From the NCBI GenBank assembly GCA_017552985.1, contig JAFZNO010000087.1, forward strand, positions 30,948 through 94,947: a stretch of 64,000 nucleotides of DNA, given 5' to 3'. This document shows, in pieces, positions 1 to 64,000 of this stretch. Position 1 is the stretch's first letter. Each line of letters begins with the position of its first letter. The position numbers and the translations under genes were made by a program. The DNA comes from Lachnospiraceae bacterium (GTDB lineage Bacteria > Bacillota > Clostridia > Lachnospirales > Lachnospiraceae). The notes below the pieces were generated by a model. The model was given only the letters and a program-made list of their open reading frames with translations. It made no database searches and was not told the DNA's origin.

Positions 1-2
1 TT

Positions 3-320
3 TTCCTGATCTGGAATCATTATTCCGAAAAGGCCAGGGATGCCGTGGTGAAGATCGTTCAGGCGAAGGGACCGGAGCAGGCGCCCGCTAGCGAGGTGGA
101 CGCGCTGAGCAGGGAACTCAACGTTGTTTTTTATTCAAAGCCAAATTTGAAGTTCCGTTTTACGGAAGTTTCCGGAAACTATGAGAGTGAGAACGGAGAG
201 TATCGGAAGCTATACGATGAATTCGTGGAAACGCTTACAACAGTAGACGGAAAATGGATCGGAGCGCTCTTCGACGGACAGGAAAAAATGGCAAAAAGCG
301 TGGAAAACATGGTAAAATAA
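3..320 (+). CDS. 3' end of an unidentified protein (partial)
   Basis: The reading frame is open from the left edge of the window to a TAA at 318-320, so the gene starts outside. The first in-window GTG (45) has no ribosome-binding site and is not a convincing start. About 105 residues are visible: hydrophilic, without signal peptide, membrane segment or cysteine motif, ending in a charged helix. I do not recognise the family. It lies 70 bases upstream of the helicase-like coiled-coil gene, in the same direction, and could share its operon. Confidence concerns the presence of a gene, not its role. Confidence 0.6.
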   Translation, partial: FLIWNHYSEKARDAVVKIVQAKGPEQAPASEVDALSRELNVVFYSKPNLKFRFTEVSGNYESENGEYRKLYDEFVETLTTVDGKWIGALFDGQEKMAKSVENMVK

Positions 321-390
321 AGTTCTCTTTTTGACGATATATTTTATGGTGGCTTTAAATTTCAAGCGGGGGGGAAACAAGGGAGGAACT

Positions 391-2394
391 ATGGCAGAAG
401 AAAAGATTGTTGACACCGAGGAAATTTTAAAAAGCTTATTTGAAAAAGAGACTGCAGCAAAGGGAAAATTCCTGGAGGACGTGAGCTACGTTCATGAGAA
501 CGTGCAGCAGGGTAAGTTCTCCAGGCGGGATTATCTTTGCGATGATCTATACAGGTATTTGGAGCAGGTGGATCCCAAGAGCGGTAAGGCACCCATGCCT
601 GGACGCAACGTGGTTTTGGACGGGGAGAATCTGGATGCTGACTTTTTGACGTTAAACGAGATTTTGTCGTTGGAGAACGCGCCCTTGGGAAAATGGCCCG
701 CAAAGACCAATAATACCATTTGGCAGCAGATTGACGTGAATCTTTCCGTCGCAAAGGGCGAAGGCGTGGCATTCGAGGAGACGGGAAGGTTTGTCGCCGC
801 AAAGGAAAAGACGGAAGCGGACAAGGTTGCCGTTTTGAAGGAGCTTCTTGTCAACAACGTGGTTGAAAGGGCGGTTCTTCTTGCAAATTATGACAAGCCG
901 GACGACGCTTTTGAGGGTTTTAAGTTCTATCATGGCGAGGAGACGAACAATGCTTACGCAGAGTATCCGTCAAAGTGGTACATGCTTAGGAATGACGCCT
1001 TGAATAATTATTCCATGATGTTCTCTTCAGAGGACGGAGCGGCATTGGAAAAGCTTTGCAAGGACTTAAAGGATCATGAGAAGACCCTGGGAAGACTGGC
1101 GGCAACGCTTGGCAGTGACGCAGAGCGAAAGGCCTTTTATGAGAAGGTCCTGTTGCCGGAAGTGGAGGAGTTCCGCAAAGCAGACGTGGCGGGGGACCGT
1201 ATTCCGAAATATGCAAAGGCAAGGGAAGCTTTTTTGGCACAGCTGAAGGTCGTACAGGACCTGCAGGCAGAGCTTGGCGGGCTTCAGAAGGCATTTGTCA
1301 AAAACTACAAGGAAGAAAAGCTTGCGCAGAAGAATCTCAAGGAGGCAGAGGCCGCAATTGAGCATTGTAAGCGTGAGATTGAGAATGGCGAGAATACGAA
1401 GAAGCCCCTGATGGAGCAAAGAGATAAGCACAATGCCGATTATGAAGAGCTTCTCCAGCATTTGGAAGAGGTTGGCGCGGCAGCCCAGCAGGCAAAGAAC
1501 GAATGGACCAAGTATAATGACGTGATCCGCACGGGCTTTGACAAGGAGAGAGAACTCCGTGCTTCCGTCAATCCGATGATGAAGATTCTTCAAAAGAAGA
1601 AGTATGACGCCGTAATGGAGCAGGCAGATCAATGCTCGAAGGAAGCGATTGAAGCCCAGGAGAAGGCTCCGGCAGCGGAGAAGAAAATGAAAGAACTTGC
1701 CGGCCAGTATCAGGAGCTGACGGAGGTGCAGGAAAAGATCCAGGGCAATCAGGCCATCGTCACCGACAAGATCACGAAGCTGACCAAGGCCATCAATGCG
1801 GCAAAGCAGCAGATGACGCTCAAGGAAGAAGAAAGAGAGCAGGCGAAATTCCATCTTGAGGCCGTTGAGAAAGAGCGGAAGGGACTGCTGGAGCAGTGGT
1901 CGAAGGAAAAGGGTGAAGACCAGAGAGTCCTGTTGGATATGGATTTCGTGAAGGAACTGTTGTCAAAGGACGCGAAGGTTTCCGGAAAGCGGGTTGCCCA
2001 GAATCCTTGGTTTAACCAGAAATACCAGAAGGAGCGCGAAAAGCTCTTTGCCCTTGCCATTGAACTCCATCATGCGTTTATCAGCGCCTCGGAGTGCTGC
2101 AATGCCAATCTGGCAACGCTTGCGCAGGTTTGGGGTTACTGGAAGAAGGGCAAAGAAAAGATCAACTTCCATCAGGCTGACAGGGAAGAGACCGCGCCGA
2201 TCCTATGGCAGACGCTAGCCTTGTTTGTTCCCATGATCGCAGTGGATCTTCCGAACGTGGGAGAATTCTTTGCGGATGCAAAAAAGACCGGCCTGATTGG
2301 TTTGCTGGCGCTGGATGAAGCAGATGCTACGTCGCCGCAGAAGGTGATCGGCGCAATCTATCGCAGCCGGAAGGCAGTGGCATTCAAGAAATAA
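391..2394 (+). CDS. Coiled-coil protein with a truncated superfamily-1 helicase-like C-terminus
   Basis: The start at ATG 391 is set by GGGAGG seven bases upstream; the longer frame from 331 lacks a site. The product is 667 residues. Residues about 280-530 are Lys/Glu/Gln-rich heptads and should form long coiled coils. The last 110 residues resemble DNA2/NAM7-like helicases from the segment before Walker B through a LALDEADATSPQ stretch, where those helicases have a LIDEAGQA.PQ motif. The protein stops 15 residues later, exactly where the next helicase motif (GDP.Q) would begin. No Walker A motif is visible, so ATPase activity is unlikely. A terminator follows at once. It may be a helicase-derived structural protein or a decayed gene. 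The helicase resemblance is from memory of the family, not an alignment. Confidence 0.65.
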   Translation: MAEEKIVDTEEILKSLFEKETAAKGKFLEDVSYVHENVQQGKFSRRDYLCDDLYRYLEQVDPKSGKAPMPGRNVVLDGENLDADFLTLNEILSLENAPLGKWPAKTNNTIWQQIDVNLSVAKGEGVAFEETGRFVAAKEKTEADKVAVLKELLVNNVVERAVLLANYDKPDDAFEGFKFYHGEETNNAYAEYPSKWYMLRNDALNNYSMMFSSEDGAALEKLCKDLKDHEKTLGRLAATLGSDAERKAFYEKVLLPEVEEFRKADVAGDRIPKYAKAREAFLAQLKVVQDLQAELGGLQKAFVKNYKEEKLAQKNLKEAEAAIEHCKREIENGENTKKPLMEQRDKHNADYEELLQHLEEVGAAAQQAKNEWTKYNDVIRTGFDKERELRASVNPMMKILQKKKYDAVMEQADQCSKEAIEAQEKAPAAEKKMKELAGQYQELTEVQEKIQGNQAIVTDKITKLTKAINAAKQQMTLKEEEREQAKFHLEAVEKERKGLLEQWSKEKGEDQRVLLDMDFVKELLSKDAKVSGKRVAQNPWFNQKYQKEREKLFALAIELHHAFISASECCNANLATLAQVWGYWKKGKEKINFHQADREETAPILWQTLALFVPMIAVDLPNVGEFFADAKKTGLIGLLALDEADATSPQKVIGAIYRSRKAVAFKK

Positions 2395-2413
2395 AAGCAT
2401 ATTTATGAAGTTT

Positions 2414-2446
2414 GGGTCGCGACTTAAGTCGCGATCCATTCTTTTT
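2414..2446 (+). terminator. Intrinsic terminator after the coiled-coil gene
   Basis: A perfect 9+9 palindrome, TCGCGACTT/AAGTCGCGA at 2417-2434, is extended by three outer pairs and followed by a T-rich stretch (2439-2446). Confidence 0.75.
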
Positions 2447-2470
2447 GAAAAAACGGGGTTTTAGAATCAC

Positions 2471-2499
2471 TTGCAAACGGCCGCAAAAAAAAGTATGAT
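2471..2499 (+). promoter_or_regulatory. SigmaA-type promoter of the diguanylate cyclase gene
   Basis: TTGCAA (2471-2476), a 17-base spacer and TATGAT (2494-2499). The start codon follows 26 bases later with AAGGAGG between, so the leader is very short. Confidence 0.65.
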
Positions 2500-2525
2500 A
2501 ATACTATACACAAGGAGGCGCGGCC

Positions 2526-3584
2526 ATGATGTTTTTCAAAGCGAAAAAGATGACGTATGCGGTGAATACCGTGATCTTGCTGTTGGTGTTTGGACTGATG
2601 GCATTCTTTCACATGGTTGACGCGCCCTTTTTGACTTATTTCAGCATCCCGACGGCAGGAGTCTACGTGCTGGGATATTACCTGATCCATAAGGAACGGT
2701 TAGACGCGTACGTGTGGATGGTATACCTGTGGCTCACGTTCTACATGGGAATTTCCACGGTCTTTTTGGGATATGCCTATGGATTCCATTTATACTGCTT
2801 TTCCATGATTCCCGTCATGTTCGTAACGGAATACCTTTCCATACGGATCAATCGCGAGGGGAAAAAGCAAAAGAGCCTAAAGGCCAGACCGGTAAGTCTT
2901 TTTATCGCGCTGTTTTATCTGATCTGTACGGGTTACGTGGCTTATTTTGGACCGATCTACGTAAGAGACCAGAGCTACGCGGCACTGTTTTGGATCACCA
3001 ATGCCCTGATCGTGTTTGGCTTTTTGATCTTTTATACGGATTACATGCTCAGAATGGTTGTACAGTCAGAAGATAAGCTGCGCGACATGGCGCAGGTGGA
3101 CCGGCTGACGGGGCTTTATAACAGGCACTACGTGATCAGCCGTCTGGAGAATCTGCCGGAGGAGGCGCAAGGGTTCCTTGCCATGGCAGACATTGACAAC
3201 TTTAAGAAGATCAATGATACCTACGGACATAACGCGGGCGACGCCATTTTGCGGGCGATCGCCGACAAGATGCGTGAACTCTGTACGGGCTGTGAGCTAG
3301 CCCGCTGGGGCGGCGAGGAATTCCTGATCTTTGTGGTCAGTGCGGCCGGCTTTGAAAATAATGCGGAGAAAATGTTCGTAAAAGACGGCGTGGATCTGAT
3401 GGAACGCCTGAGAAAAAAGATCGAGGCGGAGCCCATTACGTTTGAGGATCAGCGGATTAACGTCACCATCACCGTTGGCGTGGAAGAGAGAAAACGCGGC
3501 TGTTCCATTGACGAATGGGTGCAGGAAGCGGATAAAAAGCTTTATCTTGGGAAGACTACCGGAAAGAATAAAGTCATCGCGTAG
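2526..3584 (+). CDS. Membrane-bound diguanylate cyclase (GGDEF)
   Basis: A 352-residue protein that should make c-di-GMP from two GTP. The first ~180 residues form about six hydrophobic helices, a membrane sensor without a family name I can give. The GGDEF domain follows: DRLTGLYNR, then DIDNFKKINDTYGH for metal and substrate binding, then the active-site loop RWGGEEF (residues 260-266). The GGEEF form is a normal active variant. The RxxD inhibitory site normally just before the loop is absent, so product inhibition by that route is unlikely. AAGGAGG precedes the ATG. It has its own promoter; the lipoprotein gene follows after 34 bases. Confidence 0.88.
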   Translation: MMFFKAKKMTYAVNTVILLLVFGLMAFFHMVDAPFLTYFSIPTAGVYVLGYYLIHKERLDAYVWMVYLWLTFYMGISTVFLGYAYGFHLYCFSMIPVMFVTEYLSIRINREGKKQKSLKARPVSLFIALFYLICTGYVAYFGPIYVRDQSYAALFWITNALIVFGFLIFYTDYMLRMVVQSEDKLRDMAQVDRLTGLYNRHYVISRLENLPEEAQGFLAMADIDNFKKINDTYGHNAGDAILRAIADKMRELCTGCELARWGGEEFLIFVVSAAGFENNAEKMFVKDGVDLMERLRKKIEAEPITFEDQRINVTITVGVEERKRGCSIDEWVQEADKKLYLGKTTGKNKVIA

Positions 3585-3618
3585 ATTGCGCTGACGACTG
3601 GGTTGAAAGGATGGAAAG

Positions 3619-4308
3619 ATGAGACGTAAAGGAATGATCAAGGCCGTCTGTGTTGCACTGGCGGCCGTTATGCTTGCAGGCGGCGTGACCGGGTGTGCAG
3701 GCGATAAGGAAACGAAACAGACGCAGGAAAGTGAAACAAGCGCGGCGACAAAACAGGAAAGTACCTTCGCTCAAGAGCCGGAAAGTGAAGCGGCGAAGGA
3801 GAGTTCTTCGGAGGAAGAAAAGAAGAACCGGTTCCCGGACCGCGCGAACGCAACTTTGAAAGAGGGTAAGGTCAAGGTGCTGGAAGAGGGAGACGTGGCG
3901 CCGGACTTTACGGCAACGTTGGCAGACGGCAGCACCTTCACGCTGTCGGAACACGATGACGACGTGGTGCTCTTGAATTTCTTTGCCACTTGGTGCGGTC
4001 CCTGCATGCGCGAGATGCCTGCCTTTGAAATGCTGAAGGCCGACGGGCTTGACGGCGTGGCGATCCTGTGCGTTGACTGCATGGAAGAGAAGAAAACCGT
4101 GGATGCCCTTGTGAAGGAGAAAGGCTATACCTTCCCCATCGCATATGACGAGGAGGGTGTCATCGAAGAGTATTATCCCACGGACGGCATTCCCTACACG
4201 CTAGTGATCAACAAGGGCGTGATCGCCAGGGTTTATCTCGGCGCGATGGATGCCGAGACGCAATATAAAGAATACAAGGGCGCCATTGAAGAGTGCCTTG
4301 CAAAGTAA
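3619..4308 (+). CDS. TlpA/ResA-like thioredoxin-fold lipoprotein
   Basis: A 229-residue lipoprotein: signal peptide with lipobox GVTGC (lipidated Cys26), a Glu/Ser/Lys-rich linker to about residue 75, then an AhpC-TSA/TlpA thioredoxin fold. The redox site is ATWCGPCMRE with Cys126 and Cys129, and the cis-Pro segment GIPYTLVI is present. It should work outside the membrane as a disulfide reductase or thiol exchange protein. The next gene is a membrane polyferredoxin 30 bases downstream, so reducing power may pass from cytoplasmic iron-sulfur centres to this protein. That coupling is inferred from the pairing. Confidence 0.85.
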   Translation: MRRKGMIKAVCVALAAVMLAGGVTGCAGDKETKQTQESETSAATKQESTFAQEPESEAAKESSSEEEKKNRFPDRANATLKEGKVKVLEEGDVAPDFTATLADGSTFTLSEHDDDVVLLNFFATWCGPCMREMPAFEMLKADGLDGVAILCVDCMEEKKTVDALVKEKGYTFPIAYDEEGVIEEYYPTDGIPYTLVINKGVIARVYLGAMDAETQYKEYKGAIEECLAK

Positions 4309-4338
4309 AGTGACGTCGTGAACGATAACGCATGAGTA

Positions 4339-5361
4339 ATGCAAACGGACGATATGGAAAAAAATCATTTCAAGCGTTTCGCAAGGCGCTACGTGCAGCT
4401 CCTTGCGGCGGTATTGTACAACTGTAATTTCAAAGGATTTTCCACGGGCAAGATCTGGCAGGGAAGCTCGAAGGGCTTTTGCGTTCCCGGACTGAACTGC
4501 TACTCCTGCCCGGGCGCAGTCGCCGCTTGCCCGCTGGGAAGCCTTCAGACGGCGCTCCTTTCATCGAAATACAAGTTCCCATATTACGTATTGGGAACTT
4601 TTCTTTTGCTTGGTCTGTTTTTGGGAAGATTTATCTGTGGCTTCCTGTGTCCCTTTGGCTTCCTGCAGGAGCTCCTGCACAAGATCCCCACGCCAAAGCT
4701 CAAAAAAAGTAAGATAACAAGGATCCTGTCCTATCTGAAATACGGCGTTCTTCTCATCTTTGTCATTGCGATCCCGCTGATCGCGCTGGCACCGGGATTT
4801 TGTAAGTATCTTTGCCCGGCAGGCACGCTGGAAGCGGGGATCCCGCTGGTTCTCTTGCAGGAAAAGCTCCGCGCCCTGACGGGGGCGTTATTTACGTGGA
4901 AGGTTGCCGTCCTGATCGTGATCCTTCTTGCCTGCGTCTTTTGTTATCGTTCTTTTTGCCGCTTTTTGTGTCCGCTGGGTGCCATTTATTCTTTCTTCAA
5001 TCCCGTATCCTTCTTTGGCATCAAGGTTGATCAGACGAAATGCATTCACTGCGATGCCTGCGTCCGCCACTGTAAGATGGACGTAAAGAAGGTCTGTGAC
5101 AGAGAGTGCATCCAGTGCGGCGAATGCATTAGCCATTGCCCCGTCAATGCGATCCATTTCGGGGTTTCCAGCCAGGGCAGGGCAGACGGTGAAAATACAA
5201 AAAAGAGTGCGACGGCAAGGAAGAAAGCGCGGATCATCTTGCGCGTGGTCTTGATTGTACTGGCGATCGCGCTTTTGGTGACCGGCCTGAATGACAATGG
5301 CTTTCAGGATCTGAAGAATAAAGCCATCCGGATTTGCTATGAATGCATGGGCATCGGGTAA
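4339..5361 (+). CDS. Membrane 4Fe-4S polyferredoxin (NapH/YccM-like)
   Basis: A 340-residue protein with about five hydrophobic helices. Three CGFLCPFG / CKYLCPAG / CRFLCPLG type motifs in membrane loops are characteristic of NapH/MauN/RnfB-like electron-transfer proteins. Two classical ferredoxin clusters follow (CIHCDACVRHC and CIQCGECISHCPV, residues about 236-270). A last helix is followed by a terminal CYECMGIG, whose extra Cys pair could be redox active. It should move electrons across or along the membrane, probably to the TlpA-like lipoprotein encoded just upstream. No good ribosome-binding site precedes ATG 4339 or the in-frame ATG 4354, so translation may depend on the upstream gene. 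Confidence 0.83.
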   Translation: MQTDDMEKNHFKRFARRYVQLLAAVLYNCNFKGFSTGKIWQGSSKGFCVPGLNCYSCPGAVAACPLGSLQTALLSSKYKFPYYVLGTFLLLGLFLGRFICGFLCPFGFLQELLHKIPTPKLKKSKITRILSYLKYGVLLIFVIAIPLIALAPGFCKYLCPAGTLEAGIPLVLLQEKLRALTGALFTWKVAVLIVILLACVFCYRSFCRFLCPLGAIYSFFNPVSFFGIKVDQTKCIHCDACVRHCKMDVKKVCDRECIQCGECISHCPVNAIHFGVSSQGRADGENTKKSATARKKARIILRVVLIVLAIALLVTGLNDNGFQDLKNKAIRICYECMGIG

Positions 5362-5389
5362 TTTTCACCGGCCGCGCGGGGAATAAGAA

Positions 5390-5418
5390 TTGACGAAATC
5401 CCTCCGTAACGATAAAAT
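5390..5418 (+). promoter_or_regulatory. SigmaA-type promoter of the antiporter gene
   Basis: TTGACG (5390-5395), 17-base spacer, TAAAAT (5413-5418), 65 bases before the ATG at 5484. Confidence 0.7.
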
Positions 5419-5483
5419 GAAAGTGATGGTTTGTCATAAAAGGACGGATCAAATTCACTGAGTTTCGTTACGGGGGGATATTT

Positions 5484-7418
5484 ATGCCCAAGAATCGGAT
5501 TGACGACAAGTTCATACAGGACTTTTTTAAGATAGGCGACAGTGAAGAGGACAAGCAGGAACTAGAGGAGATCAAGAAAAAATTAAAGCGCCAGCAATTT
5601 GAGAACGGCAAGGACATTTGCGTCATTGACGGGGAACCGGATTGCATGTATTTCCTGGAGTCTGGAACAGCCATTGTTTTAAGCCGCGAGGGCGAGCAGA
5701 TCAACATCATGCATGAGGGACAATATTTCGGCGAATATGGCGTTTTGTCAAAGCAAAAGCGCCTTTCCACCGTGCGTTCCCTGGGGCGAACCATCGTGTA
5801 CCGCCTGGATGCTGATGACATGATGGACATTTTGTCGCATCATCCGGACCTGTACGGCGAGATGATGAAGCGCGTGTACGGTCAGGTTTCCGGCAAGCAT
5901 TCGCAGATCCTGGCTCTGTCCGGCATGCGCAAGGGCATTCTGCAGCATCCGAAGAACCAGACGCCGCTTTCAAAGCGCCGCATGGTGATCCAATATGGCA
6001 TTCTTGCCTTGATTTATGTTTTGGCGTGGATCTTTGTGCCAAAGGACGCGAATGCGCCGGTTTTCTTGCTTCCGCTGATCCTGATGCTGGTCTACGTGCT
6101 TGTGACAAAGCGTACCGTGGAATCCCTGATCGTCTCCGGCATGCTGGCGGCACTTCTCGTTTACCGGAATGGCATCGCGGCCAGTTACTCTGACGCCATG
6201 ATAGAGACCATGATGGCATATGACAACGTATGGACGGTATACGTGATGGCGTTGATGGGAGGCGTGGTCCAGCTCATCGAAGCTTCCGGCGCGGTGACGG
6301 CCTTCAAAAAACTCGCTGACAGTAAGGTTAAAAGCCAGCGGGGAATGATGCTCACGGCATATGGCATCATGGCGGCAACCTGCATTGACGACGGCCTGAA
6401 CATGTCCTGCGCGGCCAATTCCACGAACGCCGTTGCCAAGGAACAGGCCATTCCGAGAGAGAAGACCTCCCTTCTTTACAGCCTGTTGCCTACGGTGCTC
6501 AGCTCATTTATCCCCCTTTCCCTTTGGGGCATATTCGTTATTGGTACGCTCAGCGCCTCGATCAAGGAGAATCCCGTTGGACTGTTCTGTCAGTCCATTC
6601 CTTTTAACTTTTTCTCCATTTTGGTAGTGATCTTTATGTTACTATACTGTTTTGGCAAGCTTCCCCTGACGAAAAGGCTCAAGAATGCCGACAGGCGAGT
6701 GAAGGAAGGCGGAAAGCTGTGGCCGGATGGTTCGGAAAAGTATCTGAGCTTAAATGAGCCGGAAATGTGGGGCAAGATCATAAACATCATGCTTCCGATC
6801 CTTGTGCTTGCCGTAACTTCACTGGCGATCCGTTCCGTCATTGCCGGGGGATTTATGGTGGACAGCGCGGTAGGACTGACGGCGACGCTGATCTTCATGT
6901 TTTTGTTCTACTGTTGGCAGGGATTGCTCACGCCGGAGCAGTTTGTGGAGCACCTGGTGGTGGGCATTGCAAATTCCACGCTTGCAATTCTTTTGTACCT
7001 TTTGACGATTTGTTTTTCCACGCTTCTTAGCACGCTCCAGCTGACGGAATACTTTGTTGACGCCCTGGAAGCATTTGGCAAGTTTGGTCCCATCTTCCCG
7101 ATGGTCATGTTTTTGCTTGCCATGTTCCTGACCGTTGCCTTGGGTTCCTCTTGGTCCATGTACGCAATCGTTTTCCCGATCGCCGTACACTTTGCCCCTC
7201 TTCTTGGCGTGAATCTCGCGCTTTGCGTGGGTGCCATCGCAGGCGCGGGCATTGCGGGCGAAAAGAACTGTATGTTTACCGCTGACAGCATGAACGTTGG
7301 AACGGCCATAGGATGCGATCCGTATGCGGTCCTTCGGGTTCGCGTGAGATACAGCTTTGTGATCACGGGAATCGCAGCTGCATTCTATTTGGTGGCAGGA
7401 TTCCTTTGTAAGCCGTGA
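5484..7418 (+). CDS. Cyclic-nucleotide-binding domain fused to an NhaC-family Na+/H+ antiporter
   Basis: A 644-residue fusion. Residues about 25-140 form a Crp/EPAC-type cNMP-binding beta-barrel: a GEYGVLSKQKRLSTV segment matches the phosphate-binding cassette (GE...R.STV) with its Arg retained. A basic linker follows, then about twelve membrane helices with the NhaC/ArsB-like pattern, including CIDDGLNMSCAANSTN in a re-entrant position and a Gly/Ala-rich GAIAGAGIAGEKNC segment late in the protein. The role is probably ion or organic-anion antiport gated by a nucleotide ligand; substrate and ligand are inferences. NhaC-family transporters normally lack a regulatory domain. SD GGGGGG precedes the ATG. 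The vsr gene follows after 16 bases, possibly co-transcribed. Confidence 0.8.
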   Translation: MPKNRIDDKFIQDFFKIGDSEEDKQELEEIKKKLKRQQFENGKDICVIDGEPDCMYFLESGTAIVLSREGEQINIMHEGQYFGEYGVLSKQKRLSTVRSLGRTIVYRLDADDMMDILSHHPDLYGEMMKRVYGQVSGKHSQILALSGMRKGILQHPKNQTPLSKRRMVIQYGILALIYVLAWIFVPKDANAPVFLLPLILMLVYVLVTKRTVESLIVSGMLAALLVYRNGIAASYSDAMIETMMAYDNVWTVYVMALMGGVVQLIEASGAVTAFKKLADSKVKSQRGMMLTAYGIMAATCIDDGLNMSCAANSTNAVAKEQAIPREKTSLLYSLLPTVLSSFIPLSLWGIFVIGTLSASIKENPVGLFCQSIPFNFFSILVVIFMLLYCFGKLPLTKRLKNADRRVKEGGKLWPDGSEKYLSLNEPEMWGKIINIMLPILVLAVTSLAIRSVIAGGFMVDSAVGLTATLIFMFLFYCWQGLLTPEQFVEHLVVGIANSTLAILLYLLTICFSTLLSTLQLTEYFVDALEAFGKFGPIFPMVMFLLAMFLTVALGSSWSMYAIVFPIAVHFAPLLGVNLALCVGAIAGAGIAGEKNCMFTADSMNVGTAIGCDPYAVLRVRVRYSFVITGIAAAFYLVAGFLCKP

Positions 7419-7434
7419 CGGATGGGGAGAAAGT

Positions 7435-7926
7435 ATGGGGAATAGGGAGAAAAGACGCCCCGGCCCTGCGAAGAAGGGAAGCGCAAAAGAGGCGCGGCAC
7501 TACAACATGCAGCGCATCAAGAGCAAGGACACTTCCATTGAGCTAAAGCTCCGCAAGGCTTTATGGGCAAAGGGTTACCGCTATCGGAAGAACGTAAGGA
7601 CCCTTCCGGGAGTGCCGGACATTGTTCTGACAAAATATAAGATCGCAATTTTCTGCGACAGCGAATTCTTTCACGGAAAGGATTGGGAGGTCCTAAAGCC
7701 CCAGCTGGAACGCGGCAATAACGCGGAGTTTTGGATCCAAAAGATCACGAACACAAAGAGGCGTGACGACGAGGCCAACAAGAAACTTTTGTACCTCGGC
7801 TGGACCGTGATCCGCTTTTGGGGAAAGGACATCCTAAAGCACGCAGACGAATGCGTGAGGGTCGTGGAGGAAACCATTTTCGACATGGAGATGGGAGAGG
7901 CGTTGGACGGTTTGGAAAGTGACTAA
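7435..7926 (+). CDS. vsr: Very-short-patch-repair (Vsr-type) DNA mismatch endonuclease
   Basis: A 163-residue protein of the Vsr family, which nicks DNA 5' of the T in T:G mismatches left by deamination of 5-methylcytosine. Family landmarks: MQRIKSKDTSIELKLRKALWAKGYRYRKN, then LPGVPDIV with the putative catalytic Asp62, then YKIAIFCDSEFFHGKDW, which replaces the E. coli VFTHGCFWH segment and keeps His80, and RDDEANKKLLYLGWTVIRFW. The zinc-binding Cys/His set of E. coli Vsr is not conserved, as I recall for other Firmicutes homologues. Vsr normally pairs with a 5mC methyltransferase; none is visible in this window. The window-wide preference for ACGT over ATGT could be its footprint (see findings). 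Confidence 0.85.
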   Translation: MGNREKRRPGPAKKGSAKEARHYNMQRIKSKDTSIELKLRKALWAKGYRYRKNVRTLPGVPDIVLTKYKIAIFCDSEFFHGKDWEVLKPQLERGNNAEFWIQKITNTKRRDDEANKKLLYLGWTVIRFWGKDILKHADECVRVVEETIFDMEMGEALDGLESD

Positions 7927-7944
7927 AAATTTTTTTGCATTTTA

Positions 7945-7974
7945 TCTAACCTGATGAAAAGTTGCTTCGTCTAA
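7945..7974 (+). promoter_or_regulatory. Probable ECF-sigma promoter, perhaps autoregulatory
   Basis: TCTAACCT (7945-7952) contains an AACC -35 core; 16 bases later comes CGTCTAA (7968-7974), a classic ECF -10 element. TCTAACCT recurs at 7970-7977. It lies 80 bases upstream of the sigma-factor gene, so autoregulation is likely. Confidence 0.5.
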
Positions 7975-8029
7975 CCTATTGAAAGACCAAAATTTTTGAT
8001 TTGGTCGACAATATGGAAAGAGGAGGAGA

Positions 8030-8053
8030 ATGCGCCTGGCGCAGGAAAAATGA
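8030..8053 (+). CDS. Seven-codon leader ORF (MRLAQEK) abutting the sigma factor gene
   Basis: ATG 8030 follows AGAGGAGGAGA, the best ribosome-binding site in the area. The frame reads MRLAQEK and stops with TGA at 8051-8053, directly against the ATG (8054) of the sigma-factor gene. The arrangement fits translational coupling or a leader peptide. The sigma gene itself has only a modest AGGA site inside this ORF. Confidence 0.4.
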   Translation: MRLAQEK

Positions 8054-10423
8054 ATGAGAGAGATGAATTATTCCGAACTGGTAAGAATGACAAAGGAAGG
8101 GGATGCGAGTGCATTCCGCACGCTGTACGAAGGGACCTGTAACAGGGTTTACTTTTTGGCAAAGAGCTTTTTGGGAAATGAAGAGGATGCAAGGGACGTT
8201 GTGCAGGAGGCTTACGTAACGGCATGGAAAAATATTTCCATGCTAAGTGCCCCGGAGAGATTCCCGGCATGGATCGAGACGATCGCAACGAATAAGTGCA
8301 AGGATTTATACCGGAAAAGGATTCCGACGCCGGTCGACGGCGAGATCCTGGAGGATCTGGTCAACGAGGAGACGGATTTCCAGCTTCCTGAGGATTACGT
8401 TTTGCAGGAAGAAAAGAGAGAGATCCTGTTCCAGATCATGCGGGACGTTCTCAGCGTCAATCAATACCAGACGGTATTGCTTTATTATTTCAGCAATCTG
8501 TCCATCAGCGAAGTTGCGCTGCAGATGGGATGTAACGAGAATGCGGTAAAGAACCGCCTGAGCGTATCCAGGGCAAAGCTGAAGGAAGAGATTCTTCGCC
8601 TGGAGGAAAAGAAAGGCGTCAAGCTCTATTCGTTTGCGGGCGTACCCATTTTGGCGCTTATTTTCTCGGAAAGCGCAAAGTGCTGCAGTTTTGCAGAGAG
8701 CGAGGCAGTTTACGGAAGCATTACAAATGCGCTTGCAGGGGCTAATGCCATGCAGGCGGGCACGATCGCCTCTTCGGCGGCCAATGCGGCTGCCGGCGTT
8801 GCCGGTAAGGCAGGACGGGCTGCGGAAGCCAATCTCTTAAAGTGGATCATTGGAGGCCTGGGGGCACTTGCCGCAGTGATCGCGTTGATCGTTGTGATCC
8901 CGAAGCTTGGCGGCACAAAGAATCCTGATCAGGAGGGCGAGGTTGCGTCGGCATCCACTTCGAAGTCCCAGTCAGGCAAGCAGGAAGACGGAGACCGCAA
9001 AGGCGAAGAAGGTAAGGAAGAAGGACGGGAAGCTTTGCCTAAGCTGGAGGAAAGAGTCATCACGAAGGTTACGTTCAGAAAAGCTTTCACCAGCGGATTA
9101 TTAACGGTGGAGGGCTCTGACGGCACGTTTGTTACCACGGATAAGGAAAACAAAGAAGTTGTTGACGAGAAGGGGAATCGCCTGGCATTTGCAGGCAGTT
9201 CCCACGTGGAGCTTTTGGGTGATGGCTATTATGGCATTACGGACGGGGACAATACCTTTGTCACCATCGTGAAAGACGATCGGGAGATCCTTACGTTCCC
9301 GAGAGTGCAGCGTGACTCGGATTGCGTTTTGACGTATCATGACGGGGTTGTAGTCTATGATGCAGAGGAGGATAACGTAAAATACCTGGTGGCTTATGAC
9401 CTTGAGAACAAGAAGGAGCTTTGGAAGGTAAAGGGAAATTCCCCGATCTACGAGCCGGGTTCCGGTTATATTATTTGCGGCATTGATCAGTTTATGAACT
9501 GGCAGTGTGTTTTGGATTTTGATGGCAACGTTTTGTTTGCGGATCCGGCGGGTAACGTTTACGTAAGACCAACGAATACCCAGTATTTCTACGTGGAATA
9601 TCACGGCGACAGAATTGAAGTTTATGACGGCAGCAAGAAGATCAATGAGCTGTCCCTGAAGCCGGAAGCGGATCATTACTACGAATATGCGGGAATTACG
9701 ACAACCGGGCTGATCGTGGTGCGTGACGGGGCGAAAAAGTATTACGCAATGGATCATGACCTAAACGTTGTCTGGGAAATGGATGGGTTTAAGTACGCTG
9801 CCGCTTCCAAGTCGGATGAGCTTATGACGACGTATAAGACGTTTGGACCTGACGACGTATTTTACGCGCGGAATTGTTTCAAGACGGGAGACTCAAGCTA
9901 CGTGGGGGCAGATGCCATTTTCTTTGGTGACGGAACGGTCATGAAGCTGCTTAGCGGCAGAACGGCGGCTGGATCCATCGAAACCTATGGCTTACCGCAG
10001 GATACCCGTTTTGTGTGCGGAGGAATCACCAAAACGGACGCATCCGGTGAGCACAACGTCAACGTGATCGTCAGCCTTATGAACGGAAAGACCTATGAAG
10101 GCGCGGATGACGAGTATATTGCCTTGAAATATGAATCGCCAAACGGAAGATACCTGATCGCCACCCAGAACAGGAAGAATCAGGTTTTTGACGAGAATCT
10201 GAACGTGATTTATGAAAGTGACCAGGCGGTCTATGAGATGAAGCCCCTCAACGACAAATGCGTGATTGAATATGCCAATAAGGCGAAGGACGAAATCTAC
10301 GTGGTTGACCTTGAGACCAAAGAGAGAACCAGACTGGACGTGGAGGGAACCTATTATAACAACAACGCCCGGGCAATCATAACGCATGCGGGTGAAGCAT
10401 ATAATCTGTATGAGTTCGAATAA
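8054..10423 (+). CDS. ECF sigma factor fused to a transmembrane extracytoplasmic domain
   Basis: A 789-residue protein. Residues 1-180 are a complete ECF sigma factor: sigma2 with EEDARDVVQEAYVTAWKN, and sigma4 with SISEVALQMGCNENAVKNRLSVSRAKLKEE. An Ala-rich linker leads to one membrane helix (LLKWIIGGLGALAAVIALIVVIP, about 256-280). An acidic Ser/Lys linker and about 470 residues outside follow, with repeating beta-strand units rich in YDG, DREIL and ENKKELW-like turns, suggesting a WD/PQQ-type beta-propeller. The sensing domain and the transcription factor are thus one polypeptide, so release by proteolysis or a membrane-bound mode must be assumed. No separate anti-sigma gene is adjacent. 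Upstream are an ECF-type promoter and a 7-codon leader ORF. Confidence 0.82.
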   Translation: MREMNYSELVRMTKEGDASAFRTLYEGTCNRVYFLAKSFLGNEEDARDVVQEAYVTAWKNISMLSAPERFPAWIETIATNKCKDLYRKRIPTPVDGEILEDLVNEETDFQLPEDYVLQEEKREILFQIMRDVLSVNQYQTVLLYYFSNLSISEVALQMGCNENAVKNRLSVSRAKLKEEILRLEEKKGVKLYSFAGVPILALIFSESAKCCSFAESEAVYGSITNALAGANAMQAGTIASSAANAAAGVAGKAGRAAEANLLKWIIGGLGALAAVIALIVVIPKLGGTKNPDQEGEVASASTSKSQSGKQEDGDRKGEEGKEEGREALPKLEERVITKVTFRKAFTSGLLTVEGSDGTFVTTDKENKEVVDEKGNRLAFAGSSHVELLGDGYYGITDGDNTFVTIVKDDREILTFPRVQRDSDCVLTYHDGVVVYDAEEDNVKYLVAYDLENKKELWKVKGNSPIYEPGSGYIICGIDQFMNWQCVLDFDGNVLFADPAGNVYVRPTNTQYFYVEYHGDRIEVYDGSKKINELSLKPEADHYYEYAGITTTGLIVVRDGAKKYYAMDHDLNVVWEMDGFKYAAASKSDELMTTYKTFGPDDVFYARNCFKTGDSSYVGADAIFFGDGTVMKLLSGRTAAGSIETYGLPQDTRFVCGGITKTDASGEHNVNVIVSLMNGKTYEGADDEYIALKYESPNGRYLIATQNRKNQVFDENLNVIYESDQAVYEMKPLNDKCVIEYANKAKDEIYVVDLETKERTRLDVEGTYYNNNARAIITHAGEAYNLYEFE

Positions 10424-10444
10424 TGCCTGAAATTTAGAAATTTC

Positions 10445-10473
10445 TTGCTATGAAGAGCTAAAAAGCTTATAAT
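10445..10473 (+). promoter_or_regulatory. SigmaA-type promoter just before a terminator
   Basis: TTGCTA (10445-10450), 17-base spacer, TATAAT (10468-10473). A transcript starting near 10480 would run at once into the hairpin at 10491-10521 before reaching the hydrolase operon. Confidence 0.55.
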
Positions 10474-10490
10474 GTTATGATGTGAAGATG

Positions 10491-10521
10491 GCGCTGCGAG
10501 ATTCTTCGCGGCGCTGTTTTT
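10491..10521 (+). terminator. Intrinsic terminator between the sigma-fusion gene and the envelope operon
   Basis: GCGCTGCGA pairs with TCGCGGCGC (one G-U pair) around a six-base loop, followed by TGTTTTT. It may end the sigma gene, attenuate the promoter just upstream, or both. Confidence 0.7.
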
Positions 10522-10591
10522 ACGCCAGAGGAAAGTTGCATTTGCCTGTATATTTAGAATGGGAGCGGGACTTCCCGAATAAACTATCACT

Positions 10592-11362
10592 ATGAACATT
10601 ATTGTTGACGGATACAATATCAGTTATAAGATCACGGGCGAGGGCGAGGAGACCGTCGTCATGCTGCAGGGCTGGGGGACACATCTCGGCATGTATGACA
10701 GCGTGGCGAATGCGATCAATGACAAGGTCCGCTTCGTCCAGTTTGACCTGCCCGGATTTGGCGCGAGCGATGAGCCGAGAGAGGCTTGGAACGTGGATGC
10801 CTACGCGGATTTCTTCTTGAAATTCATGGAAGCCCTAGGGATCAAAAAGGCAGCCCTGATCGGACATTCCTACGGCGGACGCGTGATCATCAAGCTTGCC
10901 GCAAGGGAGAACCTTCCCTTCGAGATCACGAGGATCGTCCTGATCGACAGCGCGGGCATCCTGCCAAAGAAAACTTTTAAGCAGAAGGTGAAGATCCGCA
11001 AGTATAAGATGCTCAAGGGAATTCTGAACGTGAAGCTGGTATATGCGCTGTTCCCGGAGCTGATCGATGACTGGCGAAACCGCCAGGGTTCCGCAGACTA
11101 CCGCGCAGCCTCACCCATGATGCGCAAGTGCCTGGTCATGGCGGTGAACGAAGACTTAACCGGGCTGCTTCCAAAGATTCAGCAAGATACGTTGCTCATC
11201 TGGGGCGACAAGGATACGGCGACGCCGATCGGTGACGCGAAGATCATGGAAGAAAAGCTTCCCCATAACGGTCTCGTGGTGCTGACGGGAGCCGGTCATT
11301 TCTCCTACCTCGAGCAACCTCAGGTATTCCGCAACGTGATGCGGGCGTATTTTGAAGCATAA
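10592..11362 (+). CDS. Alpha/beta-hydrolase
   Basis: A 256-residue cytoplasmic alpha/beta-hydrolase. The nucleophile elbow GHSYGG carries the catalytic Ser, the acid is in WGDKDTATP and the His in GAGHFSYLEQP; the oxyanion-side QGWGTH motif is at residue ~28. The triad is complete, so it should be an active esterase, amidase or thioesterase. Substrate is unknown. It is the first gene of a seven-gene envelope operon (MurF-like ligase, phosphoesterase, Ddl-like ligase, VanX-like peptidase, LTA-synthase-like protein). A role on a peptidoglycan or teichoic acid precursor is the obvious inference. No clear ribosome-binding site lies before ATG 10592; the nearest purine run is about 30 bases away. 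Confidence 0.8.
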   Translation: MNIIVDGYNISYKITGEGEETVVMLQGWGTHLGMYDSVANAINDKVRFVQFDLPGFGASDEPREAWNVDAYADFFLKFMEALGIKKAALIGHSYGGRVIIKLAARENLPFEITRIVLIDSAGILPKKTFKQKVKIRKYKMLKGILNVKLVYALFPELIDDWRNRQGSADYRAASPMMRKCLVMAVNEDLTGLLPKIQQDTLLIWGDKDTATPIGDAKIMEEKLPHNGLVVLTGAGHFSYLEQPQVFRNVMRAYFEA

Positions 11363-11420
11363 AGCCAAAATCTAAGGCTGGGAACGCGCGGACTTTTGCA
11401 GATTCCCGCCAGGAGGTATC

Positions 11421-13145
11421 ATGATCATTAGAACCGTCATTGCGGCAATCTTGGCCATTCCGGCCTATTGTTACGCGCTACGATACAACATGCACATGTT
11501 CCAGCTAAACGGGTACAAGAACGATGAACACCCGAAGTGGCTGAAAAAGAATCTAAGGCAGCAGTGGCTCCTTGTTTTTACGGGAATCCTTGGAATCCTC
11601 CGGATCCTTGCAAGTCTTCTTCCCGATGGCATTGGACGGGGCATCGCCCTTTGGACCACGGACGTTCTCGCCATCTTGACGCTTCTTCTTGTGCGCTTGG
11701 TATATCGGGCCATGAAGCGCCTAAACACCAAATCCAAATTTAATTACACGCCCCGCGTAAAGCGCATGATCACCACGATCGCAGTCATCACCGGCATTGT
11801 TCTGTTGACTAGCCTGATCGTGCCGTTTTGCATGGCGGGCGGGGTTTCTGAGATCCATTGGGATCTGTTTTCCAACGATGCCCAGGAAGGCTTTCCGGGA
11901 TTTCTTACGGGAACGTTCCTGATCCTGATCTCCCTTCAGCTTGTGTTTAACATGATCTCGAACGTGATCAACCGCCCGATCGAAAAGGCGGTGAATCAGT
12001 ATTATATCAATGACGCAAAAAAGAAGCTAAAGAGCGTACCGGGGCTCCAGATCATCGGCGTGACGGGAAGCTACGGAAAGACGAGCGTGAAGTTTTATCT
12101 GCAGACGCTCCTGCAGGGCAAGTATAACGTGCTGGTGACCCCGGAGAGCTACAACACTCCCATGGGCATCGTAAAGACCATCAGAGGCTCCTTAAAGCCC
12201 ACCCACGAGCTGTTCATCTGTGAGATGGGCGCACGCCACGTTGGCGACATTAAGGAGGATACTGATATCGTGCAGCCTCACCACGGCGTGATCACTTCCG
12301 TGGGACCGCAGCATCTGGAGACCTTCCACAGCATGGAGAACATCCAGAAGACGAAGTTTGAGTTGGCGGATTGCCTGCCTGAGAACGGCATGCTTTTCCT
12401 GAACGGCGACAACGAGTATATCCAGCAACAGGCAGTGGGTTATCAGAATAAGATTTTCTATTATTCTGACGCTGCGGCAGACTCAGTTGGCAAGGAGAAC
12501 GAAAACAGCGCGGTGCATCATTCGACGGAAGCGGAGCGGGCAGCAGGCTACCAGGCGAAGGACGTCACGGTTTCCCAGCTCGGAACGGAGTTCACGGTAG
12601 TAACGCCAAGCGGCGAGGAAGAGCGCTTCCAGATGAAGCTCATCGGAGCACACAACGTGATCAACGTGGTTGGTGCCATTGCCGTTGCCAACAAGTTTGG
12701 CATGTCCCTCAAGGAACTCAAGATCCCGGTGCGCCGCATCCAGCCCGTGGAACATCGCATGCAGATGCGCGAGCAGGGCAACGTTACCATCATTGATGAC
12801 GCCTACAATTCCAATCCCGTCGGCTCCAAGGCGGCAGTCGAGACTCTTGCCATGTTTGACGGCATCCGCATTCTCGTAACCCCCGGCATGGTGGAGCTTG
12901 GCGCAAAAGAGGATGAATATAACTTCAAATTCGGCACTTACGCGGCTGATTGCTGCGATTATATTCTGATCGTCGGCAAGAAAAACCGCGAGTCCATTCA
13001 TAAGGGCGTTTTGAGTAAGGGCTTTCCCGAGGAGAAATGCATTTGCGTGGATAAGCTTGAGGATGCCATGACTTATGCTTATTCCATCAAGGGCCAGGGC
13101 CACAAGTACATTCTGTTGGAGAATGACCTTCCTGACAATTACTAG
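11421..13145 (+). CDS. Membrane-anchored MurF-like Mur ligase
   Basis: A 574-residue protein. The first ~190 residues hold about four membrane helices, absent from classical MurF. The Mur ligase core follows: P-loop GVTGSYGKTS (about residue 211), NTPMGIV, the central CEMGARHVGDI, ITSVGPQHLETF, and the C-terminal EHRMQM and DDAYNSNPVGSKAAVE motifs diagnostic of MurF, which adds a D-Ala-D-X dipeptide to UDP-MurNAc-tripeptide. The adjacent Ddl-like ligase and VanX-like dipeptidase suggest a dedicated or alternative stem-peptide branch at the membrane. AGGAGG lies five bases before the ATG. Which dipeptide it uses cannot be read from sequence. Confidence 0.82.
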   Translation: MIIRTVIAAILAIPAYCYALRYNMHMFQLNGYKNDEHPKWLKKNLRQQWLLVFTGILGILRILASLLPDGIGRGIALWTTDVLAILTLLLVRLVYRAMKRLNTKSKFNYTPRVKRMITTIAVITGIVLLTSLIVPFCMAGGVSEIHWDLFSNDAQEGFPGFLTGTFLILISLQLVFNMISNVINRPIEKAVNQYYINDAKKKLKSVPGLQIIGVTGSYGKTSVKFYLQTLLQGKYNVLVTPESYNTPMGIVKTIRGSLKPTHELFICEMGARHVGDIKEDTDIVQPHHGVITSVGPQHLETFHSMENIQKTKFELADCLPENGMLFLNGDNEYIQQQAVGYQNKIFYYSDAAADSVGKENENSAVHHSTEAERAAGYQAKDVTVSQLGTEFTVVTPSGEEERFQMKLIGAHNVINVVGAIAVANKFGMSLKELKIPVRRIQPVEHRMQMREQGNVTIIDDAYNSNPVGSKAAVETLAMFDGIRILVTPGMVELGAKEDEYNFKFGTYAADCCDYILIVGKKNRESIHKGVLSKGFPEEKCICVDKLEDAMTYAYSIKGQGHKYILLENDLPDNY

Positions 13146-13154
13146 GAGAACGTT

Positions 13155-14075
13155 ATGATCAAATTCTTGGTGTTTGGTGACTTGCATTATGATTATGCGA
13201 CCAAGGGTGACCAGCGGATCGAAGAAATCTTGGCAAGGGCGAAGAGGGAAAACGTGGATTTCATGATTTCCCTGGGTGACGTTACTGCCCCGTTTGAAAA
13301 ATATGATCACGTCATTGAGAAATTTGACAATTGCGGCATTCCCATCCACTACGTGCTTGGGAATCATGACGTGAAGGTGAAGTTGGAAGACACCATGGCC
13401 TTCCTTCATTTGGAGACGCCTTATTCTTCCTTCACCCAAGGCAACGTGAAGTTTATCCTTCTGAATTCGAACTATGAAAAGCAGGGGGAGGAAGAGTATT
13501 CTTTTCCGAACCGCAAGGGAGAAAACGTTATTACGCCCATCATCCCGTCCTTTGAGATGGATTGGCTGAAAAAGGAATTGGAGGAGGATGACAAGTCTTA
13601 CGTGATCTTTTCCCACCACAGCCTGATCAACGAATTCCGCCAGCGCGGCATCAAAAACCGCAAGGAAGTACACGCCTTGTTTTCCGGAAAGCGGGTTCTG
13701 CTGTGCATGAACGGACATGATCACGGCGAAGCTTTTAAGCTGTGGGATCAGGTGCCGTATTACACCTTAAACTCAGCATTTGGACCATGGATCGGCGTAC
13801 CCAATGATGATCCCGTGATAAAAGAAAAATATGCGTATCTCCACGGCTACGTGCCCTATGACAGGGCCCTCAGCGCAGTCGTGACGATCGATGACGAGAG
13901 CGGCAGTACCGCGATCACGGTCCGCATCGACGGCATGGAGGGAGATTATGAGGCCGTGACGCCGGCGGAGATAGGTCTCGCGGAGCCCAAGTGGAACGGC
14001 GTTTCCGTGGAGCCGAAGGCGAGCTCCTGCGTCATTACGTTTTCGGATGGCGTCGCGCAGGTGACAAAGCCGTGA
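13155..14075 (+). CDS. Calcineurin-like metallophosphoesterase
   Basis: A 306-residue cytoplasmic protein with the full dimetal phosphoesterase set: GDLHYD, GDVTAP, GNHD, SHHS and GHDHG. No signal peptide is present. The C-terminal ~90 residues form an extra beta-rich extension. It begins nine bases after the MurF-like gene with an AGGAG site, so the two are very likely co-translated. Family members hydrolyse phosphomonoesters, nucleotides or UDP-linked intermediates; in this operon an envelope precursor is a possible substrate, but nothing in the sequence shows it. Confidence 0.82.
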   Translation: MIKFLVFGDLHYDYATKGDQRIEEILARAKRENVDFMISLGDVTAPFEKYDHVIEKFDNCGIPIHYVLGNHDVKVKLEDTMAFLHLETPYSSFTQGNVKFILLNSNYEKQGEEEYSFPNRKGENVITPIIPSFEMDWLKKELEEDDKSYVIFSHHSLINEFRQRGIKNRKEVHALFSGKRVLLCMNGHDHGEAFKLWDQVPYYTLNSAFGPWIGVPNDDPVIKEKYAYLHGYVPYDRALSAVVTIDDESGSTAITVRIDGMEGDYEAVTPAEIGLAEPKWNGVSVEPKASSCVITFSDGVAQVTKP

Positions 14076-14134
14076 GGAACATAAATAAATCATGCATTCA
14101 AATTAATTGAGATAGAGGATGGAGGAAGTAAGAA

Positions 14135-15319
14135 ATGAAGACAAGAGTTGCATTGATGTTTGGCGGAAAGAGCGTGGAGCATGAGGTTTCCGTCATCTCC
14201 GGCATTCAGGCGTACCTGAGCATGGATACCGAGAAGTATGACGTGATCCCCGTATATCTCACGAAGAAAAATGAAATCTACGTGGGCGAGAAGATCGGTC
14301 AGATCGAGTCCTATAAGAATATTGACGAACTGCTGAAAAATTCCCAGCGCGTGATCATGCTGAACGAGAACGACAAGGTTTCGCTGGTGCCGCATCCGCC
14401 CAAGAAATTTGGCAAGAACACGCCCATCGACGTTGACATTGTGTTCCCCGTGGTGCATGGCACAAACGTGGAGGACGGCGCACTGCAGGGATTCTTTAAG
14501 ACCCTTGGCGTTCCGTTTGTTGGATGCGACGTTACGGCATCTGCAGTCGGCATGGACAAGTTCATCATGAAGACTATCCTCAAGGAGTATGACGTTCCGA
14601 TCCTTGACGCGGCACTTTACGTCCTGTCTGATTACGCCGACATGGAAGGTCTCATGGACAAGATTGAAAAGAAGTTCGGCTATCCCGTGATCATCAAGCC
14701 CGTGAACCTTGGTTCCTCCGTGGGCATCAGCATCGCAAAGACGCGGGTGGAACTTGCTAATTCCATCGACGATGCCTTCCGTTACAGCACGAAGATCCTT
14801 GTGGAGCATGCGATCTCCAACCTTCGCGAGATCAACTGTTCCGTGCTTGGCGACGAGAACGATGCCATCGCTTCAGAGTGCGAGGAACCCTTGCACACCA
14901 AGGACATTCTGAGTTATGAGGATAAGTACGTTAGCAATGCCAAGGGAAGCGGTTCGAAGGGCATGGCAAGCGTTGCAAGAAAAATTCCCGCAGACCTTAC
15001 GCCCGAGCAGCGCGAAGAGGTACGCGAGCTTGCAGTCCGTTCCTTCAAGGCACTGGGCTGTAACGGCGTTGCAAGAATTGACTTCATGATCGACGAGGAT
15101 ACGGGAAAGCTTTATTTCAACGAGATCAACACGATCCCCGGATCCCTTGCGTTTTATCTTTGGGAGCCCATCGGCATTCCTTACAAGGAACTGCTTGACC
15201 GCATGATCCAGCTTGCCTTCAAGAGACAAAGAACCGATTCGGCCCTGACCTTTACTTTTGACACCAATATCTTAAATTCCGCAAGCTTTGGCGGAAGCAA
15301 GGGCGGAGCGAAGCTGTAA
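14135..15319 (+). CDS. D-alanine--D-alanine ligase family protein (ATP-grasp)
   Basis: A 394-residue ATP-grasp ligase. N-terminal MFGGKSVEHEVSVISG, then FPVVHGTNVEDGALQGFFKT and VGCDVTASAVGMDK match Ddl. KPVNLGSSVGIS holds the nucleotide-binding Lys and Gly-rich loop, and FNEINTIPGSLAF the Mg ligands. The omega-loop region reads LSYEDKYVSN, so the Ddl-type Tyr and Lys are present. That leans towards D-Ala-D-Ala, but D-Ser or D-Lac as second substrate cannot be excluded from sequence alone. It is longer than Ddl (~350) by a Ser/Gly-rich tail. Its neighbours are a MurF-like ligase and a VanX-like dipeptidase. GGAGG lies 11 bases before the ATG. Confidence 0.85.
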   Translation: MKTRVALMFGGKSVEHEVSVISGIQAYLSMDTEKYDVIPVYLTKKNEIYVGEKIGQIESYKNIDELLKNSQRVIMLNENDKVSLVPHPPKKFGKNTPIDVDIVFPVVHGTNVEDGALQGFFKTLGVPFVGCDVTASAVGMDKFIMKTILKEYDVPILDAALYVLSDYADMEGLMDKIEKKFGYPVIIKPVNLGSSVGISIAKTRVELANSIDDAFRYSTKILVEHAISNLREINCSVLGDENDAIASECEEPLHTKDILSYEDKYVSNAKGSGSKGMASVARKIPADLTPEQREEVRELAVRSFKALGCNGVARIDFMIDEDTGKLYFNEINTIPGSLAFYLWEPIGIPYKELLDRMIQLAFKRQRTDSALTFTFDTNILNSASFGGSKGGAKL

Positions 15320-15363
15320 GACGCAAATGAGGATGCGCCGCGCGGCCGTAAAGGTAAGCGCAG

Positions 15364-16089
15364 ATGCACCCAAAATACAAAGGCATCAAGTTGGAACAGG
15401 GGGTCGGAAACATGTTTGGAAAAGACAAAAAATCCGATTTTGTTGAGATCGTTTCGGATCAAAGAATAGACGTTGCGATGCAATATCCCGTTCTGGGCAT
15501 GACGCATGCGGAAAAGAACTGCCTGATGCGCAGGGAGGTGGCTGAAAGGCTTTATCACGCGGCCAAAAGGCTCCCCGCAGGGTATCGCTTCCGGATCTGG
15601 GATGCCTGGAGACCCTTTGCCTTGCAGCAAGAATTATATGAGACCTATTCCATGAGCATCATCCGTGACTTTGGCTTGGATCAGGTTTCGGAATCAGAGC
15701 GGGACGCCGTGATCCGCGGGTTTGTGTCGGAACCCGTGGAGGACAGGGAGACGCCGCCGGTACACACGACGGGTGGCGCCGTGGACTTGACCATTCTGGA
15801 TGCAAGCGGGCAGGAACTGGACATGGGGACCGCCTTTGATGCCTTTACGGAAAAGACCAAGACGAACTTTTTCGAACAGGCGGACAAGGAACCGCTCCGG
15901 ACGATCCGCGAGAACAGAAGACTTCTTTGCCGCGTGATGCTGAAGGAGGGATTTACGAATCTCCCTTCGGAGTGGTGGCACTTTGATTACGGCGACAGGT
16001 TCTGGGCAGATTTTAAGGGGAAAACTGCAATCTACGGCGGCGCTTTTACGAAGGAGGAAATCGGAGGTTATGGACAATTCCGCAAATGA
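15364..16089 (+). CDS. VanX/DdpX-like D-alanyl-D-alanine dipeptidase (M15D)
   Basis: A zinc peptidase of family M15D that splits D-Ala-D-Ala. Visible motifs are FRIWDAWRPFALQ, VHTTGGAVDLTILD (the family H..G.A.D zinc motif) and SEWWHFDYGD (catalytic Glu and third zinc ligand His). Length is 241 residues from ATG 15364, or 225 from ATG 15412, which has AGGGGG eight bases upstream and matches VanX length better; either start is possible. No signal peptide, so it acts in the cytoplasm. Next to a Ddl-like and a MurF-like ligase it resembles glycopeptide-resistance logic (make one dipeptide, destroy the other), but no VanRS, VanH or VanT is present. Confidence 0.82.
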   Translation: MHPKYKGIKLEQGVGNMFGKDKKSDFVEIVSDQRIDVAMQYPVLGMTHAEKNCLMRREVAERLYHAAKRLPAGYRFRIWDAWRPFALQQELYETYSMSIIRDFGLDQVSESERDAVIRGFVSEPVEDRETPPVHTTGGAVDLTILDASGQELDMGTAFDAFTEKTKTNFFEQADKEPLRTIRENRRLLCRVMLKEGFTNLPSEWWHFDYGDRFWADFKGKTAIYGGAFTKEEIGGYGQFRK

Positions 16090-17371
16090 TAAGCGCGTGA
16101 ATGCGCATGATTCCGAACAACGTAAGAAGATCAACAAGCAGAACAAAAAGCTCGGTTACGTGCTTCTTTACGTGGGCGTTTTACTCTTGATCATTTTCGG
16201 CGAGATTTTTTTATTCGTAAGTGATCCGGACGCGTCGCTGATGGATCTTTTGAAGGATACCGTCGGAAATCTTATGGGCGTGCTGGCGGCATTTTTGGTA
16301 TTCGACATTGCTCATGAGTGGATGTCGAAGGAGAGCTATGCCTCCGAGATCTCCGAGCAGATCCTGGACACGCTCATGTATCATCCCGAAGCCATGGAGC
16401 TCTATGAGAATGAACAGAAAAAGGTGTTCGTCAATGCGTTTATCGGTTCCATCGTCGACGACAAGGACGCGGCTGACATGATCGAGAATCATTTGGAGAC
16501 CTATCTGCTCACTCCGGAAGACTTTAAGCAGAAAGCAAATCTGACGGCTGGGGACTGTCGCATAAAGACGGCGTTCTCCTATCGCTTTGTGCTGGAGACG
16601 GAACGTACGCAGGCATTCCAGTCCCTTCGTACGGACGTGGCTCATGATCCGTATTTCTACGTGCAGGAAGAGCTGAATTATACCGTTAAATACTTAGATC
16701 CTAAGGGAAATAACATGAACGGCGAGTTTGTCAAGATCGGTCTGATCTATGACAACGGCGGACTGGATGCCTTCCTCCGCGGCAGTAAGAACGGAGAGGA
16801 AAGGGAAGTGTTTAAGAATTGCATTTTCCGTGAGATCCTTGACATTGAAGCGGAAGATAAGGCAATCTTCAAGGAATTGCAGGATCAGGATCACCAGGCG
16901 GAGCTGCGCGCCCTGGCGCACAGAATGTTCCGTCCCCACCTAACCATCGATCGCACAAAGGGAGAACTGTACGACGTGCAGGTAGGCTCGTTCAAAGGCC
17001 GTGATTACGGACTTCTCTTTACATTCAAGGTGGCGCATGACCAGACTTTAACGGAGCACGACGTGTCGCTGATCTTCCACATGCCGAAGCGCTGGGACAG
17101 TATCATCGAGGTGGCGCTGGTGGAGCCGACGAAGGATCCGCAGATCTCCATCAGCTACAACGAAGATGCCATGGACGTGGAAATGTATTCCTTCCTGAAT
17201 AAGGGAGATGCCTCCTCCTATGATAACACGCTGGAAGAGGAGAATGGCGTATACAGCATCGCGCTCTCCAACGAATGGGTCTTTCCCATGAGCGGCACGG
17301 TGTTCTTTGTGCGTAAGGATGCGAGAATCCGCAAATTGGAAAATGAACGTGGCGCAGGAGTAAATAAGTGA
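16070..17371 (+). CDS. Membrane protein of unknown function
   Basis: The start at ATG 16070 is set by GGAGG (16063-16067) and lies inside the 3' end of the dipeptidase gene, a 20-base overlap. The 433-residue protein has a charged N-terminus, two membrane helices (about residues 28-48 and 60-82), then ~340 hydrophilic residues with no motif I recognise. It overlaps the following LTA-synthase-like gene by one base (TGATG), so both should be made together. A role in envelope assembly follows only from context. Confidence 0.65.
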   Translation: MDNSANDKRVNAHDSEQRKKINKQNKKLGYVLLYVGVLLLIIFGEIFLFVSDPDASLMDLLKDTVGNLMGVLAAFLVFDIAHEWMSKESYASEISEQILDTLMYHPEAMELYENEQKKVFVNAFIGSIVDDKDAADMIENHLETYLLTPEDFKQKANLTAGDCRIKTAFSYRFVLETERTQAFQSLRTDVAHDPYFYVQEELNYTVKYLDPKGNNMNGEFVKIGLIYDNGGLDAFLRGSKNGEEREVFKNCIFREILDIEAEDKAIFKELQDQDHQAELRALAHRMFRPHLTIDRTKGELYDVQVGSFKGRDYGLLFTFKVAHDQTLTEHDVSLIFHMPKRWDSIIEVALVEPTKDPQISISYNEDAMDVEMYSFLNKGDASSYDNTLEEENGVYSIALSNEWVFPMSGTVFFVRKDARIRKLENERGAGVNK

Positions 17372-20250
17372 TGAAAGAAAATGCTTCTCTGATGAAGTGC
17401 ATAAAAAAATACTCCCAATTGATCTTTGTCAAAAGCAAGGTGCGATTGATCCTTGGCATCCTGCTTTCCCTTTCGATGATTGGCGTTTTTCTGTATTTCA
17501 AGCCCAACGGGTTTAAGCATCTGCTGTTGGGATGCGGGTTCGCCGCGTTAAGCGGCATTTTGGTCAACTGCAAAAAACTGCCTGTTTGGCCAGCCTGGAT
17601 CGCACTGGGCGTTTATCTGATCATTGTACCGTACAAGCTCTTTCAAAGAATGGAATTTCCGATTACTGACGTAACCATTTTATACCGGAAATCCACGCTC
17701 CTATGCGTTGCGATGATCTACGTCATCTATCTTTTCTTCTTCCTGTTTACGCAGAGAATTCCCTTGGCAATCGCTTTCGGCAACGTGTTTTTGACTATCG
17801 TGACCATTGCCGAGTTTTACGTGATCTCTTTTCGCGGACAGGCGATCAGCTTTGAAGACCTTCGCGTGATCAATACTGCCGCGATGGTCATGGGCAACTA
17901 TGATTATACGCCCTCCAGCGAACTGATCTATAGTTTGATCTGGTTTATTTTCTTTACCGTCTTTATTCTCAAGTTAGACATTCATTGGAAAAGCATTCAA
18001 GCAAAGCATCCGAAATATCGTGCGTTGCTCGTCCACGTGATCGCAAGCATTGCGTCCGCAGTCTGTGTTTTTTCCTTCTTTTTCATCCTGCTGGGGACCT
18101 CCTTCCTGAAGGACCACGGCATAGATGACAGTCTGTGGCTGTATTACCGGACGGATACCCTGCACGGGTGTTTGCTCTATCCTTTTGTAGAGTATAGCTG
18201 CAATAAGATAGAAGTCCCGAAGGATTATTCGGCGGAGACCGTTCTCCAGATTGGAAAAACGGCGGAAGAGAAATTTGTCCCCCTTAAGGAGGAAAGTGAT
18301 CAAAGACCCAACGTTATTGTGATCATGAACGAGGCCTTTGGCGATCCTCGCGTATTGGGCGACTTCGAAACCAAGGAACCCATTATGCCGTTTTTGGATT
18401 CCCTCTATTCGGCAGAAAATGCCATTCGTGGAAAGCTCTACATGTCTATTCTCGGGGGACTGACGGTCAACAGTGAGTTTGAAGTGTTGACGGGGAATTC
18501 CATGAGGTTTTTGCCCTATACCATGATTCCTTATTCCAGCGGCGTTGACAGGGAAATGCCTTCCCTTGTTTCTGAATTTGAAGCCCTTGGTTATTCCAGT
18601 ATGGCCATTCATCCCAACGTAAAGAATGCCTATGATCGCGACAGAGTGTATCAGTATTTTGGATTTGACCAGTTTGTTGATCTGCTTACCTTCGAAACGG
18701 AGGTGGAATACGTCGGGAATTACGTTTCGGACCGTTCTAACTATCAGGAACTGATCTACAGGTATGAGAACAGGGATGCTTCAAAGCCGCTCTTCGCGTT
18801 TGACGTAACCATTCAAAATCATTCTCCTTACTGGGATGCAAAGCGCCCGCAGAGGATCCTAAGCATAGGCGGCGTGGAAAGCCAGGTAAAAGATGAGTAC
18901 TGCATGGAAGAATCCTACTTGAGCTTGTTAAGACAGTCGGATGACGCGCTGCGGGAATTGCTGGCATATTTTGAGACGGTGGAAGAGCCAACCGTGATCT
19001 GCTTTTTTGGAGATCATCAGGCCATGCTTTCAGATGAGTTTTATTCCGCGATCTATGAAGGCAGGGAGTTGCCTGAAGAGAGCAAAACGCAATTAAAATA
19101 CAGTGTTCCCTACTTGATCTGGGCCAATTACGATGCGGATTTCTTCCATCCGGGTGACGTGAGCGCAAATTATCTGGGCGGCATTCTCATGGAAGAACTG
19201 GGACTTCCGCTGTCGCAATTCCGGATGTTTCAATCTGAGCTTCGCAGGGAATATCCCATTTTATCTGCGAGACAATTGTCTGACGCAGGCGGAATAAAGC
19301 ATGACGATCTCAAGAAGAATGGTCTGCAGGCGTTAAGGGATTATTGGACGTTTACTTATGACGGAATGTTTTCGTCGAAGGTTACGGAAGAAACCTTCAC
19401 ACCCAAATCCTATCGGGATAAAAGTCCGGAAAAGACGGGCGGAGTCCAGAAGGGCGGGAAATGGTATGAGGAATACGCGTCCGTCACGCATGCGCTGGGA
19501 ATGACGGGTGAGGGAGACGTTATGACGAACTCGCTGGAAGCATTCCTGTACAATTATCAATTGGGACAGAGAGTATTTGAGGCAGACGTCCAGATCGCGG
19601 CGGACGGCGTTATGGTGCTGCGGCATGATTGGGAAAGCAGTCTGGGCCAGGATGCAGCGTTTGGATGGACGGATGACGCACGGCCCGTTCCCACGTCAAA
19701 GGAATTTAAGGCAGCACCCATCTACGGTAAGTACACGCCGCTCACGCTTGAGGACTGGTTTGGCATCATGGAAGAGTATCCTGACGTATGGTTTGTGACC
19801 GATACAAAGTACAGTCCCACCGTCTCGAAAGACATGCAGATTTTTGTGGACACGGCGAAAAACAGTCACAGGGAAAACGTGTTGGACCGCGTGATCGTTC
19901 AGCTCTATTATCAGGAAATGTATGACGAAGTGAATGCGGTTTATCCCTTTGATAATTACCTGTTGACGATCTATTATACCGGATATCCGGAAGACAGTGC
20001 GTCCATGCTAAGGTTTATGGAGGAAAAAGGGATCGGGGTCTTAACGATGCCTGCGGACACTTGGGCAGGGACTGCCAGAATACGGGAAGAACTCAAGGAC
20101 AAGAGCTTTAAGGTCTATCTCCACACGGTGGACGATCCCGAGGCGGCAGCGCGCTATCTAAAAGAAGTCGGCGGCTTGTATTCCGATTGCATCACGGAAC
20201 CCCAAATGGACTTTTTAATGTGTCACGGGGACGCACCTGGTGACACGTGA
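17371..20250 (+). CDS. LTA-synthase-like phosphoglycerol transferase fused to a GDPD-like domain
   Basis: A 959-residue membrane enzyme. About seven helices fill the first ~250 residues. An LtaS/MdoB sulfatase-fold domain follows: MNEAFGD (metal-binding Glu), GGLTVNSEFEVLTG (nucleophile Thr in TVNSEF), FFGDHQ (Asp-His metal pair). LtaS builds polyglycerol-phosphate from phosphatidylglycerol outside the cell. Residues ~700-955 are unlike LtaS: VTHALG, NSLEAF, FEADVQIAADGVMVLRHDW and TDTKY match glycerophosphodiester phosphodiesterases (substrate Glu-Asp pair and HD). A polymerase and a polyglycerol-phosphate hydrolase may therefore share one chain. The His of the usual HRG motif is kept as HALG, so activity is plausible but unproven. 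GTG 17368 is an alternative start. Confidence 0.8.
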   Translation: MKENASLMKCIKKYSQLIFVKSKVRLILGILLSLSMIGVFLYFKPNGFKHLLLGCGFAALSGILVNCKKLPVWPAWIALGVYLIIVPYKLFQRMEFPITDVTILYRKSTLLCVAMIYVIYLFFFLFTQRIPLAIAFGNVFLTIVTIAEFYVISFRGQAISFEDLRVINTAAMVMGNYDYTPSSELIYSLIWFIFFTVFILKLDIHWKSIQAKHPKYRALLVHVIASIASAVCVFSFFFILLGTSFLKDHGIDDSLWLYYRTDTLHGCLLYPFVEYSCNKIEVPKDYSAETVLQIGKTAEEKFVPLKEESDQRPNVIVIMNEAFGDPRVLGDFETKEPIMPFLDSLYSAENAIRGKLYMSILGGLTVNSEFEVLTGNSMRFLPYTMIPYSSGVDREMPSLVSEFEALGYSSMAIHPNVKNAYDRDRVYQYFGFDQFVDLLTFETEVEYVGNYVSDRSNYQELIYRYENRDASKPLFAFDVTIQNHSPYWDAKRPQRILSIGGVESQVKDEYCMEESYLSLLRQSDDALRELLAYFETVEEPTVICFFGDHQAMLSDEFYSAIYEGRELPEESKTQLKYSVPYLIWANYDADFFHPGDVSANYLGGILMEELGLPLSQFRMFQSELRREYPILSARQLSDAGGIKHDDLKKNGLQALRDYWTFTYDGMFSSKVTEETFTPKSYRDKSPEKTGGVQKGGKWYEEYASVTHALGMTGEGDVMTNSLEAFLYNYQLGQRVFEADVQIAADGVMVLRHDWESSLGQDAAFGWTDDARPVPTSKEFKAAPIYGKYTPLTLEDWFGIMEEYPDVWFVTDTKYSPTVSKDMQIFVDTAKNSHRENVLDRVIVQLYYQEMYDEVNAVYPFDNYLLTIYYTGYPEDSASMLRFMEEKGIGVLTMPADTWAGTARIREELKDKSFKVYLHTVDDPEAAARYLKEVGGLYSDCITEPQMDFLMCHGDAPGDT

Positions 20251-20279
20251 TTGCGGATTTTGGGTCCGCATGCTATACT
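20251..20279 (+). promoter_or_regulatory. SigmaA-type promoter of guaA
   Basis: TTGCGG (20251-20256), 17-base spacer, TATACT (20274-20279). TGCGGA/TCCGCA form a small hairpin between the two boxes (20252-20270). No purine riboswitch fits in the 56-base leader. Confidence 0.6.
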
Positions 20280-20335
20280 ACCAATAGGGATTGAAATTAG
20301 TAATACAAGAATAAAAACAATTTAAGGAGGATGAC

Positions 20336-21316
20336 ATGGCAGACGTAAGACCGGAATCAATGGAAAGAATTACCACGCCCGAGCAGGCAAACGCTTTTAT
20401 CGCTGAGCAGGTAGAAGCAGTGAAAAAACAGGTTGGTGACAAGAAGGTGCTCCTAGCCCTTTCCGGAGGCGTTGACTCCTCCGTTGTGGCAGCGCTCCTC
20501 ATCAAAGCCATTGGCAAGAACCTGGTTTGCGTACACGTAAATCACGGTTTGCTTCGCAAGGGTGAACCTGAGCAGGTTATCGAAGTATTTAAGAATCAGA
20601 TGGATGCAAACCTGATCTACATTGATGCAACGGATCGCTTTCTGGACAAGCTCGCAGGCGTTGCTGAGCCTGAGAAGAAGCGTAAGATCATTGGCGAGGA
20701 ATTCATCCGTGTATTCGAGGAAGAGGCCCGCAAGCTTGACGACGTAGATTTCCTTGCACAGGGAACCATCTATCCCGACATTCTTGAATCCGGTCCCGTT
20801 AAGGCACATCACAACGTGGGCGGACTTCCTGAGGACATTCACTTTGAAGGTCTCGTAGAGCCCATTAAGCTCCTTTTCAAGGATGAGGTTCGCGTGATCG
20901 GCCGTGCCCTTGGACTTCCCGTAGGCATGGTTGAGCGTCAGCCCTTCCCCGGCCCCGGACTTGGCGTTCGCTGCACTGGTGCCATCACCAGAGACCGCCT
21001 TACCGCCCTTCGCGAATCCGACGCCATCCTGCGCGAGGAATTCGCAAACGCAGGCTTAGAGGGCAAGGTATGGCAGTACTTCACCATCGTTCCTGATTAC
21101 AAGTCCGTTGGCGTAAAGAATGGCCTCCGCAGCTTCGAGTGGCCCTGCATCATCCGCGCCGTCAACACGAAGGACGCCATGACCGCCACCATCGAGGAGA
21201 TCCCCTACGCCCTCCTCGGCAAGATCGTAAACCGCATCACCAACGAAGTTCCCGGCATCAACAGAGTGCTGTATGATCTGACTCCGAAGCCAACCGGAAC
21301 CATCGAGTGGGAATAA
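20336..21316 (+). CDS. guaA: GMP synthase, ATP-pyrophosphatase subunit without amidotransferase domain
   Basis: A 326-residue protein equal to the C-terminal two thirds of GuaA. The PP-loop SGGVDSS is at residues 43-49, followed by HVNHGLLRKGE, AQGTIYPDILES and the dimerisation domain ending PKPTGTIEWE. It adenylates XMP and aminates it to GMP. The N-terminal class-I glutamine amidotransferase domain (~190 residues) is absent and upstream DNA encodes none, so ammonia must come from a separate GATase subunit or from free ammonium, as in split archaeal GuaA. AAGGAGG lies five bases before the ATG. The 3' end is the left copy of a 24-bp duplication (see repeats). Confidence 0.9.
   Translation: MADVRPESMERITTPEQANAFIAEQVEAVKKQVGDKKVLLALSGGVDSSVVAALLIKAIGKNLVCVHVNHGLLRKGEPEQVIEVFKNQMDANLIYIDATDRFLDKLAGVAEPEKKRKIIGEEFIRVFEEEARKLDDVDFLAQGTIYPDILESGPVKAHHNVGGLPEDIHFEGLVEPIKLLFKDEVRVIGRALGLPVGMVERQPFPGPGLGVRCTGAITRDRLTALRESDAILREEFANAGLEGKVWQYFTIVPDYKSVGVKNGLRSFEWPCIIRAVNTKDAMTATIEEIPYALLGKIVNRITNEVPGINRVLYDLTPKPTGTIEWE
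21293..21316 (+). repeat. guaA 3'-end copy 1 (putative attL)
   Basis: The last 24 bases of guaA, encoding TGTIEWE-stop. They match 27400-27423 with two synonymous differences (GGA/GGC and ATC/ATT). The 3' end of guaA is a well-known integration site of genomic islands. Confidence 0.6.
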
Positions 21317-21325
21317 ATCACAAAA

Positions 21326-21370
21326 CCCCTGCAAGCCGTTGTAAAATACGGTTTGCAGGGATTTTTTCTT
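21326..21370 (+). terminator. Intrinsic terminator after guaA
   Basis: CCCTGCAA (21327-21334) pairs with TTGCAGGG (21353-21360), extended inward by CCGT/ACGG, and is followed by ATTTTTTCTT. Confidence 0.85.
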
Positions 21371-21477
21371 TCCGCGCTTTTTGGATTCTTTCTCATAGAG
21401 GGCCGTCTCTCAGACGGTGTCCCTCGGTATTGAAAAGAACCACCCCATGATCGCTTATGGGCTTTGGAGCTGAACCG

Positions 21478-21852
21478 CTATTTCAAACTTAGACTGACTA
21501 GCATGCAGACAATTGCCATCAGGGAGAGAAAGGTTGCCGTGCCAATCTCTATTAGGAGCTCCTCTTTTTGAATGCGCTCCAGCTCTGCCTTTTGAAATTC
21601 CTCGTCCCCTTCCGCGTGAAATTCTGGTTTATTAACCTTGGAGAAAAGTGTCGCTACGAAAGTTAGTAGCGGCAGGGCGACGCCAAGCAGGGCACCAGCC
21701 TTATGACCATAGGTGCCGCTTCCTACATGAAAGAATTTGGTATTTTGGAAGACGGCCGGCATGGCGAGCCAGATTAGAAAGCTAATGAGTATGCCAATGA
21801 GAATGATACTATTTCGGACTCTTTTTAAGGTTTTTATGGACAGCTTCTTCAT
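21478..21852 (-). CDS. Small membrane protein of unknown function
   Basis: A 124-residue protein with three likely membrane helices (about 13-33, 50-68 and 100-122) and a charged loop FHAEGDEEFQKAELERIQKEE. I do not recognise the family. It follows the MerR gene on the same strand after 22 bases and is likely the target of that regulator. Its only Xaa-Val junction of the ACGT/ATGT type (His-Val, 21724-21729) uses CAT GTA, against the window's rule. Confidence 0.6.
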   Translation of the reverse strand: MKKLSIKTLKRVRNSIILIGILISFLIWLAMPAVFQNTKFFHVGSGTYGHKAGALLGVALPLLTFVATLFSKVNKPEFHAEGDEEFQKAELERIQKEELLIEIGTATFLSLMAIVCMLVSLSLK

Positions 21853-21874
21853 AGATTTCCCTTTCTACGTCATG

Positions 21875-22633
21875 TCAATTTGTTACGTATTCAAACCATA
21901 AACCGTAAATCCGTTCCCCGTGAAAGACAAATTTTATTTGAATATTGATTTTTTCAAAATGCAAAACCTGATATAAAATGTTTTCCTGAGATGGGTCAGC
22001 CCAGGTTTTTCCATAGCGATGAAACTTACCTGCTCCCATCAGGAGATCCTCGCGGGCGGAGGTGAAAACCTCCTTCGGAAGGTAGGCCTGCATTTTCGGA
22101 CTAAAAAAGGTACTGAGCTTCTCATAATCGTTTTTCAGAATATAATTGGCGCAGGCTTTTGCTGTCTTTTTGTAGTCGAGCTCATGAGCATCCAAAAGAG
22201 TCGTCAGATGCTTTGTAGCCATGCTCGCGTCAAGGTCCTCTCTCTTGTCATTTGGCAGGTTTGCCTCTAGGTCGCTCGGATTCCAGACGGTACCCAACAT
22301 ATCCTTTCCTTCTCCCAGTGCCGCAAGGGCTTTTTGCAACAATCGGATTTCTTCAAATTTCCCATGAATGGCTGCTTCCAATTCTTTTTCCCGAAAGCGC
22401 AGGATCTCCTCCAGAGGTTTCCCATCCTTTAGGCACTCTTGAATTTCCTTGATGGGAAGACTAAGGGCACGCAAGGTCAGAATGCTTTGCAGTGTCCGCA
22501 GGTCATCCTCGGTATATTGACGTCTGCCAGAGGCTGATAATTTCTGGCTCTGAATCAGGCCCTTTTCTTCATAAAAGCGAAGCGTGCGGGAAGTAATTCC
22601 GTAGCGCTTACACACCTTGTTAATGTCGATCAT
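21875..22633 (-). CDS. MerR-family regulator with a C-terminal ligand-type domain
   Basis: A 252-residue regulator. Residues 1-70 are a MerR winged helix (INKVCKRYGITSRTLRFYEEKGLI..SGRRQYTEDDLRTL), followed by a dimerising coiled coil to ~110 and a C-terminal ~130 residues resembling small NTF2/DUF3887-like domains, probably for ligand binding. There are no metal-binding Cys motifs. It should twist the 19-bp-spacer promoter at 22676-22706 from which it is itself expressed, together with the small membrane protein downstream. Confidence 0.82.
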   Translation of the reverse strand: MIDINKVCKRYGITSRTLRFYEEKGLIQSQKLSASGRRQYTEDDLRTLQSILTLRALSLPIKEIQECLKDGKPLEEILRFREKELEAAIHGKFEEIRLLQKALAALGEGKDMLGTVWNPSDLEANLPNDKREDLDASMATKHLTTLLDAHELDYKKTAKACANYILKNDYEKLSTFFSPKMQAYLPKEVFTSAREDLLMGAGKFHRYGKTWADPSQENILYQVLHFEKINIQIKFVFHGERIYGLWFEYVTN

Positions 22634-22675
22634 GATTTTTCCTTTTGATTGCTATGATTTTTTATTGTTAATTTC

Positions 22676-22706
22676 ATTATACAACTTGACGCAGCGTCAA
22701 TGTCAA
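22676..22706 (-). promoter_or_regulatory. MerR-type promoter and operator of the - strand operon
   Basis: On the - strand: TTGACA, a 19-base spacer and TATAAT. The spacer holds the perfect dyad TTGACGCTGCGTCAA (22686-22700). A 19-bp spacer with a centred dyad is the hallmark of MerR activation. Confidence 0.82.
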
Positions 22707-22882
22707 GCGAATGCATAAGAATTCTATTGATATTTTGAATGGAAGGTTTATGATAGATTTAGTGAGAATTTTGAGGGTATGCGCTTGCATTTATATCCTT
22801 CGATAAGACTTTTATTCAATTAAGGAAAACTGAGGCGGGAAGATGAAGGGAAAGATTGATTTCAAAAATGAGTAAAACCCTC

Positions 22883-22913
22883 TTGACCTTACAGTTCACT
22901 GTAATGATATAAC
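22883..22913 (+). promoter_or_regulatory. MerR-type promoter and operator of the second MerR gene
   Basis: TTGACC (22883-22888), 19-base spacer, TATAAC (22908-22913). The spacer contains TTACAGTTCACTGTAA (22889-22904), a 7+7 inverted repeat. It fits autoregulation by the gene at 22936. Confidence 0.8.
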
Positions 22914-22935
22914 TGTCTCGAAAGGAGATAGCGGC

Positions 22936-23778
22936 ATGACAATCAAGGAATTTGCGAAGCTTTGTGAATGTAATCCTCGGACGCTTCGATATTACGACAG
23001 CATCGATCTGCTAAAACCGGTTGACGTAGATCCGTGGACGGGATATCGATACTATGATGAGTCTCAGGGTGAAACTTACGTGAAGATCAAAAACCTGCAG
23101 AAGGCAGGCTTCACCATCGATGAGATCAGAGCGCTCCTTGAAAAGGATGATCGCGTAATCTACGACGCCTTTGAAAAAAAGATCGAAGAGGCAGAGGCGA
23201 GACTTCGCGAAGTCAAACGCATCCGCCAGTCATATCAGAGTGAAATGAGTACAATTCAGAGTAGAATTCAAGAAGTAAAAAACAGATTGTTAAGTGACGT
23301 AAAGAGGTATGATCCGGCCGTGGAATTCGGACTGAGTGCGGAAGAATATGCAAAGATTCTGAGCACGATCGAGCATTGCATCGACGCGGCGCCCCTTCCC
23401 GAGGACGAGCTTTCCGGGCTTCAGGGCGTGCTGGATATGACGCCGCCGGAGATCCTCGACAAGATTTCCAAGATGGAGAATATGAAGCCGGAGCTCCCTG
23501 CCTTCCGCAAGGATCCCAAGTGGCAGATGATCTACGAGAAGCATGGCTGGGAGAACGTCAAGGATTTCCTGGCGGACTTCGAGAAGCTCGAGCCTGGCAC
23601 CTACGGACTGGATTTTCAGGTTGTGGACGAAAAGTATGATAATACCGTTGCCTTCTCGGGCACGCTCCTGAACCTACTTCTCATGAGGAATCCGGACGTT
23701 TCGAAATCGGTTGTCTGCAACGTGGATCGGTCCAAGGACGGGCAGAATCATTTTTGGTTATATCAGAAAAGCATATAA
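22936..23778 (+). CDS. MerR-family regulator with long C-terminal domain
   Basis: A 280-residue regulator: MerR winged helix (IKEFAKLCECNPRTLRYYDSIDLLKP..TGYRYYDESQ), a coiled coil to ~125, then a ~150-residue domain of unknown ligand. AAAGGAG precedes the ATG and a MerR-type promoter lies just upstream. Its Xaa-Val junctions follow the host ACGT rule, unlike the ABC exporter further right, so the two may not share an origin. The last codons overlap a short duplicated sequence (23755-23801). Confidence 0.8.
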   Translation: MTIKEFAKLCECNPRTLRYYDSIDLLKPVDVDPWTGYRYYDESQGETYVKIKNLQKAGFTIDEIRALLEKDDRVIYDAFEKKIEEAEARLREVKRIRQSYQSEMSTIQSRIQEVKNRLLSDVKRYDPAVEFGLSAEEYAKILSTIEHCIDAAPLPEDELSGLQGVLDMTPPEILDKISKMENMKPELPAFRKDPKWQMIYEKHGWENVKDFLADFEKLEPGTYGLDFQVVDEKYDNTVAFSGTLLNLLLMRNPDVSKSVVCNVDRSKDGQNHFWLYQKSI

Positions 23779-23801
23779 ACACTTCTGGTTATATCAGAAA
23801 A
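23755..23801 (+). repeat. Short direct repeat at the end of the MerR gene
   Basis: TGGTTATATCAGAAAA occurs at 23755-23770 and again at 23786-23801 (period 31), followed by similar AT-rich sequence. The gene's last codons lie in copy 1; copy 2 is downstream and non-coding. Confidence 0.6.
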
Positions 23802-23872
23802 ACGCATAAAACATACATAGGGCATGCAACTCCGTAAAGAAAAACGGCATTACAAGAAGGGGGGAAACAAGA

Positions 23873-23983
23873 ATGGGAGCCTATGTCTGGCCGGGTTTTA
23901 CGAAGGAGATCGTTGAGTCCTATGAGCTGTTGGCAAGCAACCGCACGCGGAACAAAAGTCTCTTATATGCTGCGGCCGGGTAA
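23873..23983 (+). CDS. Possible small protein or gene fragment (36 aa)
   Basis: ATG 23873 follows AAGGGGGGAAAC at good spacing and the frame runs 36 codons to TAA. The peptide begins MGAYVWPGFTKE and ends in YAAAG; no signal or motif is recognised. It uses TAT GTC for Tyr-Val. It could be a genuine small ORF or the stump of a longer gene lost by deletion. The DNA from 23984 to 24084 has no coding potential I can support. Confidence 0.3.
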   Translation: MGAYVWPGFTKEIVESYELLASNRTRNKSLLYAAAG

Positions 23984-24084
23984 ATCATGGCTTTCAGGAA
24001 ATGTGTGCCTGTGGTCAGCGCAGGGATGATAATTAGAAATGAAGGCATAGAATTATAGCGGGTGATTTCGTGTCAAATTTTGGG

Positions 24085-24112
24085 TTGACAAGCCGCAAGA
24101 GTAGGTGATAAT
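24085..24112 (+). promoter_or_regulatory. Promoter of the riboswitch leader
   Basis: TTGACA (24085-24090), 16-base spacer, GATAAT (24107-24112); a perfect TATAAT (24112-24117) overlaps it but at a 21-base spacing. Transcription would start near 24119, just ahead of the aptamer. Confidence 0.6.
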
Positions 24113-24125
24113 ATAATGGCAACCC

Positions 24126-24257
24126 ATGGGGGAGTAGCAAGCCCGGTTCAAAATGAACCGAGCAGCAAGTCAACATCCTGGTATGAATTAACTGCCTGGC
24201 TTGTTTTAAATTGCGAGACTCATGTATGCTTTGTCATACATGGATTTTGCCCCCTCT
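24126..24257 (+). promoter_or_regulatory. yybP-ykoY family (Mn2+) riboswitch aptamer
   Basis: The leader holds the landmark 5' strand GGGGGAGTAGC (24128-24138), GTCAACA, CCTGG/CTGGC elements, a TTGCGAGAC bulge segment, a hairpin CATGTATG/CATACATG and the closing strand GCCCCC (24249-24254). These match the yybP-ykoY consensus, including the conserved GGGGAGUAGC and GCAAGAC/GCGAGAC boxes known from Mn2+-sensing structures. A terminator follows, then an ABC exporter. The call rests on pattern memory, not a covariance search. Confidence 0.75.
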
Positions 24258-24277
24258 GAATAATAGAGATGATCGGT

Positions 24278-24317
24278 GAACCGGATATGACGAAAGCATA
24301 TCCGGTTCATTTTATTT
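24278..24317 (+). terminator. Riboswitch expression-platform terminator
   Basis: GAACCGGATATG (24278-24289) pairs perfectly with CATATCCGGTTC (24297-24308), then ATTTTATTT. It lies between aptamer and exporter gene, so ligand-controlled readthrough is the likely mechanism. Confidence 0.8.
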
Positions 24318-24345
24318 CTATCTATTCGAAAGGAGCAGGAATCAC

Positions 24346-25047
24346 ATGAGTTTTGTCGAAATCAAGAACGTGAAAAAGCATTACGGCGAGGGCGAGGCCA
24401 GGGCGGCCGTGCTGACGGGCGTGGACCTCAGCATCGAGAAAGGGGAGCTTTGTGTATTGCTTGGTCCCTCCGGAAGCGGAAAGTCAACGCTTCTGAACAT
24501 CATTGGCGGCATCGATGACGCGGACGAGGGGTATGTTGTGATCAACGGGGAAAAGACCGCTGACATGAATGAAAAGAGGCTCACCCAGTACCGCAGAAAC
24601 CACTTAGGATATGTTTTTCAGATGTATAATCTGATCCCGAACCTTACGGTGCGCGAGAACGTGGAGGTTGGCGCGTACCTTAGCAAAAAGCCCCTTAAGG
24701 TTGATGAACTGTTAAAAACCCTTGGCCTTTACGAGCACAGAAACAAGCTGCCGAACCAGCTCTCCGGCGGTCAGCAGCAGCGCACTGCCATTGGCCGCGC
24801 GGTCATCAAGAACCCTGACATTTTGCTTTGCGATGAGCCGACGGGCGCCTTGGATTACAACACTTCGAAGGAAATCTTAGCTCTTCTCGAGCGAATCAAT
24901 CGTGAGTATGGAAACACTATCATCATGGTGACGCACAACGATGCGCTGAAAAACATGGCGGACCGCGTGGTGAAGCTGCGCGACGGCCGCATCAGCCGCA
25001 ATTACCTCAATGAGAAGCGGATGCCCGTTTCTGAGATTGAGTGGTAA
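24346..25047 (+). CDS. ABC exporter ATP-binding protein (MacB/LolD type)
   Basis: A 233-residue ATPase: Walker A GPSGSGKST, Q-loop VFQMYNLIPNLT, signature LSGGQQQRTAIGRA, Walker B ILLCDEPTGALD, H-loop VTHN. The GALD D-loop and sequence style place it with MacB/LolD/FtsE ATPases that power FtsX-type permeases. AAAGGAG precedes the ATG and the permease gene starts 10 bases after its stop. It is controlled by the Mn2+-type riboswitch leader. Tyr-Val is written TAT GTT at 24532 and 24610, against the habit of the window, hinting at foreign origin. Confidence 0.9.
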   Translation: MSFVEIKNVKKHYGEGEARAAVLTGVDLSIEKGELCVLLGPSGSGKSTLLNIIGGIDDADEGYVVINGEKTADMNEKRLTQYRRNHLGYVFQMYNLIPNLTVRENVEVGAYLSKKPLKVDELLKTLGLYEHRNKLPNQLSGGQQQRTAIGRAVIKNPDILLCDEPTGALDYNTSKEILALLERINREYGNTIIMVTHNDALKNMADRVVKLRDGRISRNYLNEKRMPVSEIEW

Positions 25048-25057
25048 GGAGGCGCCC

Positions 25058-27373
25058 ATGAGAAACCCAATGAATCGCAGATACCTTAGGGAACTAAAGG
25101 CAGACTTTGGAAAATATCTTGTGATCTTTTTGTTTATCATCATGGTCGTCTCGGTGGTTTCAAGCTTCCTTGTCGCAAATGCCGGCGTTGCGAAGGCATA
25201 TTATGGCGCCATGGAGAAAAACCATGTGGAGAGCGGCCACCTGGCCTTCAATGTTCGCCCGGACGACGAGCTTTTGGAGCGGATTTCCTCCAAGGCGAAG
25301 ATCACTTTTTATCCGGCGGACTATTTTGAAGAGGAAAACGATGGCGTGACCATGCGCGTCTATCGCTTAGGGAGCGACGTCAATCTCCCGGAACTCATGG
25401 AAGGGCGGCTCCCTGAGGCGCCTGACGAGATCGCCATCGACAATCTGCACTCCTTAAACGCAGGGATAAAAATCGGCGACCGCATTCAGGTCGACGGGCA
25501 TTTGGTGACGGTCACGGGCTTTGTGGCGCTTCCCAATTACACGGCGCTCTTTAAGGACAATGCCGACCTGATGTTTGACATCCAGGGCTTTGGCGTCGGC
25601 GTGATGTCTGAGGAGGGGTTCGATGCGTTTTCCTCCGAGCACGTGACGATCGGATATGCGTGGACATATGATGAAAAGCCCGAAACGGACAAGGAAAAGA
25701 ACGACGCGGCCCAGAAGGTCCTCGAGGCCCTTCGCGAGGAGCTGACTGAGGTCAATACAAAGATCATCATGCGTGCCATGCAAGGCGAGAAGGATCTGAC
25801 CATGCTTGAGGTCACGGACTTTGTGCCGGGCCATGAGAACAAGGCGATCAATTTCGCGGGCGAAGACATGACGGGCGACAGCGCCTCCATCTCCGTTTTC
25901 TTATATATTGTCGTGGGCGTTCTTGCTTTCATTGTGGCCGTGACGACGCTGAATACGCTTTCGAAGGAGGCAACCGTCATCGGAACCCTTCGCGCATCTG
26001 GCTATACGCGCGGCGAAATGATCCGTCATTATCTGGTGCTTCCCTTCGCATCCTTTTTTGTCGGCATGGCAGTCGGGAACCTTTTGGGCTATACCGTCAT
26101 GCGCGATTTCATGCTGGGCGTCTACCGTTCCATGTATTCCTTCGGCAGGGCCGAGACGCTGTGGAACCGGGAAGCATTTCTGAAGACGACGCTGATTCCG
26201 AGCCTGATCATGATCACGATCAATTACGTGATCCTTGCCTGGAAGCTGCGCATCAAACCCTTACGCTTCCTGCGCAGGGAGATTTCGGGCCGCGAAAGAA
26301 AGCGCGCCATGCGCCTTTCCCGCAAGATCCCCTTCACTTGGAGATTCCGCATCCGCATTATCATTCAGAACATGTCCAATTACGTGATGCTGGTCATCGG
26401 CGTGATATTAGCGGGCGCGATCATCATCTTCGGATTAATGTTCCAGCCGCTTCTCGACGAGGTTTCAAGGCGGATCGCGGACACGCCGATCAGCCGTTAC
26501 CAGTATATACTCAAGTCGCCGGAGGATGTTTTGGATGAGGCGGCTGAGAAGTTTGCGCTTGCTTCGTTGGAGACGACGCGCAGGGACTTCAAGACGGATG
26601 AGATCTCGGTTTACGGGGTTTCTGAGGGCAGCCGGTATGTCAAAAAGGAGATTCCCGAGAACCAGGCGCTTTTGTCGAATGGTTACATGGAGAAATATGG
26701 CGTGGAGGAGGGTGATCGCGTCAGCCTTTATGACAAATATGCGGACAAGACTTACGAATTTACCGTAGCGGGCGAATATCCTTACGAGGCTTCCCTGGCG
26801 GTTTTCATGAATTTGGGTGAGTTCAATGAGATGTTCGAGAAGACGCCTGATTACTACAGCGGGTATTTTTCGGACCGCGAGCTGGAGGGCCTGACCGAGT
26901 CCAACGTATACGTGAAGATTGACAGCGCAAGCCTTGGAGGCCTTGCGACGCAGCTTTGGGAGTCCTTCGCGGGCATCATGGGGCCCGTGCGCTGGTTTGG
27001 CGTGATCATGTTTGTCCTCATGGTATATCTTCTCGCCAAGCAGATCATCGAGCGGAATCAGACAAGCATTTCCATGACGAAGATTCTTGGCTTTTCCAAT
27101 GGAGAGATTGGCGGCCTTTATATCGCGTCGACCACCATCGTCGTTGTCGCGAGCCTGTTTTTGGCTATTCCTCTGGTTGACCGGCTTCTTCGCCTAATCT
27201 TCGAAAACTATCTCTATAAGCGCGTGAGTGGCTTCCTGCCTTACTGTGTAAGCAACGACTGCTATGTTAAAATGGTCCTTCTTGGCATCGCAAGCTACGC
27301 TGCCGTCGTGATTCTGCAGCTCCTCAAGATCCGCGCCATCAAAAAGAGCGACGCACTCAAGACGCTAGAGTAA
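25058..27373 (+). CDS. FtsX/MacB-type ABC permease with two FtsX domains
   Basis: The start at ATG 25058 has AAGGAGG five bases before it. The 771-residue protein has an N-terminal helix (FGKYLVIFLFIIMVVSVVSSFLVA), a ~250-residue outer domain, three helices of the first FtsX domain (about 290-400), another helix, a second outer domain and a second FtsX helix set ending LQLLKIRAIKKSDALKTLE. Such permeases do not import; they extrude peptides or drugs or transmit force. The substrate is unknown, though the riboswitch suggests a link to Mn2+. Five Xaa-Val junctions use NAT GTN (25223, 25250, 26525, 26636, 27263). Confidence 0.85.
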   Translation: MRNPMNRRYLRELKADFGKYLVIFLFIIMVVSVVSSFLVANAGVAKAYYGAMEKNHVESGHLAFNVRPDDELLERISSKAKITFYPADYFEEENDGVTMRVYRLGSDVNLPELMEGRLPEAPDEIAIDNLHSLNAGIKIGDRIQVDGHLVTVTGFVALPNYTALFKDNADLMFDIQGFGVGVMSEEGFDAFSSEHVTIGYAWTYDEKPETDKEKNDAAQKVLEALREELTEVNTKIIMRAMQGEKDLTMLEVTDFVPGHENKAINFAGEDMTGDSASISVFLYIVVGVLAFIVAVTTLNTLSKEATVIGTLRASGYTRGEMIRHYLVLPFASFFVGMAVGNLLGYTVMRDFMLGVYRSMYSFGRAETLWNREAFLKTTLIPSLIMITINYVILAWKLRIKPLRFLRREISGRERKRAMRLSRKIPFTWRFRIRIIIQNMSNYVMLVIGVILAGAIIIFGLMFQPLLDEVSRRIADTPISRYQYILKSPEDVLDEAAEKFALASLETTRRDFKTDEISVYGVSEGSRYVKKEIPENQALLSNGYMEKYGVEEGDRVSLYDKYADKTYEFTVAGEYPYEASLAVFMNLGEFNEMFEKTPDYYSGYFSDRELEGLTESNVYVKIDSASLGGLATQLWESFAGIMGPVRWFGVIMFVLMVYLLAKQIIERNQTSISMTKILGFSNGEIGGLYIASTTIVVVASLFLAIPLVDRLLRLIFENYLYKRVSGFLPYCVSNDCYVKMVLLGIASYAAVVILQLLKIRAIKKSDALKTLE

Positions 27374-27399
27374 AGCAAGTCAAAAACGACATCAACACC

Positions 27400-27423
27400 A
27401 CCGGCACCATTGAGTGGGAATAA
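27400..27423 (+). repeat. guaA 3'-end copy 2 (putative attR)
   Basis: Twenty-four bases encoding TGTIEWE-stop in frame, without any guaA sequence upstream. They match 21293-21316 except at two synonymous sites. If an element integrated at guaA, this is the displaced original tail. Confidence 0.6.
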
Positions 27424-27432
27424 GGTGACTTT

Positions 27433-27470
27433 CCCGCGAACCCTTATATAAGGGCTCGCGGGATTTTTTT
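27433..27470 (+). terminator. Intrinsic terminator, copy 1 of a repeated type
   Basis: CCCGCGAACCCTTAT pairs with ATAAGGGCTCGCGGG (one mismatch), then ATTTTTTT. The sequence resembles the terminator at 32476-32517 and may be the original guaA terminator displaced by the island. Confidence 0.85.
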
Positions 27471-27524
27471 GCCTCCGTGACCCAATCTTGACCAAAATCT
27501 GCAGATAATTATCCAGGCAACGTG

Positions 27525-27555
27525 TTGACTCGTCCCTTGGGGCAGGGTTTATACT
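27525..27555 (+). promoter_or_regulatory. MerR-type promoter of the split ABC exporter operon
   Basis: TTGACT (27525-27530), 19-base spacer, TATACT (27550-27555). CCCT/AGGG (27534-27537, 27544-27547) form a weak centred dyad. The operon's last gene is a MerR regulator. Confidence 0.65.
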
Positions 27556-27579
27556 TTAGCAACAAAGGAGGAGAAACCT

Positions 27580-28503
27580 ATGCGGGTACTGGGCTGGCTA
27601 ATAAAGAAAAACCGGGGGTGGGTCATCTTGGCGCTTCTTGCGGCGATCCTTTCCAATGGTTCGCAGATTGCCTTCATGTTCTTTGTCGGGGAGCTGGTGA
27701 ATCAGATTGAAGGAAGAAGTAAGATAGAGCTTTCGTTTTTCCTGCTGATGGGAGTTTTTCTTCTCTCTAACGCGACGACGCAGTTTCTTTATCAGCTGAC
27801 GGGACGCTATTGCACGGAGAGGGCGGCGCATACGCTGAGGATGGGATATCTTCGGGCGAAGCTGCAAAGCTCCGTGCGCGAGGCGGAAGAAGACAGCGTG
27901 GCGCATGCCATGTCCGTGGTGCAAAATGAGCTGAGCAACGCAAACCAGTATCTGAGCAGTACGCTGTTTGAAATGGCGGGCATGTCCGTGAGTGGGATCA
28001 TAGTCTTTGTCTTTTTGATCTTTGTAAACGCAAAACTTACCATGGTTTTTTTGTGTCCAACGGTTCTCACGCTTATCTACGTGGTGTTGTCGGGAAAGAA
28101 GCTTTCGAAGATCGTGACGGCGACCCTGGAGGAGAAAAACCATCTAAATCGCATCGCTTACGGCTGCGTTGACAGTTTTCCCATGATCACGGTCTTTGAT
28201 GCCAAAAGTTTTTTGATGGACCGCTTCGAACAGGTCTTGGAGAAATGGGGGATCGCGGAGGTGAAAAAGGACCGGATGTTTGCGATCTTTAATTCCCTGT
28301 CCGGCGTGCTTTCCAGGCTTCCGCTCCTTTTGCTGTTACTGGCGGGAAGTTACATGGTGCTCACGGGGGAGATCCTTCTGGGCACGCTGATCACGTTTTT
28401 GAATCTGCAAAAGAGCGTCACGCAGTTTGTCATGAATCTGCCGTCTTGGCTCGCGGGATTTAAGACCTTTACGGTGAACCTGTCAAGAATCGACGTGGCA
28501 TGA
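27580..28503 (+). CDS. ABC exporter transmembrane domain protein, first subunit
   Basis: A 307-residue protein with about six membrane helices in the type-I (ABC_membrane) exporter pattern, including the long coupling-helix segments around LRMGYLRAKLQ and FDAKSFLMDRFEQVLEKW. The fused nucleotide-binding domain that normally follows is missing: the chain ends at NLSRIDVA, the usual start of the linker. The ATPase is the next gene. GGAGGAG precedes the ATG and a MerR-type promoter lies 25 bases upstream. Substrate unknown; drug or peptide export is likely. Confidence 0.8.
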   Translation: MRVLGWLIKKNRGWVILALLAAILSNGSQIAFMFFVGELVNQIEGRSKIELSFFLLMGVFLLSNATTQFLYQLTGRYCTERAAHTLRMGYLRAKLQSSVREAEEDSVAHAMSVVQNELSNANQYLSSTLFEMAGMSVSGIIVFVFLIFVNAKLTMVFLCPTVLTLIYVVLSGKKLSKIVTATLEEKNHLNRIAYGCVDSFPMITVFDAKSFLMDRFEQVLEKWGIAEVKKDRMFAIFNSLSGVLSRLPLLLLLLAGSYMVLTGEILLGTLITFLNLQKSVTQFVMNLPSWLAGFKTFTVNLSRIDVA

Positions 28504-28580
28504 CCAAGACAATCGGTGCGCATGAATCTGAAAAAACGAAGTGTATGAAACAACGGCAATCAGTCGAAGGAGAGAACGTC

Positions 28581-29192
28581 ATGAACGTGATAGAGTTAGA
28601 TCAAGTGAGTTTTTCCTATGGAGAACGTAAGGTCGTAAACCAGGTGACTTTGGCCGTTCCTAAGGGAAAGCACGTAGGGATCGTGGGGGAGAGCGGGTGC
28701 GGAAAAAGTACGCTCCTAAAGCTTCTTTCGGGGCTGTACGCGCCCACGGAAGGGACGATCAAGATCAGTAAGTCTGTTTCCATTGTCATGCAGACGCCGC
28801 AGCTCCTTCCCATGACCATTCTCGAGAATATTACTTTGGGACGGGAGTATCCTAAGGAGTGGATCCATCACGTCGTAAATCTGTCGTGCCTGGATCAGTG
28901 GGTTGCTTCGCTACGGGATGGGCTGGACACCTATCTTGGGGATCGTGCCAATGAGTTGTCCGGCGGGCAGGCGCAGAGGATCGCCATCGCCAGGGCCGTC
29001 TGCAAGAATTCAGAGATCATTCTCTTGGATGAGCCCACTTCCGCCCTGGATCATGAGACTGAAAAGTCCGTGCTGGAGGCGCTAAGGAGGGCCACTGAGG
29101 GGAAGACGGTGATCCACGTAACGCATCAGAGGAGCCATTTGGAAGCGTATGACAGTATCTACCAGATGAGAGAGGGAAAGCTGTATGGATAA
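28581..29192 (+). CDS. Stand-alone ABC ATPase of the split exporter
   Basis: The start at ATG 28581 has AAGGAGAG six bases upstream; an earlier in-frame ATG at 28500 overlaps the previous stop but lacks a site. The product (203 residues) is a compact exporter-type NBD: Walker A GESGCGKST, Q-loop VMQTPQLLP, signature LSGGQAQRIAIARA, Walker B IILLDEPTSALD, H-loop VTHQ. It overlaps the next TMD gene by eight bases. A single ATPase gene is flanked by two different TMD genes, so one NBD pair probably powers a TMD heterodimer. Confidence 0.85.
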   Translation: MNVIELDQVSFSYGERKVVNQVTLAVPKGKHVGIVGESGCGKSTLLKLLSGLYAPTEGTIKISKSVSIVMQTPQLLPMTILENITLGREYPKEWIHHVVNLSCLDQWVASLRDGLDTYLGDRANELSGGQAQRIAIARAVCKNSEIILLDEPTSALDHETEKSVLEALRRATEGKTVIHVTHQRSHLEAYDSIYQMREGKLYG

Positions 29193-30150
29193 ACGAGTAT
29201 GGAGAATGCTGCGGGAGATCGGGGCGGCGAAGGTGATGCTGATCATCTTGCTGCTTCGGGCACCCTTTGATCTTTTGAACGCGATCCTGACGGCCAACGT
29301 TCTGGAGCGCTTTGTCAGGATCGCTGAGCTTGGAGAGAAGGAAAAGCTTCTTGGCACTTTTCTGACCTTTTTGCTATTATCCGCATTGCTCTTTGTTTAT
29401 AACATGACGGTCTGGATGACGATCTCCGTGAAGGGAACCGTTGCCATGCATCAGAAATTCCGGCGGAAAATGCTTGGGGTCATTCTGGCTAAGGATTATG
29501 GCGAGATTGAGAAGAGGTCCAATGGGGACTGGATCACGAGACTTGGCACGGACATAGACAGAACCTGTGATTACTTGGTCGCGCCAGTGAATTTCATGCA
29601 CCTTTTCATCGCGGCGGTGAGCTTTCTCGGGAGCAGTATGATCCTGATCAGGATGAATGCATCGTTATTTTTCATTGCCATGGCGGTCATGATCCCGTTT
29701 TTCCTGCTTGGAACCATAGTCATGACCCGAAACGTGCCAAAATATAAGAAAAGAGCCATGGAAAAGCTGGCAGAGTATACCAACTGGGTGGAGCCCGTGC
29801 TTGCGAGCCAGGTGACGATCCGGGTGTATGAGGGAGAAGAATTTGTCCTAAAAAAAGTGGAAGAGGTCAGCCGGGCCGTATTGCGCGAGAACGTGAAGGC
29901 GCACCTAAGGATCGCGGGGAGTTCCCTTTGCAATGTCTTCTCGGGAAACCTGGGCTACCTATTGCTTCTCTTTGTGGGAAATAGTATGATGGGAGAAGAA
30001 ATACAAGACTTCGCAATGCTGTCAAAGATTACACAGTATCGCGGCGAAATGACGCGTGACGTGATGATCGCCAGTAGCTGTTTTGGCAACATGCGAACGA
30101 ATTTGGCAGGCGTTTCACGAGTGAGCGAGGTGCTCGAAGAGAGAGGGTGA
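29185..30150 (+). CDS. ABC exporter transmembrane domain protein, second subunit
   Basis: A 321-residue protein with about six helices and the ABC_membrane fold (LRAPFDLLNAIL, GDWITRLGTDIDRTCDYL, VLASQVTIRVYEGEEFVLKKVEEV). As in the first subunit the chain stops before any NBD, at SRVSEVLEERG. It overlaps the ATPase gene upstream by eight bases, and the MerR gene begins within six bases of its stop. It probably pairs with the first TMD protein. One Asn-Val junction uses AAT GTC (29932). Confidence 0.8.
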   Translation: MDKRVWRMLREIGAAKVMLIILLLRAPFDLLNAILTANVLERFVRIAELGEKEKLLGTFLTFLLLSALLFVYNMTVWMTISVKGTVAMHQKFRRKMLGVILAKDYGEIEKRSNGDWITRLGTDIDRTCDYLVAPVNFMHLFIAAVSFLGSSMILIRMNASLFFIAMAVMIPFFLLGTIVMTRNVPKYKKRAMEKLAEYTNWVEPVLASQVTIRVYEGEEFVLKKVEEVSRAVLRENVKAHLRIAGSSLCNVFSGNLGYLLLLFVGNSMMGEEIQDFAMLSKITQYRGEMTRDVMIASSCFGNMRTNLAGVSRVSEVLEERG

Positions 30151-30155
30151 CCAAA

Positions 30156-30638
30156 ATGAATTTGGACGGGGAGTTTCAGTTACTCAAGATTGGAGAATTG
30201 GCGGCCTTGGCGGGGATTTCCGTGAAGGCTTTGCGGGTGTATGAAAAGAAGAACGTCATCAAACCAGTCCGGGTGGATGAAGCAAGTGGATACCGTTATT
30301 ATTCCGCGGGGCAACTGGAGCAGGTGGAATCTTTGATGGAGCTGCAGGACATGGGATTTTCGCTTGCGGAGATCGAGCAGATCCTGTCCGGAGAGCGCTC
30401 GAAGGAGGAGATCCTGAAGCTTTTTGAAGAGAAGGAGCGCTCGCTTCAGGAGGTCCTTTGGAAAACGCAGGCAAAGCTGGAGGAGCTTGGCTCCATCAAG
30501 GATCGGATGGAAAACGGACAGGACGCACGGCGCATCCAGGAGATGACGGACGAAGAGAGGGCCTGGTATCTTGCAAAGCTCGTGAGAGTCAACGATCATA
30601 ACGTAAGACAGGCGCTCAGCGAAGCCATCTGGTTGTGA
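30156..30638 (+). CDS. MerR-family regulator of the split ABC exporter
   Basis: A 160-residue MerR protein: winged helix LLKIGELAALAGISVKALRVYEKKNVIKP..SGYRYYSAGQ, a coiled coil to ~115 and a short C-terminal tail without Cys metal-binding loops. ATG 30156 is nine bases after GAGAGGG; GTG 30147 is an alternative overlapping the previous stop. As the last gene of the operon it likely controls the 19-bp-spacer promoter at 27525-27555, forming a feedback loop for exporter expression. Confidence 0.8.
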   Translation: MNLDGEFQLLKIGELAALAGISVKALRVYEKKNVIKPVRVDEASGYRYYSAGQLEQVESLMELQDMGFSLAEIEQILSGERSKEEILKLFEEKERSLQEVLWKTQAKLEELGSIKDRMENGQDARRIQEMTDEERAWYLAKLVRVNDHNVRQALSEAIWL

Positions 30639-30761
30639 TCCGGGAAGTGAAAAGTAACGATCGGTTGCGGCAAACGCATGCACGTTATTTGCCTTGAACG
30701 TGAAATGACGGTGCGGAAACGGAGACGATGGATTTAGAAAGTATGAAAAAATAACAATGTA

Positions 30762-30790
30762 TGAAACTTTTTAAAATAAACCCCGTCTAT
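30762..30790 (+). promoter_or_regulatory. Near-consensus ECF-sigma promoter
   Basis: TGAAAC (30762-30767) with the usual T-run, a 16-base spacer and CGTCTAT (30784-30790). This is the textbook sigmaW/sigmaM-like layout. It drives the lipoprotein gene starting at 30847. Confidence 0.6.
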
Positions 30791-30846
30791 ATGGATGGAA
30801 CCGCCTGAAATAAGGCATGGAAAACAGATAAGACGAGGGAAGGGAA

Positions 30847-32448
30847 ATGAGGGAAGAGTTCGAAAATCAAAACAATCAGAAGGCAAAAATACGAGTCGTT
30901 GCAATGGCACTTTTGGTGCTGCTTGTCAGCTGTCTGCTTGGCGGGTGTGGTTCTGCCAAAACGAATGGCAAAGATGGATCCACGCAATCTTCCGATGGGA
31001 CGGATGCCCAGACGGGATCGGGGAAAGAGAATGAAGATGAGAAAGCGGAGATCCTGCTGGTATACCGGAGATCGAACTATGCCTGGGGTTTTAATGACAA
31101 TGGATACGTAATTGACACGAAGGGGCGGTTCTACGCATATGACAATGGCTGTCCTCGGCCCTTGGACGGCGATGAGGGCGGAGACATTCTTTCCCTTACG
31201 GAATATTTGGAAGTCATTCTTGAGAATGATCAGGGCGTGCAGGTGTTTGACGAAGAATTTGTTGAAGAGATCTCAAAGCTTGGCGCGGACCTTACTCCGG
31301 AGGATGAGTTTTCGAATGATCACAAAATGTGTGATTACGGTCAGGAAACGATCTATTATTTTAATCCCGTAACGAGGAAGCTTATGAAATGTCAAAGCAC
31401 CGGTGACGTGGATCAGAAGCCCAAGAATAAGAGTGCGGCCAAGATTGTTAAGCTTTTGGAAAAGGCGATCCGAAAGGAAGCGAAACTTGCGAAAGATACG
31501 GATGAAGTACGGGACGTGCCCAAGGTATATTCCATGGGCGAGTGTTTTGAGATGGAATTTGAAGTGAGTATTATAAGTGAGTGGACGGGAAAGTGGATCG
31601 TGAAGGATGCCGATCAGCTTAACGACTTTGCGGCCATGAGTGGAATTAGGGTAAACGAGATCCTGGAGAAGATGAAGGACGCACGCATGGAGTCCCCCGC
31701 GTTCTTTATCACCATAGAAAATGCCGGTAAAGAAAAACAAGTGCAAAATCCCAAAGCCTTTTGGGTGTGCGGTGAATGCTGTGATTTCGTGATTGACAAA
31801 GATAAAACGGAAGCGGCGGATCACTTTTTGTGCCGCGTCGCCGCGGTAAAAGGCAGCGTGCTCCCCGCAGACTTAAATTCCATACGTGATCTGGATGGTC
31901 AGGCATGGAAAGTATATGGTGAAAGCACTGCCCACCGCGAAGTGACCATAGCGGATGATTTAAGCATTGGGCACGTAGAGGACGAAGAATTTGTGGTGAT
32001 GCACGTCGGAGAGGATTACGTGCTTTTGCCTGGCGGAAGCAGGCAAGTGTTTTTGGGAGACTGTGCGGGAGACGTGCAGATGGAAGACGGACAGATTCTT
32101 CGCATTGTGGCGGATGGGGAGATTTATAATGGCGGCGAAGCGGGATTTATGAGGGACGTGTTTCTTGAGAAAGTAAAAGAAACGACGAACGTTACCTATC
32201 AGGAAGCGATCGAGAAAATGGAGTTCCCTGGCACGGAAGGGGCCAGGTTTTGGTGGGGAGAGCACGTGGTCAAGTATTGCGAAGGGGATCACGTTTTCCT
32301 TGTGGCACTCAATCGTGAATACGTTAACGTCTATTTGGACGGAGAACTGGCATTGCGGTATGAATTCGATGAAACAGAAGGAATTCTGACGCCGTTTTAT
32401 GAATATTTGGAAACCAGCAACGGCGACGTTGAATTTTCTGAGGAATGA
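30847..32448 (+). CDS. Lipoprotein of unknown function, probable ECF regulon member
   Basis: A 533-residue lipoprotein with a signal peptide ending in LLGGC (Cys34), a Ser/Gly/Asp linker and a large outer domain with no motif I recognise. The middle (VRDVPKVYSMGECFEMEFEV) and end (NVYLDGELALRYEFDE) look beta-rich. GAGGGAAGGGAA lies before the ATG. An ECF promoter at 30762-30790 suggests that it answers envelope stress. A strong terminator follows, so it is a single-gene unit. Confidence 0.7.
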   Translation: MREEFENQNNQKAKIRVVAMALLVLLVSCLLGGCGSAKTNGKDGSTQSSDGTDAQTGSGKENEDEKAEILLVYRRSNYAWGFNDNGYVIDTKGRFYAYDNGCPRPLDGDEGGDILSLTEYLEVILENDQGVQVFDEEFVEEISKLGADLTPEDEFSNDHKMCDYGQETIYYFNPVTRKLMKCQSTGDVDQKPKNKSAAKIVKLLEKAIRKEAKLAKDTDEVRDVPKVYSMGECFEMEFEVSIISEWTGKWIVKDADQLNDFAAMSGIRVNEILEKMKDARMESPAFFITIENAGKEKQVQNPKAFWVCGECCDFVIDKDKTEAADHFLCRVAAVKGSVLPADLNSIRDLDGQAWKVYGESTAHREVTIADDLSIGHVEDEEFVVMHVGEDYVLLPGGSRQVFLGDCAGDVQMEDGQILRIVADGEIYNGGEAGFMRDVFLEKVKETTNVTYQEAIEKMEFPGTEGARFWWGEHVVKYCEGDHVFLVALNREYVNVYLDGELALRYEFDETEGILTPFYEYLETSNGDVEFSEE

Positions 32449-32475
32449 CGGAACGGGCATCTAAATTGCAGATTT

Positions 32476-32517
32476 CCCGCGAACCTTTACATAATAAGGG
32501 TTCGCGGGATTTTTTTA
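32476..32517 (+). terminator. Intrinsic terminator, copy 2 of a repeated type
   Basis: CCCGCGAACC (32476-32485) pairs with GGTTCGCGGG (32499-32508), then ATTTTTTTA. Stem and flanks resemble the terminator at 27433-27470. Confidence 0.85.
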
Positions 32518-32709
32518 TTGCCTTTTCCATTAAAAATAGCTATCTAGAGGGGGAATACGCGGTCCAAGATGATGAATTAAAAAGGATTTCTTTGGGAAAA
32601 TAAATAAAAATTGTCGGAAAAAGTAAGAAAACGTGGTATGATAGATTTGGGTATGTTTTAAAATGCGTGGTACTCATGCGCATCAACGAGAATGAAAGAG
32701 TGAGACAAA

Positions 32710-35244
32710 ATGAAAAAAGGCATGATGATCATTGGAAACATCGTGATTTTTATTGCGATTTTGGCTTTTGTTTTGCTAGACGTCGAAAGTGAACGGCAGA
32801 GGATGCTTGCATCCAAAACGGAAGCCTTTGAGAATATGACCGTGGCCATGGAGAGCGTGACTACGAATTATCTTTTGGGAGAGCAGCAGGTCTGTAACAG
32901 CTGGGCAAACTACGTCAATGCGAACCAGATGACCGAAGAGGAAGCGATCGCCTACGTGCGTGATTCCGTAAGCACTCCGGGAGTCATGGCGCACGTCTTG
33001 TTCCTGGAGAACGGGGAATTCTCCGGTCTGTCCACCATGGCCAGCGCCGCCAACCCGGATAATTACGCTGTCTCTTACAAGAACGTTGCTATTTTTAACA
33101 ATGGTTTTGATGATCTATTCAGTGAAAACGGCACGGTGAACGTGACGCGTGCCTATACCAATCCGGTTAACGCCATTCAATCCATCGCATTCTGCTGTCT
33201 GATCCACGTCAGGGACAGTCAGAGCGGTCAGATGAGAGAGGCTGCCTTACTGCGCATTATTCCCGTGTCGGCTTTTGAAAAACGATGGGCTTTCCCGACA
33301 AAGGACTATCAAAATGCGGAGATTTCCTTGATCGACGTTACCGGTGATTACGTCATCAAAGGCCATTCCTTCAAAAATTCCAATTTCTATGAATTTTATC
33401 AATCCTATAATGACTATAACCAGACCGTCCGGGACGAGCTGGAGACGCAGATCCTTGGCGCGCCTGGATCCTTTGAGATCCGCAATTCTTTAGGGGAGCG
33501 CTGCCTGGTCGGCCATACCCGCGTAAATTCCACGGACGATTGGATCATCGTGACCATGATCCCAATGACGGAGCTGAAGCAGTCGGCAACAAACTGGACG
33601 CTTGTCGGTATTATCTCGGCAGGTCTTTTGCTGCTGCTCCTTTTTAATCTGGCAAATCTTGTCTACCTAAACCGCCAGCTTATGGCAACGGCGAAGGAGG
33701 CGGACCGCGCGAACCAGGCGAAAACGGATTTCCTGTCCACCATGTCCCATGACATCCGCACGCCCATGAATGCCATCGTTGGTCTTACAACCATAGCCAG
33801 CAAGAGCATGGATGACAAGACGGTGGTCCGCGACAGCCTGCATAAGATCAATCTTGCCAGCAATCATCTGTTGACGCTCATTAATGACATTCTTGACATC
33901 TCCAAGGTGGAAAGCGGCAAGCTTACGTTGTCTCCCGTGACGTTTTCCATCGTGGAGTGTGCCGAGAATCTGTTTAACATTTCCCAACCCATGGTGAAGG
34001 AAAAGAACATTGACTTTAATTTCCGCGTGAAGCATTTTGATCATGAGTATCTCTATTCGGATCAGCTTCGCGTGAATCAGATTTTCATCAACCTCCTGTC
34101 GAATGCGATCAAGTATACGGAGCCAGGCGGCAAGGTGAGCGTTGATATCTGGGAGGAGCCTGGCGAGAAGGAAAAGACCGTGCGGCTCAACTACGTCGTG
34201 GCAGACACTGGAATTGGCATGACGAAGGAGTACATGGAGCGCATGTATCAGCCGTTCTCCCGGCAGACGGACAGCCGCGTGAATCTGGTTCAGGGTACTG
34301 GCCTGGGCCTTACCATCACAAAGAAAATGATCGATCTCATGCACGGAACCATTGACTGTCAAAGCGAGGTTGGAAAGGGAACGACCTTTAGCGTGGTTTT
34401 GGACGTCCCTTTGGCGGACGTCAAAGAGGAAGAGAGAAAGCTGCCTAACGTGAAAGCACTTCTCGTGGATGATGATGAAATATTATTGGAGACGGCAAAG
34501 GATACCTTGGCTTCCATTGGCGTTCAGGCGGACGTTGCCTCCAACGGGGCGCAGGCGCTTGAAAAGGTGGCGGAGAACGCAGGGTATCAGGTCGTGCTCT
34601 TGGATTTGCAGATGCCTGACATGAACGGGATCGAGGCGGCAAAGAAGCTCCGCGCCAAGATCGGCGGGGAAGTTCCGATCCTCATGATCTCAGCGTATGA
34701 TTGGTCTGATCTGGAAGAGGCGGCGAAGGAAGCGGGAGTCAATGGCTTTATCAGCAAGCCCTTGTTCCGTTCCACGCTCTATAAAAAGATCAGCGAGGTG
34801 CTGGGCAACGAGAGCGTCGGGACCGATCGAGAAGATACGTATGAGGACGTTGCCGGAATGCGCATTCTTGTGGCGGAGGACAATGACGTCAACTGGGAGA
34901 TCATATCCATGCTCCTACAGATGCACGGCGTGGAAAGTGAGAGGGCTGAGAACGGCCAGCTCGCGGTGGAGCGCATGAAGCAGGCAAAGAAGGGCGACTA
35001 TCAGCTAATCTTCATGGACATCCAAATGCCCGTGATGAACGGCATTGAGGCGGCGAAAGCCATCAGGGCGCTGGCTGATCCGTGGGCATCCGGCATTCCC
35101 ATCATTGCCATGACGGCGGATGCTTTTTCTGAGAACGTTGCGGAATGTTTCGCGGCGGGAATGAACGGACATATCGCTAAACCGATCGACGTGAAATTGG
35201 TTTTGAAGGAGATCAGAAGGATCAAGGGGGAAATGAAGGCATGA
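32710..35244 (+). CDS. Hybrid sensor histidine kinase with two receiver domains
   Basis: An 844-residue kinase: N-terminal helix, a ~270-residue extracytoplasmic sensor of the Cache type, a second helix (about 300-320), HisKA with the phospho-acceptor in MSHDIRTPMN (His347), HATPase with NAIKYTE, DTGIGM and GTGLGL, then two receivers with DLQMPD (Asp632) and DIQMPV (Asp770). With no output domain, phosphate must leave through an HPt protein; one is encoded at 41587. ATGA overlap couples it to the substrate-binding lipoprotein, which may present ligand to the sensor. The 260 bases upstream hold the previous terminator; I see no convincing promoter there. Confidence 0.88.
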   Translation: MKKGMMIIGNIVIFIAILAFVLLDVESERQRMLASKTEAFENMTVAMESVTTNYLLGEQQVCNSWANYVNANQMTEEEAIAYVRDSVSTPGVMAHVLFLENGEFSGLSTMASAANPDNYAVSYKNVAIFNNGFDDLFSENGTVNVTRAYTNPVNAIQSIAFCCLIHVRDSQSGQMREAALLRIIPVSAFEKRWAFPTKDYQNAEISLIDVTGDYVIKGHSFKNSNFYEFYQSYNDYNQTVRDELETQILGAPGSFEIRNSLGERCLVGHTRVNSTDDWIIVTMIPMTELKQSATNWTLVGIISAGLLLLLLFNLANLVYLNRQLMATAKEADRANQAKTDFLSTMSHDIRTPMNAIVGLTTIASKSMDDKTVVRDSLHKINLASNHLLTLINDILDISKVESGKLTLSPVTFSIVECAENLFNISQPMVKEKNIDFNFRVKHFDHEYLYSDQLRVNQIFINLLSNAIKYTEPGGKVSVDIWEEPGEKEKTVRLNYVVADTGIGMTKEYMERMYQPFSRQTDSRVNLVQGTGLGLTITKKMIDLMHGTIDCQSEVGKGTTFSVVLDVPLADVKEEERKLPNVKALLVDDDEILLETAKDTLASIGVQADVASNGAQALEKVAENAGYQVVLLDLQMPDMNGIEAAKKLRAKIGGEVPILMISAYDWSDLEEAAKEAGVNGFISKPLFRSTLYKKISEVLGNESVGTDREDTYEDVAGMRILVAEDNDVNWEIISMLLQMHGVESERAENGQLAVERMKQAKKGDYQLIFMDIQMPVMNGIEAAKAIRALADPWASGIPIIAMTADAFSENVAECFAAGMNGHIAKPIDVKLVLKEIRRIKGEMKA

Positions 35245-36545
35245 AAAAGACGAAAAGAGGATGGAAGGCATTATTGATCGGCGTGTTGCTGACGGCCGTG
35301 ATGACAGGCTGTGACGGCAAGGAGGGAAAGGCTTCCAAGGAGGCGGAAGCACGCTTTACTCCCAAGCTTGACGTTCAGACGGCGTGCGAGATCACGGTGG
35401 TTGGCCATTATAACAATTTTGAGGCTCTGGAGGCGGAATTCAATCTGTTCACGGAGTATTACCCCAACGTGAAGATGAAGTACACCTATCTGGATAACTA
35501 TAATGGCATCATTGTCACTGCTCTTACCAGTGAAGAGGCGCCGGATATCTTTTTTACCTATCCCTGGATGGCGAACCAAAAGGAATATTCGACCGTCTTT
35601 GACGTGGCGGAAGACCTTTCTGATCCGGCACTTGGGATCAACCTGTCCTGCATCCGCGACAATCTGTTGTACAAGGACGAGGCGGGTCACGTTCCGACGG
35701 TGCCCGTCTATACGACGACCTATGGCATGATGGTGAATGAGAGCATTTTTGAGAAGGAGGGTCTTGCGATCCCCAAAACCTATGACGAGCTCATCTCCGT
35801 CTGCGACGCGCTGAAAAAAGCCGGATATTCCAGTCCCGTCATGGCTTACAACAGGGGAAGCTTCATGCTGTTCCCGCTGTACTATCCGTATTTTTGCGCC
35901 CAGATCCAGGGGAATGAGAAGGCCATTCAGGAGATGAATGACATGAAGGCCGGAGCCGGCGAATACGTGCGGGATACCTTGGAAAAGGCAGCTGATTTTA
36001 TGGGGCGCGGATACGTGGACCTGGAGAGCTGCAATGAGCTTGAAAACGATTATCAGGCCGTGATCATGCGGTTCTTTGAAGGGGACGTGCCGATGATGTT
36101 TGCCTCCGGAAATACCGTTTCCGGTACGGAAAAGCGCGAGAGCCAGTCGGAGAAATTCTCTGCAAATCCTTTCAAGTACAGCTTCCATCCCGTTCCTTCC
36201 ACCGAGGAGGGAGGATACTTCCTCAATGCCATTTCCATTGGCTTTGCGGTGAACAAAAACAGCGCAAACCTGGACATGACCAATGAATTTATGCGTTTCC
36301 TTGTCAGCACGCAGGAGCTCAACAGAATGGCGCAGGCGAAGCGCATGGTGACGCCCTGCAGCGACATGTCTCTCGACGGAGTGTATGCCGCATTTGGCGA
36401 GGTGGATGCAAAGCATATCGTGAATCTTTCGGAGCTTGGTCTTGCGGATAAACCTGATTCCCAGGTGCGCAGGGCAGGCTGGCAGGTGAGCAATTTTAAC
36501 ATGACGGTTGATGAAGCGGTAAAAGCCTTTGGTTCGTTAGAATAA
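35241..36545 (+). CDS. Extracellular solute-binding lipoprotein (family 1)
   Basis: A 434-residue lipoprotein: lipobox VMTGC (Cys24), then a type-1 sugar/oligosaccharide-binding fold (ITVVGHYNNFEALEAEFNLFTEYYPNVKMKY, APDIFFTYPW, TYGMMVNESIFEKEGLAIPKTYDEL). No permease or ATPase genes are adjacent. It overlaps the upstream hybrid kinase by four bases and precedes a second kinase, so it is more likely a ligand receptor for signalling than a transport component. That role is an inference from gene order. Confidence 0.85.
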   Translation: MKKTKRGWKALLIGVLLTAVMTGCDGKEGKASKEAEARFTPKLDVQTACEITVVGHYNNFEALEAEFNLFTEYYPNVKMKYTYLDNYNGIIVTALTSEEAPDIFFTYPWMANQKEYSTVFDVAEDLSDPALGINLSCIRDNLLYKDEAGHVPTVPVYTTTYGMMVNESIFEKEGLAIPKTYDELISVCDALKKAGYSSPVMAYNRGSFMLFPLYYPYFCAQIQGNEKAIQEMNDMKAGAGEYVRDTLEKAADFMGRGYVDLESCNELENDYQAVIMRFFEGDVPMMFASGNTVSGTEKRESQSEKFSANPFKYSFHPVPSTEEGGYFLNAISIGFAVNKNSANLDMTNEFMRFLVSTQELNRMAQAKRMVTPCSDMSLDGVYAAFGEVDAKHIVNLSELGLADKPDSQVRRAGWQVSNFNMTVDEAVKAFGSLE

Positions 36546-36584
36546 TAGGTCACGCCATATGTTGGCAAAGGGGGTGACGACAGT

Positions 36585-39500
36585 ATGAAGAGAGTGCTTT
36601 CAGGGATCCTTGCGATCGCGTTGATGGTAATGATCCCTTTTGCCCTGATCTCAAAAGCCCAGGACCAGAAAACCGTGAAGGTCGGATATTTTGAGAACGA
36701 GATCTTCCAGGAAGGGGCAGGCGAGGGCGAAGTCAAAACTGGATATGCATATGAATACTATCGCAAGCTCTCTGAGTACACGGGCTGGCGTTATGAATAC
36801 GTCTACGGCGGTTTTTCGGAGCTCTACCAGATGTTCTTAGACGGCGAGGTGGATCTTTTGGCCGGCCTTGCCCGCACGAAGGAGCGCGAGTCCATCATCG
36901 GTTACCCGGGAAAACCCATGGGAAGCGAGACCTACAACATGGTAAAGCATGTCTCTGACGACAGCATTACCATTTCATACGATACGCTGTCCGGAAAGCG
37001 TATCGGCGTTCTCGACAGCGCAATGGTCGGCGTTCTGGAGCGGTTCCTTGGCGAGCATGGCATCCGTGCAACCGTACAGAAGTATCCGGACCATCAGAGT
37101 CTGCTGGATGCCTTCGATCAAAACGCGATCGACGCGCTTGTGGCGGAAAGTGACGGCACCCAGGACCGGAGCAACGCGGAACTGCTTTATGCCTTTGGAT
37201 CTTCGGATTATTATCTTTGCGTCACAAAAGGAAGGGCGGACCTTTTGGCGGAACTCGATCAGGCACAAGAGCAGCTGATGATCGAGGAACCCAATTACAT
37301 TAACTCCTTAAGCATCAAATATTACTCCGCCAGCATTTCCAGCAGGAGCATGTCTGCGGAGGAAAAGGAATGGCTCCGGAATAATATCGAGTTAAGGGTT
37401 GGATATCTAAACCATTATCTGCCCTATTCTGATACCGACAAAAATGGCGGCGTCACAGGCCTGATCGGAGAACTTCTGCCCAAGATGCTTACGGAGCTTG
37501 GCGTTGAAGGGCTCCGCGTTACCTATCAGGGCTATGACAATTATGACGACTTGATCGCGGCGATGAATGCGGAGCAGATCGATCTGGCGTTTCCCGTGGG
37601 CGGCGGCCTGTACTATTCCGAGCAAAATGGCATTTATCAGTCGAGCACCGTGGAGTCTTCGGCAACGGAGATCATCTATAAGGGCGACTACGATCAAAAC
37701 ACGGAGACACACTTTGCGGTGAATGAGAATAACCGCATGCAATACTACTACGTGAGCACTTATTTCCCGGAGGCGAAGATCACCTATTATCCTTCGATCG
37801 AGGCCTGTCTTGAGGCCGTGAACGCCGGGAAGGTGACCGCAACGACGCTGAACGGACTGCGCGCAAATGACATCATCAAGAGCAGCCGTTACAATGACTT
37901 GTCCATGCGTCAGCTGGGTCACGTGGATGACAGATGCTTTGGCGTAAAGATCGGCAACGAGGGACTCCTTAAGCTGATCAACCGCGCGATCAGCATCGTT
38001 GGCGACGAATACTTGCAAAATCTTCCTTACCGCTACGTGGACGCGCTGTTCACCTATACGATGCGTGATTTTGTGAGAGACAATACGATCCCGATCGCAG
38101 TCGTGATGCTGATCGGTGTCGGATTGGTAATTTTCTTCCTTGTGACAAACAATCGCAGAAAGAAGAAGGAGATGGAAGAGAGGCTTGCCCTGTCTGAGCA
38201 GCTGATCGAGCAGCAAAAGCGCCGTGAGGATCAGGACAGAATGATCACGGCCATGGCATCGGATTACAGATGCGTGTACCACGTGGATCTCGACAAGGAT
38301 GATGCCGTCTGCTACAGGGAGGATCCGGATGATCCGGACCAAAGCGGACAAGGCGTGCATTTCGCGTATCGGGAGCGCTTCCGGTGGTATGGGGAAAGCT
38401 TTGTGGATGAGAGCTACCGCAAGGGATTTTTGGAATTCATTGAACCCGACAACGTGCGCAAGGCATTGGCTGAGAATTCCCTTGTCAGCTATCGTTATCT
38501 GGTAAAGAGAGACGGAAACGAATACTACGAAATGATCCGCGTGGCAGGCGTGCGCCACCCGGAGGACCGCGACGACCATATCGTGCATGCGATTGGATTA
38601 GGCCTTACCGTGATCGATAAGGAAGTCCGAGAGAGCATGGCAAAGAACCAGATGCTCAGCGAGGCCCTGGAGGCCGCGGAGGAAGCAAATAAGGCGAAGA
38701 CGGCGTTCCTGTCCAACATGAGCCACGAAATCCGCACGCCAATGAACGCGATCATCGGCTTGGATACATTGGCGCTTCGCAATGAAAGCCTGCCGAAGGA
38801 GACGAAGGAGTATCTTGAAAAGATCGGTGACAGTGCAAATCACCTTCTCAGTCTCATCAATGACATACTCGACATGAGCCGGATCGAGTCTGGCCGCATG
38901 ATCCTCCATCGCGAGGATTTTTCCTTCCGGGAGATGATCGGGCAGATCAACACCATGGTCACGTCGCAGTGTGAAGAAAAGGGACTCAAGTATGAGTGCA
39001 AGGTGATCGGAGAGATCGGCGATCACTATATCGGTGACGACACGAAGCTCAAGCAGATTCTGATCAATATCCTTGGCAATGCGATCAAGTTTACGGAAGC
39101 ACCCGGAAACGTTTCGCTCGCGATTGAAAGGGTCGCGCTGTACGGGGATCAGACGACGTTCCGCTTCGTGATCCGCGATACGGGCATCGGCATGTCAGAG
39201 GCATTTTTGCCGAAGATCTTTGATGCCTTCACCCAAGAGAACAATGACAGAAGCAATAAATACGGCAGCACGGGCCTTGGCATGGCCATCACCAAGAACA
39301 TCGTGGATCTCATGAACGGAACGATCAACGTCACTTCGAAACAGGGCGAAGGCACGGAATTCATCGTGACCCTTACGTTAAAGAACCGTGGGGAGATCAA
39401 GCCGGGTCAGGAGCCCTCCGCGCAAGAGGAAAAGAAAATGGCAGAGCTTTCCGGAAGGATCGTTTTGATGGCGGAGGACGTGGAGATCAATGCAGAGATC

Positions 39501-39842
39501 ATGAAGGAGCTTCTGTCAAGTAAGGACGCCAAGGTGGATCACGCGATGAACGGTAAAGCTGCCGTTGATAAATTTATGCAAAGCGGGGAAGGCTACTATG
39601 ACGTGATCCTTATGGACGTGCGGATGCCGGAGATGGATGGCCTGGAGGCAACAAGAAAGATCCGTAGCCTTGACAGGGCGGATGCCAAGCGCATCCCGAT
39701 CATAGCCATGACGGCAAATGCTTTTGACGAGGACGTGCAAAGGTCACTGCAGGCCGGCATGAATGCACACCTTTCCAAACCCGTGGAACCTGAAAAATTA
39801 TTCCAGACGATGGAAGAACTCATTGGAGAGTACCGGATATAG
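36585..39842 (+). CDS. BvgS-like hybrid histidine kinase with tandem solute-binding sensors
   Basis: A 1085-residue kinase. After a signal/anchor helix come two family-3 solute-binding (Venus flytrap) domains (about 30-245 and 260-490), a membrane helix (NTIPIAVVMLIGVGLVIFFLV, ~505-525), a PAS-like segment, HisKA with MSHEIRTPMN (His714), HATPase with NAIKFTE, DTGIGM and STGLGM, and one receiver with DVRMPE (Asp1011). It should detect small amino-acid-like ligands outside the cell. SD AAAGGGGGTGA lies before the ATG. Like the first kinase it lacks an output domain and probably feeds the HPt protein downstream. Confidence 0.9.
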   Translation: MKRVLSGILAIALMVMIPFALISKAQDQKTVKVGYFENEIFQEGAGEGEVKTGYAYEYYRKLSEYTGWRYEYVYGGFSELYQMFLDGEVDLLAGLARTKERESIIGYPGKPMGSETYNMVKHVSDDSITISYDTLSGKRIGVLDSAMVGVLERFLGEHGIRATVQKYPDHQSLLDAFDQNAIDALVAESDGTQDRSNAELLYAFGSSDYYLCVTKGRADLLAELDQAQEQLMIEEPNYINSLSIKYYSASISSRSMSAEEKEWLRNNIELRVGYLNHYLPYSDTDKNGGVTGLIGELLPKMLTELGVEGLRVTYQGYDNYDDLIAAMNAEQIDLAFPVGGGLYYSEQNGIYQSSTVESSATEIIYKGDYDQNTETHFAVNENNRMQYYYVSTYFPEAKITYYPSIEACLEAVNAGKVTATTLNGLRANDIIKSSRYNDLSMRQLGHVDDRCFGVKIGNEGLLKLINRAISIVGDEYLQNLPYRYVDALFTYTMRDFVRDNTIPIAVVMLIGVGLVIFFLVTNNRRKKKEMEERLALSEQLIEQQKRREDQDRMITAMASDYRCVYHVDLDKDDAVCYREDPDDPDQSGQGVHFAYRERFRWYGESFVDESYRKGFLEFIEPDNVRKALAENSLVSYRYLVKRDGNEYYEMIRVAGVRHPEDRDDHIVHAIGLGLTVIDKEVRESMAKNQMLSEALEAAEEANKAKTAFLSNMSHEIRTPMNAIIGLDTLALRNESLPKETKEYLEKIGDSANHLLSLINDILDMSRIESGRMILHREDFSFREMIGQINTMVTSQCEEKGLKYECKVIGEIGDHYIGDDTKLKQILINILGNAIKFTEAPGNVSLAIERVALYGDQTTFRFVIRDTGIGMSEAFLPKIFDAFTQENNDRSNKYGSTGLGMAITKNIVDLMNGTINVTSKQGEGTEFIVTLTLKNRGEIKPGQEPSAQEEKKMAELSGRIVLMAEDVEINAEIMKELLSSKDAKVDHAMNGKAAVDKFMQSGEGYYDVILMDVRMPEMDGLEATRKIRSLDRADAKRIPIIAMTANAFDEDVQRSLQAGMNAHLSKPVEPEKLFQTMEELIGEYRI

Positions 39843-39872
39843 TAGTGTTTATTCACGCAAAGGAGAAGAGAT

Positions 39873-41564
39873 ATGGGCGATTTCAATTATCCCGGAAAAC
39901 TAAAGAGAAGCGTCTTGATCGTGGACGATGAAGAGATCAATCGCATGATCCTTGGCAACATTCTCGAGGAGAATTATGAGATCTTTTATGCAGAGAATGG
40001 AGCGCAGGCACTGGAGATGCTTACGGAGCGCAAGGTAAGGTTTTCCTTGATCCTCATGGATCTTTTGATGCCTGTCATGGATGGATTTACGCTTCTGGGC
40101 AAGATCAGACAGGATGAGACCATGACGAATATTCCCGTGATCGTGATGACCTCGGAAAAACCGGCGGAGGTGCAGAGCATCAAGCTGGGCGCCGATGATT
40201 TCATTGCAAAGCCCTATGACATGCCGGAGGTGATCCTTGCAAGATGCGAGCGCATCATCGGACTCTATGAGACCAGAAGCGTCATGAAATCAGCGGAAAA
40301 GGATCCGTTGACAAGTCTGTACACGCGCGAATTTTTCAAGGAATACGTCCGCCAGATCGACGGAAACAAAGCCGTTTCGGACATGGATGCCATTGTTCTT
40401 AACATCGAGCATTTCCACACGGTCAATGAATTGTTTGGAAGACACGTGGGCGACGAAGTTCTGCGGAAGATCGCTGACATGCTGGATCCGATCTTTAGCG
40501 GCAGCATTTGGATCGGTTGCCGTCCCAATGCTGATTATTTCTACGTTTACGTGGAGCATCGCGAGAGTTATGAGGACGTGTTCCTTGGATTGCAGGAGGA
40601 GCTAAAGCAATTCTCCCAGATTCCCAGAATCCGTATTCGCGCGGGCATCTACCAAAACGCTGATAAGCAGAGTACGGTGGAGGAGCGCTTTGATCACGCG
40701 AAGCTTGCGTGTGACAGGATCCGTGGCGATTACACGAAGAACGTATCCTTCTACAGCAAGGAACAAAATGACATTGACCTATATCATGAGCGCCTGATCA
40801 ATGACATGGACGCCGCGATGGAAAATAAGAATCTGATCGTTTACTATCAGCCCAAGTATGACGTTACGTCTGATCAGCCCAGACTGCGGAGCGCGGAAGC
40901 ATTGATCCGCTGGAAGCATCCGGAGCTTGGCATGATCAGCCCGGGCGATTTTATCCCGCTCTTTGAAAGCAACGGTCTGATCCAAAAGCTGGATCATTAC
41001 GTATGGAGCGAGGCTGCTTCGCAGATCCGCAAGTGGAAGGAAGAGTACGGAAAAACCGTACCCGTATCGGTGAACGTCTCCCGGGTGGATATTTATGATG
41101 CAGGTCTGGAAAAAAGACTTTTGGATCTGGTTGAGAGTAATCAGCTGACGCCGGAGGAACTCATGCTCGAGATCACGGAATCAGCGTATGCGGACGACGC
41201 AAAGGGCCTTACGGAAGCGGTGGAAAAGCTCCGTCAAAAGGGCTTTAAGATCGAAATGGATGACTTTGGCTCGGGTTATTCCTCGCTCAACATGCTGACG
41301 ACCATTCCGATCGACGTCCTTAAAATGGACATGAAATTCATTCGCAACATGAACCGTGACGAAAAGTGCCGGAAGCTGGTGGAGCTTGTCGTTGAGATCG
41401 CGGAATTCCTGGGGGTACCGCTTGTGGCAGAAGGCGTTGAGGATGCGCACCAGGTGGAAACCCTCCGGAAGATGGGATGCAGCATCATTCAGGGATACTA
41501 TTTTTCAAAACCGGTTCCTCCTGATGAATTTAAGCAGTTTATTCAAAAAGAGTTGGAAAAGTAA
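39873..41564 (+). CDS. Response regulator with degenerate GGDEF and intact EAL domain
   Basis: A 563-residue protein: receiver (VLIVDDEEINR, phospho-site MDLLMP Asp63, MTSEKP, KPYD), a GGDEF fold whose active loop reads CRPNADYF instead of GGDEF, and an EAL domain with the catalytic set AEALIRW, EITESAYADD, DDFGSGYSSL, KMD, AEGVED and QGYYFSKP. It should hydrolyse c-di-GMP to pGpG when phosphorylated; the dead GGDEF may bind GTP as a regulator. It lies 30 bases after the second hybrid kinase and 22 before the HPt gene, the natural output of the phosphorelay. Confidence 0.9.
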   Translation: MGDFNYPGKLKRSVLIVDDEEINRMILGNILEENYEIFYAENGAQALEMLTERKVRFSLILMDLLMPVMDGFTLLGKIRQDETMTNIPVIVMTSEKPAEVQSIKLGADDFIAKPYDMPEVILARCERIIGLYETRSVMKSAEKDPLTSLYTREFFKEYVRQIDGNKAVSDMDAIVLNIEHFHTVNELFGRHVGDEVLRKIADMLDPIFSGSIWIGCRPNADYFYVYVEHRESYEDVFLGLQEELKQFSQIPRIRIRAGIYQNADKQSTVEERFDHAKLACDRIRGDYTKNVSFYSKEQNDIDLYHERLINDMDAAMENKNLIVYYQPKYDVTSDQPRLRSAEALIRWKHPELGMISPGDFIPLFESNGLIQKLDHYVWSEAASQIRKWKEEYGKTVPVSVNVSRVDIYDAGLEKRLLDLVESNQLTPEELMLEITESAYADDAKGLTEAVEKLRQKGFKIEMDDFGSGYSSLNMLTTIPIDVLKMDMKFIRNMNRDEKCRKLVELVVEIAEFLGVPLVAEGVEDAHQVETLRKMGCSIIQGYYFSKPVPPDEFKQFIQKELEK

Positions 41565-41586
41565 TTTTACGTAAGGAGAAGGAAAG

Positions 41587-41925
41587 ATGTTGACGATCGA
41601 AGGATTAAAGGATTATGGCGCTGACGTAGACGAGGGGCTGAAGAGATGTGTGAACAATCAGGCCTTTTACCTTAAGATGGTTGAGAAGGCGGCTGGGGAT
41701 CAGACGTTTGGCAAATTGACGGCGGCGATTGAGACGGGTCAGCTGGATGAAGCCTTTGAGGCGGCGCACGCGCTCAAGGGAGTTTACGGAAATCTTGCGC
41801 TGACGCCTTTGTACCAGCCAGTTTCAGAGCTCACCGAACTCCTCCGGGGAAGAACGCAGATGGATTATACGGAATACGTAACAGCGTTAAAGTGCCAAAA
41901 GGAAAAGCTTGATCAACTGATCTAG
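41587..41925 (+). CDS. Stand-alone HPt phosphotransfer protein
   Basis: A 112-residue helical protein with the HPt signature AAHALKGVYGNL, phospho-acceptor His61. TAAGGAGAAGG precedes the ATG. It is the missing relay link between the two hybrid kinases, which end in receiver domains, and the REC-EAL protein encoded just upstream. Partner specificity is an inference from gene order. Confidence 0.85.
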   Translation: MLTIEGLKDYGADVDEGLKRCVNNQAFYLKMVEKAAGDQTFGKLTAAIETGQLDEAFEAAHALKGVYGNLALTPLYQPVSELTELLRGRTQMDYTEYVTALKCQKEKLDQLI

Positions 41926-41940
41926 GCACGTCATGATTCA

Positions 41941-41969
41941 TTGATTTTCTTTTGGGAATGAGATAAAAT
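41941..41969 (+). promoter_or_regulatory. SigmaA-type promoter of the LacI-family gene
   Basis: TTGATT (41941-41946), 17-base spacer, TAAAAT (41964-41969). Confidence 0.55.
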
Positions 41970-42016
41970 GGAATAAGGAATTGGTTAGGCAGGTCAGTTG
42001 TTGGAGGAAATCGATT

Positions 42017-43099
42017 ATGACAGTGAAAGAGATCGCAAAGATGTGTGGCGTTTCGCCAAGCACGGTGTCCAATGCCATAAACGGAAAATCGAACATTAGT
42101 GAGCAAACAAGAAATAAAATATTGGACTGCATAGAGAAGATGGGATATCAGCCCAATTACTTTGCATCCAACATCAGAAAGCAGAATACAAAAACCATCG
42201 GAATCATCGCGGAAGACATCGGACAGTTTAGCACGGCAGACATTTTGGAGTCGGCCATGGCATGCTGTGAGGAGCATGGTTACCGGGCGGTCATCATCAA
42301 TCTGCGCATGTATGACAAATGGGCGGATACCTGGTATAATGACGAGCAAAAACTCCAGAACGTCATGAATCCCATTTTAAGTGAATTGCAGGCCATCCAC
42401 GTTGACGGGCTGGTTTACATTGCCGGCCACGGGAGGTTGATCAATTGCATTCCCGAAAGCTTCAAGATCCCCACGGTCATTGCCTATGGCTGGTCCTCCA
42501 GAAATCGTTTCCCGTCCGTAGTCCCCGATGACGTTGAGGGAGGCTATGAGATGATGAAATATCTGATCTCGCAGGGACATAAGCGCGTTGGCATCCTGTC
42601 GGGCGTTGAGGATAATCTGCATGCAAAGGCGCGTCTTCTCGGTTGCCAAAAGGCATTGGCCGAGGCGGGGATTCCCTTTCAACCGGAATGGGTTTATTAT
42701 GGGGACTGGGAAAAACCTTCAGGAGTGCTGGGAGCTGAAGCGTTGCTCCAAAAAGGCGTTACGGCGATCCTTTGCATGAATGACTTGATGGCAGGCGGCG
42801 TATATGATTACGCGCACGAAAATAATCTTGTGGTGGGAAAGGATTTTTCCATCGTGGGTTATGATGACCAAGTGGTGACGGAGTATCTTTATCCCAAGCT
42901 GACCACCTGTGAATTGCCGCTCAGGGAGATTGGACGTCAGGCAGCGGATTTTCTGATCCAAAACATCATAGGCACGGAGAAGGCAGAAAGCTACGAACCG
43001 GTCAGGTTGCCTTGTAAAATGGTATGCCGGGATTCCGTTTTGCGCATTTCTGATTCCCCTGAAGAGAAGGGCGATGAAAGGGAACGAAACGACTGCTGA
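42017..43099 (+). CDS. LacI-family transcription regulator
   Basis: The start at ATG 42017 has GGAGG nine bases upstream. The 360-residue protein has a LacI helix-turn-helix (VKEIAKMCGVSPSTVSNAINGKSNISEQTRNKI), the hinge PNYFASNIRKQNTKTIGII, and a periplasmic-binding-protein-like sugar domain (CMNDLMAGGVYDY, IVGYDDQVVTEYLYPKLTT). It probably represses sugar genes. Its own promoter and the lack of adjacent metabolic genes leave the target open; the sugar ABC operon at 47.5 kb or the signalling module to the left are candidates. Confidence 0.87.
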   Translation: MTVKEIAKMCGVSPSTVSNAINGKSNISEQTRNKILDCIEKMGYQPNYFASNIRKQNTKTIGIIAEDIGQFSTADILESAMACCEEHGYRAVIINLRMYDKWADTWYNDEQKLQNVMNPILSELQAIHVDGLVYIAGHGRLINCIPESFKIPTVIAYGWSSRNRFPSVVPDDVEGGYEMMKYLISQGHKRVGILSGVEDNLHAKARLLGCQKALAEAGIPFQPEWVYYGDWEKPSGVLGAEALLQKGVTAILCMNDLMAGGVYDYAHENNLVVGKDFSIVGYDDQVVTEYLYPKLTTCELPLREIGRQAADFLIQNIIGTEKAESYEPVRLPCKMVCRDSVLRISDSPEEKGDERERNDC

Positions 43100-43131
43100 A
43101 AAAATTTTTTTGAAAAAAATCTAATATTTTG

Positions 43132-43160
43132 TAACCATCCGGCGGAAAAAGATGCTATAT
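43132..43160 (+). promoter_or_regulatory. Possible ECF-type promoter
   Basis: TAACC (43132-43136) resembles an ECF -35 core; CTATAT (43155-43160) is a weak -10 candidate at a longer spacing than usual. It sits 45 bases before the second ECF sigma gene. Confidence 0.25.
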
Positions 43161-43200
43161 AGGTTGAAGGCCTTAAAAATGCTGAAAGGAGTTGCGATTC

Positions 43201-43761
43201 GTGAACGACAACGAAATAGTAGAGCTCTACTTATCCAGAAACGAAGAAGCCATCAACCAGACGGCACTAAAATACGGTGCGAGACTTAGAAAGATAGCAT
43301 TTAGAATATTGGACGACTATGACACGGCTGAGGAATGTGAGAACAGCGCATATTTTGAAACTTGGGAGTCCATTCCGCCCCATGAGCCAAGGGAGTATTT
43401 GTTTGCATTTGTCGGCAGGATCATCCGGCACGTTGCATTGGATACTTACCGGATGAATCATCGTCAGAAGAGGCTTGCGTTATATTGCGAGCTTACGCAG
43501 GAAATGCAGGAGTGCATTCCGGCTGACAATGATACGGAAGCTGAGATCGAAGCAGATTTTCTGAGCACTTACATTGATGATTTTCTGAAAACCTGCTCGG
43601 AGGAACAACAAAATCTTTTTGTGAGAAGATATTGGTATTTCGAATCCATCTCAGAGATCGCCGAGGCTTATGGTTTTTCGCAGAGTAAGGTAAAGACCAC
43701 GCTTTTTAGGATGCGAGAGGATCTTAAAAAGCATTTGGAAAAAGGAGGTTACGAGGTATGA
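43201..43761 (+). CDS. ECF-type RNA polymerase sigma factor
   Basis: A 186-residue sigma-70 family protein. GTG 43201 is chosen because AAAGGAG lies ten bases before it; a TTG at 43192 is too close. Sigma2 region: LDDYDTAEECENSAYFETWESI; sigma4: LFVRRYWYFESISEIAEAYGFSQSKVKTTLFRMREDLKKHLEKGG. Its stop overlaps the start of the membrane DUF3160 gene (ATGA), the usual arrangement for a sigma factor and its membrane anti-sigma factor. Confidence 0.88.
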   Translation: MNDNEIVELYLSRNEEAINQTALKYGARLRKIAFRILDDYDTAEECENSAYFETWESIPPHEPREYLFAFVGRIIRHVALDTYRMNHRQKRLALYCELTQEMQECIPADNDTEAEIEADFLSTYIDDFLKTCSEEQQNLFVRRYWYFESISEIAEAYGFSQSKVKTTLFRMREDLKKHLEKGGYEV

Positions 43762-46064
43762 ATGAGCATGATCTTTTGGATGCCGTTGGCGGCATTGATC
43801 CCAAATACGTAAACAACGCAGCGAAGAAAAAAGCAAAGAAGCGTAAAAGGCATGGCTGGGTAGCCATCGCTGCAACCATGGCCGCGGCATTGGTGGTTTT
43901 GATTGGCGTTACCATAGGAATGAAGCTTGGCTCCGGAAAAGACCCGAAGCCGCAGAAAGCCCAAGGCGGCCGGGAAGGCCCCGGAGCCGGCGATCCGACG
44001 ACAACCGGCAGACTGGCAAACGTAGCGTTTAGCGTGGATTACGACAAGGCAGAGGTGAAGTATACTCCGTCCGTTGCCGCGTATCAGGCAAAGGCAGACC
44101 TGAGCAACGTAAAAGATTCGGACAGATATAATTTCTCCGACAAACTGGTGGAAAAGCTTGTAGCCAATAATTTTGTGGTTTATGAAGGCCAAAGCTCGGA
44201 GTTCTTTGAAATTTATGAATCCAACCGTTATGGTCAGATTCCAAACTTTGTTACTGCGGATTCCATGATGCATACCTATCACCTGTATTTTGCAATGCTG
44301 CAAAAGAAGGTGGAAAAAGGATCTCTGTGCAGTGCAGTGGAGAGAATGTCCTCCAAGATGCTGGAGAATTCCAAGAAGCAATACGAAGTGCTTAAGGGCA
44401 GTGAATGGGAAGAGGCGGCAAAGCTTAACGTGGCGTATTTTGGCATCGCAACGCGCCTGCTGGGCTTAAACGACCAGATTCCTGATTATGCTTCCTCCAT
44501 TGTAGATGAAGAGCTTCGCAAGATCATGGCAGCATCCGTAATAGACATGTCGCTGATCACGGGCACCTATGAGGATTATTCCCAGTTTAAGCCCCGCGGA
44601 TATTATGAAGGGGATGCGCAGTTGGAAAAATACTTCCGCGCCATGATGCTGTTCGGACGGATCAATTACGTTCAGGAATCTGAAACCATGAACCGCTGTG
44701 CGCTTTTGATCACGATGGCCATGAAGGAAGACGAGGCGTGCAAAAAGGAATGGGCCAACGTATATGACGTGACGGCGTTCCTGGTGGGCCAGAGCGATGA
44801 TCTGGGATATTTTGAGTATCTTCCCGTGATCGACCAAGCCTACGGCAAGGACGTTGCCGTAAAGGATCTGATCGGCAACAATGCAGCCTTTGAAAACTAC
44901 GTTGACGGCATCCTGAACCTTCGCATTCCTCAGATCAACTCCGTGGTCTTTGATGATGACGAAGGCGCAACTGACAAGCGTTTGGAGTCAAAGGGATTCC
45001 GGTTTATGGGACAGAGATTTACGCTGGATGCGGAAGTCTTTACGCAGCTTACCTATGGCAGAGTGAAGGCAGCGAGCGACGGCAGCAAGAGAATGCTTCC
45101 TGACGGACTTGACGTCCCTGCGTCCATGGGCAGCGATCTCGCACTGGACATTTTGATCAAGGATGGAAATGACAAGTATCCCAATTATCTCGAGAATATG
45201 GAGAAGGTGCGCGGCAAGGTTCAAAGCGCTGACGAGTATTGGTCATCCACCGTCTACGGCGGTTGGTTATACACGCTGATGCCGCTTCTTGCGGAGCGGG
45301 GAGAAGGATATCCTTCCTTCATGACAAACGAGAACTGGCAGAAAAAGAGCCTCGAGGGATATCTTGCCAGCTGGACGGAGCTGAAGCATGATACCATCCT
45401 CTATGCGAAACAGATCATGGCAGAGATGGGTGGAGATGACGATTATATTTACGATGACAGAGGTTACGTGGAGCCTCAGCCGGAGCTTTATTCCAGACTG
45501 TATGCGCTGACCCAGACGACGATGGACGGTCTTGGGAAAATGAGATATCTCGGGAAGGAAGAAAAGGAAGGCCTTAAGAGGCTTGGCGAGTTAGCACTGA
45601 GACTTCGGGACATTTCCGTGAAAGAGCTCCAGAACGAAAAGCTCACGGATGATGATTATGAGCTGATCAGGGATTATGGCGGATCTTTGGAGCATTTATG
45701 GTATGACACGGTGAAGGATGAGGCGACCAATGGCTACGCAGACGCCGCGGAGTTCCCGATGGCGCTGGTTGCGGACGTGGCAACGGATCCTAACGGCGAA
45801 TGTCTGGAGGAAGCAATCGGCGGAGCAGCCAGAATCTACGTTATCTTCCCGATTGACGGAGAACTCCATATTGGCGTTGGCGGCGTATTCAATTATTATC
45901 AGTTTGTGCAGCCGATCTCTGACCGCATGACGGACAGCAAATGGCGCATCAAGCTTGGCCTGCAGATGGATGACGACGGCTGGTATAGAGGTGAAAGCGT
46001 GGAAGGTCCCGAGTGGACGGATTCTTACAGGCATTATTGGAAAGATAATAACTATGAATACTAG
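43758..46064 (+). CDS. Membrane-anchored DUF3160 protein, putative anti-sigma/sensor
   Basis: A 768-residue protein: ~33 cytoplasmic residues (MNEHDLLDAVGGIDPKYV then a Lys/Arg-rich stretch), one membrane helix (about 34-57), a Gly/Pro linker and a ~680-residue outer domain resembling DUF3160, with the typical FVTADSMMHTYHLYF segment. The short cytoplasmic head has the style of Clostridia anti-sigma factors. Translational overlap with the ECF gene supports a role in holding that sigma factor until the outer domain senses a signal. Binding is inferred, not visible. DUF3160 has no assigned biochemical function that I know of. Confidence 0.75.
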   Translation: MNEHDLLDAVGGIDPKYVNNAAKKKAKKRKRHGWVAIAATMAAALVVLIGVTIGMKLGSGKDPKPQKAQGGREGPGAGDPTTTGRLANVAFSVDYDKAEVKYTPSVAAYQAKADLSNVKDSDRYNFSDKLVEKLVANNFVVYEGQSSEFFEIYESNRYGQIPNFVTADSMMHTYHLYFAMLQKKVEKGSLCSAVERMSSKMLENSKKQYEVLKGSEWEEAAKLNVAYFGIATRLLGLNDQIPDYASSIVDEELRKIMAASVIDMSLITGTYEDYSQFKPRGYYEGDAQLEKYFRAMMLFGRINYVQESETMNRCALLITMAMKEDEACKKEWANVYDVTAFLVGQSDDLGYFEYLPVIDQAYGKDVAVKDLIGNNAAFENYVDGILNLRIPQINSVVFDDDEGATDKRLESKGFRFMGQRFTLDAEVFTQLTYGRVKAASDGSKRMLPDGLDVPASMGSDLALDILIKDGNDKYPNYLENMEKVRGKVQSADEYWSSTVYGGWLYTLMPLLAERGEGYPSFMTNENWQKKSLEGYLASWTELKHDTILYAKQIMAEMGGDDDYIYDDRGYVEPQPELYSRLYALTQTTMDGLGKMRYLGKEEKEGLKRLGELALRLRDISVKELQNEKLTDDDYELIRDYGGSLEHLWYDTVKDEATNGYADAAEFPMALVADVATDPNGECLEEAIGGAARIYVIFPIDGELHIGVGGVFNYYQFVQPISDRMTDSKWRIKLGLQMDDDGWYRGESVEGPEWTDSYRHYWKDNNYEY

Positions 46065-46620
46065 GAATAAAAAGAAAATCCTAAAAACCATAATTATCAG
46101 TCTTGGGGTGGTGGCGATCATAATGGTCGCCGCCGCCTTTTTATGGTGGTACGGGATTTTCCTGCCAAGCTGGATCCAGTGGGAGACGACGGAAAAGGAG
46201 TTTGATCAGGCGTACGTGACGCTGGAAGGCAGAAGGATCACGGTGCGTGACGGCGGAAAAGACGGGGCAGTGGTCTGGAAGACGCAGGGGGATTGGTTTG
46301 TTCAAAACCTTGTCATCAAGGACATTGATCAGGATGGCAGGGATGAAATGATCCTGCTTGTCTGGAAACACGGAAGCTACGGAAACCACATGCCCTTTTG
46401 GGAAAAGAAAAACGATAAGGAATTAAGGCAACACATATATATCTACAAGTATGACGAAACGAGGGAGTCCAAGATAAGGGCGATTTGGATGTCCTCACAG
46501 ATTACGTATGAGATCACCTCCATCTCGTCGGGAGAGAAAAGTTATTTGGACGTTACGGACCGCACGGGGAATACGAGAGTTTGGGGATGGAGGGAATTTG
46601 GATTAAAGCTTGTCCATTAA
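46054..46620 (+). CDS. Membrane-anchored protein with a DxDxDG-type segment
   Basis: A 188-residue protein starting at ATG 46054 inside the end of the DUF3160 gene (11-base overlap). It has a basic N-terminus, one membrane helix (about 8-30) and an outer domain with IKDIDQDGRDEMILLVW, an FG-GAP/calcium-loop-like segment followed by beta strands. Family not recognised. As the third gene of the ECF operon it is probably part of the same envelope-sensing unit. Confidence 0.6.
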   Translation: MNTRNKKKILKTIIISLGVVAIIMVAAAFLWWYGIFLPSWIQWETTEKEFDQAYVTLEGRRITVRDGGKDGAVVWKTQGDWFVQNLVIKDIDQDGRDEMILLVWKHGSYGNHMPFWEKKNDKELRQHIYIYKYDETRESKIRAIWMSSQITYEITSISSGEKSYLDVTDRTGNTRVWGWREFGLKLVH

Positions 46621-46627
46621 CTTCTTG

Positions 46628-46656
46628 TTGAAAACCAATAGCGAAGCGAATATAAT
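46628..46656 (+). promoter_or_regulatory. SigmaA-type promoter of tcdA
   Basis: TTGAAA (46628-46633), 17-base spacer, perfect TATAAT (46651-46656). Confidence 0.65.
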
Positions 46657-46709
46657 AACACCATGCAACCACATTTTGTTTTTACCTGAAAGAAAGGCAT
46701 GAGCGTACC

Positions 46710-47465
46710 ATGTTAGAACAGTTTTCTAGAACGGAACTTCTGGTCGGAACGGAAGGAATGGAAAAGCTTGCAAAGGCGCGGGTCGCCGTGTTTGGCATTG
46801 GCGGCGTGGGCGGTTACGTCGTGGAGGCATTAGCACGAAGCGGCATAGGAGAGTTTGACCTGATCGACAATGATACGGTCAGCCTGTCCAATCTCAACCG
46901 CCAGATCATTGCAACCTTAGAATCCGTCGGCCGGCATAAGGTGGACGTGATGAAGGAGAGAATCCTTTCCATCAATCCGGAAGCGGTCGTGCACGTTTAT
47001 AAATGTTTTTACCTGCCGGAGACGGCGGGGGAATTTGATTTTTCGCAATACGATTACGTAGTGGATGCCGTGGACACGGTAACTGCAAAGATTGACGTGA
47101 TCCTGCAGGCCCAAAAGTGCGGCGTGCCCGTGATGAGTTCCATGGGGGCGGGAAATAAGATGGATCCCACAAAATTCCAGGTGGCAGACGTATACAAGAC
47201 CAGCGTCTGTCCGTTGGCAAAGGTGATGCGCAGGGAACTGAAAAAACGCGGCGTAAAGAAGCTGAAGGTGGTTTATTCCACGGAGGAGGCTTTGAAGCCG
47301 TCAGGAGCCGTGCAAGATGGTCTTGAACGGAATGGCGCTAACCTTGGGGAAGAAATGCCCGCCGGAAAAAGGGCAATCCCGGGAAGCATCGCCTTTGTGC
47401 CTTCCGTTGCAGGCCTGATCATCGCGGGAGAAGTCATAAAGGATCTGCTTGCGTCAAATAAATGA
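46710..47465 (+). CDS. tcdA: tRNA threonylcarbamoyladenosine dehydratase (TcdA/YgdL, ThiF fold)
   Basis: A 251-residue E1-like enzyme that cyclises t6A37 of tRNA to ct6A with ATP. Motifs: FGIGGVGGYVVEALARSGIGEFDLIDNDTV (nucleotide loop), NLNRQI, DAVDTVTAK, then SSMGAGNKMDPTKFQVADVYKTSVCPLAKVMRRELKKRG, which is diagnostic of TcdA rather than ThiF or MoeB. The C-terminus has one hydrophobic stretch (IPGSIAFVPSVAGLIIAGEVI). AAAGG precedes the ATG; it has its own promoter and is probably independent of the sugar operon 60 bases downstream. Confidence 0.88.
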   Translation: MLEQFSRTELLVGTEGMEKLAKARVAVFGIGGVGGYVVEALARSGIGEFDLIDNDTVSLSNLNRQIIATLESVGRHKVDVMKERILSINPEAVVHVYKCFYLPETAGEFDFSQYDYVVDAVDTVTAKIDVILQAQKCGVPVMSSMGAGNKMDPTKFQVADVYKTSVCPLAKVMRRELKKRGVKKLKVVYSTEEALKPSGAVQDGLERNGANLGEEMPAGKRAIPGSIAFVPSVAGLIIAGEVIKDLLASNK

Positions 47466-47524
47466 GATTTTGAGGAAGAACCGTGAAACAGAGCATAAAA
47501 GAAAAGTAATTGGAGAGAAGAAGC

Positions 47525-48619
47525 ATGAAAGTACTGTTGGAGAATCTGACAAAGAAATTTCCGAACCGTAACAAGAAAGCCGGCGGCGACGTGGTGGCGG
47601 TAGATCATTTTTGCTTTGAGATCCCGGACGGCGAACTGGTGGGACTGTTAGGGCCCTCCGGCTGCGGCAAGAGCACGGCGTTGTTTATGATCTGCGGTCT
47701 GCAAAAGCCGACGGAAGGAAAGATATTTTTTGGCGAGCAGGAAGTGACCAATCTTCCTCCGGAAGAGCGCGGCGTTGGCGTGGTATTCCAGAATTACGCG
47801 CTGTATCCGCACCTGACCGTGCTTCAGAACATTACTTTTCCATTGGAAAACCTAAAGGGTGAGGAAAAGCTCACCAAGGAGCAGATGAAGGAAAAGGCTT
47901 ATGAGGCAGCGAAGCTGGTGCAGATCGAGGAATTGATGGAGAGAAAGCCCAGCGAGCTTTCCGGCGGACAGCAGCAGAGAGTGGCGATCGCCAGGGCATT
48001 GGTAAAACGCCCTAAGGTGCTCCTCTTGGACGAGCCTTTGTCCAACCTGGACGCGAGACTGCGCCTTCAGACCAGGGAAGAGATCAGAAGGATCCAGCAG
48101 GAGACGAAGATCACGACGATCTTTGTCACCCACGATCAGGAGGAAGCCATGAGCATCACTGACAGGATCGTGGTGATGGAAGCGGGAAGGGTGCACCAGA
48201 TTGGAAAACCGCAGGACGTATATGATGATCCCGTGGACCTGTTTGTCGCTAAGTTCCTTGGAACGCCGCCGATCAACGCATTTGATGGAAGAGTGCAGGA
48301 AGGCAAGCTTTACGTTGGCGAGGAAGCGGTGCTTGACGCGCCGGGCGTTGCCGATCAGAACGTGACGGTGGGTATCCGGCCGGAGGGCTTTGTGCTTGAT
48401 CCCAACGGGGCATTTACGTGTCAATTGTCCAGAGTGGAAGTGATGGGACGTGACGTCAGCGTGGTTTCCACGCACGAGAAGTGCCAGGGGAAGACCATAA
48501 GGTCCATCATTCAGGCAGAGAACGCCATCGACCTTTCCGCGAAAGAGATACGGTTTACGCTGAAAAAGGCAAAAGTTCTTTTATTCCAAAAGGATACGGG
48601 AGAGAGGATCCGCTATTAA
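47525..48619 (+). CDS. Sugar ABC transporter ATPase (MalK/UgpC type)
   Basis: A 364-residue importer ATPase. ATG 47525 has GGAGAG eight bases upstream. Walker A GPSGCGKST, Q-loop VFQNYALYPHLT, signature LSGGQQQRVAIARA, Walker B VLLLDEPLSNLD, H-loop VTHDQEEAMSI, then a C-terminal OB/TOBE regulatory domain from ~235. It energises the permeases encoded at 49412 and 50319. An unrelated FRG-domain gene separates it from them. Confidence 0.9.
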   Translation: MKVLLENLTKKFPNRNKKAGGDVVAVDHFCFEIPDGELVGLLGPSGCGKSTALFMICGLQKPTEGKIFFGEQEVTNLPPEERGVGVVFQNYALYPHLTVLQNITFPLENLKGEEKLTKEQMKEKAYEAAKLVQIEELMERKPSELSGGQQQRVAIARALVKRPKVLLLDEPLSNLDARLRLQTREEIRRIQQETKITTIFVTHDQEEAMSITDRIVVMEAGRVHQIGKPQDVYDDPVDLFVAKFLGTPPINAFDGRVQEGKLYVGEEAVLDAPGVADQNVTVGIRPEGFVLDPNGAFTCQLSRVEVMGRDVSVVSTHEKCQGKTIRSIIQAENAIDLSAKEIRFTLKKAKVLLFQKDTGERIRY

Positions 48620-48639
48620 GTAACGGCGGAGTGGCAAAA

Positions 48640-49431
48640 ATGGAAAAAGTACAGTCCTATGACCAATATATTGAGCAGCTTGACGGAAGGGGAGACGTTA
48701 TCGTGTTCCGCGGTCAGGCGAACAGTGATTTCGTCCTGATCCCTTCGGGACTTCGCGGAGATCACGTGGCCACGGCGGATGACCAGATGTTCCGTTTCGT
48801 GGACGAGATGAAGAACCTGTTTGATTTTGATGAATTAACCTGCATTGAGATTGCCCAGCACTTTGCGCTTCCGACGAGAATGCTGGACTTTTCCTATTCC
48901 TTTGACGTGGCCCTTTTCTTTGCCTGTCATGATGAAAAAGGCCGCTACATGGAAAACGACGGGAAGGTTTTTATTTTTAACAAGAGCAGATATGAGAAAT
49001 ATCTGAAGGATGCCGGCAAGTTATCCAGTCAGATGATACGGAACAACAAATTCCTTTATGAGTGGCTCCAGAAATACATTGACAAGGAGCCTACGGCAAT
49101 GGGAAAACGCGGCGTGGACATGCCGATCTTTATCGACGCCACAAGACAGTTTGACCGTCTTTCCATGCAGAAGGGTTTGTTCCTGCTTTGGGGAAGGGAT
49201 GAAAGTGCCTTTGAAAAGATCCTGGAGAAGGAAGGCGTGCCCATGTCATACTTTATTGACACGATTGTCATTTCTTCGGAAGCGAAGCCAGGCATCCTGA
49301 AGGCACTCCAGCAAAAGCATCTCTGTGAGGATACCCTGTACATGAATGGTGCGAAGATCCGTGAGATGGTCCAGAGGATCAAATACGGAGACGGTAACGG
49401 GAGGAATGACAATGGAAAAGAATCAGTATAA
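48640..49431 (+). CDS. FRG-domain protein inside the sugar ABC operon
   Basis: A 263-residue cytoplasmic protein with the FRG domain: VIVFRGQANSDFVLIPSGLR near the N-terminus and QHFALPTRMLDFSYSFDVALFFACH, the family hallmark Arg-Gly and HxxxPTRxLDFSxxxxVAL pattern. FRG domains are found alone or with defence-associated domains and have no firm activity assigned. The start codon lies 20 bases after the ATPase gene and the stop overlaps the permease gene by 20 bases, so it is a real operon member. Its role beside a sugar transporter is unknown. Confidence 0.82.
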   Translation: MEKVQSYDQYIEQLDGRGDVIVFRGQANSDFVLIPSGLRGDHVATADDQMFRFVDEMKNLFDFDELTCIEIAQHFALPTRMLDFSYSFDVALFFACHDEKGRYMENDGKVFIFNKSRYEKYLKDAGKLSSQMIRNNKFLYEWLQKYIDKEPTAMGKRGVDMPIFIDATRQFDRLSMQKGLFLLWGRDESAFEKILEKEGVPMSYFIDTIVISSEAKPGILKALQQKHLCEDTLYMNGAKIREMVQRIKYGDGNGRNDNGKESV

Positions 49432-50302
49432 GGGCTGGCTCTATCTTTTGCCTGCGGCGTTGTTTTTGGCCGCATTTCTTGTGTATCCCCTGGTGGACGT
49501 GTTTGTTTACTCCATGGAGGAGGGCTATAATTTTGCCTCCCAGAAGAGCTTCGGCATGGGCACCTACAATTTTTCCTACGTTCTGCATGATCCCTATTTC
49601 CTGCAGGCCGTGAAAAATACGTTTTTGATGGTGGTGATCACCGTGCCGCTTTCCACCGGCATCGCGCTTTTGATCTCCGTGGGACTTAGCTCCATCACGC
49701 CATTAAGAAAATTATTCCAGACCATCTATTTTCTGCCCTACGTGACCAACACGCTGGCCGTAGGTCTTGTGTTCATGGTGCTCTTTAAGAAGACGGCATA
49801 CTCGGACGGACTCGTGAACCTTCTGATCGGCTGGTTCGGAGGGGAATCCGTGGACTTTATCGACGGTCCCTATCCTGCCAAGATGTTTGTCATGTGTCTT
49901 TACGTCATTTGGGTGGTCATGCCCTTTAAGATCCTGTTGCTGACGAGCGCCATTTCTTCCGTTAATCCCAATTACTATAATGCGGCGCGCGTGGACGGAA
50001 CTACGCCGTTCCGTATTTTCTATAAGATTACGCTGCCCATGATCTCACCGACGCTGTTTTATCTGATCATCACGGGATTTATTGGCGCGTTCAAGGAGTA
50101 CAGCAATGCAGTCGCTCTCTTTGGAACGGACTTGAATGCCGCGGAGATGAACACGATCGTGGGCTACGTGTACGACATGCTTTACGGGGACAGCGGAGGA
50201 TATCCTTCCTACGCGTCAGCCGCAGCGATCATACTGTTTTGCATCGTGCTGACGATCACGTATATCAATCTGACCATCAGTAAGAAGCATACGTACTACT
50301 AA
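49412..50302 (+). CDS. Sugar ABC transporter permease (MalF type)
   Basis: A 296-residue permease with six membrane helices. The EAA loop is seen in INPNYYNAARVDGTTPFRIFYKITLPMISPTLF as SSVNPNYYNAARVDG. ATG 49412 is preferred over 49406 because GGGAGG is seven bases before it. It overlaps the FRG gene by 20 bases and pairs with the next permease. Confidence 0.9.
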   Translation: MEKNQYKGWLYLLPAALFLAAFLVYPLVDVFVYSMEEGYNFASQKSFGMGTYNFSYVLHDPYFLQAVKNTFLMVVITVPLSTGIALLISVGLSSITPLRKLFQTIYFLPYVTNTLAVGLVFMVLFKKTAYSDGLVNLLIGWFGGESVDFIDGPYPAKMFVMCLYVIWVVMPFKILLLTSAISSVNPNYYNAARVDGTTPFRIFYKITLPMISPTLFYLIITGFIGAFKEYSNAVALFGTDLNAAEMNTIVGYVYDMLYGDSGGYPSYASAAAIILFCIVLTITYINLTISKKHTYY

Positions 50303-50318
50303 GAGAGAGGGAAGAGTT

Positions 50319-51191
50319 ATGGGAGATTCTCGTGACATGGAGCAAAAGAAAGGGCATAAAGTGGGAGAGAAGGTGCGGAAGGGCGTAACTTACGCGGGAC
50401 TAGGCGTATGGGCGATCATGGTTCTGTTTCCGTTTTACTGGATGATCCTGACGTCCGTGAAGAGTTACAGTGAGTATAACTCTGAGTACGTGCCGAAATT
50501 CTATAGCAGTTCGCCCACCATGCAGAATTTTTTGGATGCGTTCAGCACGGTTCCGCTGGGACGCTATCTGTTGAATACGTTGATCTTTACCGTGATCACG
50601 ACGGCGATCATGCTGTTTGTGGTGACCCTTGCCGCCTATGGGTTTGCAAGACTTTCCTTCCCGGGAAAGGATCTTGTGTTTACCTGTTTTTTGGCTCTGA
50701 TGATGATTCCGAATGAGCTGGTGGTCATCACGAATTTCGCGACGATCACAAACCTGCACATGAGGAACTCCTTCCCAGGTTTGATCCTGCCGTCCGTCAC
50801 CTCCGTCTTTTATATTTACCTTCTAAAGGAGAATTTCGCGCAGGTGCCGGATGCCTTATATTATGCGGCAAAGGTGGACGGAACTTCTGACTTAAAATAT
50901 CTGTGGAAGGTGATGCTTCCCATTTGCCGTCCGACGCTGATCACCGTTGGGATCTTGAAGGTCATTGAGTGTTGGAATTCTTACGTATGGCCCAGACTGA
51001 TCACGGATGAAGAGGCATATTTCCTTGTGTCAAACGGCATTCAGGAGATCAGGGAAAATGGTTTTGGACGAGAGAACGTGCCAGCCATGATGGCTGCGGT
51101 GGTGGTGATCTCCGTGCCTTTGGTGGTATTGTTCCTTGCGTTTAGGGAAAAAATTATGACAGGCGTGTCAAGAGGAGGTACCAAGGGATGA
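50319..51191 (+). CDS. Sugar ABC transporter permease (MalG type)
   Basis: A 290-residue permease with six helices and the EAA motif segment FAQVPDALYYAAKVDGTSDLKYLWKVMLPICRP. A charged ~20-residue N-terminus precedes the first helix. GAGAGAGGGAAGAG lies before the ATG, and its stop overlaps the start of the binding-protein gene (ATGA). Confidence 0.9.
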   Translation: MGDSRDMEQKKGHKVGEKVRKGVTYAGLGVWAIMVLFPFYWMILTSVKSYSEYNSEYVPKFYSSSPTMQNFLDAFSTVPLGRYLLNTLIFTVITTAIMLFVVTLAAYGFARLSFPGKDLVFTCFLALMMIPNELVVITNFATITNLHMRNSFPGLILPSVTSVFYIYLLKENFAQVPDALYYAAKVDGTSDLKYLWKVMLPICRPTLITVGILKVIECWNSYVWPRLITDEEAYFLVSNGIQEIRENGFGRENVPAMMAAVVVISVPLVVLFLAFREKIMTGVSRGGTKG

Positions 51192-52819
51192 CCGGAAAGC
51201 GTAAGTCTGGAAAAATTCGCCTGACGATCCTGATGGCGGCCCTATCCCTGAGCCTGCTTTCGCTGACGGGGTGCCATGGATCAAAGGGGCGGGCAGAGTT
51301 CGAAGTGCCGAAGGAACTGGATGAAAGCCGTACCTTTGAGATTACCTTTTGGGCAAAGAATGATACCAATAAGACGCAGACGGAGATCTATCAGGAGGCG
51401 GTCCGCAGGTTTGAGGAGTATTATCCCAACATTCACGTGAACGTCCGCCTGTATACGAACTACGGTGACATTTATAACGACGTCATCACCAACATTGCGA
51501 CGGAGACCACGCCGAACGTCTGCATTACCTATCCGGATCACATTGCCACGTATCTCACGGGAAGCAACACCGTGGTGCCGCTGGATTCCCTGTTCGAGGA
51601 TTCCCGCTACGGACTTGGCGGCAAGAAGGTTGCGTTCGAATCCGTAAAGAGGGAAGAGATCGTTCCGGAATTCTTGGAGGAATGTACCATCGGTGAAAAC
51701 ATCTATGCGATTCCCTTTATGAGGTCGACGGAGGCGTGTTACGTCAATCAGACCTACGTGGAAAAGCTGGGATATGAGCTTCCCGACGTTTTGACCTGGG
51801 ATTTTGTCTGGGAGGTTTCCGAGGCAGCCATGAAAAAGGACGCCAAAGGAAATTTCGTCGTGAACGGCCAGAACGTGATGATCCCGTTTATCTACAAGTC
51901 CACGGACAACATGATGATACAGATGCTGAGGCAAAAGGATTGGGGATATTCCGACGAAAGCGGAGAAATCCAGATATTTAACGATCAGACGGCAAGTCTC
52001 TTAAAAACGATCGCCGAACATGGAAAGACAAAGGCGTTTTCCACCTTCAAGATCTCCAGCTATCCTGCCAATTTCCTGAACGCGGGACAGTGCATCTTTG
52101 CCGTGGATTCCACCGCCGGCGCGACGTGGATGGGCTCTGAGGCGCCGCTGATGGACATTAGCGCCGATAAAGTGGTTTCCTTCAAGACGGCAGTCAGAAT
52201 GGTGCCGCAGTTTGATCCGGAACATCCGCAGATGATCTCGCAGGGTCCTTCCGTCTGCGTCTTTAATAAGGCGGATCCGCAGGAAGTTCTCGCGTCATGG
52301 CTCTTTGCGCAGTATCTCCTCACGGACGACGTCCAGATCGCCTACTCCGGAACCGAGGGCTACGTACCGGTAACCTTAAAGGCAAGGAACACGCAGGAAT
52401 ATCAAGATTATCTCGCGAAAGAGGGACAGGACCGCAAGGAGCATTACGACGTCAAGATCAAGGCAACCAAGCTTCTTTTGGAGAATACGCAGCATACCTT
52501 TGTCACGCCGGTATTTAACGGTTCGGCATCCCTGCGTGACGCGGCGGGACAGCTGATCGAGAACGTCGTTAAGTCCGTGAGAAGAAAGCAGACCGTGGAT
52601 GACAAGTTTATCGAAAAGCTATATCAGGACGTGATCAGTCTGTACCGGTTAGACCAGATCGGAGGGACGACGGAGACGAAAAAAGACCTCGGACCGCTAC
52701 CGGTTACGGCGAAACTTTTACTTGGAACGTTGGCTTTGGTTTGGATCTGCATCATTGCGGTTTCCGTGGCCAGAATGCTAAAAAATAAGGCAAAGGATGC
52801 AAAGAAAAACGCAAAATGA
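51188..52819 (+). CDS. Sugar-binding lipoprotein with an extra C-terminal membrane helix
   Basis: A 543-residue family-1 solute-binding protein: lipobox SLTGC (Cys29), ITFWAKNDTNKTQTEIYQEAVRRFEEYYPNIHVNV, TPNVCITYPDHIATYL and MRSTEACYVNQTYVEKLGYELP. Unlike normal binding lipoproteins it ends in a membrane helix (about 508-530) and a basic tail KNKAKDAKKNAK, so it is probably held at both ends. It is the receptor for the transporter encoded just upstream; the substrate is likely an oligosaccharide. Confidence 0.87.
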   Translation: MTGKRKSGKIRLTILMAALSLSLLSLTGCHGSKGRAEFEVPKELDESRTFEITFWAKNDTNKTQTEIYQEAVRRFEEYYPNIHVNVRLYTNYGDIYNDVITNIATETTPNVCITYPDHIATYLTGSNTVVPLDSLFEDSRYGLGGKKVAFESVKREEIVPEFLEECTIGENIYAIPFMRSTEACYVNQTYVEKLGYELPDVLTWDFVWEVSEAAMKKDAKGNFVVNGQNVMIPFIYKSTDNMMIQMLRQKDWGYSDESGEIQIFNDQTASLLKTIAEHGKTKAFSTFKISSYPANFLNAGQCIFAVDSTAGATWMGSEAPLMDISADKVVSFKTAVRMVPQFDPEHPQMISQGPSVCVFNKADPQEVLASWLFAQYLLTDDVQIAYSGTEGYVPVTLKARNTQEYQDYLAKEGQDRKEHYDVKIKATKLLLENTQHTFVTPVFNGSASLRDAAGQLIENVVKSVRRKQTVDDKFIEKLYQDVISLYRLDQIGGTTETKKDLGPLPVTAKLLLGTLALVWICIIAVSVARMLKNKAKDAKKNAK

Positions 52820-52896
52820 GGGTGAAAACCCTAAGAAATTATGGAAAACGTTCAAAAATAGGGCACTCGCACTGTGAAATTTCTATAAAACTGAGA

Positions 52897-52925
52897 TTGC
52901 AATCTTTCGTAATGCCTTGTAAAAT
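52897..52925 (+). promoter_or_regulatory. SigmaA-type promoter of the Ser/Glu-rich lipoprotein gene
   Basis: TTGCAA (52897-52902), 17-base spacer, TAAAAT (52920-52925). Confidence 0.6.
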
Positions 52926-52981
52926 AACGAGGAAATTGAATTTGCATGACACTTTTTTTCAAGTGTCGGAAAGGGAGAAAA

Positions 52982-53821
52982 ATGAGAAAGAAAGTTTTGG
53001 CAGTTGTACTTGCCGCTTCCATGGGTCTTTTATTATTTGCAGCTTGTAATTCTGCAGATCAGAACGGTAAGGAGAGTTCCGCAGAGTCTTCTCAGAGCGT
53101 AGAGAGCTCCGTTGCAGAGAGCTCCGCAGAAGAGAGTTCCGTAGCTGAAAGCTCCGTAGAAGAGAGTTCCGTAGAGAGCACGGAAGTTGTTGAGCCCGAG
53201 GAACAGGTAATGACCTATGCTGAGTATGCAGCAGCTGAGGTAGATGATCCCGTTGTGATCGAAGCATACGTTCAGGCAAACCAGAGCTGGTGGGATGGAA
53301 AGATCACCGTTTACGCACAGGACAAGGATGGTGCTTATTTCCTTTACAACATGGCATGTGCTTCCCAGGAAGATGCTGACAAGCTGGTTCCCGGTACCAA
53401 GATCAAGGTTTCCGGCTTCAAAGCTGAGTGGGCAGGCGAGATTGAGATCTCTGACGCTACGTATGAGATTGTTGCAGGCGACACCTATGTTGCAGAACCC
53501 GTTGACGTAACCGAGCTCCTTGGAACGGACGCGCTGATCGAGAAGCAGAACCAGAAGGTTGCTTTCAAGGGCATGACCGTTGAGAGCGAGGCTCTTTACA
53601 AGTGGGATGGTTCCGGTGCTGAGGGAGATGACCTGTACTTTAACGTATCCGTAAACGGCAACACCTACACCTTCACCGTTGAGTCTTATCTGTGCGGCGC
53701 TGACACCGAGGTTTACAAGACCGTTAAGGGACTTAAGAAGGGCGACGTTGTTGATCTCGAAGGTTTCCTTTACTGGTATGAGGGCGTAAATCCCCACATC
53801 ACCGCAGCAACCGTAAAGTAA
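52982..53821 (+). CDS. Lipoprotein with Ser/Glu repeat linker and OB-fold-like domain
   Basis: The start at ATG 52982 has GGGAGA upstream. The 279-residue lipoprotein has lipobox FAAC (Cys22), then a spacer of ESSVAESS-type repeats (residues ~35-65, encoded by near-identical units at 53080-53180), then two similar beta-barrel halves (VVIEAYVQANQSWWDGKITVYAQ and VAFKGMTVESEALYKWDG) that read like OB-fold domains. It is probably a surface protein of unknown role. Codon choice is more uniform (GTT, GAG) than neighbours, as in a highly expressed gene. Its own promoter and terminator make it monocistronic. Confidence 0.72.
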   Translation: MRKKVLAVVLAASMGLLLFAACNSADQNGKESSAESSQSVESSVAESSAEESSVAESSVEESSVESTEVVEPEEQVMTYAEYAAAEVDDPVVIEAYVQANQSWWDGKITVYAQDKDGAYFLYNMACASQEDADKLVPGTKIKVSGFKAEWAGEIEISDATYEIVAGDTYVAEPVDVTELLGTDALIEKQNQKVAFKGMTVESEALYKWDGSGAEGDDLYFNVSVNGNTYTFTVESYLCGADTEVYKTVKGLKKGDVVDLEGFLYWYEGVNPHITAATVK

Positions 53822-53848
53822 GAAGTTCTTAACTACATATGGAATCAC

Positions 53849-53895
53849 AAGGACCGTGCGTTGGACGAAATTCCAACGTGCGGTCTTTTTTGCGG
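53849..53895 (+). terminator. Intrinsic terminator after the lipoprotein gene
   Basis: GACCGTGCGTTGGA pairs with TCCAACGTGCGGTC (two G-U pairs), followed by TTTTTT. Confidence 0.85.
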
Positions 53896-53913
53896 CCCAA
53901 TAATAAAAAAAGA

Positions 53914-53941
53914 TTGCGTTTTTGCCGCAATATGCGATAAT
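53914..53941 (+). promoter_or_regulatory. SigmaA-type promoter of the metF operon
   Basis: TTGCGT (53914-53919), 16-base spacer, GATAAT (53936-53941). The 45-base leader is too short for a SAM or cobalamin riboswitch. Confidence 0.5.
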
Positions 53942-53991
53942 GGAAACGATAAGCATTATTTGAATCACCAACAGGAAGGAATCAATTATTC

Positions 53992-54873
53992 ATGAAGATC
54001 ATCGACATACTGAAGCAGGAACAAATGTCATTGTCATTCGAGGTATTCCCGCCCAAGAAGGAAACTTCCTTCGAGAGCGTTCGCGATGCCACGGAGAAAA
54101 TTGCGGAGCTTAAGCCTTCGTTCATGAGCGTGACCTATGGGGCGGGCGGCGGAACCAGCGAGTACACCCTCGCCGTTGCAAAGAACATCAAGGAGAAATA
54201 TGACGTTCCGATGCTGGCACATCTCACCTGCGTGTCTTCAAGCAAGGACATGGTGCATCAGCGGATCGAAGCGATGAAGGAATGTGGGATCCTGAACGTG
54301 ATGGCCCTTCGCGGCGATCTGACGCCGGAACTGGAGCAGACGGATCGCAGTACGTGGGATTACCGTCATGCGGTAGACCTGATCGCGGAGATCAAGGCAA
54401 GGGGTGACTTTTGCATTGGCGCCGCATGTTATCCCGAGGTTCATCCGGAGAGCGCCAATCAGCGGGAGGACATCAAATATCTGAAGGAGAAAGTGGACGC
54501 AGGCGCGGATTTCCTGACGACGCAGATGGTTTTTGACAATAATTTATTCTACAATTTCCTGTATAAGATCCGCGAAGCGGGGATCACGGTTCCGATCCTG
54601 CCTGGCATCATGCCGATCACGAATGCCAATCAGGTAGAGCGCGCGATCAAGCTTTCCGGAGCATTCATGCCCCAGAGATTTAAAGCCATGGTGGATAAGT
54701 TTGGATCCAATCCGGACGCCATGAAGCAGGCTGGCATCGCATACGCCACCGATCAGATCATCGACCTGTACGCAAACGGCATCACGAACGTTCACGTATA
54801 TTCGATGAACAAGCCGGAGATCGCAAGCGGCATTCACCAAAATCTCTCGAAGATCCTGGGGAACGTTTTTTAG
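53992..54873 (+). CDS. metF: 5,10-methylenetetrahydrofolate reductase
   Basis: A 293-residue TIM-barrel flavoenzyme making 5-methyl-THF. Motifs are LSFEVFPPKKETSFESV (catalytic Glu), SVTYGAGGGTSEYT, LAHLTCV, NVMALRGD, GAACYPEVHPES and TTQMVFDN. Length is normal. AGGAAGG precedes the ATG. It starts a three-gene methionine operon: the next genes supply MetH activation and the cobalamin-dependent methyltransferase that uses its product. Confidence 0.93.
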   Translation: MKIIDILKQEQMSLSFEVFPPKKETSFESVRDATEKIAELKPSFMSVTYGAGGGTSEYTLAVAKNIKEKYDVPMLAHLTCVSSSKDMVHQRIEAMKECGILNVMALRGDLTPELEQTDRSTWDYRHAVDLIAEIKARGDFCIGAACYPEVHPESANQREDIKYLKEKVDAGADFLTTQMVFDNNLFYNFLYKIREAGITVPILPGIMPITNANQVERAIKLSGAFMPQRFKAMVDKFGSNPDAMKQAGIAYATDQIIDLYANGITNVHVYSMNKPEIASGIHQNLSKILGNVF

Positions 54874-54887
54874 GAGTTAGAAGGTTC

Positions 54888-55595
54888 ATGTCAGAGAACG
54901 TGATTTTTGTAAAAAAATATGATGAGGCAGATAAGGCACTTGCCGTCAACGAGCGGGAAGTTCTTCGTTATGCGGGATATTTGGGACTTCCGGAGACCAT
55001 GGACGAAACGCTGAGAGAGGTTTTCTCCCAGGTCGTGGAGGAACTGAAGGGAGCGTTTTCCTATCAAGTCTGCTACCGCAGGATGGACGTCACCTGGGAG
55101 GATGGCATGCCCCAGTTTTCTTTGCAGACGCAGTCGAAGGACCTGGCGAAGTGCTTAAACGGAAGCAGGGAGGTGATCCTCTTTGCCGCCACGGTGGGCC
55201 TTGAGATTGACAGGCGTATTGCAAAACATCAGCGCTTTTCCCCGACGAAGGCACTGCTTATGCAGGCGTACGGCGCGGAGCGCGTGGAGACGCTTTGCAA
55301 TGCGTTTTGCGACGAGATGAAACGACAGGCGGAAGCAGAAGGATTGCAATGTACGGCCAGGTTTTCTCCCGGTTACGGGGATCTTCCGCTAGAGGCACAA
55401 AGGGACGTATTCCGGTTATTGGATTGCAACCGCAAGATCGGCATCTCGCTGAATGAAAGCCTGCTGATGACGCCGTCGAAATCCGTGACGGCACTGTTTG
55501 GAATGGGGGCTGGCGTTTGCCCGGTTCAGGAGCATAAATGTGAATCTTGCGAAAAAAAGGATTGCGAATTTCGCAGTGACGACGTGAGAGCATAA
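54888..55595 (+). CDS. Methionine synthase activation-domain protein (separate MetH subunit)
   Basis: A 235-residue protein resembling the C-terminal AdoMet-binding reactivation domain of MetH, here as its own gene. FSPGYGDLPLEAQRDVFRLLDCNRKIGISLNESLLMTPSKSVTALFGMG matches the family's RxxPGYxxxP / L....IG..LTES.MM.P..SVSG pattern. It ends in a Cys cluster, CESCEKKDC, which could bind a metal or iron-sulfur centre. It should reductively remethylate cob(II)alamin on the MetH encoded 11 bases downstream. Confidence 0.85.
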   Translation: MSENVIFVKKYDEADKALAVNEREVLRYAGYLGLPETMDETLREVFSQVVEELKGAFSYQVCYRRMDVTWEDGMPQFSLQTQSKDLAKCLNGSREVILFAATVGLEIDRRIAKHQRFSPTKALLMQAYGAERVETLCNAFCDEMKRQAEAEGLQCTARFSPGYGDLPLEAQRDVFRLLDCNRKIGISLNESLLMTPSKSVTALFGMGAGVCPVQEHKCESCEKKDCEFRSDDVRA

Positions 55596-55606
55596 GAGGA
55601 CAAAAC

Positions 55607-58030
55607 ATGAAAGTATTGGATTATCTAAAGGATCACGTAACGTATTTGGACGGCGGCATGGGAACGCTTTTGCAAAAGCGCGGCCTGCAGCCGGGAGAAT
55701 TGCCGGAGCGTTGGAACGTTTCACACGCGGACGTGATCGTTGAAATTCAAAAAGCATATTTTGACGCGGGAACGAATATCATCTGCACCAATACCTTTGG
55801 CGCGAACTCCCTGAAATTTGATGACGAGGAGCTTCAAACCCTGATCCGCGCGGCCGTGGAAAATGCAAAGAAAGCAAGGGAGCTTAGCTCCGGAACGCAG
55901 GAGAAATTCGTTGCATTGGACATTGGCTCCATGGGAAAGCTTTTAAAGCCTTATGGCGATTTTGAATTTGAGGATGCCGTGGAGGTTTACGCAAAGACCG
56001 TGAGGATCGGAGCTGCCTGCGGCGTGGACCTGATCTATATTGAGACCATGAACGACAGCTACGACACGAAGGCGGCACTTTTGGCGGCGAAGGAAAACTG
56101 CGATCTGCCCGTGTTTGTATCCAACGCGTACGGCGAGGACGGAAAGCTCATGACTGGCGCCACTCCGGCGGCCATGGTGGCAATGCTCGAGGGCATGCAC
56201 GCGGATGCGATCGGCGCAAACTGTTCCCTTGGACCGGAGCAGCTTAGGGGCGTCGTGGAAGAGTATTTGGCCTATGCATCCGTTCCCGTTTTGCTAAAGC
56301 CAAATGCGGGTCTTCCGAGAAGTGAAAACGGCCAGACGGTATACGACGTCTTCCCGGAAGAATTCTCTGACGTCATGAAGGGATACGTGGAGGCAGGTAT
56401 CCGCATTGCTGGCGGATGCTGTGGTACCACTCCGGATTACATTGCCGCAACGGTGGCAAAGACAAAGGATCTTGCGCCGAAGGAGATCGTACCCAAGAAC
56501 CGTACGCTGATCAGTTCCTATACCCACGTGGTGGAATTCAAGGATTCCCCGATCCTGATCGGAGAGAGGATCAATCCCACGGGTAAGAAACGGTTTAAGG
56601 AAGCACTTAGAAACAATGACATAGACTATATTTTGGGCGAAGGCCTGACGCAGCAGGAAAAGGGCGCACACGTACTGGACGTGAACGTGGGTCTTCCGGA
56701 GATCGATGAGGTTGAGATGCTGAAGAGGGTTGCCTTTGAATTGCAGGCCATCATCGACCTTCCGCTGCAGATCGACACCACAAACGTGACTGCGATGGAG
56801 ACGGCGCTTCGCCGTTACAACGGCAAGGCCATGATCAATTCCGTAAACGGGAAGGAAGAAGTGATGCGTGAAATCTTCCCTCTTGTCAAGAAATATGGCG
56901 GACTGGTGGTATGCCTTACCCTGGACGAGGACGGCATTCCCGCGGAGGCGGAAAAGCGCGTTGAGATCGCGAAAAACATCATCCGGGTGGCTAAGGAATA
57001 TGGCATTGAGAAGAAAGATTTGATCTTTGACACGCTTGCCATGACGGTTAGCGCGGACAGTCACGCAGCACTGGCGACGTTACAGGCTTTGAACGTCATC
57101 AAGCATGAGCTGGGATGTCATACGTCCCTTGGCGTGTCCAACGTATCCTTTGGCTTACCGAACCGTGAGATCATCACGGCAGCATTCTTCTCCCTGGCTT
57201 TGGAAAACGGCCTGTCAGCCGCGATCATGAATCCGAATGCGGCGGAGATGATGAAGAGTTATTATTCCTTCCGGGCATTGCACGGACTTGACGAAAACTG
57301 CACGGATTACATCGAGAACATTGGAAAATATGCTTCCGTTGCCGCAGCACCTTCACAGACGGCCGGAGCAACGGCGGAGGGCGCAAAGGATTCCGAATTC
57401 CAAAGTGACCTGCAGAGAGCCATTGTAAAGGGCCTTAAGGAGCAGGCAGCAGCACTGACCATAGAACGGTTAAAGACGGAAGAGCCTCTCGACATAGTGA
57501 CTTCTCAGATCATTCCCGCGCTGGATATCGTGGGAAAGGGATTTGAGAAGAAGACCATGTATCTTCCCCAGCTTTTGATGAGCGCTGAGGCATCACAGTG
57601 TGCCTTTGAGCAGATCAAGAATAAGATGGCCAGCAGTTCTTCGGAATCCGTCAGCCGCGGCAAATTCGTGATCGCAACCGTTCACGGAGACATTCATGAC
57701 ATTGGGAAAAACATTGTTAAACTGATCTTGGAAAACTACGGGTTTGAGGTGTATGATCTCGGAAAGGACGTGCCGCCTGAGACCGTGGTGGACGTAGTGG
57801 TAGAACAGCATGCGCCATTGGTAGGGTTAAGCGCGCTCATGACGACGACGGTGCCCGCGATGGAGGAGACGATCAAGCAGCTCCGTGAGAAGGCACCCTG
57901 GGCGAAGGTCATTGTCGGAGGCGCCGTATTGACGCAGGAATATGCGGACAGCATCGGTGCGGATTATTATGCGAAGGATGCAATGGCAACGGTTCGTTAT
58001 TCCATGCAACAGATGGGGCAGCAGGCATAA
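55607..58030 (+). CDS. metH: Cobalamin-dependent methionine synthase lacking the activation domain
   Basis: An 807-residue enzyme transferring methyl from 5-methyl-THF to homocysteine. The homocysteine domain has FGANSLKF and the zinc set GANCS and GGCCGTTP; the pterin-binding domain starts near GERINPTGKKRFKEAL (~320); the cobalamin cap follows, then the B12 domain with ATVHGDIHDIGKN (lower-ligand His) and GLSALMTTT. Classical MetH continues ~330 residues with the activation domain; here that function is the preceding gene. The operon ends in a two-way terminator. Confidence 0.93.
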   Translation: MKVLDYLKDHVTYLDGGMGTLLQKRGLQPGELPERWNVSHADVIVEIQKAYFDAGTNIICTNTFGANSLKFDDEELQTLIRAAVENAKKARELSSGTQEKFVALDIGSMGKLLKPYGDFEFEDAVEVYAKTVRIGAACGVDLIYIETMNDSYDTKAALLAAKENCDLPVFVSNAYGEDGKLMTGATPAAMVAMLEGMHADAIGANCSLGPEQLRGVVEEYLAYASVPVLLKPNAGLPRSENGQTVYDVFPEEFSDVMKGYVEAGIRIAGGCCGTTPDYIAATVAKTKDLAPKEIVPKNRTLISSYTHVVEFKDSPILIGERINPTGKKRFKEALRNNDIDYILGEGLTQQEKGAHVLDVNVGLPEIDEVEMLKRVAFELQAIIDLPLQIDTTNVTAMETALRRYNGKAMINSVNGKEEVMREIFPLVKKYGGLVVCLTLDEDGIPAEAEKRVEIAKNIIRVAKEYGIEKKDLIFDTLAMTVSADSHAALATLQALNVIKHELGCHTSLGVSNVSFGLPNREIITAAFFSLALENGLSAAIMNPNAAEMMKSYYSFRALHGLDENCTDYIENIGKYASVAAAPSQTAGATAEGAKDSEFQSDLQRAIVKGLKEQAAALTIERLKTEEPLDIVTSQIIPALDIVGKGFEKKTMYLPQLLMSAEASQCAFEQIKNKMASSSSESVSRGKFVIATVHGDIHDIGKNIVKLILENYGFEVYDLGKDVPPETVVDVVVEQHAPLVGLSALMTTTVPAMEETIKQLREKAPWAKVIVGGAVLTQEYADSIGADYYAKDAMATVRYSMQQMGQQA

Positions 58031-58071
58031 TGCCCGAAAAGAATAAGCAGAAAGAATAAAGCAAGAAGAAA

Positions 58072-58113
58072 AAGCGTGGTCACGGTTATGGTTCCGTGAT
58101 CACGCTTCTTTTT
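58072..58113. terminator. Bidirectional terminator between convergent genes
   Basis: AAGCGTGGTCACGG pairs with CCGTGATCACGCTT (one G-U pair). T-runs flank it on both strands. The right arm overlaps the last codons of the - strand membrane protein gene. Confidence 0.8.
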
Positions 58114-59570
58114 CCGTAATAAGTGCTGATGGCTTTATTTTCTTCGGCATTGGGATCATCCGTCAGATCCTTCCAGCCGAGGAACCAAGGCCTAATGGAA
58201 TACTGCTTTAGCACGACGTCAGCCTGCTCAGAATGCAACAGGCGCAACCTTTCCTCATATTCCTCGTGGAAGGTCTTGGCCTCGCCCGAGGTGAGATAGT
58301 AATGCGCGCCGTAGGCGGAATACTGTCCGATGCGGTCCGGCGAGATCTTAAAGAAGAAGCACCAGACGAGAAACCAACAGATCAGGACGTACCAGGGAAT
58401 GCGGAAATCCGGTATCTTTGGAAGCATCGTACGGATGACTCCGAAGGCATAGATCATGTTGAGAAGAAGCACAAACTGGAACGTGATCTTGATCAGGTTG
58501 ATGCTGCGGGAAAGATCATTCGCACCGGTCCCGTAAAGGCCTGGCGTGCAGGTGGAAGCATACAGGCAGAAGGACCAAACCGCAACGATGGGAAAGATCC
58601 AAAGGCGGAACTGGACCTTGTCCGTTTTGACCAAACGCCATACGACGGGGATCAGTAAGGCATACAAAAGCAACGTACGCCAATCCAGAAATTCACGCGC
58701 AAAGCGAATGGCTTCGGGGAAGGAACGAAGGATCGCCTGGAAGGGCGGCAATGCGCGGCCGACGTAGTAGGCAGCCCGGACCTGATTGCCGGGGGCGGAT
58801 ACGTTGAGATAAAAGCCTATGCAATAAGCCAACATGGAGGGTAACCACAGAAGGGCCCTTTTGTTCTTAAAGATCAAGGCGAGTGCAAAAACCGTGAGAA
58901 CTATGAGCGGCGTCTGTAAGGCGGTGATAAAATTGGCGCCCGCAATAAAGAAAGCCAAGGGGATGCTGACCGCGATGCCAAGAAGGGTCAGCCATTTCTT
59001 TTTGCCGCCGTAAAGAATTGCCAGCAGCAGGGATAGATAAAAGAGCTTGAAAGAAAACATCCCTACGTAGTGGACGCCGCCATTATACCAATAAAAGCCT
59101 TGTTGCGGCGTGTAGAGCAAAAGAATAACGATGGTGGCGGTGCCGGACTGCATTCCCAGCATGGACCAGACGTCGCCCTGGAATACCTTTCGCACGATGA
59201 CCCCGAGAAAGGTGAAAATGGAGGCGGCCAGCACGGTGATCAAAAACACGGGACCCAGGAAATAATACTGTTCGCCAAAGATCATCGGCACCAGGCCCAT
59301 CATAAAGATGGAACCATAGGTTCCCTGCCAGGAATAGTGGCAGGTAATCGCGTTTTGGATCGCACCGGAGATGGCAGCCTTGAGCGTGGAACCGCCCCAC
59401 GTATAGGTAACCCAAACAGGCCTTGCGTAATTATAATCATCATAAAACGGGATGGCGTACTGCGTCAGTACGTAAAGCGGCACAAGACAGGTCAAAAGGA
59501 TCAGCGTGAGAAATATGGCGTGCAGCTTGTCACTCAGTCCCCAGGCAATGATTTTTCGAACGTATTTCAC
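58086..59570 (-). CDS. Large polytopic membrane protein (DUF6056/GtrII-like)
   Basis: The start is GTG at 59568-59570, eight bases after GAGGAGG on the - strand; the longer frame has no site. The 494-residue protein has about eleven membrane helices, an early YDDYNYARP loop after helix 1 (acidic DD as in GT-C-type glycosyltransferases and DUF6056) and a soluble C-terminal ~80 residues. It may be a glycosyltransferase or carrier for surface glycans; this rests on topology and the acidic loop only. All its Xaa-Val junctions follow the ACGT rule, on the - strand too. Confidence 0.65.
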   Translation of the reverse strand: MKYVRKIIAWGLSDKLHAIFLTLILLTCLVPLYVLTQYAIPFYDDYNYARPVWVTYTWGGSTLKAAISGAIQNAITCHYSWQGTYGSIFMMGLVPMIFGEQYYFLGPVFLITVLAASIFTFLGVIVRKVFQGDVWSMLGMQSGTATIVILLLYTPQQGFYWYNGGVHYVGMFSFKLFYLSLLLAILYGGKKKWLTLLGIAVSIPLAFFIAGANFITALQTPLIVLTVFALALIFKNKRALLWLPSMLAYCIGFYLNVSAPGNQVRAAYYVGRALPPFQAILRSFPEAIRFAREFLDWRTLLLYALLIPVVWRLVKTDKVQFRLWIFPIVAVWSFCLYASTCTPGLYGTGANDLSRSINLIKITFQFVLLLNMIYAFGVIRTMLPKIPDFRIPWYVLICWFLVWCFFFKISPDRIGQYSAYGAHYYLTSGEAKTFHEEYEERLRLLHSEQADVVLKQYSIRPWFLGWKDLTDDPNAEENKAISTYYGKRSVITEP

Positions 59571-59682
59571 GGAAGAAACCTCCTCAAACGGTAAAATGGA
59601 ACAAACAAAATATAACACATATCCAGATGCTTGGCAACCACTCCGGCAGCCGGAAGGTGTTTTGCCGCGTCGCGCGGGAGAA

Positions 59683-59711
59683 TTGTCATGATGGACAAAA
59701 CATGCTATAAT
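59683..59711 (+). promoter_or_regulatory. SigmaA-type promoter of the GGDEF-EAL gene
   Basis: TTGTCA (59683-59688), 17-base spacer, perfect TATAAT (59706-59711). Confidence 0.65.
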
Positions 59712-59779
59712 ATGTCAGAATGCTTTTGCCGGCAATGGGACGGAAGCATAAGTTCTTGATAATCAAGGATAAAGTGGTG

Positions 59780-62272
59780 ATGACTATGTCTAGAAAGAAT
59801 AATAAGAAAAAACAATTCCGGGTGATCAAGCATAATCATACTTGGGTCCCCATTATCCTGTTTACAATTTTGCTCGGAGTGACGGTGGCGGGCGTGGTTT
59901 TTGCTTTGGAAATGGCGATGGATTATTCGATTGACTCCAAGATCACGGCGGAGCATGAGTACGTGGTCTTTCTGTCGGAAATCTATGAAAAGGGAAAAGC
60001 TTCCGGGGAGGATGCAAAAGGGATCCTGGCGCTTTCGGGAAGGGATTTCTTTGTGTTGGATGAAAAGGGTAACGTGATTTTAAGTCAGGGAGAGAGCACG
60101 TATACGTCGCGAAAGGGGGAACTCCAGGTTTCTCCCGGGCAGGAGAACCTGGCGATCTATTTTGATCAAAATGATTCCTGGCTCAAATTAGATCAAGAGA
60201 ACGTTGCGACACCTGATGCGTATACAATGATCATAAATTGTGGCGTCAAAATGATAGACATTGTTAATGAGCGCGAAGAAGAACTGGATGAAAAACCCCT
60301 TCTGGAACAGATAGAAGGGGAGACGGATGACCAGTATCTGGACAGATATCTGCAGTACGCCAGAGAAAATAATATCAAATATGCCATATTTCCAGTTTGG
60401 TTTTCCGTCCCGCTTTCGGATGGCGGGGAGGTTTTTGTCGGAAAAGGAAACGTATATTTCAATTTTTCTGACATAAATACGATATTATCGATCACGGGAG
60501 GCATCATACTGGTGCTGTTGATCCTTTTGATCCTGATAATCGTCAACGTGGCGGTAACCGCCCACCGCCAGAAAAAGGTGGTCGACACGTTCCTGACGGA
60601 TCCCTTGACAAAGGGGCATAACTGGACGTGGTTTACGATAAGGCTGGAACCGAAGCTTCGCAATCTGCACTATGCCAAAAAGAACATTACCGTGATCGAA
60701 ATCGTCTTTATCAATTTCCGGAATTTCTGTACGTGCCATTCCCTGGAGGAAGGCGAGAAGATGCTTTGCAGCATCCACGACGTGATCAGGAAAAAGCTCA
60801 GTAAATACGAGGCATGTGCCCACGTGGGCACGGCAAGCTTTGCCGTCCTTCTGGAGTATGAGACGGAGGAGGAACTGCGCAAGAGATTAAGGAATCTGAT
60901 CGAAGAGCTTGAAAACATTGACGTTACGCATAAATTTGCATTTCATGTGGGCGCGGATCTTGTTGAAGTGAAAAAGAACGCCAAGGGAAAGACCAAGCGC
61001 AGGACGGGATTTAGCATTGAAAAGTCCTACAACAATGCATGCATGGCCCGTGCGACGCTTTCCGACGTGGAAGATTCCAGAATTGCCTTCTTTGACCAAA
61101 AGCTAGTGGATGAAAAGCGTTGGATCGATGCCGTTTCAGAGCGGCAGAGCAAGGCCGTGGAGAACGAAGAGTTCGTGGTTTATTACCAGCCGAAGTATGA
61201 TCCGAGAACGAACAAGCTTCGCGGCTGTGAGGCCCTCATTCGCTGGAACAGTCCGGATCTCGGCTTTGTCTCTCCCGGAAAGTTTATTCCCATTTTCGAA
61301 AAGAATGGTTTTATTTCAGAGATCGATCACTACATGATCCGTCACGTGGCAAGGGACCAGAAGGCGTGGCTGGATCAGGGACTTTCCTGTGTTCCGGTTT
61401 CCGTGAACATCTCTAGGGCGCACTTTATCGAAAGCGATCTTGCGGAACAGATCCGTGACATGGTGGATCAGGAGGGAACGCCCAGAAACCTGATTGAGAT
61501 TGAGCTTACGGAGAGTGCATTCTTTGATGATAAGCATGCCATGATCCAAACGATCCAAAAGCTTAAGGAATATGGTTTCATGGTATCCATGGATGATTTT
61601 GGCGCGGGATATTCTTCCTTGAATTCCCTGAAGGACATGCCGCTTGACGTGCTAAAGCTGGATGCGGATTTCTTCCGCGGTGAAACGGAAGGAGGCCGCG
61701 GCGAGATCGTAGTGTCCGAGGCCATTCGCCTGGCAAAGAACCTCAACATGAACACGGTTGCCGAGGGCGTGGAAGAAAAGGCCCAGGTGGAATTCCTTGC
61801 AAAGCATGGTTGCGACATGATCCAGGGCTACTATTTTGCAAAGCCCATGACCAAGGAAGATTACTTAGTGCGCCTCAAATCCGGCATTTCTGAACGTGCA
61901 TGGGAGAATCAGTCACCTGAGGAGACGCCCGCCACAGAGAAGGCTGAAAACTTAACGGATGCAGAGAATGCACCGGTTGCGGAAGCAGCGCAGGAAGTGA
62001 AAGATGCCATGGAAGCGGAAGCCGTTCAGAAAGTGAAAGAGGTTCTGGAAACAGAAGGCGTTCAAGAAGTGAAAGAGGTTCTGGAAACAGAAGGTATTCA
62101 GGAAGTGAAAGAGGTTCTGGAAGCGGAAGACATTCTGGAAACAGAAGGCGTTCAGGAAGTGAAAGAAGCTCTGGAGGCAGAAGAAATCCAGGACGTGAAG
62201 GAAAGCTTCGAAACAGAAGAAATCCGTGAAACGGAAGAAGATAAGTCTGGTGACGATGTGTCAGAGGGGTGA
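59780..62272 (+). CDS. Membrane GGDEF(degenerate)-EAL phosphodiesterase with repeat tail
   Basis: ATG 59780 is chosen for AAGGAT nine bases upstream. The 830-residue protein has two membrane helices (about 18-45 and 240-265) around a ~195-residue outer sensor, a GGDEF fold with the active loop lost (HVGTASFAVLL), and a complete EAL domain (CEALIRW, ELTESAFFDD, DDFGAGYSSL, KLD, AEGVEE, QGYYFAKP). It should degrade c-di-GMP at the membrane. The last ~110 residues are a Glu/Val/Lys tandem repeat (see repeat). The stop overlaps a GTG of the methyltransferase frame. Confidence 0.88.
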   Translation: MTMSRKNNKKKQFRVIKHNHTWVPIILFTILLGVTVAGVVFALEMAMDYSIDSKITAEHEYVVFLSEIYEKGKASGEDAKGILALSGRDFFVLDEKGNVILSQGESTYTSRKGELQVSPGQENLAIYFDQNDSWLKLDQENVATPDAYTMIINCGVKMIDIVNEREEELDEKPLLEQIEGETDDQYLDRYLQYARENNIKYAIFPVWFSVPLSDGGEVFVGKGNVYFNFSDINTILSITGGIILVLLILLILIIVNVAVTAHRQKKVVDTFLTDPLTKGHNWTWFTIRLEPKLRNLHYAKKNITVIEIVFINFRNFCTCHSLEEGEKMLCSIHDVIRKKLSKYEACAHVGTASFAVLLEYETEEELRKRLRNLIEELENIDVTHKFAFHVGADLVEVKKNAKGKTKRRTGFSIEKSYNNACMARATLSDVEDSRIAFFDQKLVDEKRWIDAVSERQSKAVENEEFVVYYQPKYDPRTNKLRGCEALIRWNSPDLGFVSPGKFIPIFEKNGFISEIDHYMIRHVARDQKAWLDQGLSCVPVSVNISRAHFIESDLAEQIRDMVDQEGTPRNLIEIELTESAFFDDKHAMIQTIQKLKEYGFMVSMDDFGAGYSSLNSLKDMPLDVLKLDADFFRGETEGGRGEIVVSEAIRLAKNLNMNTVAEGVEEKAQVEFLAKHGCDMIQGYYFAKPMTKEDYLVRLKSGISERAWENQSPEETPATEKAENLTDAENAPVAEAAQEVKDAMEAEAVQKVKEVLETEGVQEVKEVLETEGIQEVKEVLEAEDILETEGVQEVKEALEAEEIQDVKESFETEEIRETEEDKSGDDVSEG
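61994..62226 (+). repeat. Tandem 36-bp repeats encoding an EVKEVLETEGVQ-type tail
   Basis: About six 36-base units, the best two nearly identical, encode EVKEVLETEGVQ-like 12-mers. They predict a long acidic helix or coiled coil. One unit carries a partial insertion (EDILETEGVQ). Such arrays change copy number easily. Confidence 0.75.
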
Positions 62273-62280
62273 AGCGTTAC

Positions 62281-63246
62281 ATGAAGGAAGGCAAGGAGAA
62301 AGCGCCTAGAAACAAAACCATTGATTTTTCCCTGGACAGTGCGGAGGGTAAGAAATACCGGAAGCGGATCATGGAGATGCCCAAGGATGCCGTGGAATTA
62401 AAGACAGTTTTGGACCAGACCATTTGCGGGGACAGCTTTGCGGTCATGGACAGGTTGCCGCGCGGCTTTGTGGACCTTCTGATCGTGGATCCGCCCTACA
62501 ATCTGGAAAAGGATTATCACGGCAACAAATTTAAGGCGGAGAGCCATGAAGCATACAAGGCATATACAAGGAGCTGGCTGGAAAAAGCACTGCCGCTCTT
62601 AAAGCCGACGGCATCCGTTTACGTATGCTGTGACTGGAAGAGTTCCCTGGTGATCGGTGAAACGTTGCACGAGACGCTAAAGGTGCAAAACCGCATTACC
62701 TGGCAAAGGGAAAAGGGCCGCGGCGCCCAGGCAAACTGGAAAAATGGCATGGAAGACGTGTGGTTTGCAACAGTTGGAAAAACCTATACCTTTAACCTGG
62801 ATGCCGTCAAGATCCGCAGGAAAGTGATCGCGCCATACAAGATTGACGGCGTGCCGAAGGACTGGGAGGAGACGGAGGAGGGGAACTATCGAAACACCTG
62901 TCCCTCCAATTTCTGGGATGACGTGTCCATCCCTTATTGGTCCATGCCGGAGAATACGGCGCATCCGACGCAAAAGCCGGAAAAGCTTATGGCAAAGCTC
63001 ATTTTGGCAAGCAGCAGGGAGGGCGACGTAGTGTTCGATCCCTTCGCCGGATCAGGAACCACGGCCGTGACGGCTAAGAAGCTTGGACGTCATTTTGTGA
63101 CGGTTGAACAGAATGAACTATATTGTGCCTGGGCGCAAAAGCGCTTGGAGATGGCAGAGGAAGATCCCGCCATCCAAGGGTACCGTGACGGGATTTTTTG
63201 GGAGAGAAACTCGTGGGCGAAGCAAAAGAAGATGCCCAAAAACTAG
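62281..63246 (+). CDS. Site-specific DNA methyltransferase, beta-class N6-adenine type
   Basis: A 321-residue methyltransferase in beta order: motif IV VDPPYN (Asp70-Asn74) comes first, then a recognition region with WQREKGRGAQANWKN and EDVWFAT, the HPTQKPEKL segment, and motif I VFDPFAGSGTT (251-261). DPPY favours N6-adenine over N4-cytosine. The recognition region reminds me of the RsrI-type family, but the target cannot be read off. No restriction enzyme gene is adjacent, so it is an orphan or partner-distant enzyme. It is not a C5-cytosine enzyme and cannot be the direct partner of the Vsr protein. Confidence 0.88.
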   Translation: MKEGKEKAPRNKTIDFSLDSAEGKKYRKRIMEMPKDAVELKTVLDQTICGDSFAVMDRLPRGFVDLLIVDPPYNLEKDYHGNKFKAESHEAYKAYTRSWLEKALPLLKPTASVYVCCDWKSSLVIGETLHETLKVQNRITWQREKGRGAQANWKNGMEDVWFATVGKTYTFNLDAVKIRRKVIAPYKIDGVPKDWEETEEGNYRNTCPSNFWDDVSIPYWSMPENTAHPTQKPEKLMAKLILASSREGDVVFDPFAGSGTTAVTAKKLGRHFVTVEQNELYCAWAQKRLEMAEEDPAIQGYRDGIFWERNSWAKQKKMPKN

Positions 63247-63261
63247 GGCGGGAGGAACAAC

Positions 63262-63798
63262 ATGGTAATTGAAAAGCATGAAAAGATTACGCAAGAAGAA
63301 GCAAAGGAAATCACCATATTAATGGCAAATGCCAGACAGTTGATGAGAGATCCAATGAAAAAACTGTCGGACATGTTTTCGTTTTGCCTGAAAGCCTGTA
63401 TTTTTGGTAGCATTGGGCTCGTTCTTTGCGTCCTGCTCATCATCTTTGGCGACGCGGATCTCTACGTGATCTTATGCATGGGCGTGATGATTGCCATGCT
63501 TCTCATGGTTTTCGTATACTACAGAAGCATGCGCAAGCTATACCTGGATTTGATCAATCAGGCAAATGATCACGTTACCATCACGCTAGATGAAGAAGGC
63601 GTGGGTTATGATGACCACGGCACCAAGAAACTCAAGCTTTTCTGGAAGAATATTTCTTTTGTCCGGGCTTTTCAGCACGTCGTCTGCTTCTTCCCCAATG
63701 ACGTCTCCGGCATCATGATCACCATCGACAGAGCCCAGTTCGCTTCAATCAAGCAATTCCTCCAGGAAAATAATATTGACGTCCAAATAATCGACTAA
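63262..63798 (+). CDS. YcxB-like membrane protein
   Basis: A 178-residue protein with two adjacent membrane helices (about 50-72 and 74-92) and a C-terminal ~75-residue domain, YDDHGTKKLKLFWKNISFVRAFQHVVCFF...FASIKQFL, typical of YcxB-like proteins of unknown function. GGGAGG precedes the ATG, 15 bases after the methyltransferase stop, so both may be co-transcribed. Confidence 0.7.
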   Translation: MVIEKHEKITQEEAKEITILMANARQLMRDPMKKLSDMFSFCLKACIFGSIGLVLCVLLIIFGDADLYVILCMGVMIAMLLMVFVYYRSMRKLYLDLINQANDHVTITLDEEGVGYDDHGTKKLKLFWKNISFVRAFQHVVCFFPNDVSGIMITIDRAQFASIKQFLQENNIDVQIID

Positions 63799-63936
63799 AT
63801 CCGCCGCGCTGGCAACATCCGCCGCCGTACCGACGGCATCTGCCTTCCGCGCCTGCGACATTTCCACCACGGCACCAACGGCATACCCCCTTCGGGAACA
63901 ATTAGCCGGCGGCACTTAGTAAACCAGTCGGCTGAA

Positions 63937-63996
63937 TGGAAAATTTCGAGAAATGTTTGAGGAGCTTTAGCTCCGAGTTTTTCTCGAAATTTTCCA
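63937..63996 (+). repeat. Long perfect palindrome, possible repetitive hairpin or terminator
   Basis: TGGAAAATTTCGAGAAA (63937-63953) is the exact reverse complement of 63980-63996. The loop itself contains GGAGC/GCTCC around TTTA (63961-63974). The structure has no clean terminal T-run, so it looks more like a repetitive palindromic element than a plain terminator. The GC-rich 63799-63930 stretch before it holds no gene I can support. Confidence 0.6.
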
Positions 63997-64000
63997 CTCC

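Follow-up and report, generated by a model that had tools for sequence, protein, structure and literature searches.

In a 64,000-nucleotide stretch of a Lachnospiraceae genome (hereafter the window), T is almost wholly replaced by C at synonymous sites in the sequence V-T-G-T, where V is A, C or G. The shift is strand-symmetric and context-specific, it is present in coding as well as intergenic DNA, and it co-occurs with one clade of Vsr endonucleases and one C5 methylase in nine genomes. We consider it probable that mutation across the whole genome has been biased by very-short-patch (VSP) repair with a specificity not described before. The features concerned are listed in Table 1.

Table 1. 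Features associated with the V-T-G-T shift; coordinates refer to the window unless a contig is named.
Feature	Coordinates	Strand	Basis
Footprint: V-Y-G-T positions open to synonymous change and Thr ACR codons ahead of C/G/T, with C (or G) at nearly all	1..64000	.	Codon counts and strand symmetry vs congeners
Example gene, NAY|GT ending in C at 9/9 sites	331..2394	+	Codon count
vsr gene, 163 aa mismatch endonuclease, putative actor of conversion	7435..7926	+	Pfam, NCBIfam, 1cw0 alignment
Two exporter genes (FtsX-like permease), holding 7/14 NAT|GT exceptions	24346..27373	+	Codon count
Example gene, NAY|GT ending in C at 8/8 sites	58086..59618	-	Codon count
Solitary C5 methylase	G000:C108:36448-37521 (outside the window)		PF00145; only one found in genome

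Synonymous V-Y-G-T sites of the window are nearly all in the C form

The first-pass annotation had described a replacement of ATGT by ACGT where Asp, Asn, Tyr or His precedes Val. In the 46 genes that were called (58.4 kb; calls made with our own script and no standard gene finder), the codons for these residues (NAY) ended in C at 295 sites and in T at 14 when followed by a Val codon (GTN), showing that the pattern is real. Before GA, GC or GG the C share of NAY codons was just 36–63%, in agreement with the remark that T is used freely before Ala, Gly, Asp and Glu codons. The phenomenon proved to be broader than this junction. Codons whose second base is C or G (NSY) were NSC at 345 and NST at 16 sites before GT, and Thr codons ahead of C, G or T were ACG 416 times and ACA 28 times; the avoidance of ACA had been described before T alone. 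A motif limited to ATGT is therefore too narrow, since GTGT and CTGT are converted too, and the rule was generalised to V-Y-G-T with preference for the C form. No C preference was found for NTY codons before GT (C:T 600:639 in stretches of the same genome pooled with the window).

Both genes previously offered as examples follow the rule, the one given as 391-2394 and the minus-strand one given as 58086-59570 having been called here with longer spans. The 14 NAT|GT exceptions in called genes are located at 6015, 21729, 24532, 24610, 25223, 25250, 26525, 26636, 27263, 29932, 36948, 53486, 60944 and 62255. The earlier list of exceptions was essentially right, except that 21724 corresponds to 21729 and 6015 had been missed; its TAT GTC at 23882 can be seen in the sequence, outside the called genes. 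In the two exporter genes the NAC:NAT counts were 2:2 and 6:5, and the remaining motif sites were mostly converted (NSC 23:2, ACG 22:1).

The restriction to one reading phase follows from synonymy

When 4-mers were counted by reading phase against synonymous shuffling, phase-1 ATGT was the most depleted phase-specific 4-mer of the window, with 14 occurrences observed and 148.7 expected (z -16.7), so that the reported depletion was upheld. In the pooled set of the same genome (288 genes, 315,675 bp, window included), 100 were observed against 752 expected, i.e. 0.13 of the shuffled number (z -34.5); this set omits three short loci (L038, L039 and L046) and, needlessly, L036. Pooled NAY|GT sites were C:T 1441:100, and NCY and NGY codons before GT gave 888:65 and 809:63, respectively. 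The latter two counts ruled out queuosine tRNAs as the cause, which would concern NAY codons only. Chance or plain base composition, in favour of which only the usual GC3 differences among congeners could be cited, is excluded by both z values and by the opposite bias of congeners with similar GC, and is hardly credible.

In the other two phases of the pooled genome, ATGT stood at 0.90 and 1.24 of the shuffled number and ACGT, not being elevated, at 0.65 and 0.62. The shift is visible in a single phase because elsewhere a T-to-C change is nonsynonymous (Met to Thr, Cys to Arg). Since only phases in which the change is synonymous are affected, and ACGT is not raised elsewhere, the pattern indicates conversion from T and not selection of a motif. 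A selective explanation, in which ACGT would be favoured for its function as a methylation site or the motif ATGT disfavoured, could invoke the abundance of ACGT in this genome (4308 seen vs 3895 expected) and the presence of a methylase, but it is contradicted by this phase pattern and by the conversion of CTGT and GTGT, which makes it highly improbable.

Among the 204 genes of this genome with at least 12 informative sites, the median proportion of unconverted sites was 4% per gene. The least converted genes tended toward lower GC (r -0.40), and such low-GC, poorly converted genes would fit recent arrivals. Comparison of T sites with close strains gave numbers too small for turnover to be judged: the sister had C at 4/5 sites in G160 and at 2/3 in G303, and farther relatives at 0/1.

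The shift is strand-symmetric and extends to intergenic DNA

V-T-G-T is A-C-A-B on the opposite strand; if the duplex is the target, Thr codons ahead of C, G or T should accordingly change from ACA to ACG. Relative to 26 unshifted congener loci, the log2(C/T) of coding sites in stretches of the window's genome was shifted by +5.8 for AYGT, +3.6 for GYGT, +3.6 for CYGT and +0.9 for TYGT, and the complementary Thr sites followed in matching order with +4.6, +3.3, +3.3 and +1.5. The odds change for AYGT was about 56-fold. Over 56 listed contexts, four of which lacked data on the A/G side and were entered as zero, the shifts of the two strands correlated with r = 0.87. A purine at position +3, directly after GT, boosted the shift on both strands and had no such effect in relatives; thus, the motif V-T-G-T-R can be read off composition.

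The first-pass annotation had pointed to ATGT in intergenic DNA as an argument against a purely mutational cause. The five sites that it listed (10472, 10480, 30757, 32653 and 59712) are present, but the argument fails, since intergenic ATGT is below the usual level: the ACGT:ATGT ratio was 158:80 in this genome vs 148:548 in relatives, the latter set omitting seven shifted loci and loci <8 kb. When 15 kb of its intergenic DNA was compared with 63 kb from 84 congener loci, AYGT, GYGT and CYGT ranked as the most strongly shifted of 64 contexts. Conversion was weaker there than in coding DNA (66% vs 93% C).

The symmetry of the strands, the +3 purine on both of them and the leading intergenic contexts argue for a T-to-C process acting at the level of the duplex. 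A codon-pair preference at the ribosome, by which NNC|GTN would be favoured through tRNA or mRNA effects, had at first been inferred from the depletion in a single phase and was dropped when the complementary Thr shift was found. It would account for that single phase, for a coding shift larger than the intergenic one and for the shift of VYAT contexts in coding DNA (AYAT +2.8). However, synonymy explains the phase restriction, the gradient and the +3 preference recur at the Thr ACR sites, and the same contexts head the intergenic list, and a codon-pair cause is therefore very unlikely. A codon-level component may nevertheless exist, because VYAT shifts in coding DNA and is nearly nil in intergenic DNA. 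Of the two causes first suggested, repair or methylation is thus the better supported, by strand symmetry, the intergenic shift and the Vsr clade with its methylase, whereas the codon-pair cause explains neither the Thr ACR nor the intergenic shift and may retain only this coding-level part.

The window encodes a Vsr-family endonuclease

The product of the vsr gene scored above the curated cut-offs of Pfam PF03852 (E 6.9e-27; 93.5 bits, cut-off 27) and NCBIfam TIGR00632 (120.5 bits, cut-off 97.85), and is accordingly assigned to the Vsr endonuclease family. It also aligned to the E. coli Vsr structure 1cw0 (E 1.2e-14), with E36, D62 and H80 facing chain positions 24, 50 and 68. We take the catalytic residues of E. 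coli Vsr to be Glu25, Asp51 and His69, the chain numbering of 1cw0 presumably being offset by one, and their equivalents appear to be kept in the window protein. The E. coli enzyme presumably also has His64 and zinc ligands; in the alignment the window Vsr has Asp and non-ligand residues at these positions. This difference would mark a sub-type and would not define the family. Other Vsr proteins of the genus share motifs resembling CDSEFFHGKDW. The gene adjoins those of a cNMP-binding/Na-H antiporter protein and an ECF-sigma-like protein, with no methylase gene alongside.

A solitary methylase has relatives in ACGT-poor genomes

The C5 methylase gene of this genome is unlinked to vsr. It is flanked by genes for a glycosyltransferase-28 (murG-like) and a DUF436 protein; no restriction gene was found beside it, and the locus does not qualify as a type II restriction-modification system. 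Among 138 genomes, methylases at least 85% identical to it were present in exactly the nine genomes of the Vsr clade, which makes it a candidate partner for VSP repair.

Its next relatives (61–63% identical) occur in G228, G193, G223 and the genome of locus L142. The first three have no Vsr among the matches listed, and L142's genome is likewise without a Vsr match. In G228, G193 and G223 the log odds lay further in the opposite direction than in any other genome >5 kb. The four methylase-bearing genomes contained ACGT at 2/26, 2/37, 2/65 and 0/134 (seen/expected), and thereby supply four of the five lowest values when 168 genomes or loci with 5 kb or more are ranked; the fifth is L145, with 8 expected. 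The methylase was looked for in the ACGT-poor L145 and L122 and was not found. In G193 and in L142's genome, the methylase gene faces a gene of 280–290 aa (62% identical between both), for which no Pfam, NCBIfam or PDB-sequence match was obtained in those tested, and which plausibly encodes a restriction enzyme. Restriction-site avoidance as described in PMC4687349 would explain why G193, G223, G228 and L142 are nearly ACGT-free, whereas the ACGT-rich genome of the window goes the opposite way. In our reading, the methylase family would be ACGT-specific, and its hosts would lose ACGT in the presence of a restriction partner and gain ACGT when the solitary form is combined with Vsr.

The shift follows one Vsr clade within the genus

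A Vsr at least 79% identical to that of the window was present in 9 of 138 genus genomes, and all nine are shifted. Congener sampling covered 97 genomes, and at least 10 kb was available for 27 Vsr-plus and 60 Vsr-minus genomes (G190, with 1.1 kb, was left out); log odds comparing NAY|GT with NAY|other-G exceeded zero in 5 of the former and in none of the latter. The equal bias in relatives without vsr that would have spoken for codon pairs was thus not found. Possession of any Vsr is not predictive, however, and mere Vsr presence was rejected as a predictor, since the 22 other Vsr-plus genomes pooled resemble the Vsr-minus pool. In a tree of 60 Vsr proteins, those of the window, its near relatives, G225, G167 and G194 formed one clade (support 100/100), and the shift follows this specific clade and not any Vsr. 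G188 is partly shifted though its Vsr falls outside the clade, grouped with that of G172, and though it lacks the methylase; G172 is less shifted, and both, being partly shifted, were kept out of the Vsr-plus and Vsr-minus pools.

Before sampling, it was predicted in writing that G280, G298 and G306 would be shifted, and log2 odds ratios of 1.4, 3.9 and 3.3 were obtained. G280 is shifted only in part, with AYGT at 12:10, and the 2.8 kb surrounding its vsr, taken by themselves, give NAY|GT 1:4. Seven of the thirteen genomes in the other-Vsr group of the prediction were covered: short loci around vsr in G277, G294, G307, G288, G293 and G308 and the gyrB locus of G311 (2:12) showed no NAY|GT C excess, and the gyrB locus of G308 was even (8:7). 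A footprint scan for other Vsr proteins yielded, outside the clade, only G187 above threshold (GYCT, 20 kb), and Vsr-minus genomes exceeded that threshold too. MetH was unsuitable as a species marker, its matches splitting into two divergent groups.

At freely changeable positions in these few related gut bacteria, CGT has replaced nearly every TGT preceded by A, C or G, on both strands.

Where gyrB was found, the nine shifted genomes look like a single organismal clade; any clade-specific gene could therefore be the cause, and the association nearly reduces to a single evolutionary event, together with a held-out check within the clade. Another repair or replication trait of the clade, such as a T:G glycosylase or altered mismatch repair, might thus produce the T-to-C bias while Vsr and methylase merely travel along. 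An Oscillospiraceae set gives this some weight: it has a strand-symmetric shift of AYGT only (353:50 vs 300:605; complement 69:53 vs 60:230), and no Vsr was found in the seven genomes searched, six of which are in the shift pool. But a motif of four to five bases is what a Vsr-type enzyme would give, and the joint occurrence of a specific Vsr and a methylase with relatives in ACGT-free genomes would be a coincidence, so that such a trait is an unlikely cause.

Discussion

The VSP repair that we favour may be pictured as follows. The solitary methylase would methylate ACGT, and the unlinked Vsr would cut at T:G mismatches in V-T-G-T, best before a purine, restoring C. Any T:G mismatch in this context could serve as substrate, whether it arose by deamination or by replication error, and T would be driven to C nearly to fixation at synonymous sites of both strands; VSP repair of an ACGT methylation system would over-run into biased conversion. 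The modification of ACGT by the methylase, the part of this Vsr as the actor and mismatch repair as the route are inferred. We also lean towards a fuller account, in which an ACGT methylase left from a restriction-modification system and a relaxed V-T-G-T-R Vsr lacking the E. coli zinc site would together act as a genome-wide biased converter, reversing the composition of sister species, so that the specificity would be readable from composition alone.

Bhagwat and McClelland reportedly connected Dcm/Vsr VSP repair with the scarcity of CTAG in E. coli in 1992. The CYAG context of E. coli K-12, tried as a positive control, was its most extreme context (64:3), yet 71 Vsr-minus congener loci gave 1690:68; the CYAG footprint is not diagnostic because Vsr-minus congeners show it as well. 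In E. coli and its relatives, VSP repair has been described as tending to remove CTAG (PMC5337935), and a reshaping of genomes has been argued from this scarcity, but the Vsr-minus genomes analyzed here show it too. The Dcm/Vsr system resembles the present one in combining a Vsr-family endonuclease and a C5 methylase with a T:G to C:G bias proposed to change oligonucleotide abundance (PMC5337935), and differs in its context, which is CTAG (CCWGG in PMC12907096) instead of VTGT; here, vsr is unlinked to the methylase and the odds change is ~56-fold. In Caulobacter, the solitary C5 methylase ScmA and the unlinked Vsr-like protein VsrA are reported to be functionally linked (PMC12907096). The putative pairing proposed here has the same layout, with the differences that the motif there is YGCCGGCR and that a genome-wide compositional footprint is reported here. 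The gonococcal V.NgoAXIII and V.NgoAXIV are described as having wide specificities, with mutants of mutator phenotype (PMC6116569); a relaxed specificity would be shared, whereas the contexts are others and the evidence there is biochemical and here a genomic footprint. Among the titles and abstract openings of the literature searched, none described a VTGT or ACGT Vsr footprint.

An AYGT odds change of ~56-fold that is strand-symmetric, confined to one Vsr clade and reversed in congeners makes it directly testable whether VSP repair reshapes genomes, and points to a means of deducing what unstudied Vsr enzymes recognise. For studies of codon context it carries a warning, as an extreme apparent codon-pair rule can arise from mutation bias seen through synonymy. 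If the proposed account is true, repair bias would be a visible force on the spelling of genomes, with a Vsr endonuclease and a DNA methylase as its most likely cause.

Sequence shifts within and beyond the genus

An ACGT-over-ATGT shift, strand-symmetric and confined to contexts with A preceding Y, was also found in seven Oscillospiraceae/Clostridia loci (L126, L143, L151, L152, L153, L160 and L168), where the codon form NAT was favoured before AT. Neither Vsr, the mismatch endonuclease, nor a related methylase was found in the genomes that were searched. Within the genus, locus L060 (genome G187) showed a C excess in GYCT contexts on both strands (+3.5 and +3.9); G187 carries a Vsr different from the window's, and the excess is possibly another Vsr footprint. 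The window (1-64000) is strongly enriched in GATC (1302 seen versus 921 expected, both strands counted) and depleted in GGCC, CTAG and CACA/TGTG.

Genes of possible foreign origin and a candidate endonuclease

Two genes of the window's own genome, with 45-50% of motif sites unconverted and a GC of 0.40-0.46, are possible recent arrivals. Few congeners have the window's MetH-like protein at >65% identity, and most have relatives near 40%, a split suggesting transfer or an ancient paralogue. The conserved 280-290 aa protein, for which no known family was found, occurs in two distant genomes nearly devoid of ACGT, and is a candidate new restriction endonuclease.

Coordinates of the genes discussed
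Gene	Location	Context
MetH-like protein	window 55607-58030	
Conserved 280-290 aa protein	L331:1333-2211	convergent with ACGT-type methylase
Conserved 280-290 aa protein	L329:605-1444	convergent with ACGT-type methylase
Poorly converted gene	L035:16646-18448	
Poorly converted gene	L048:6918-8306
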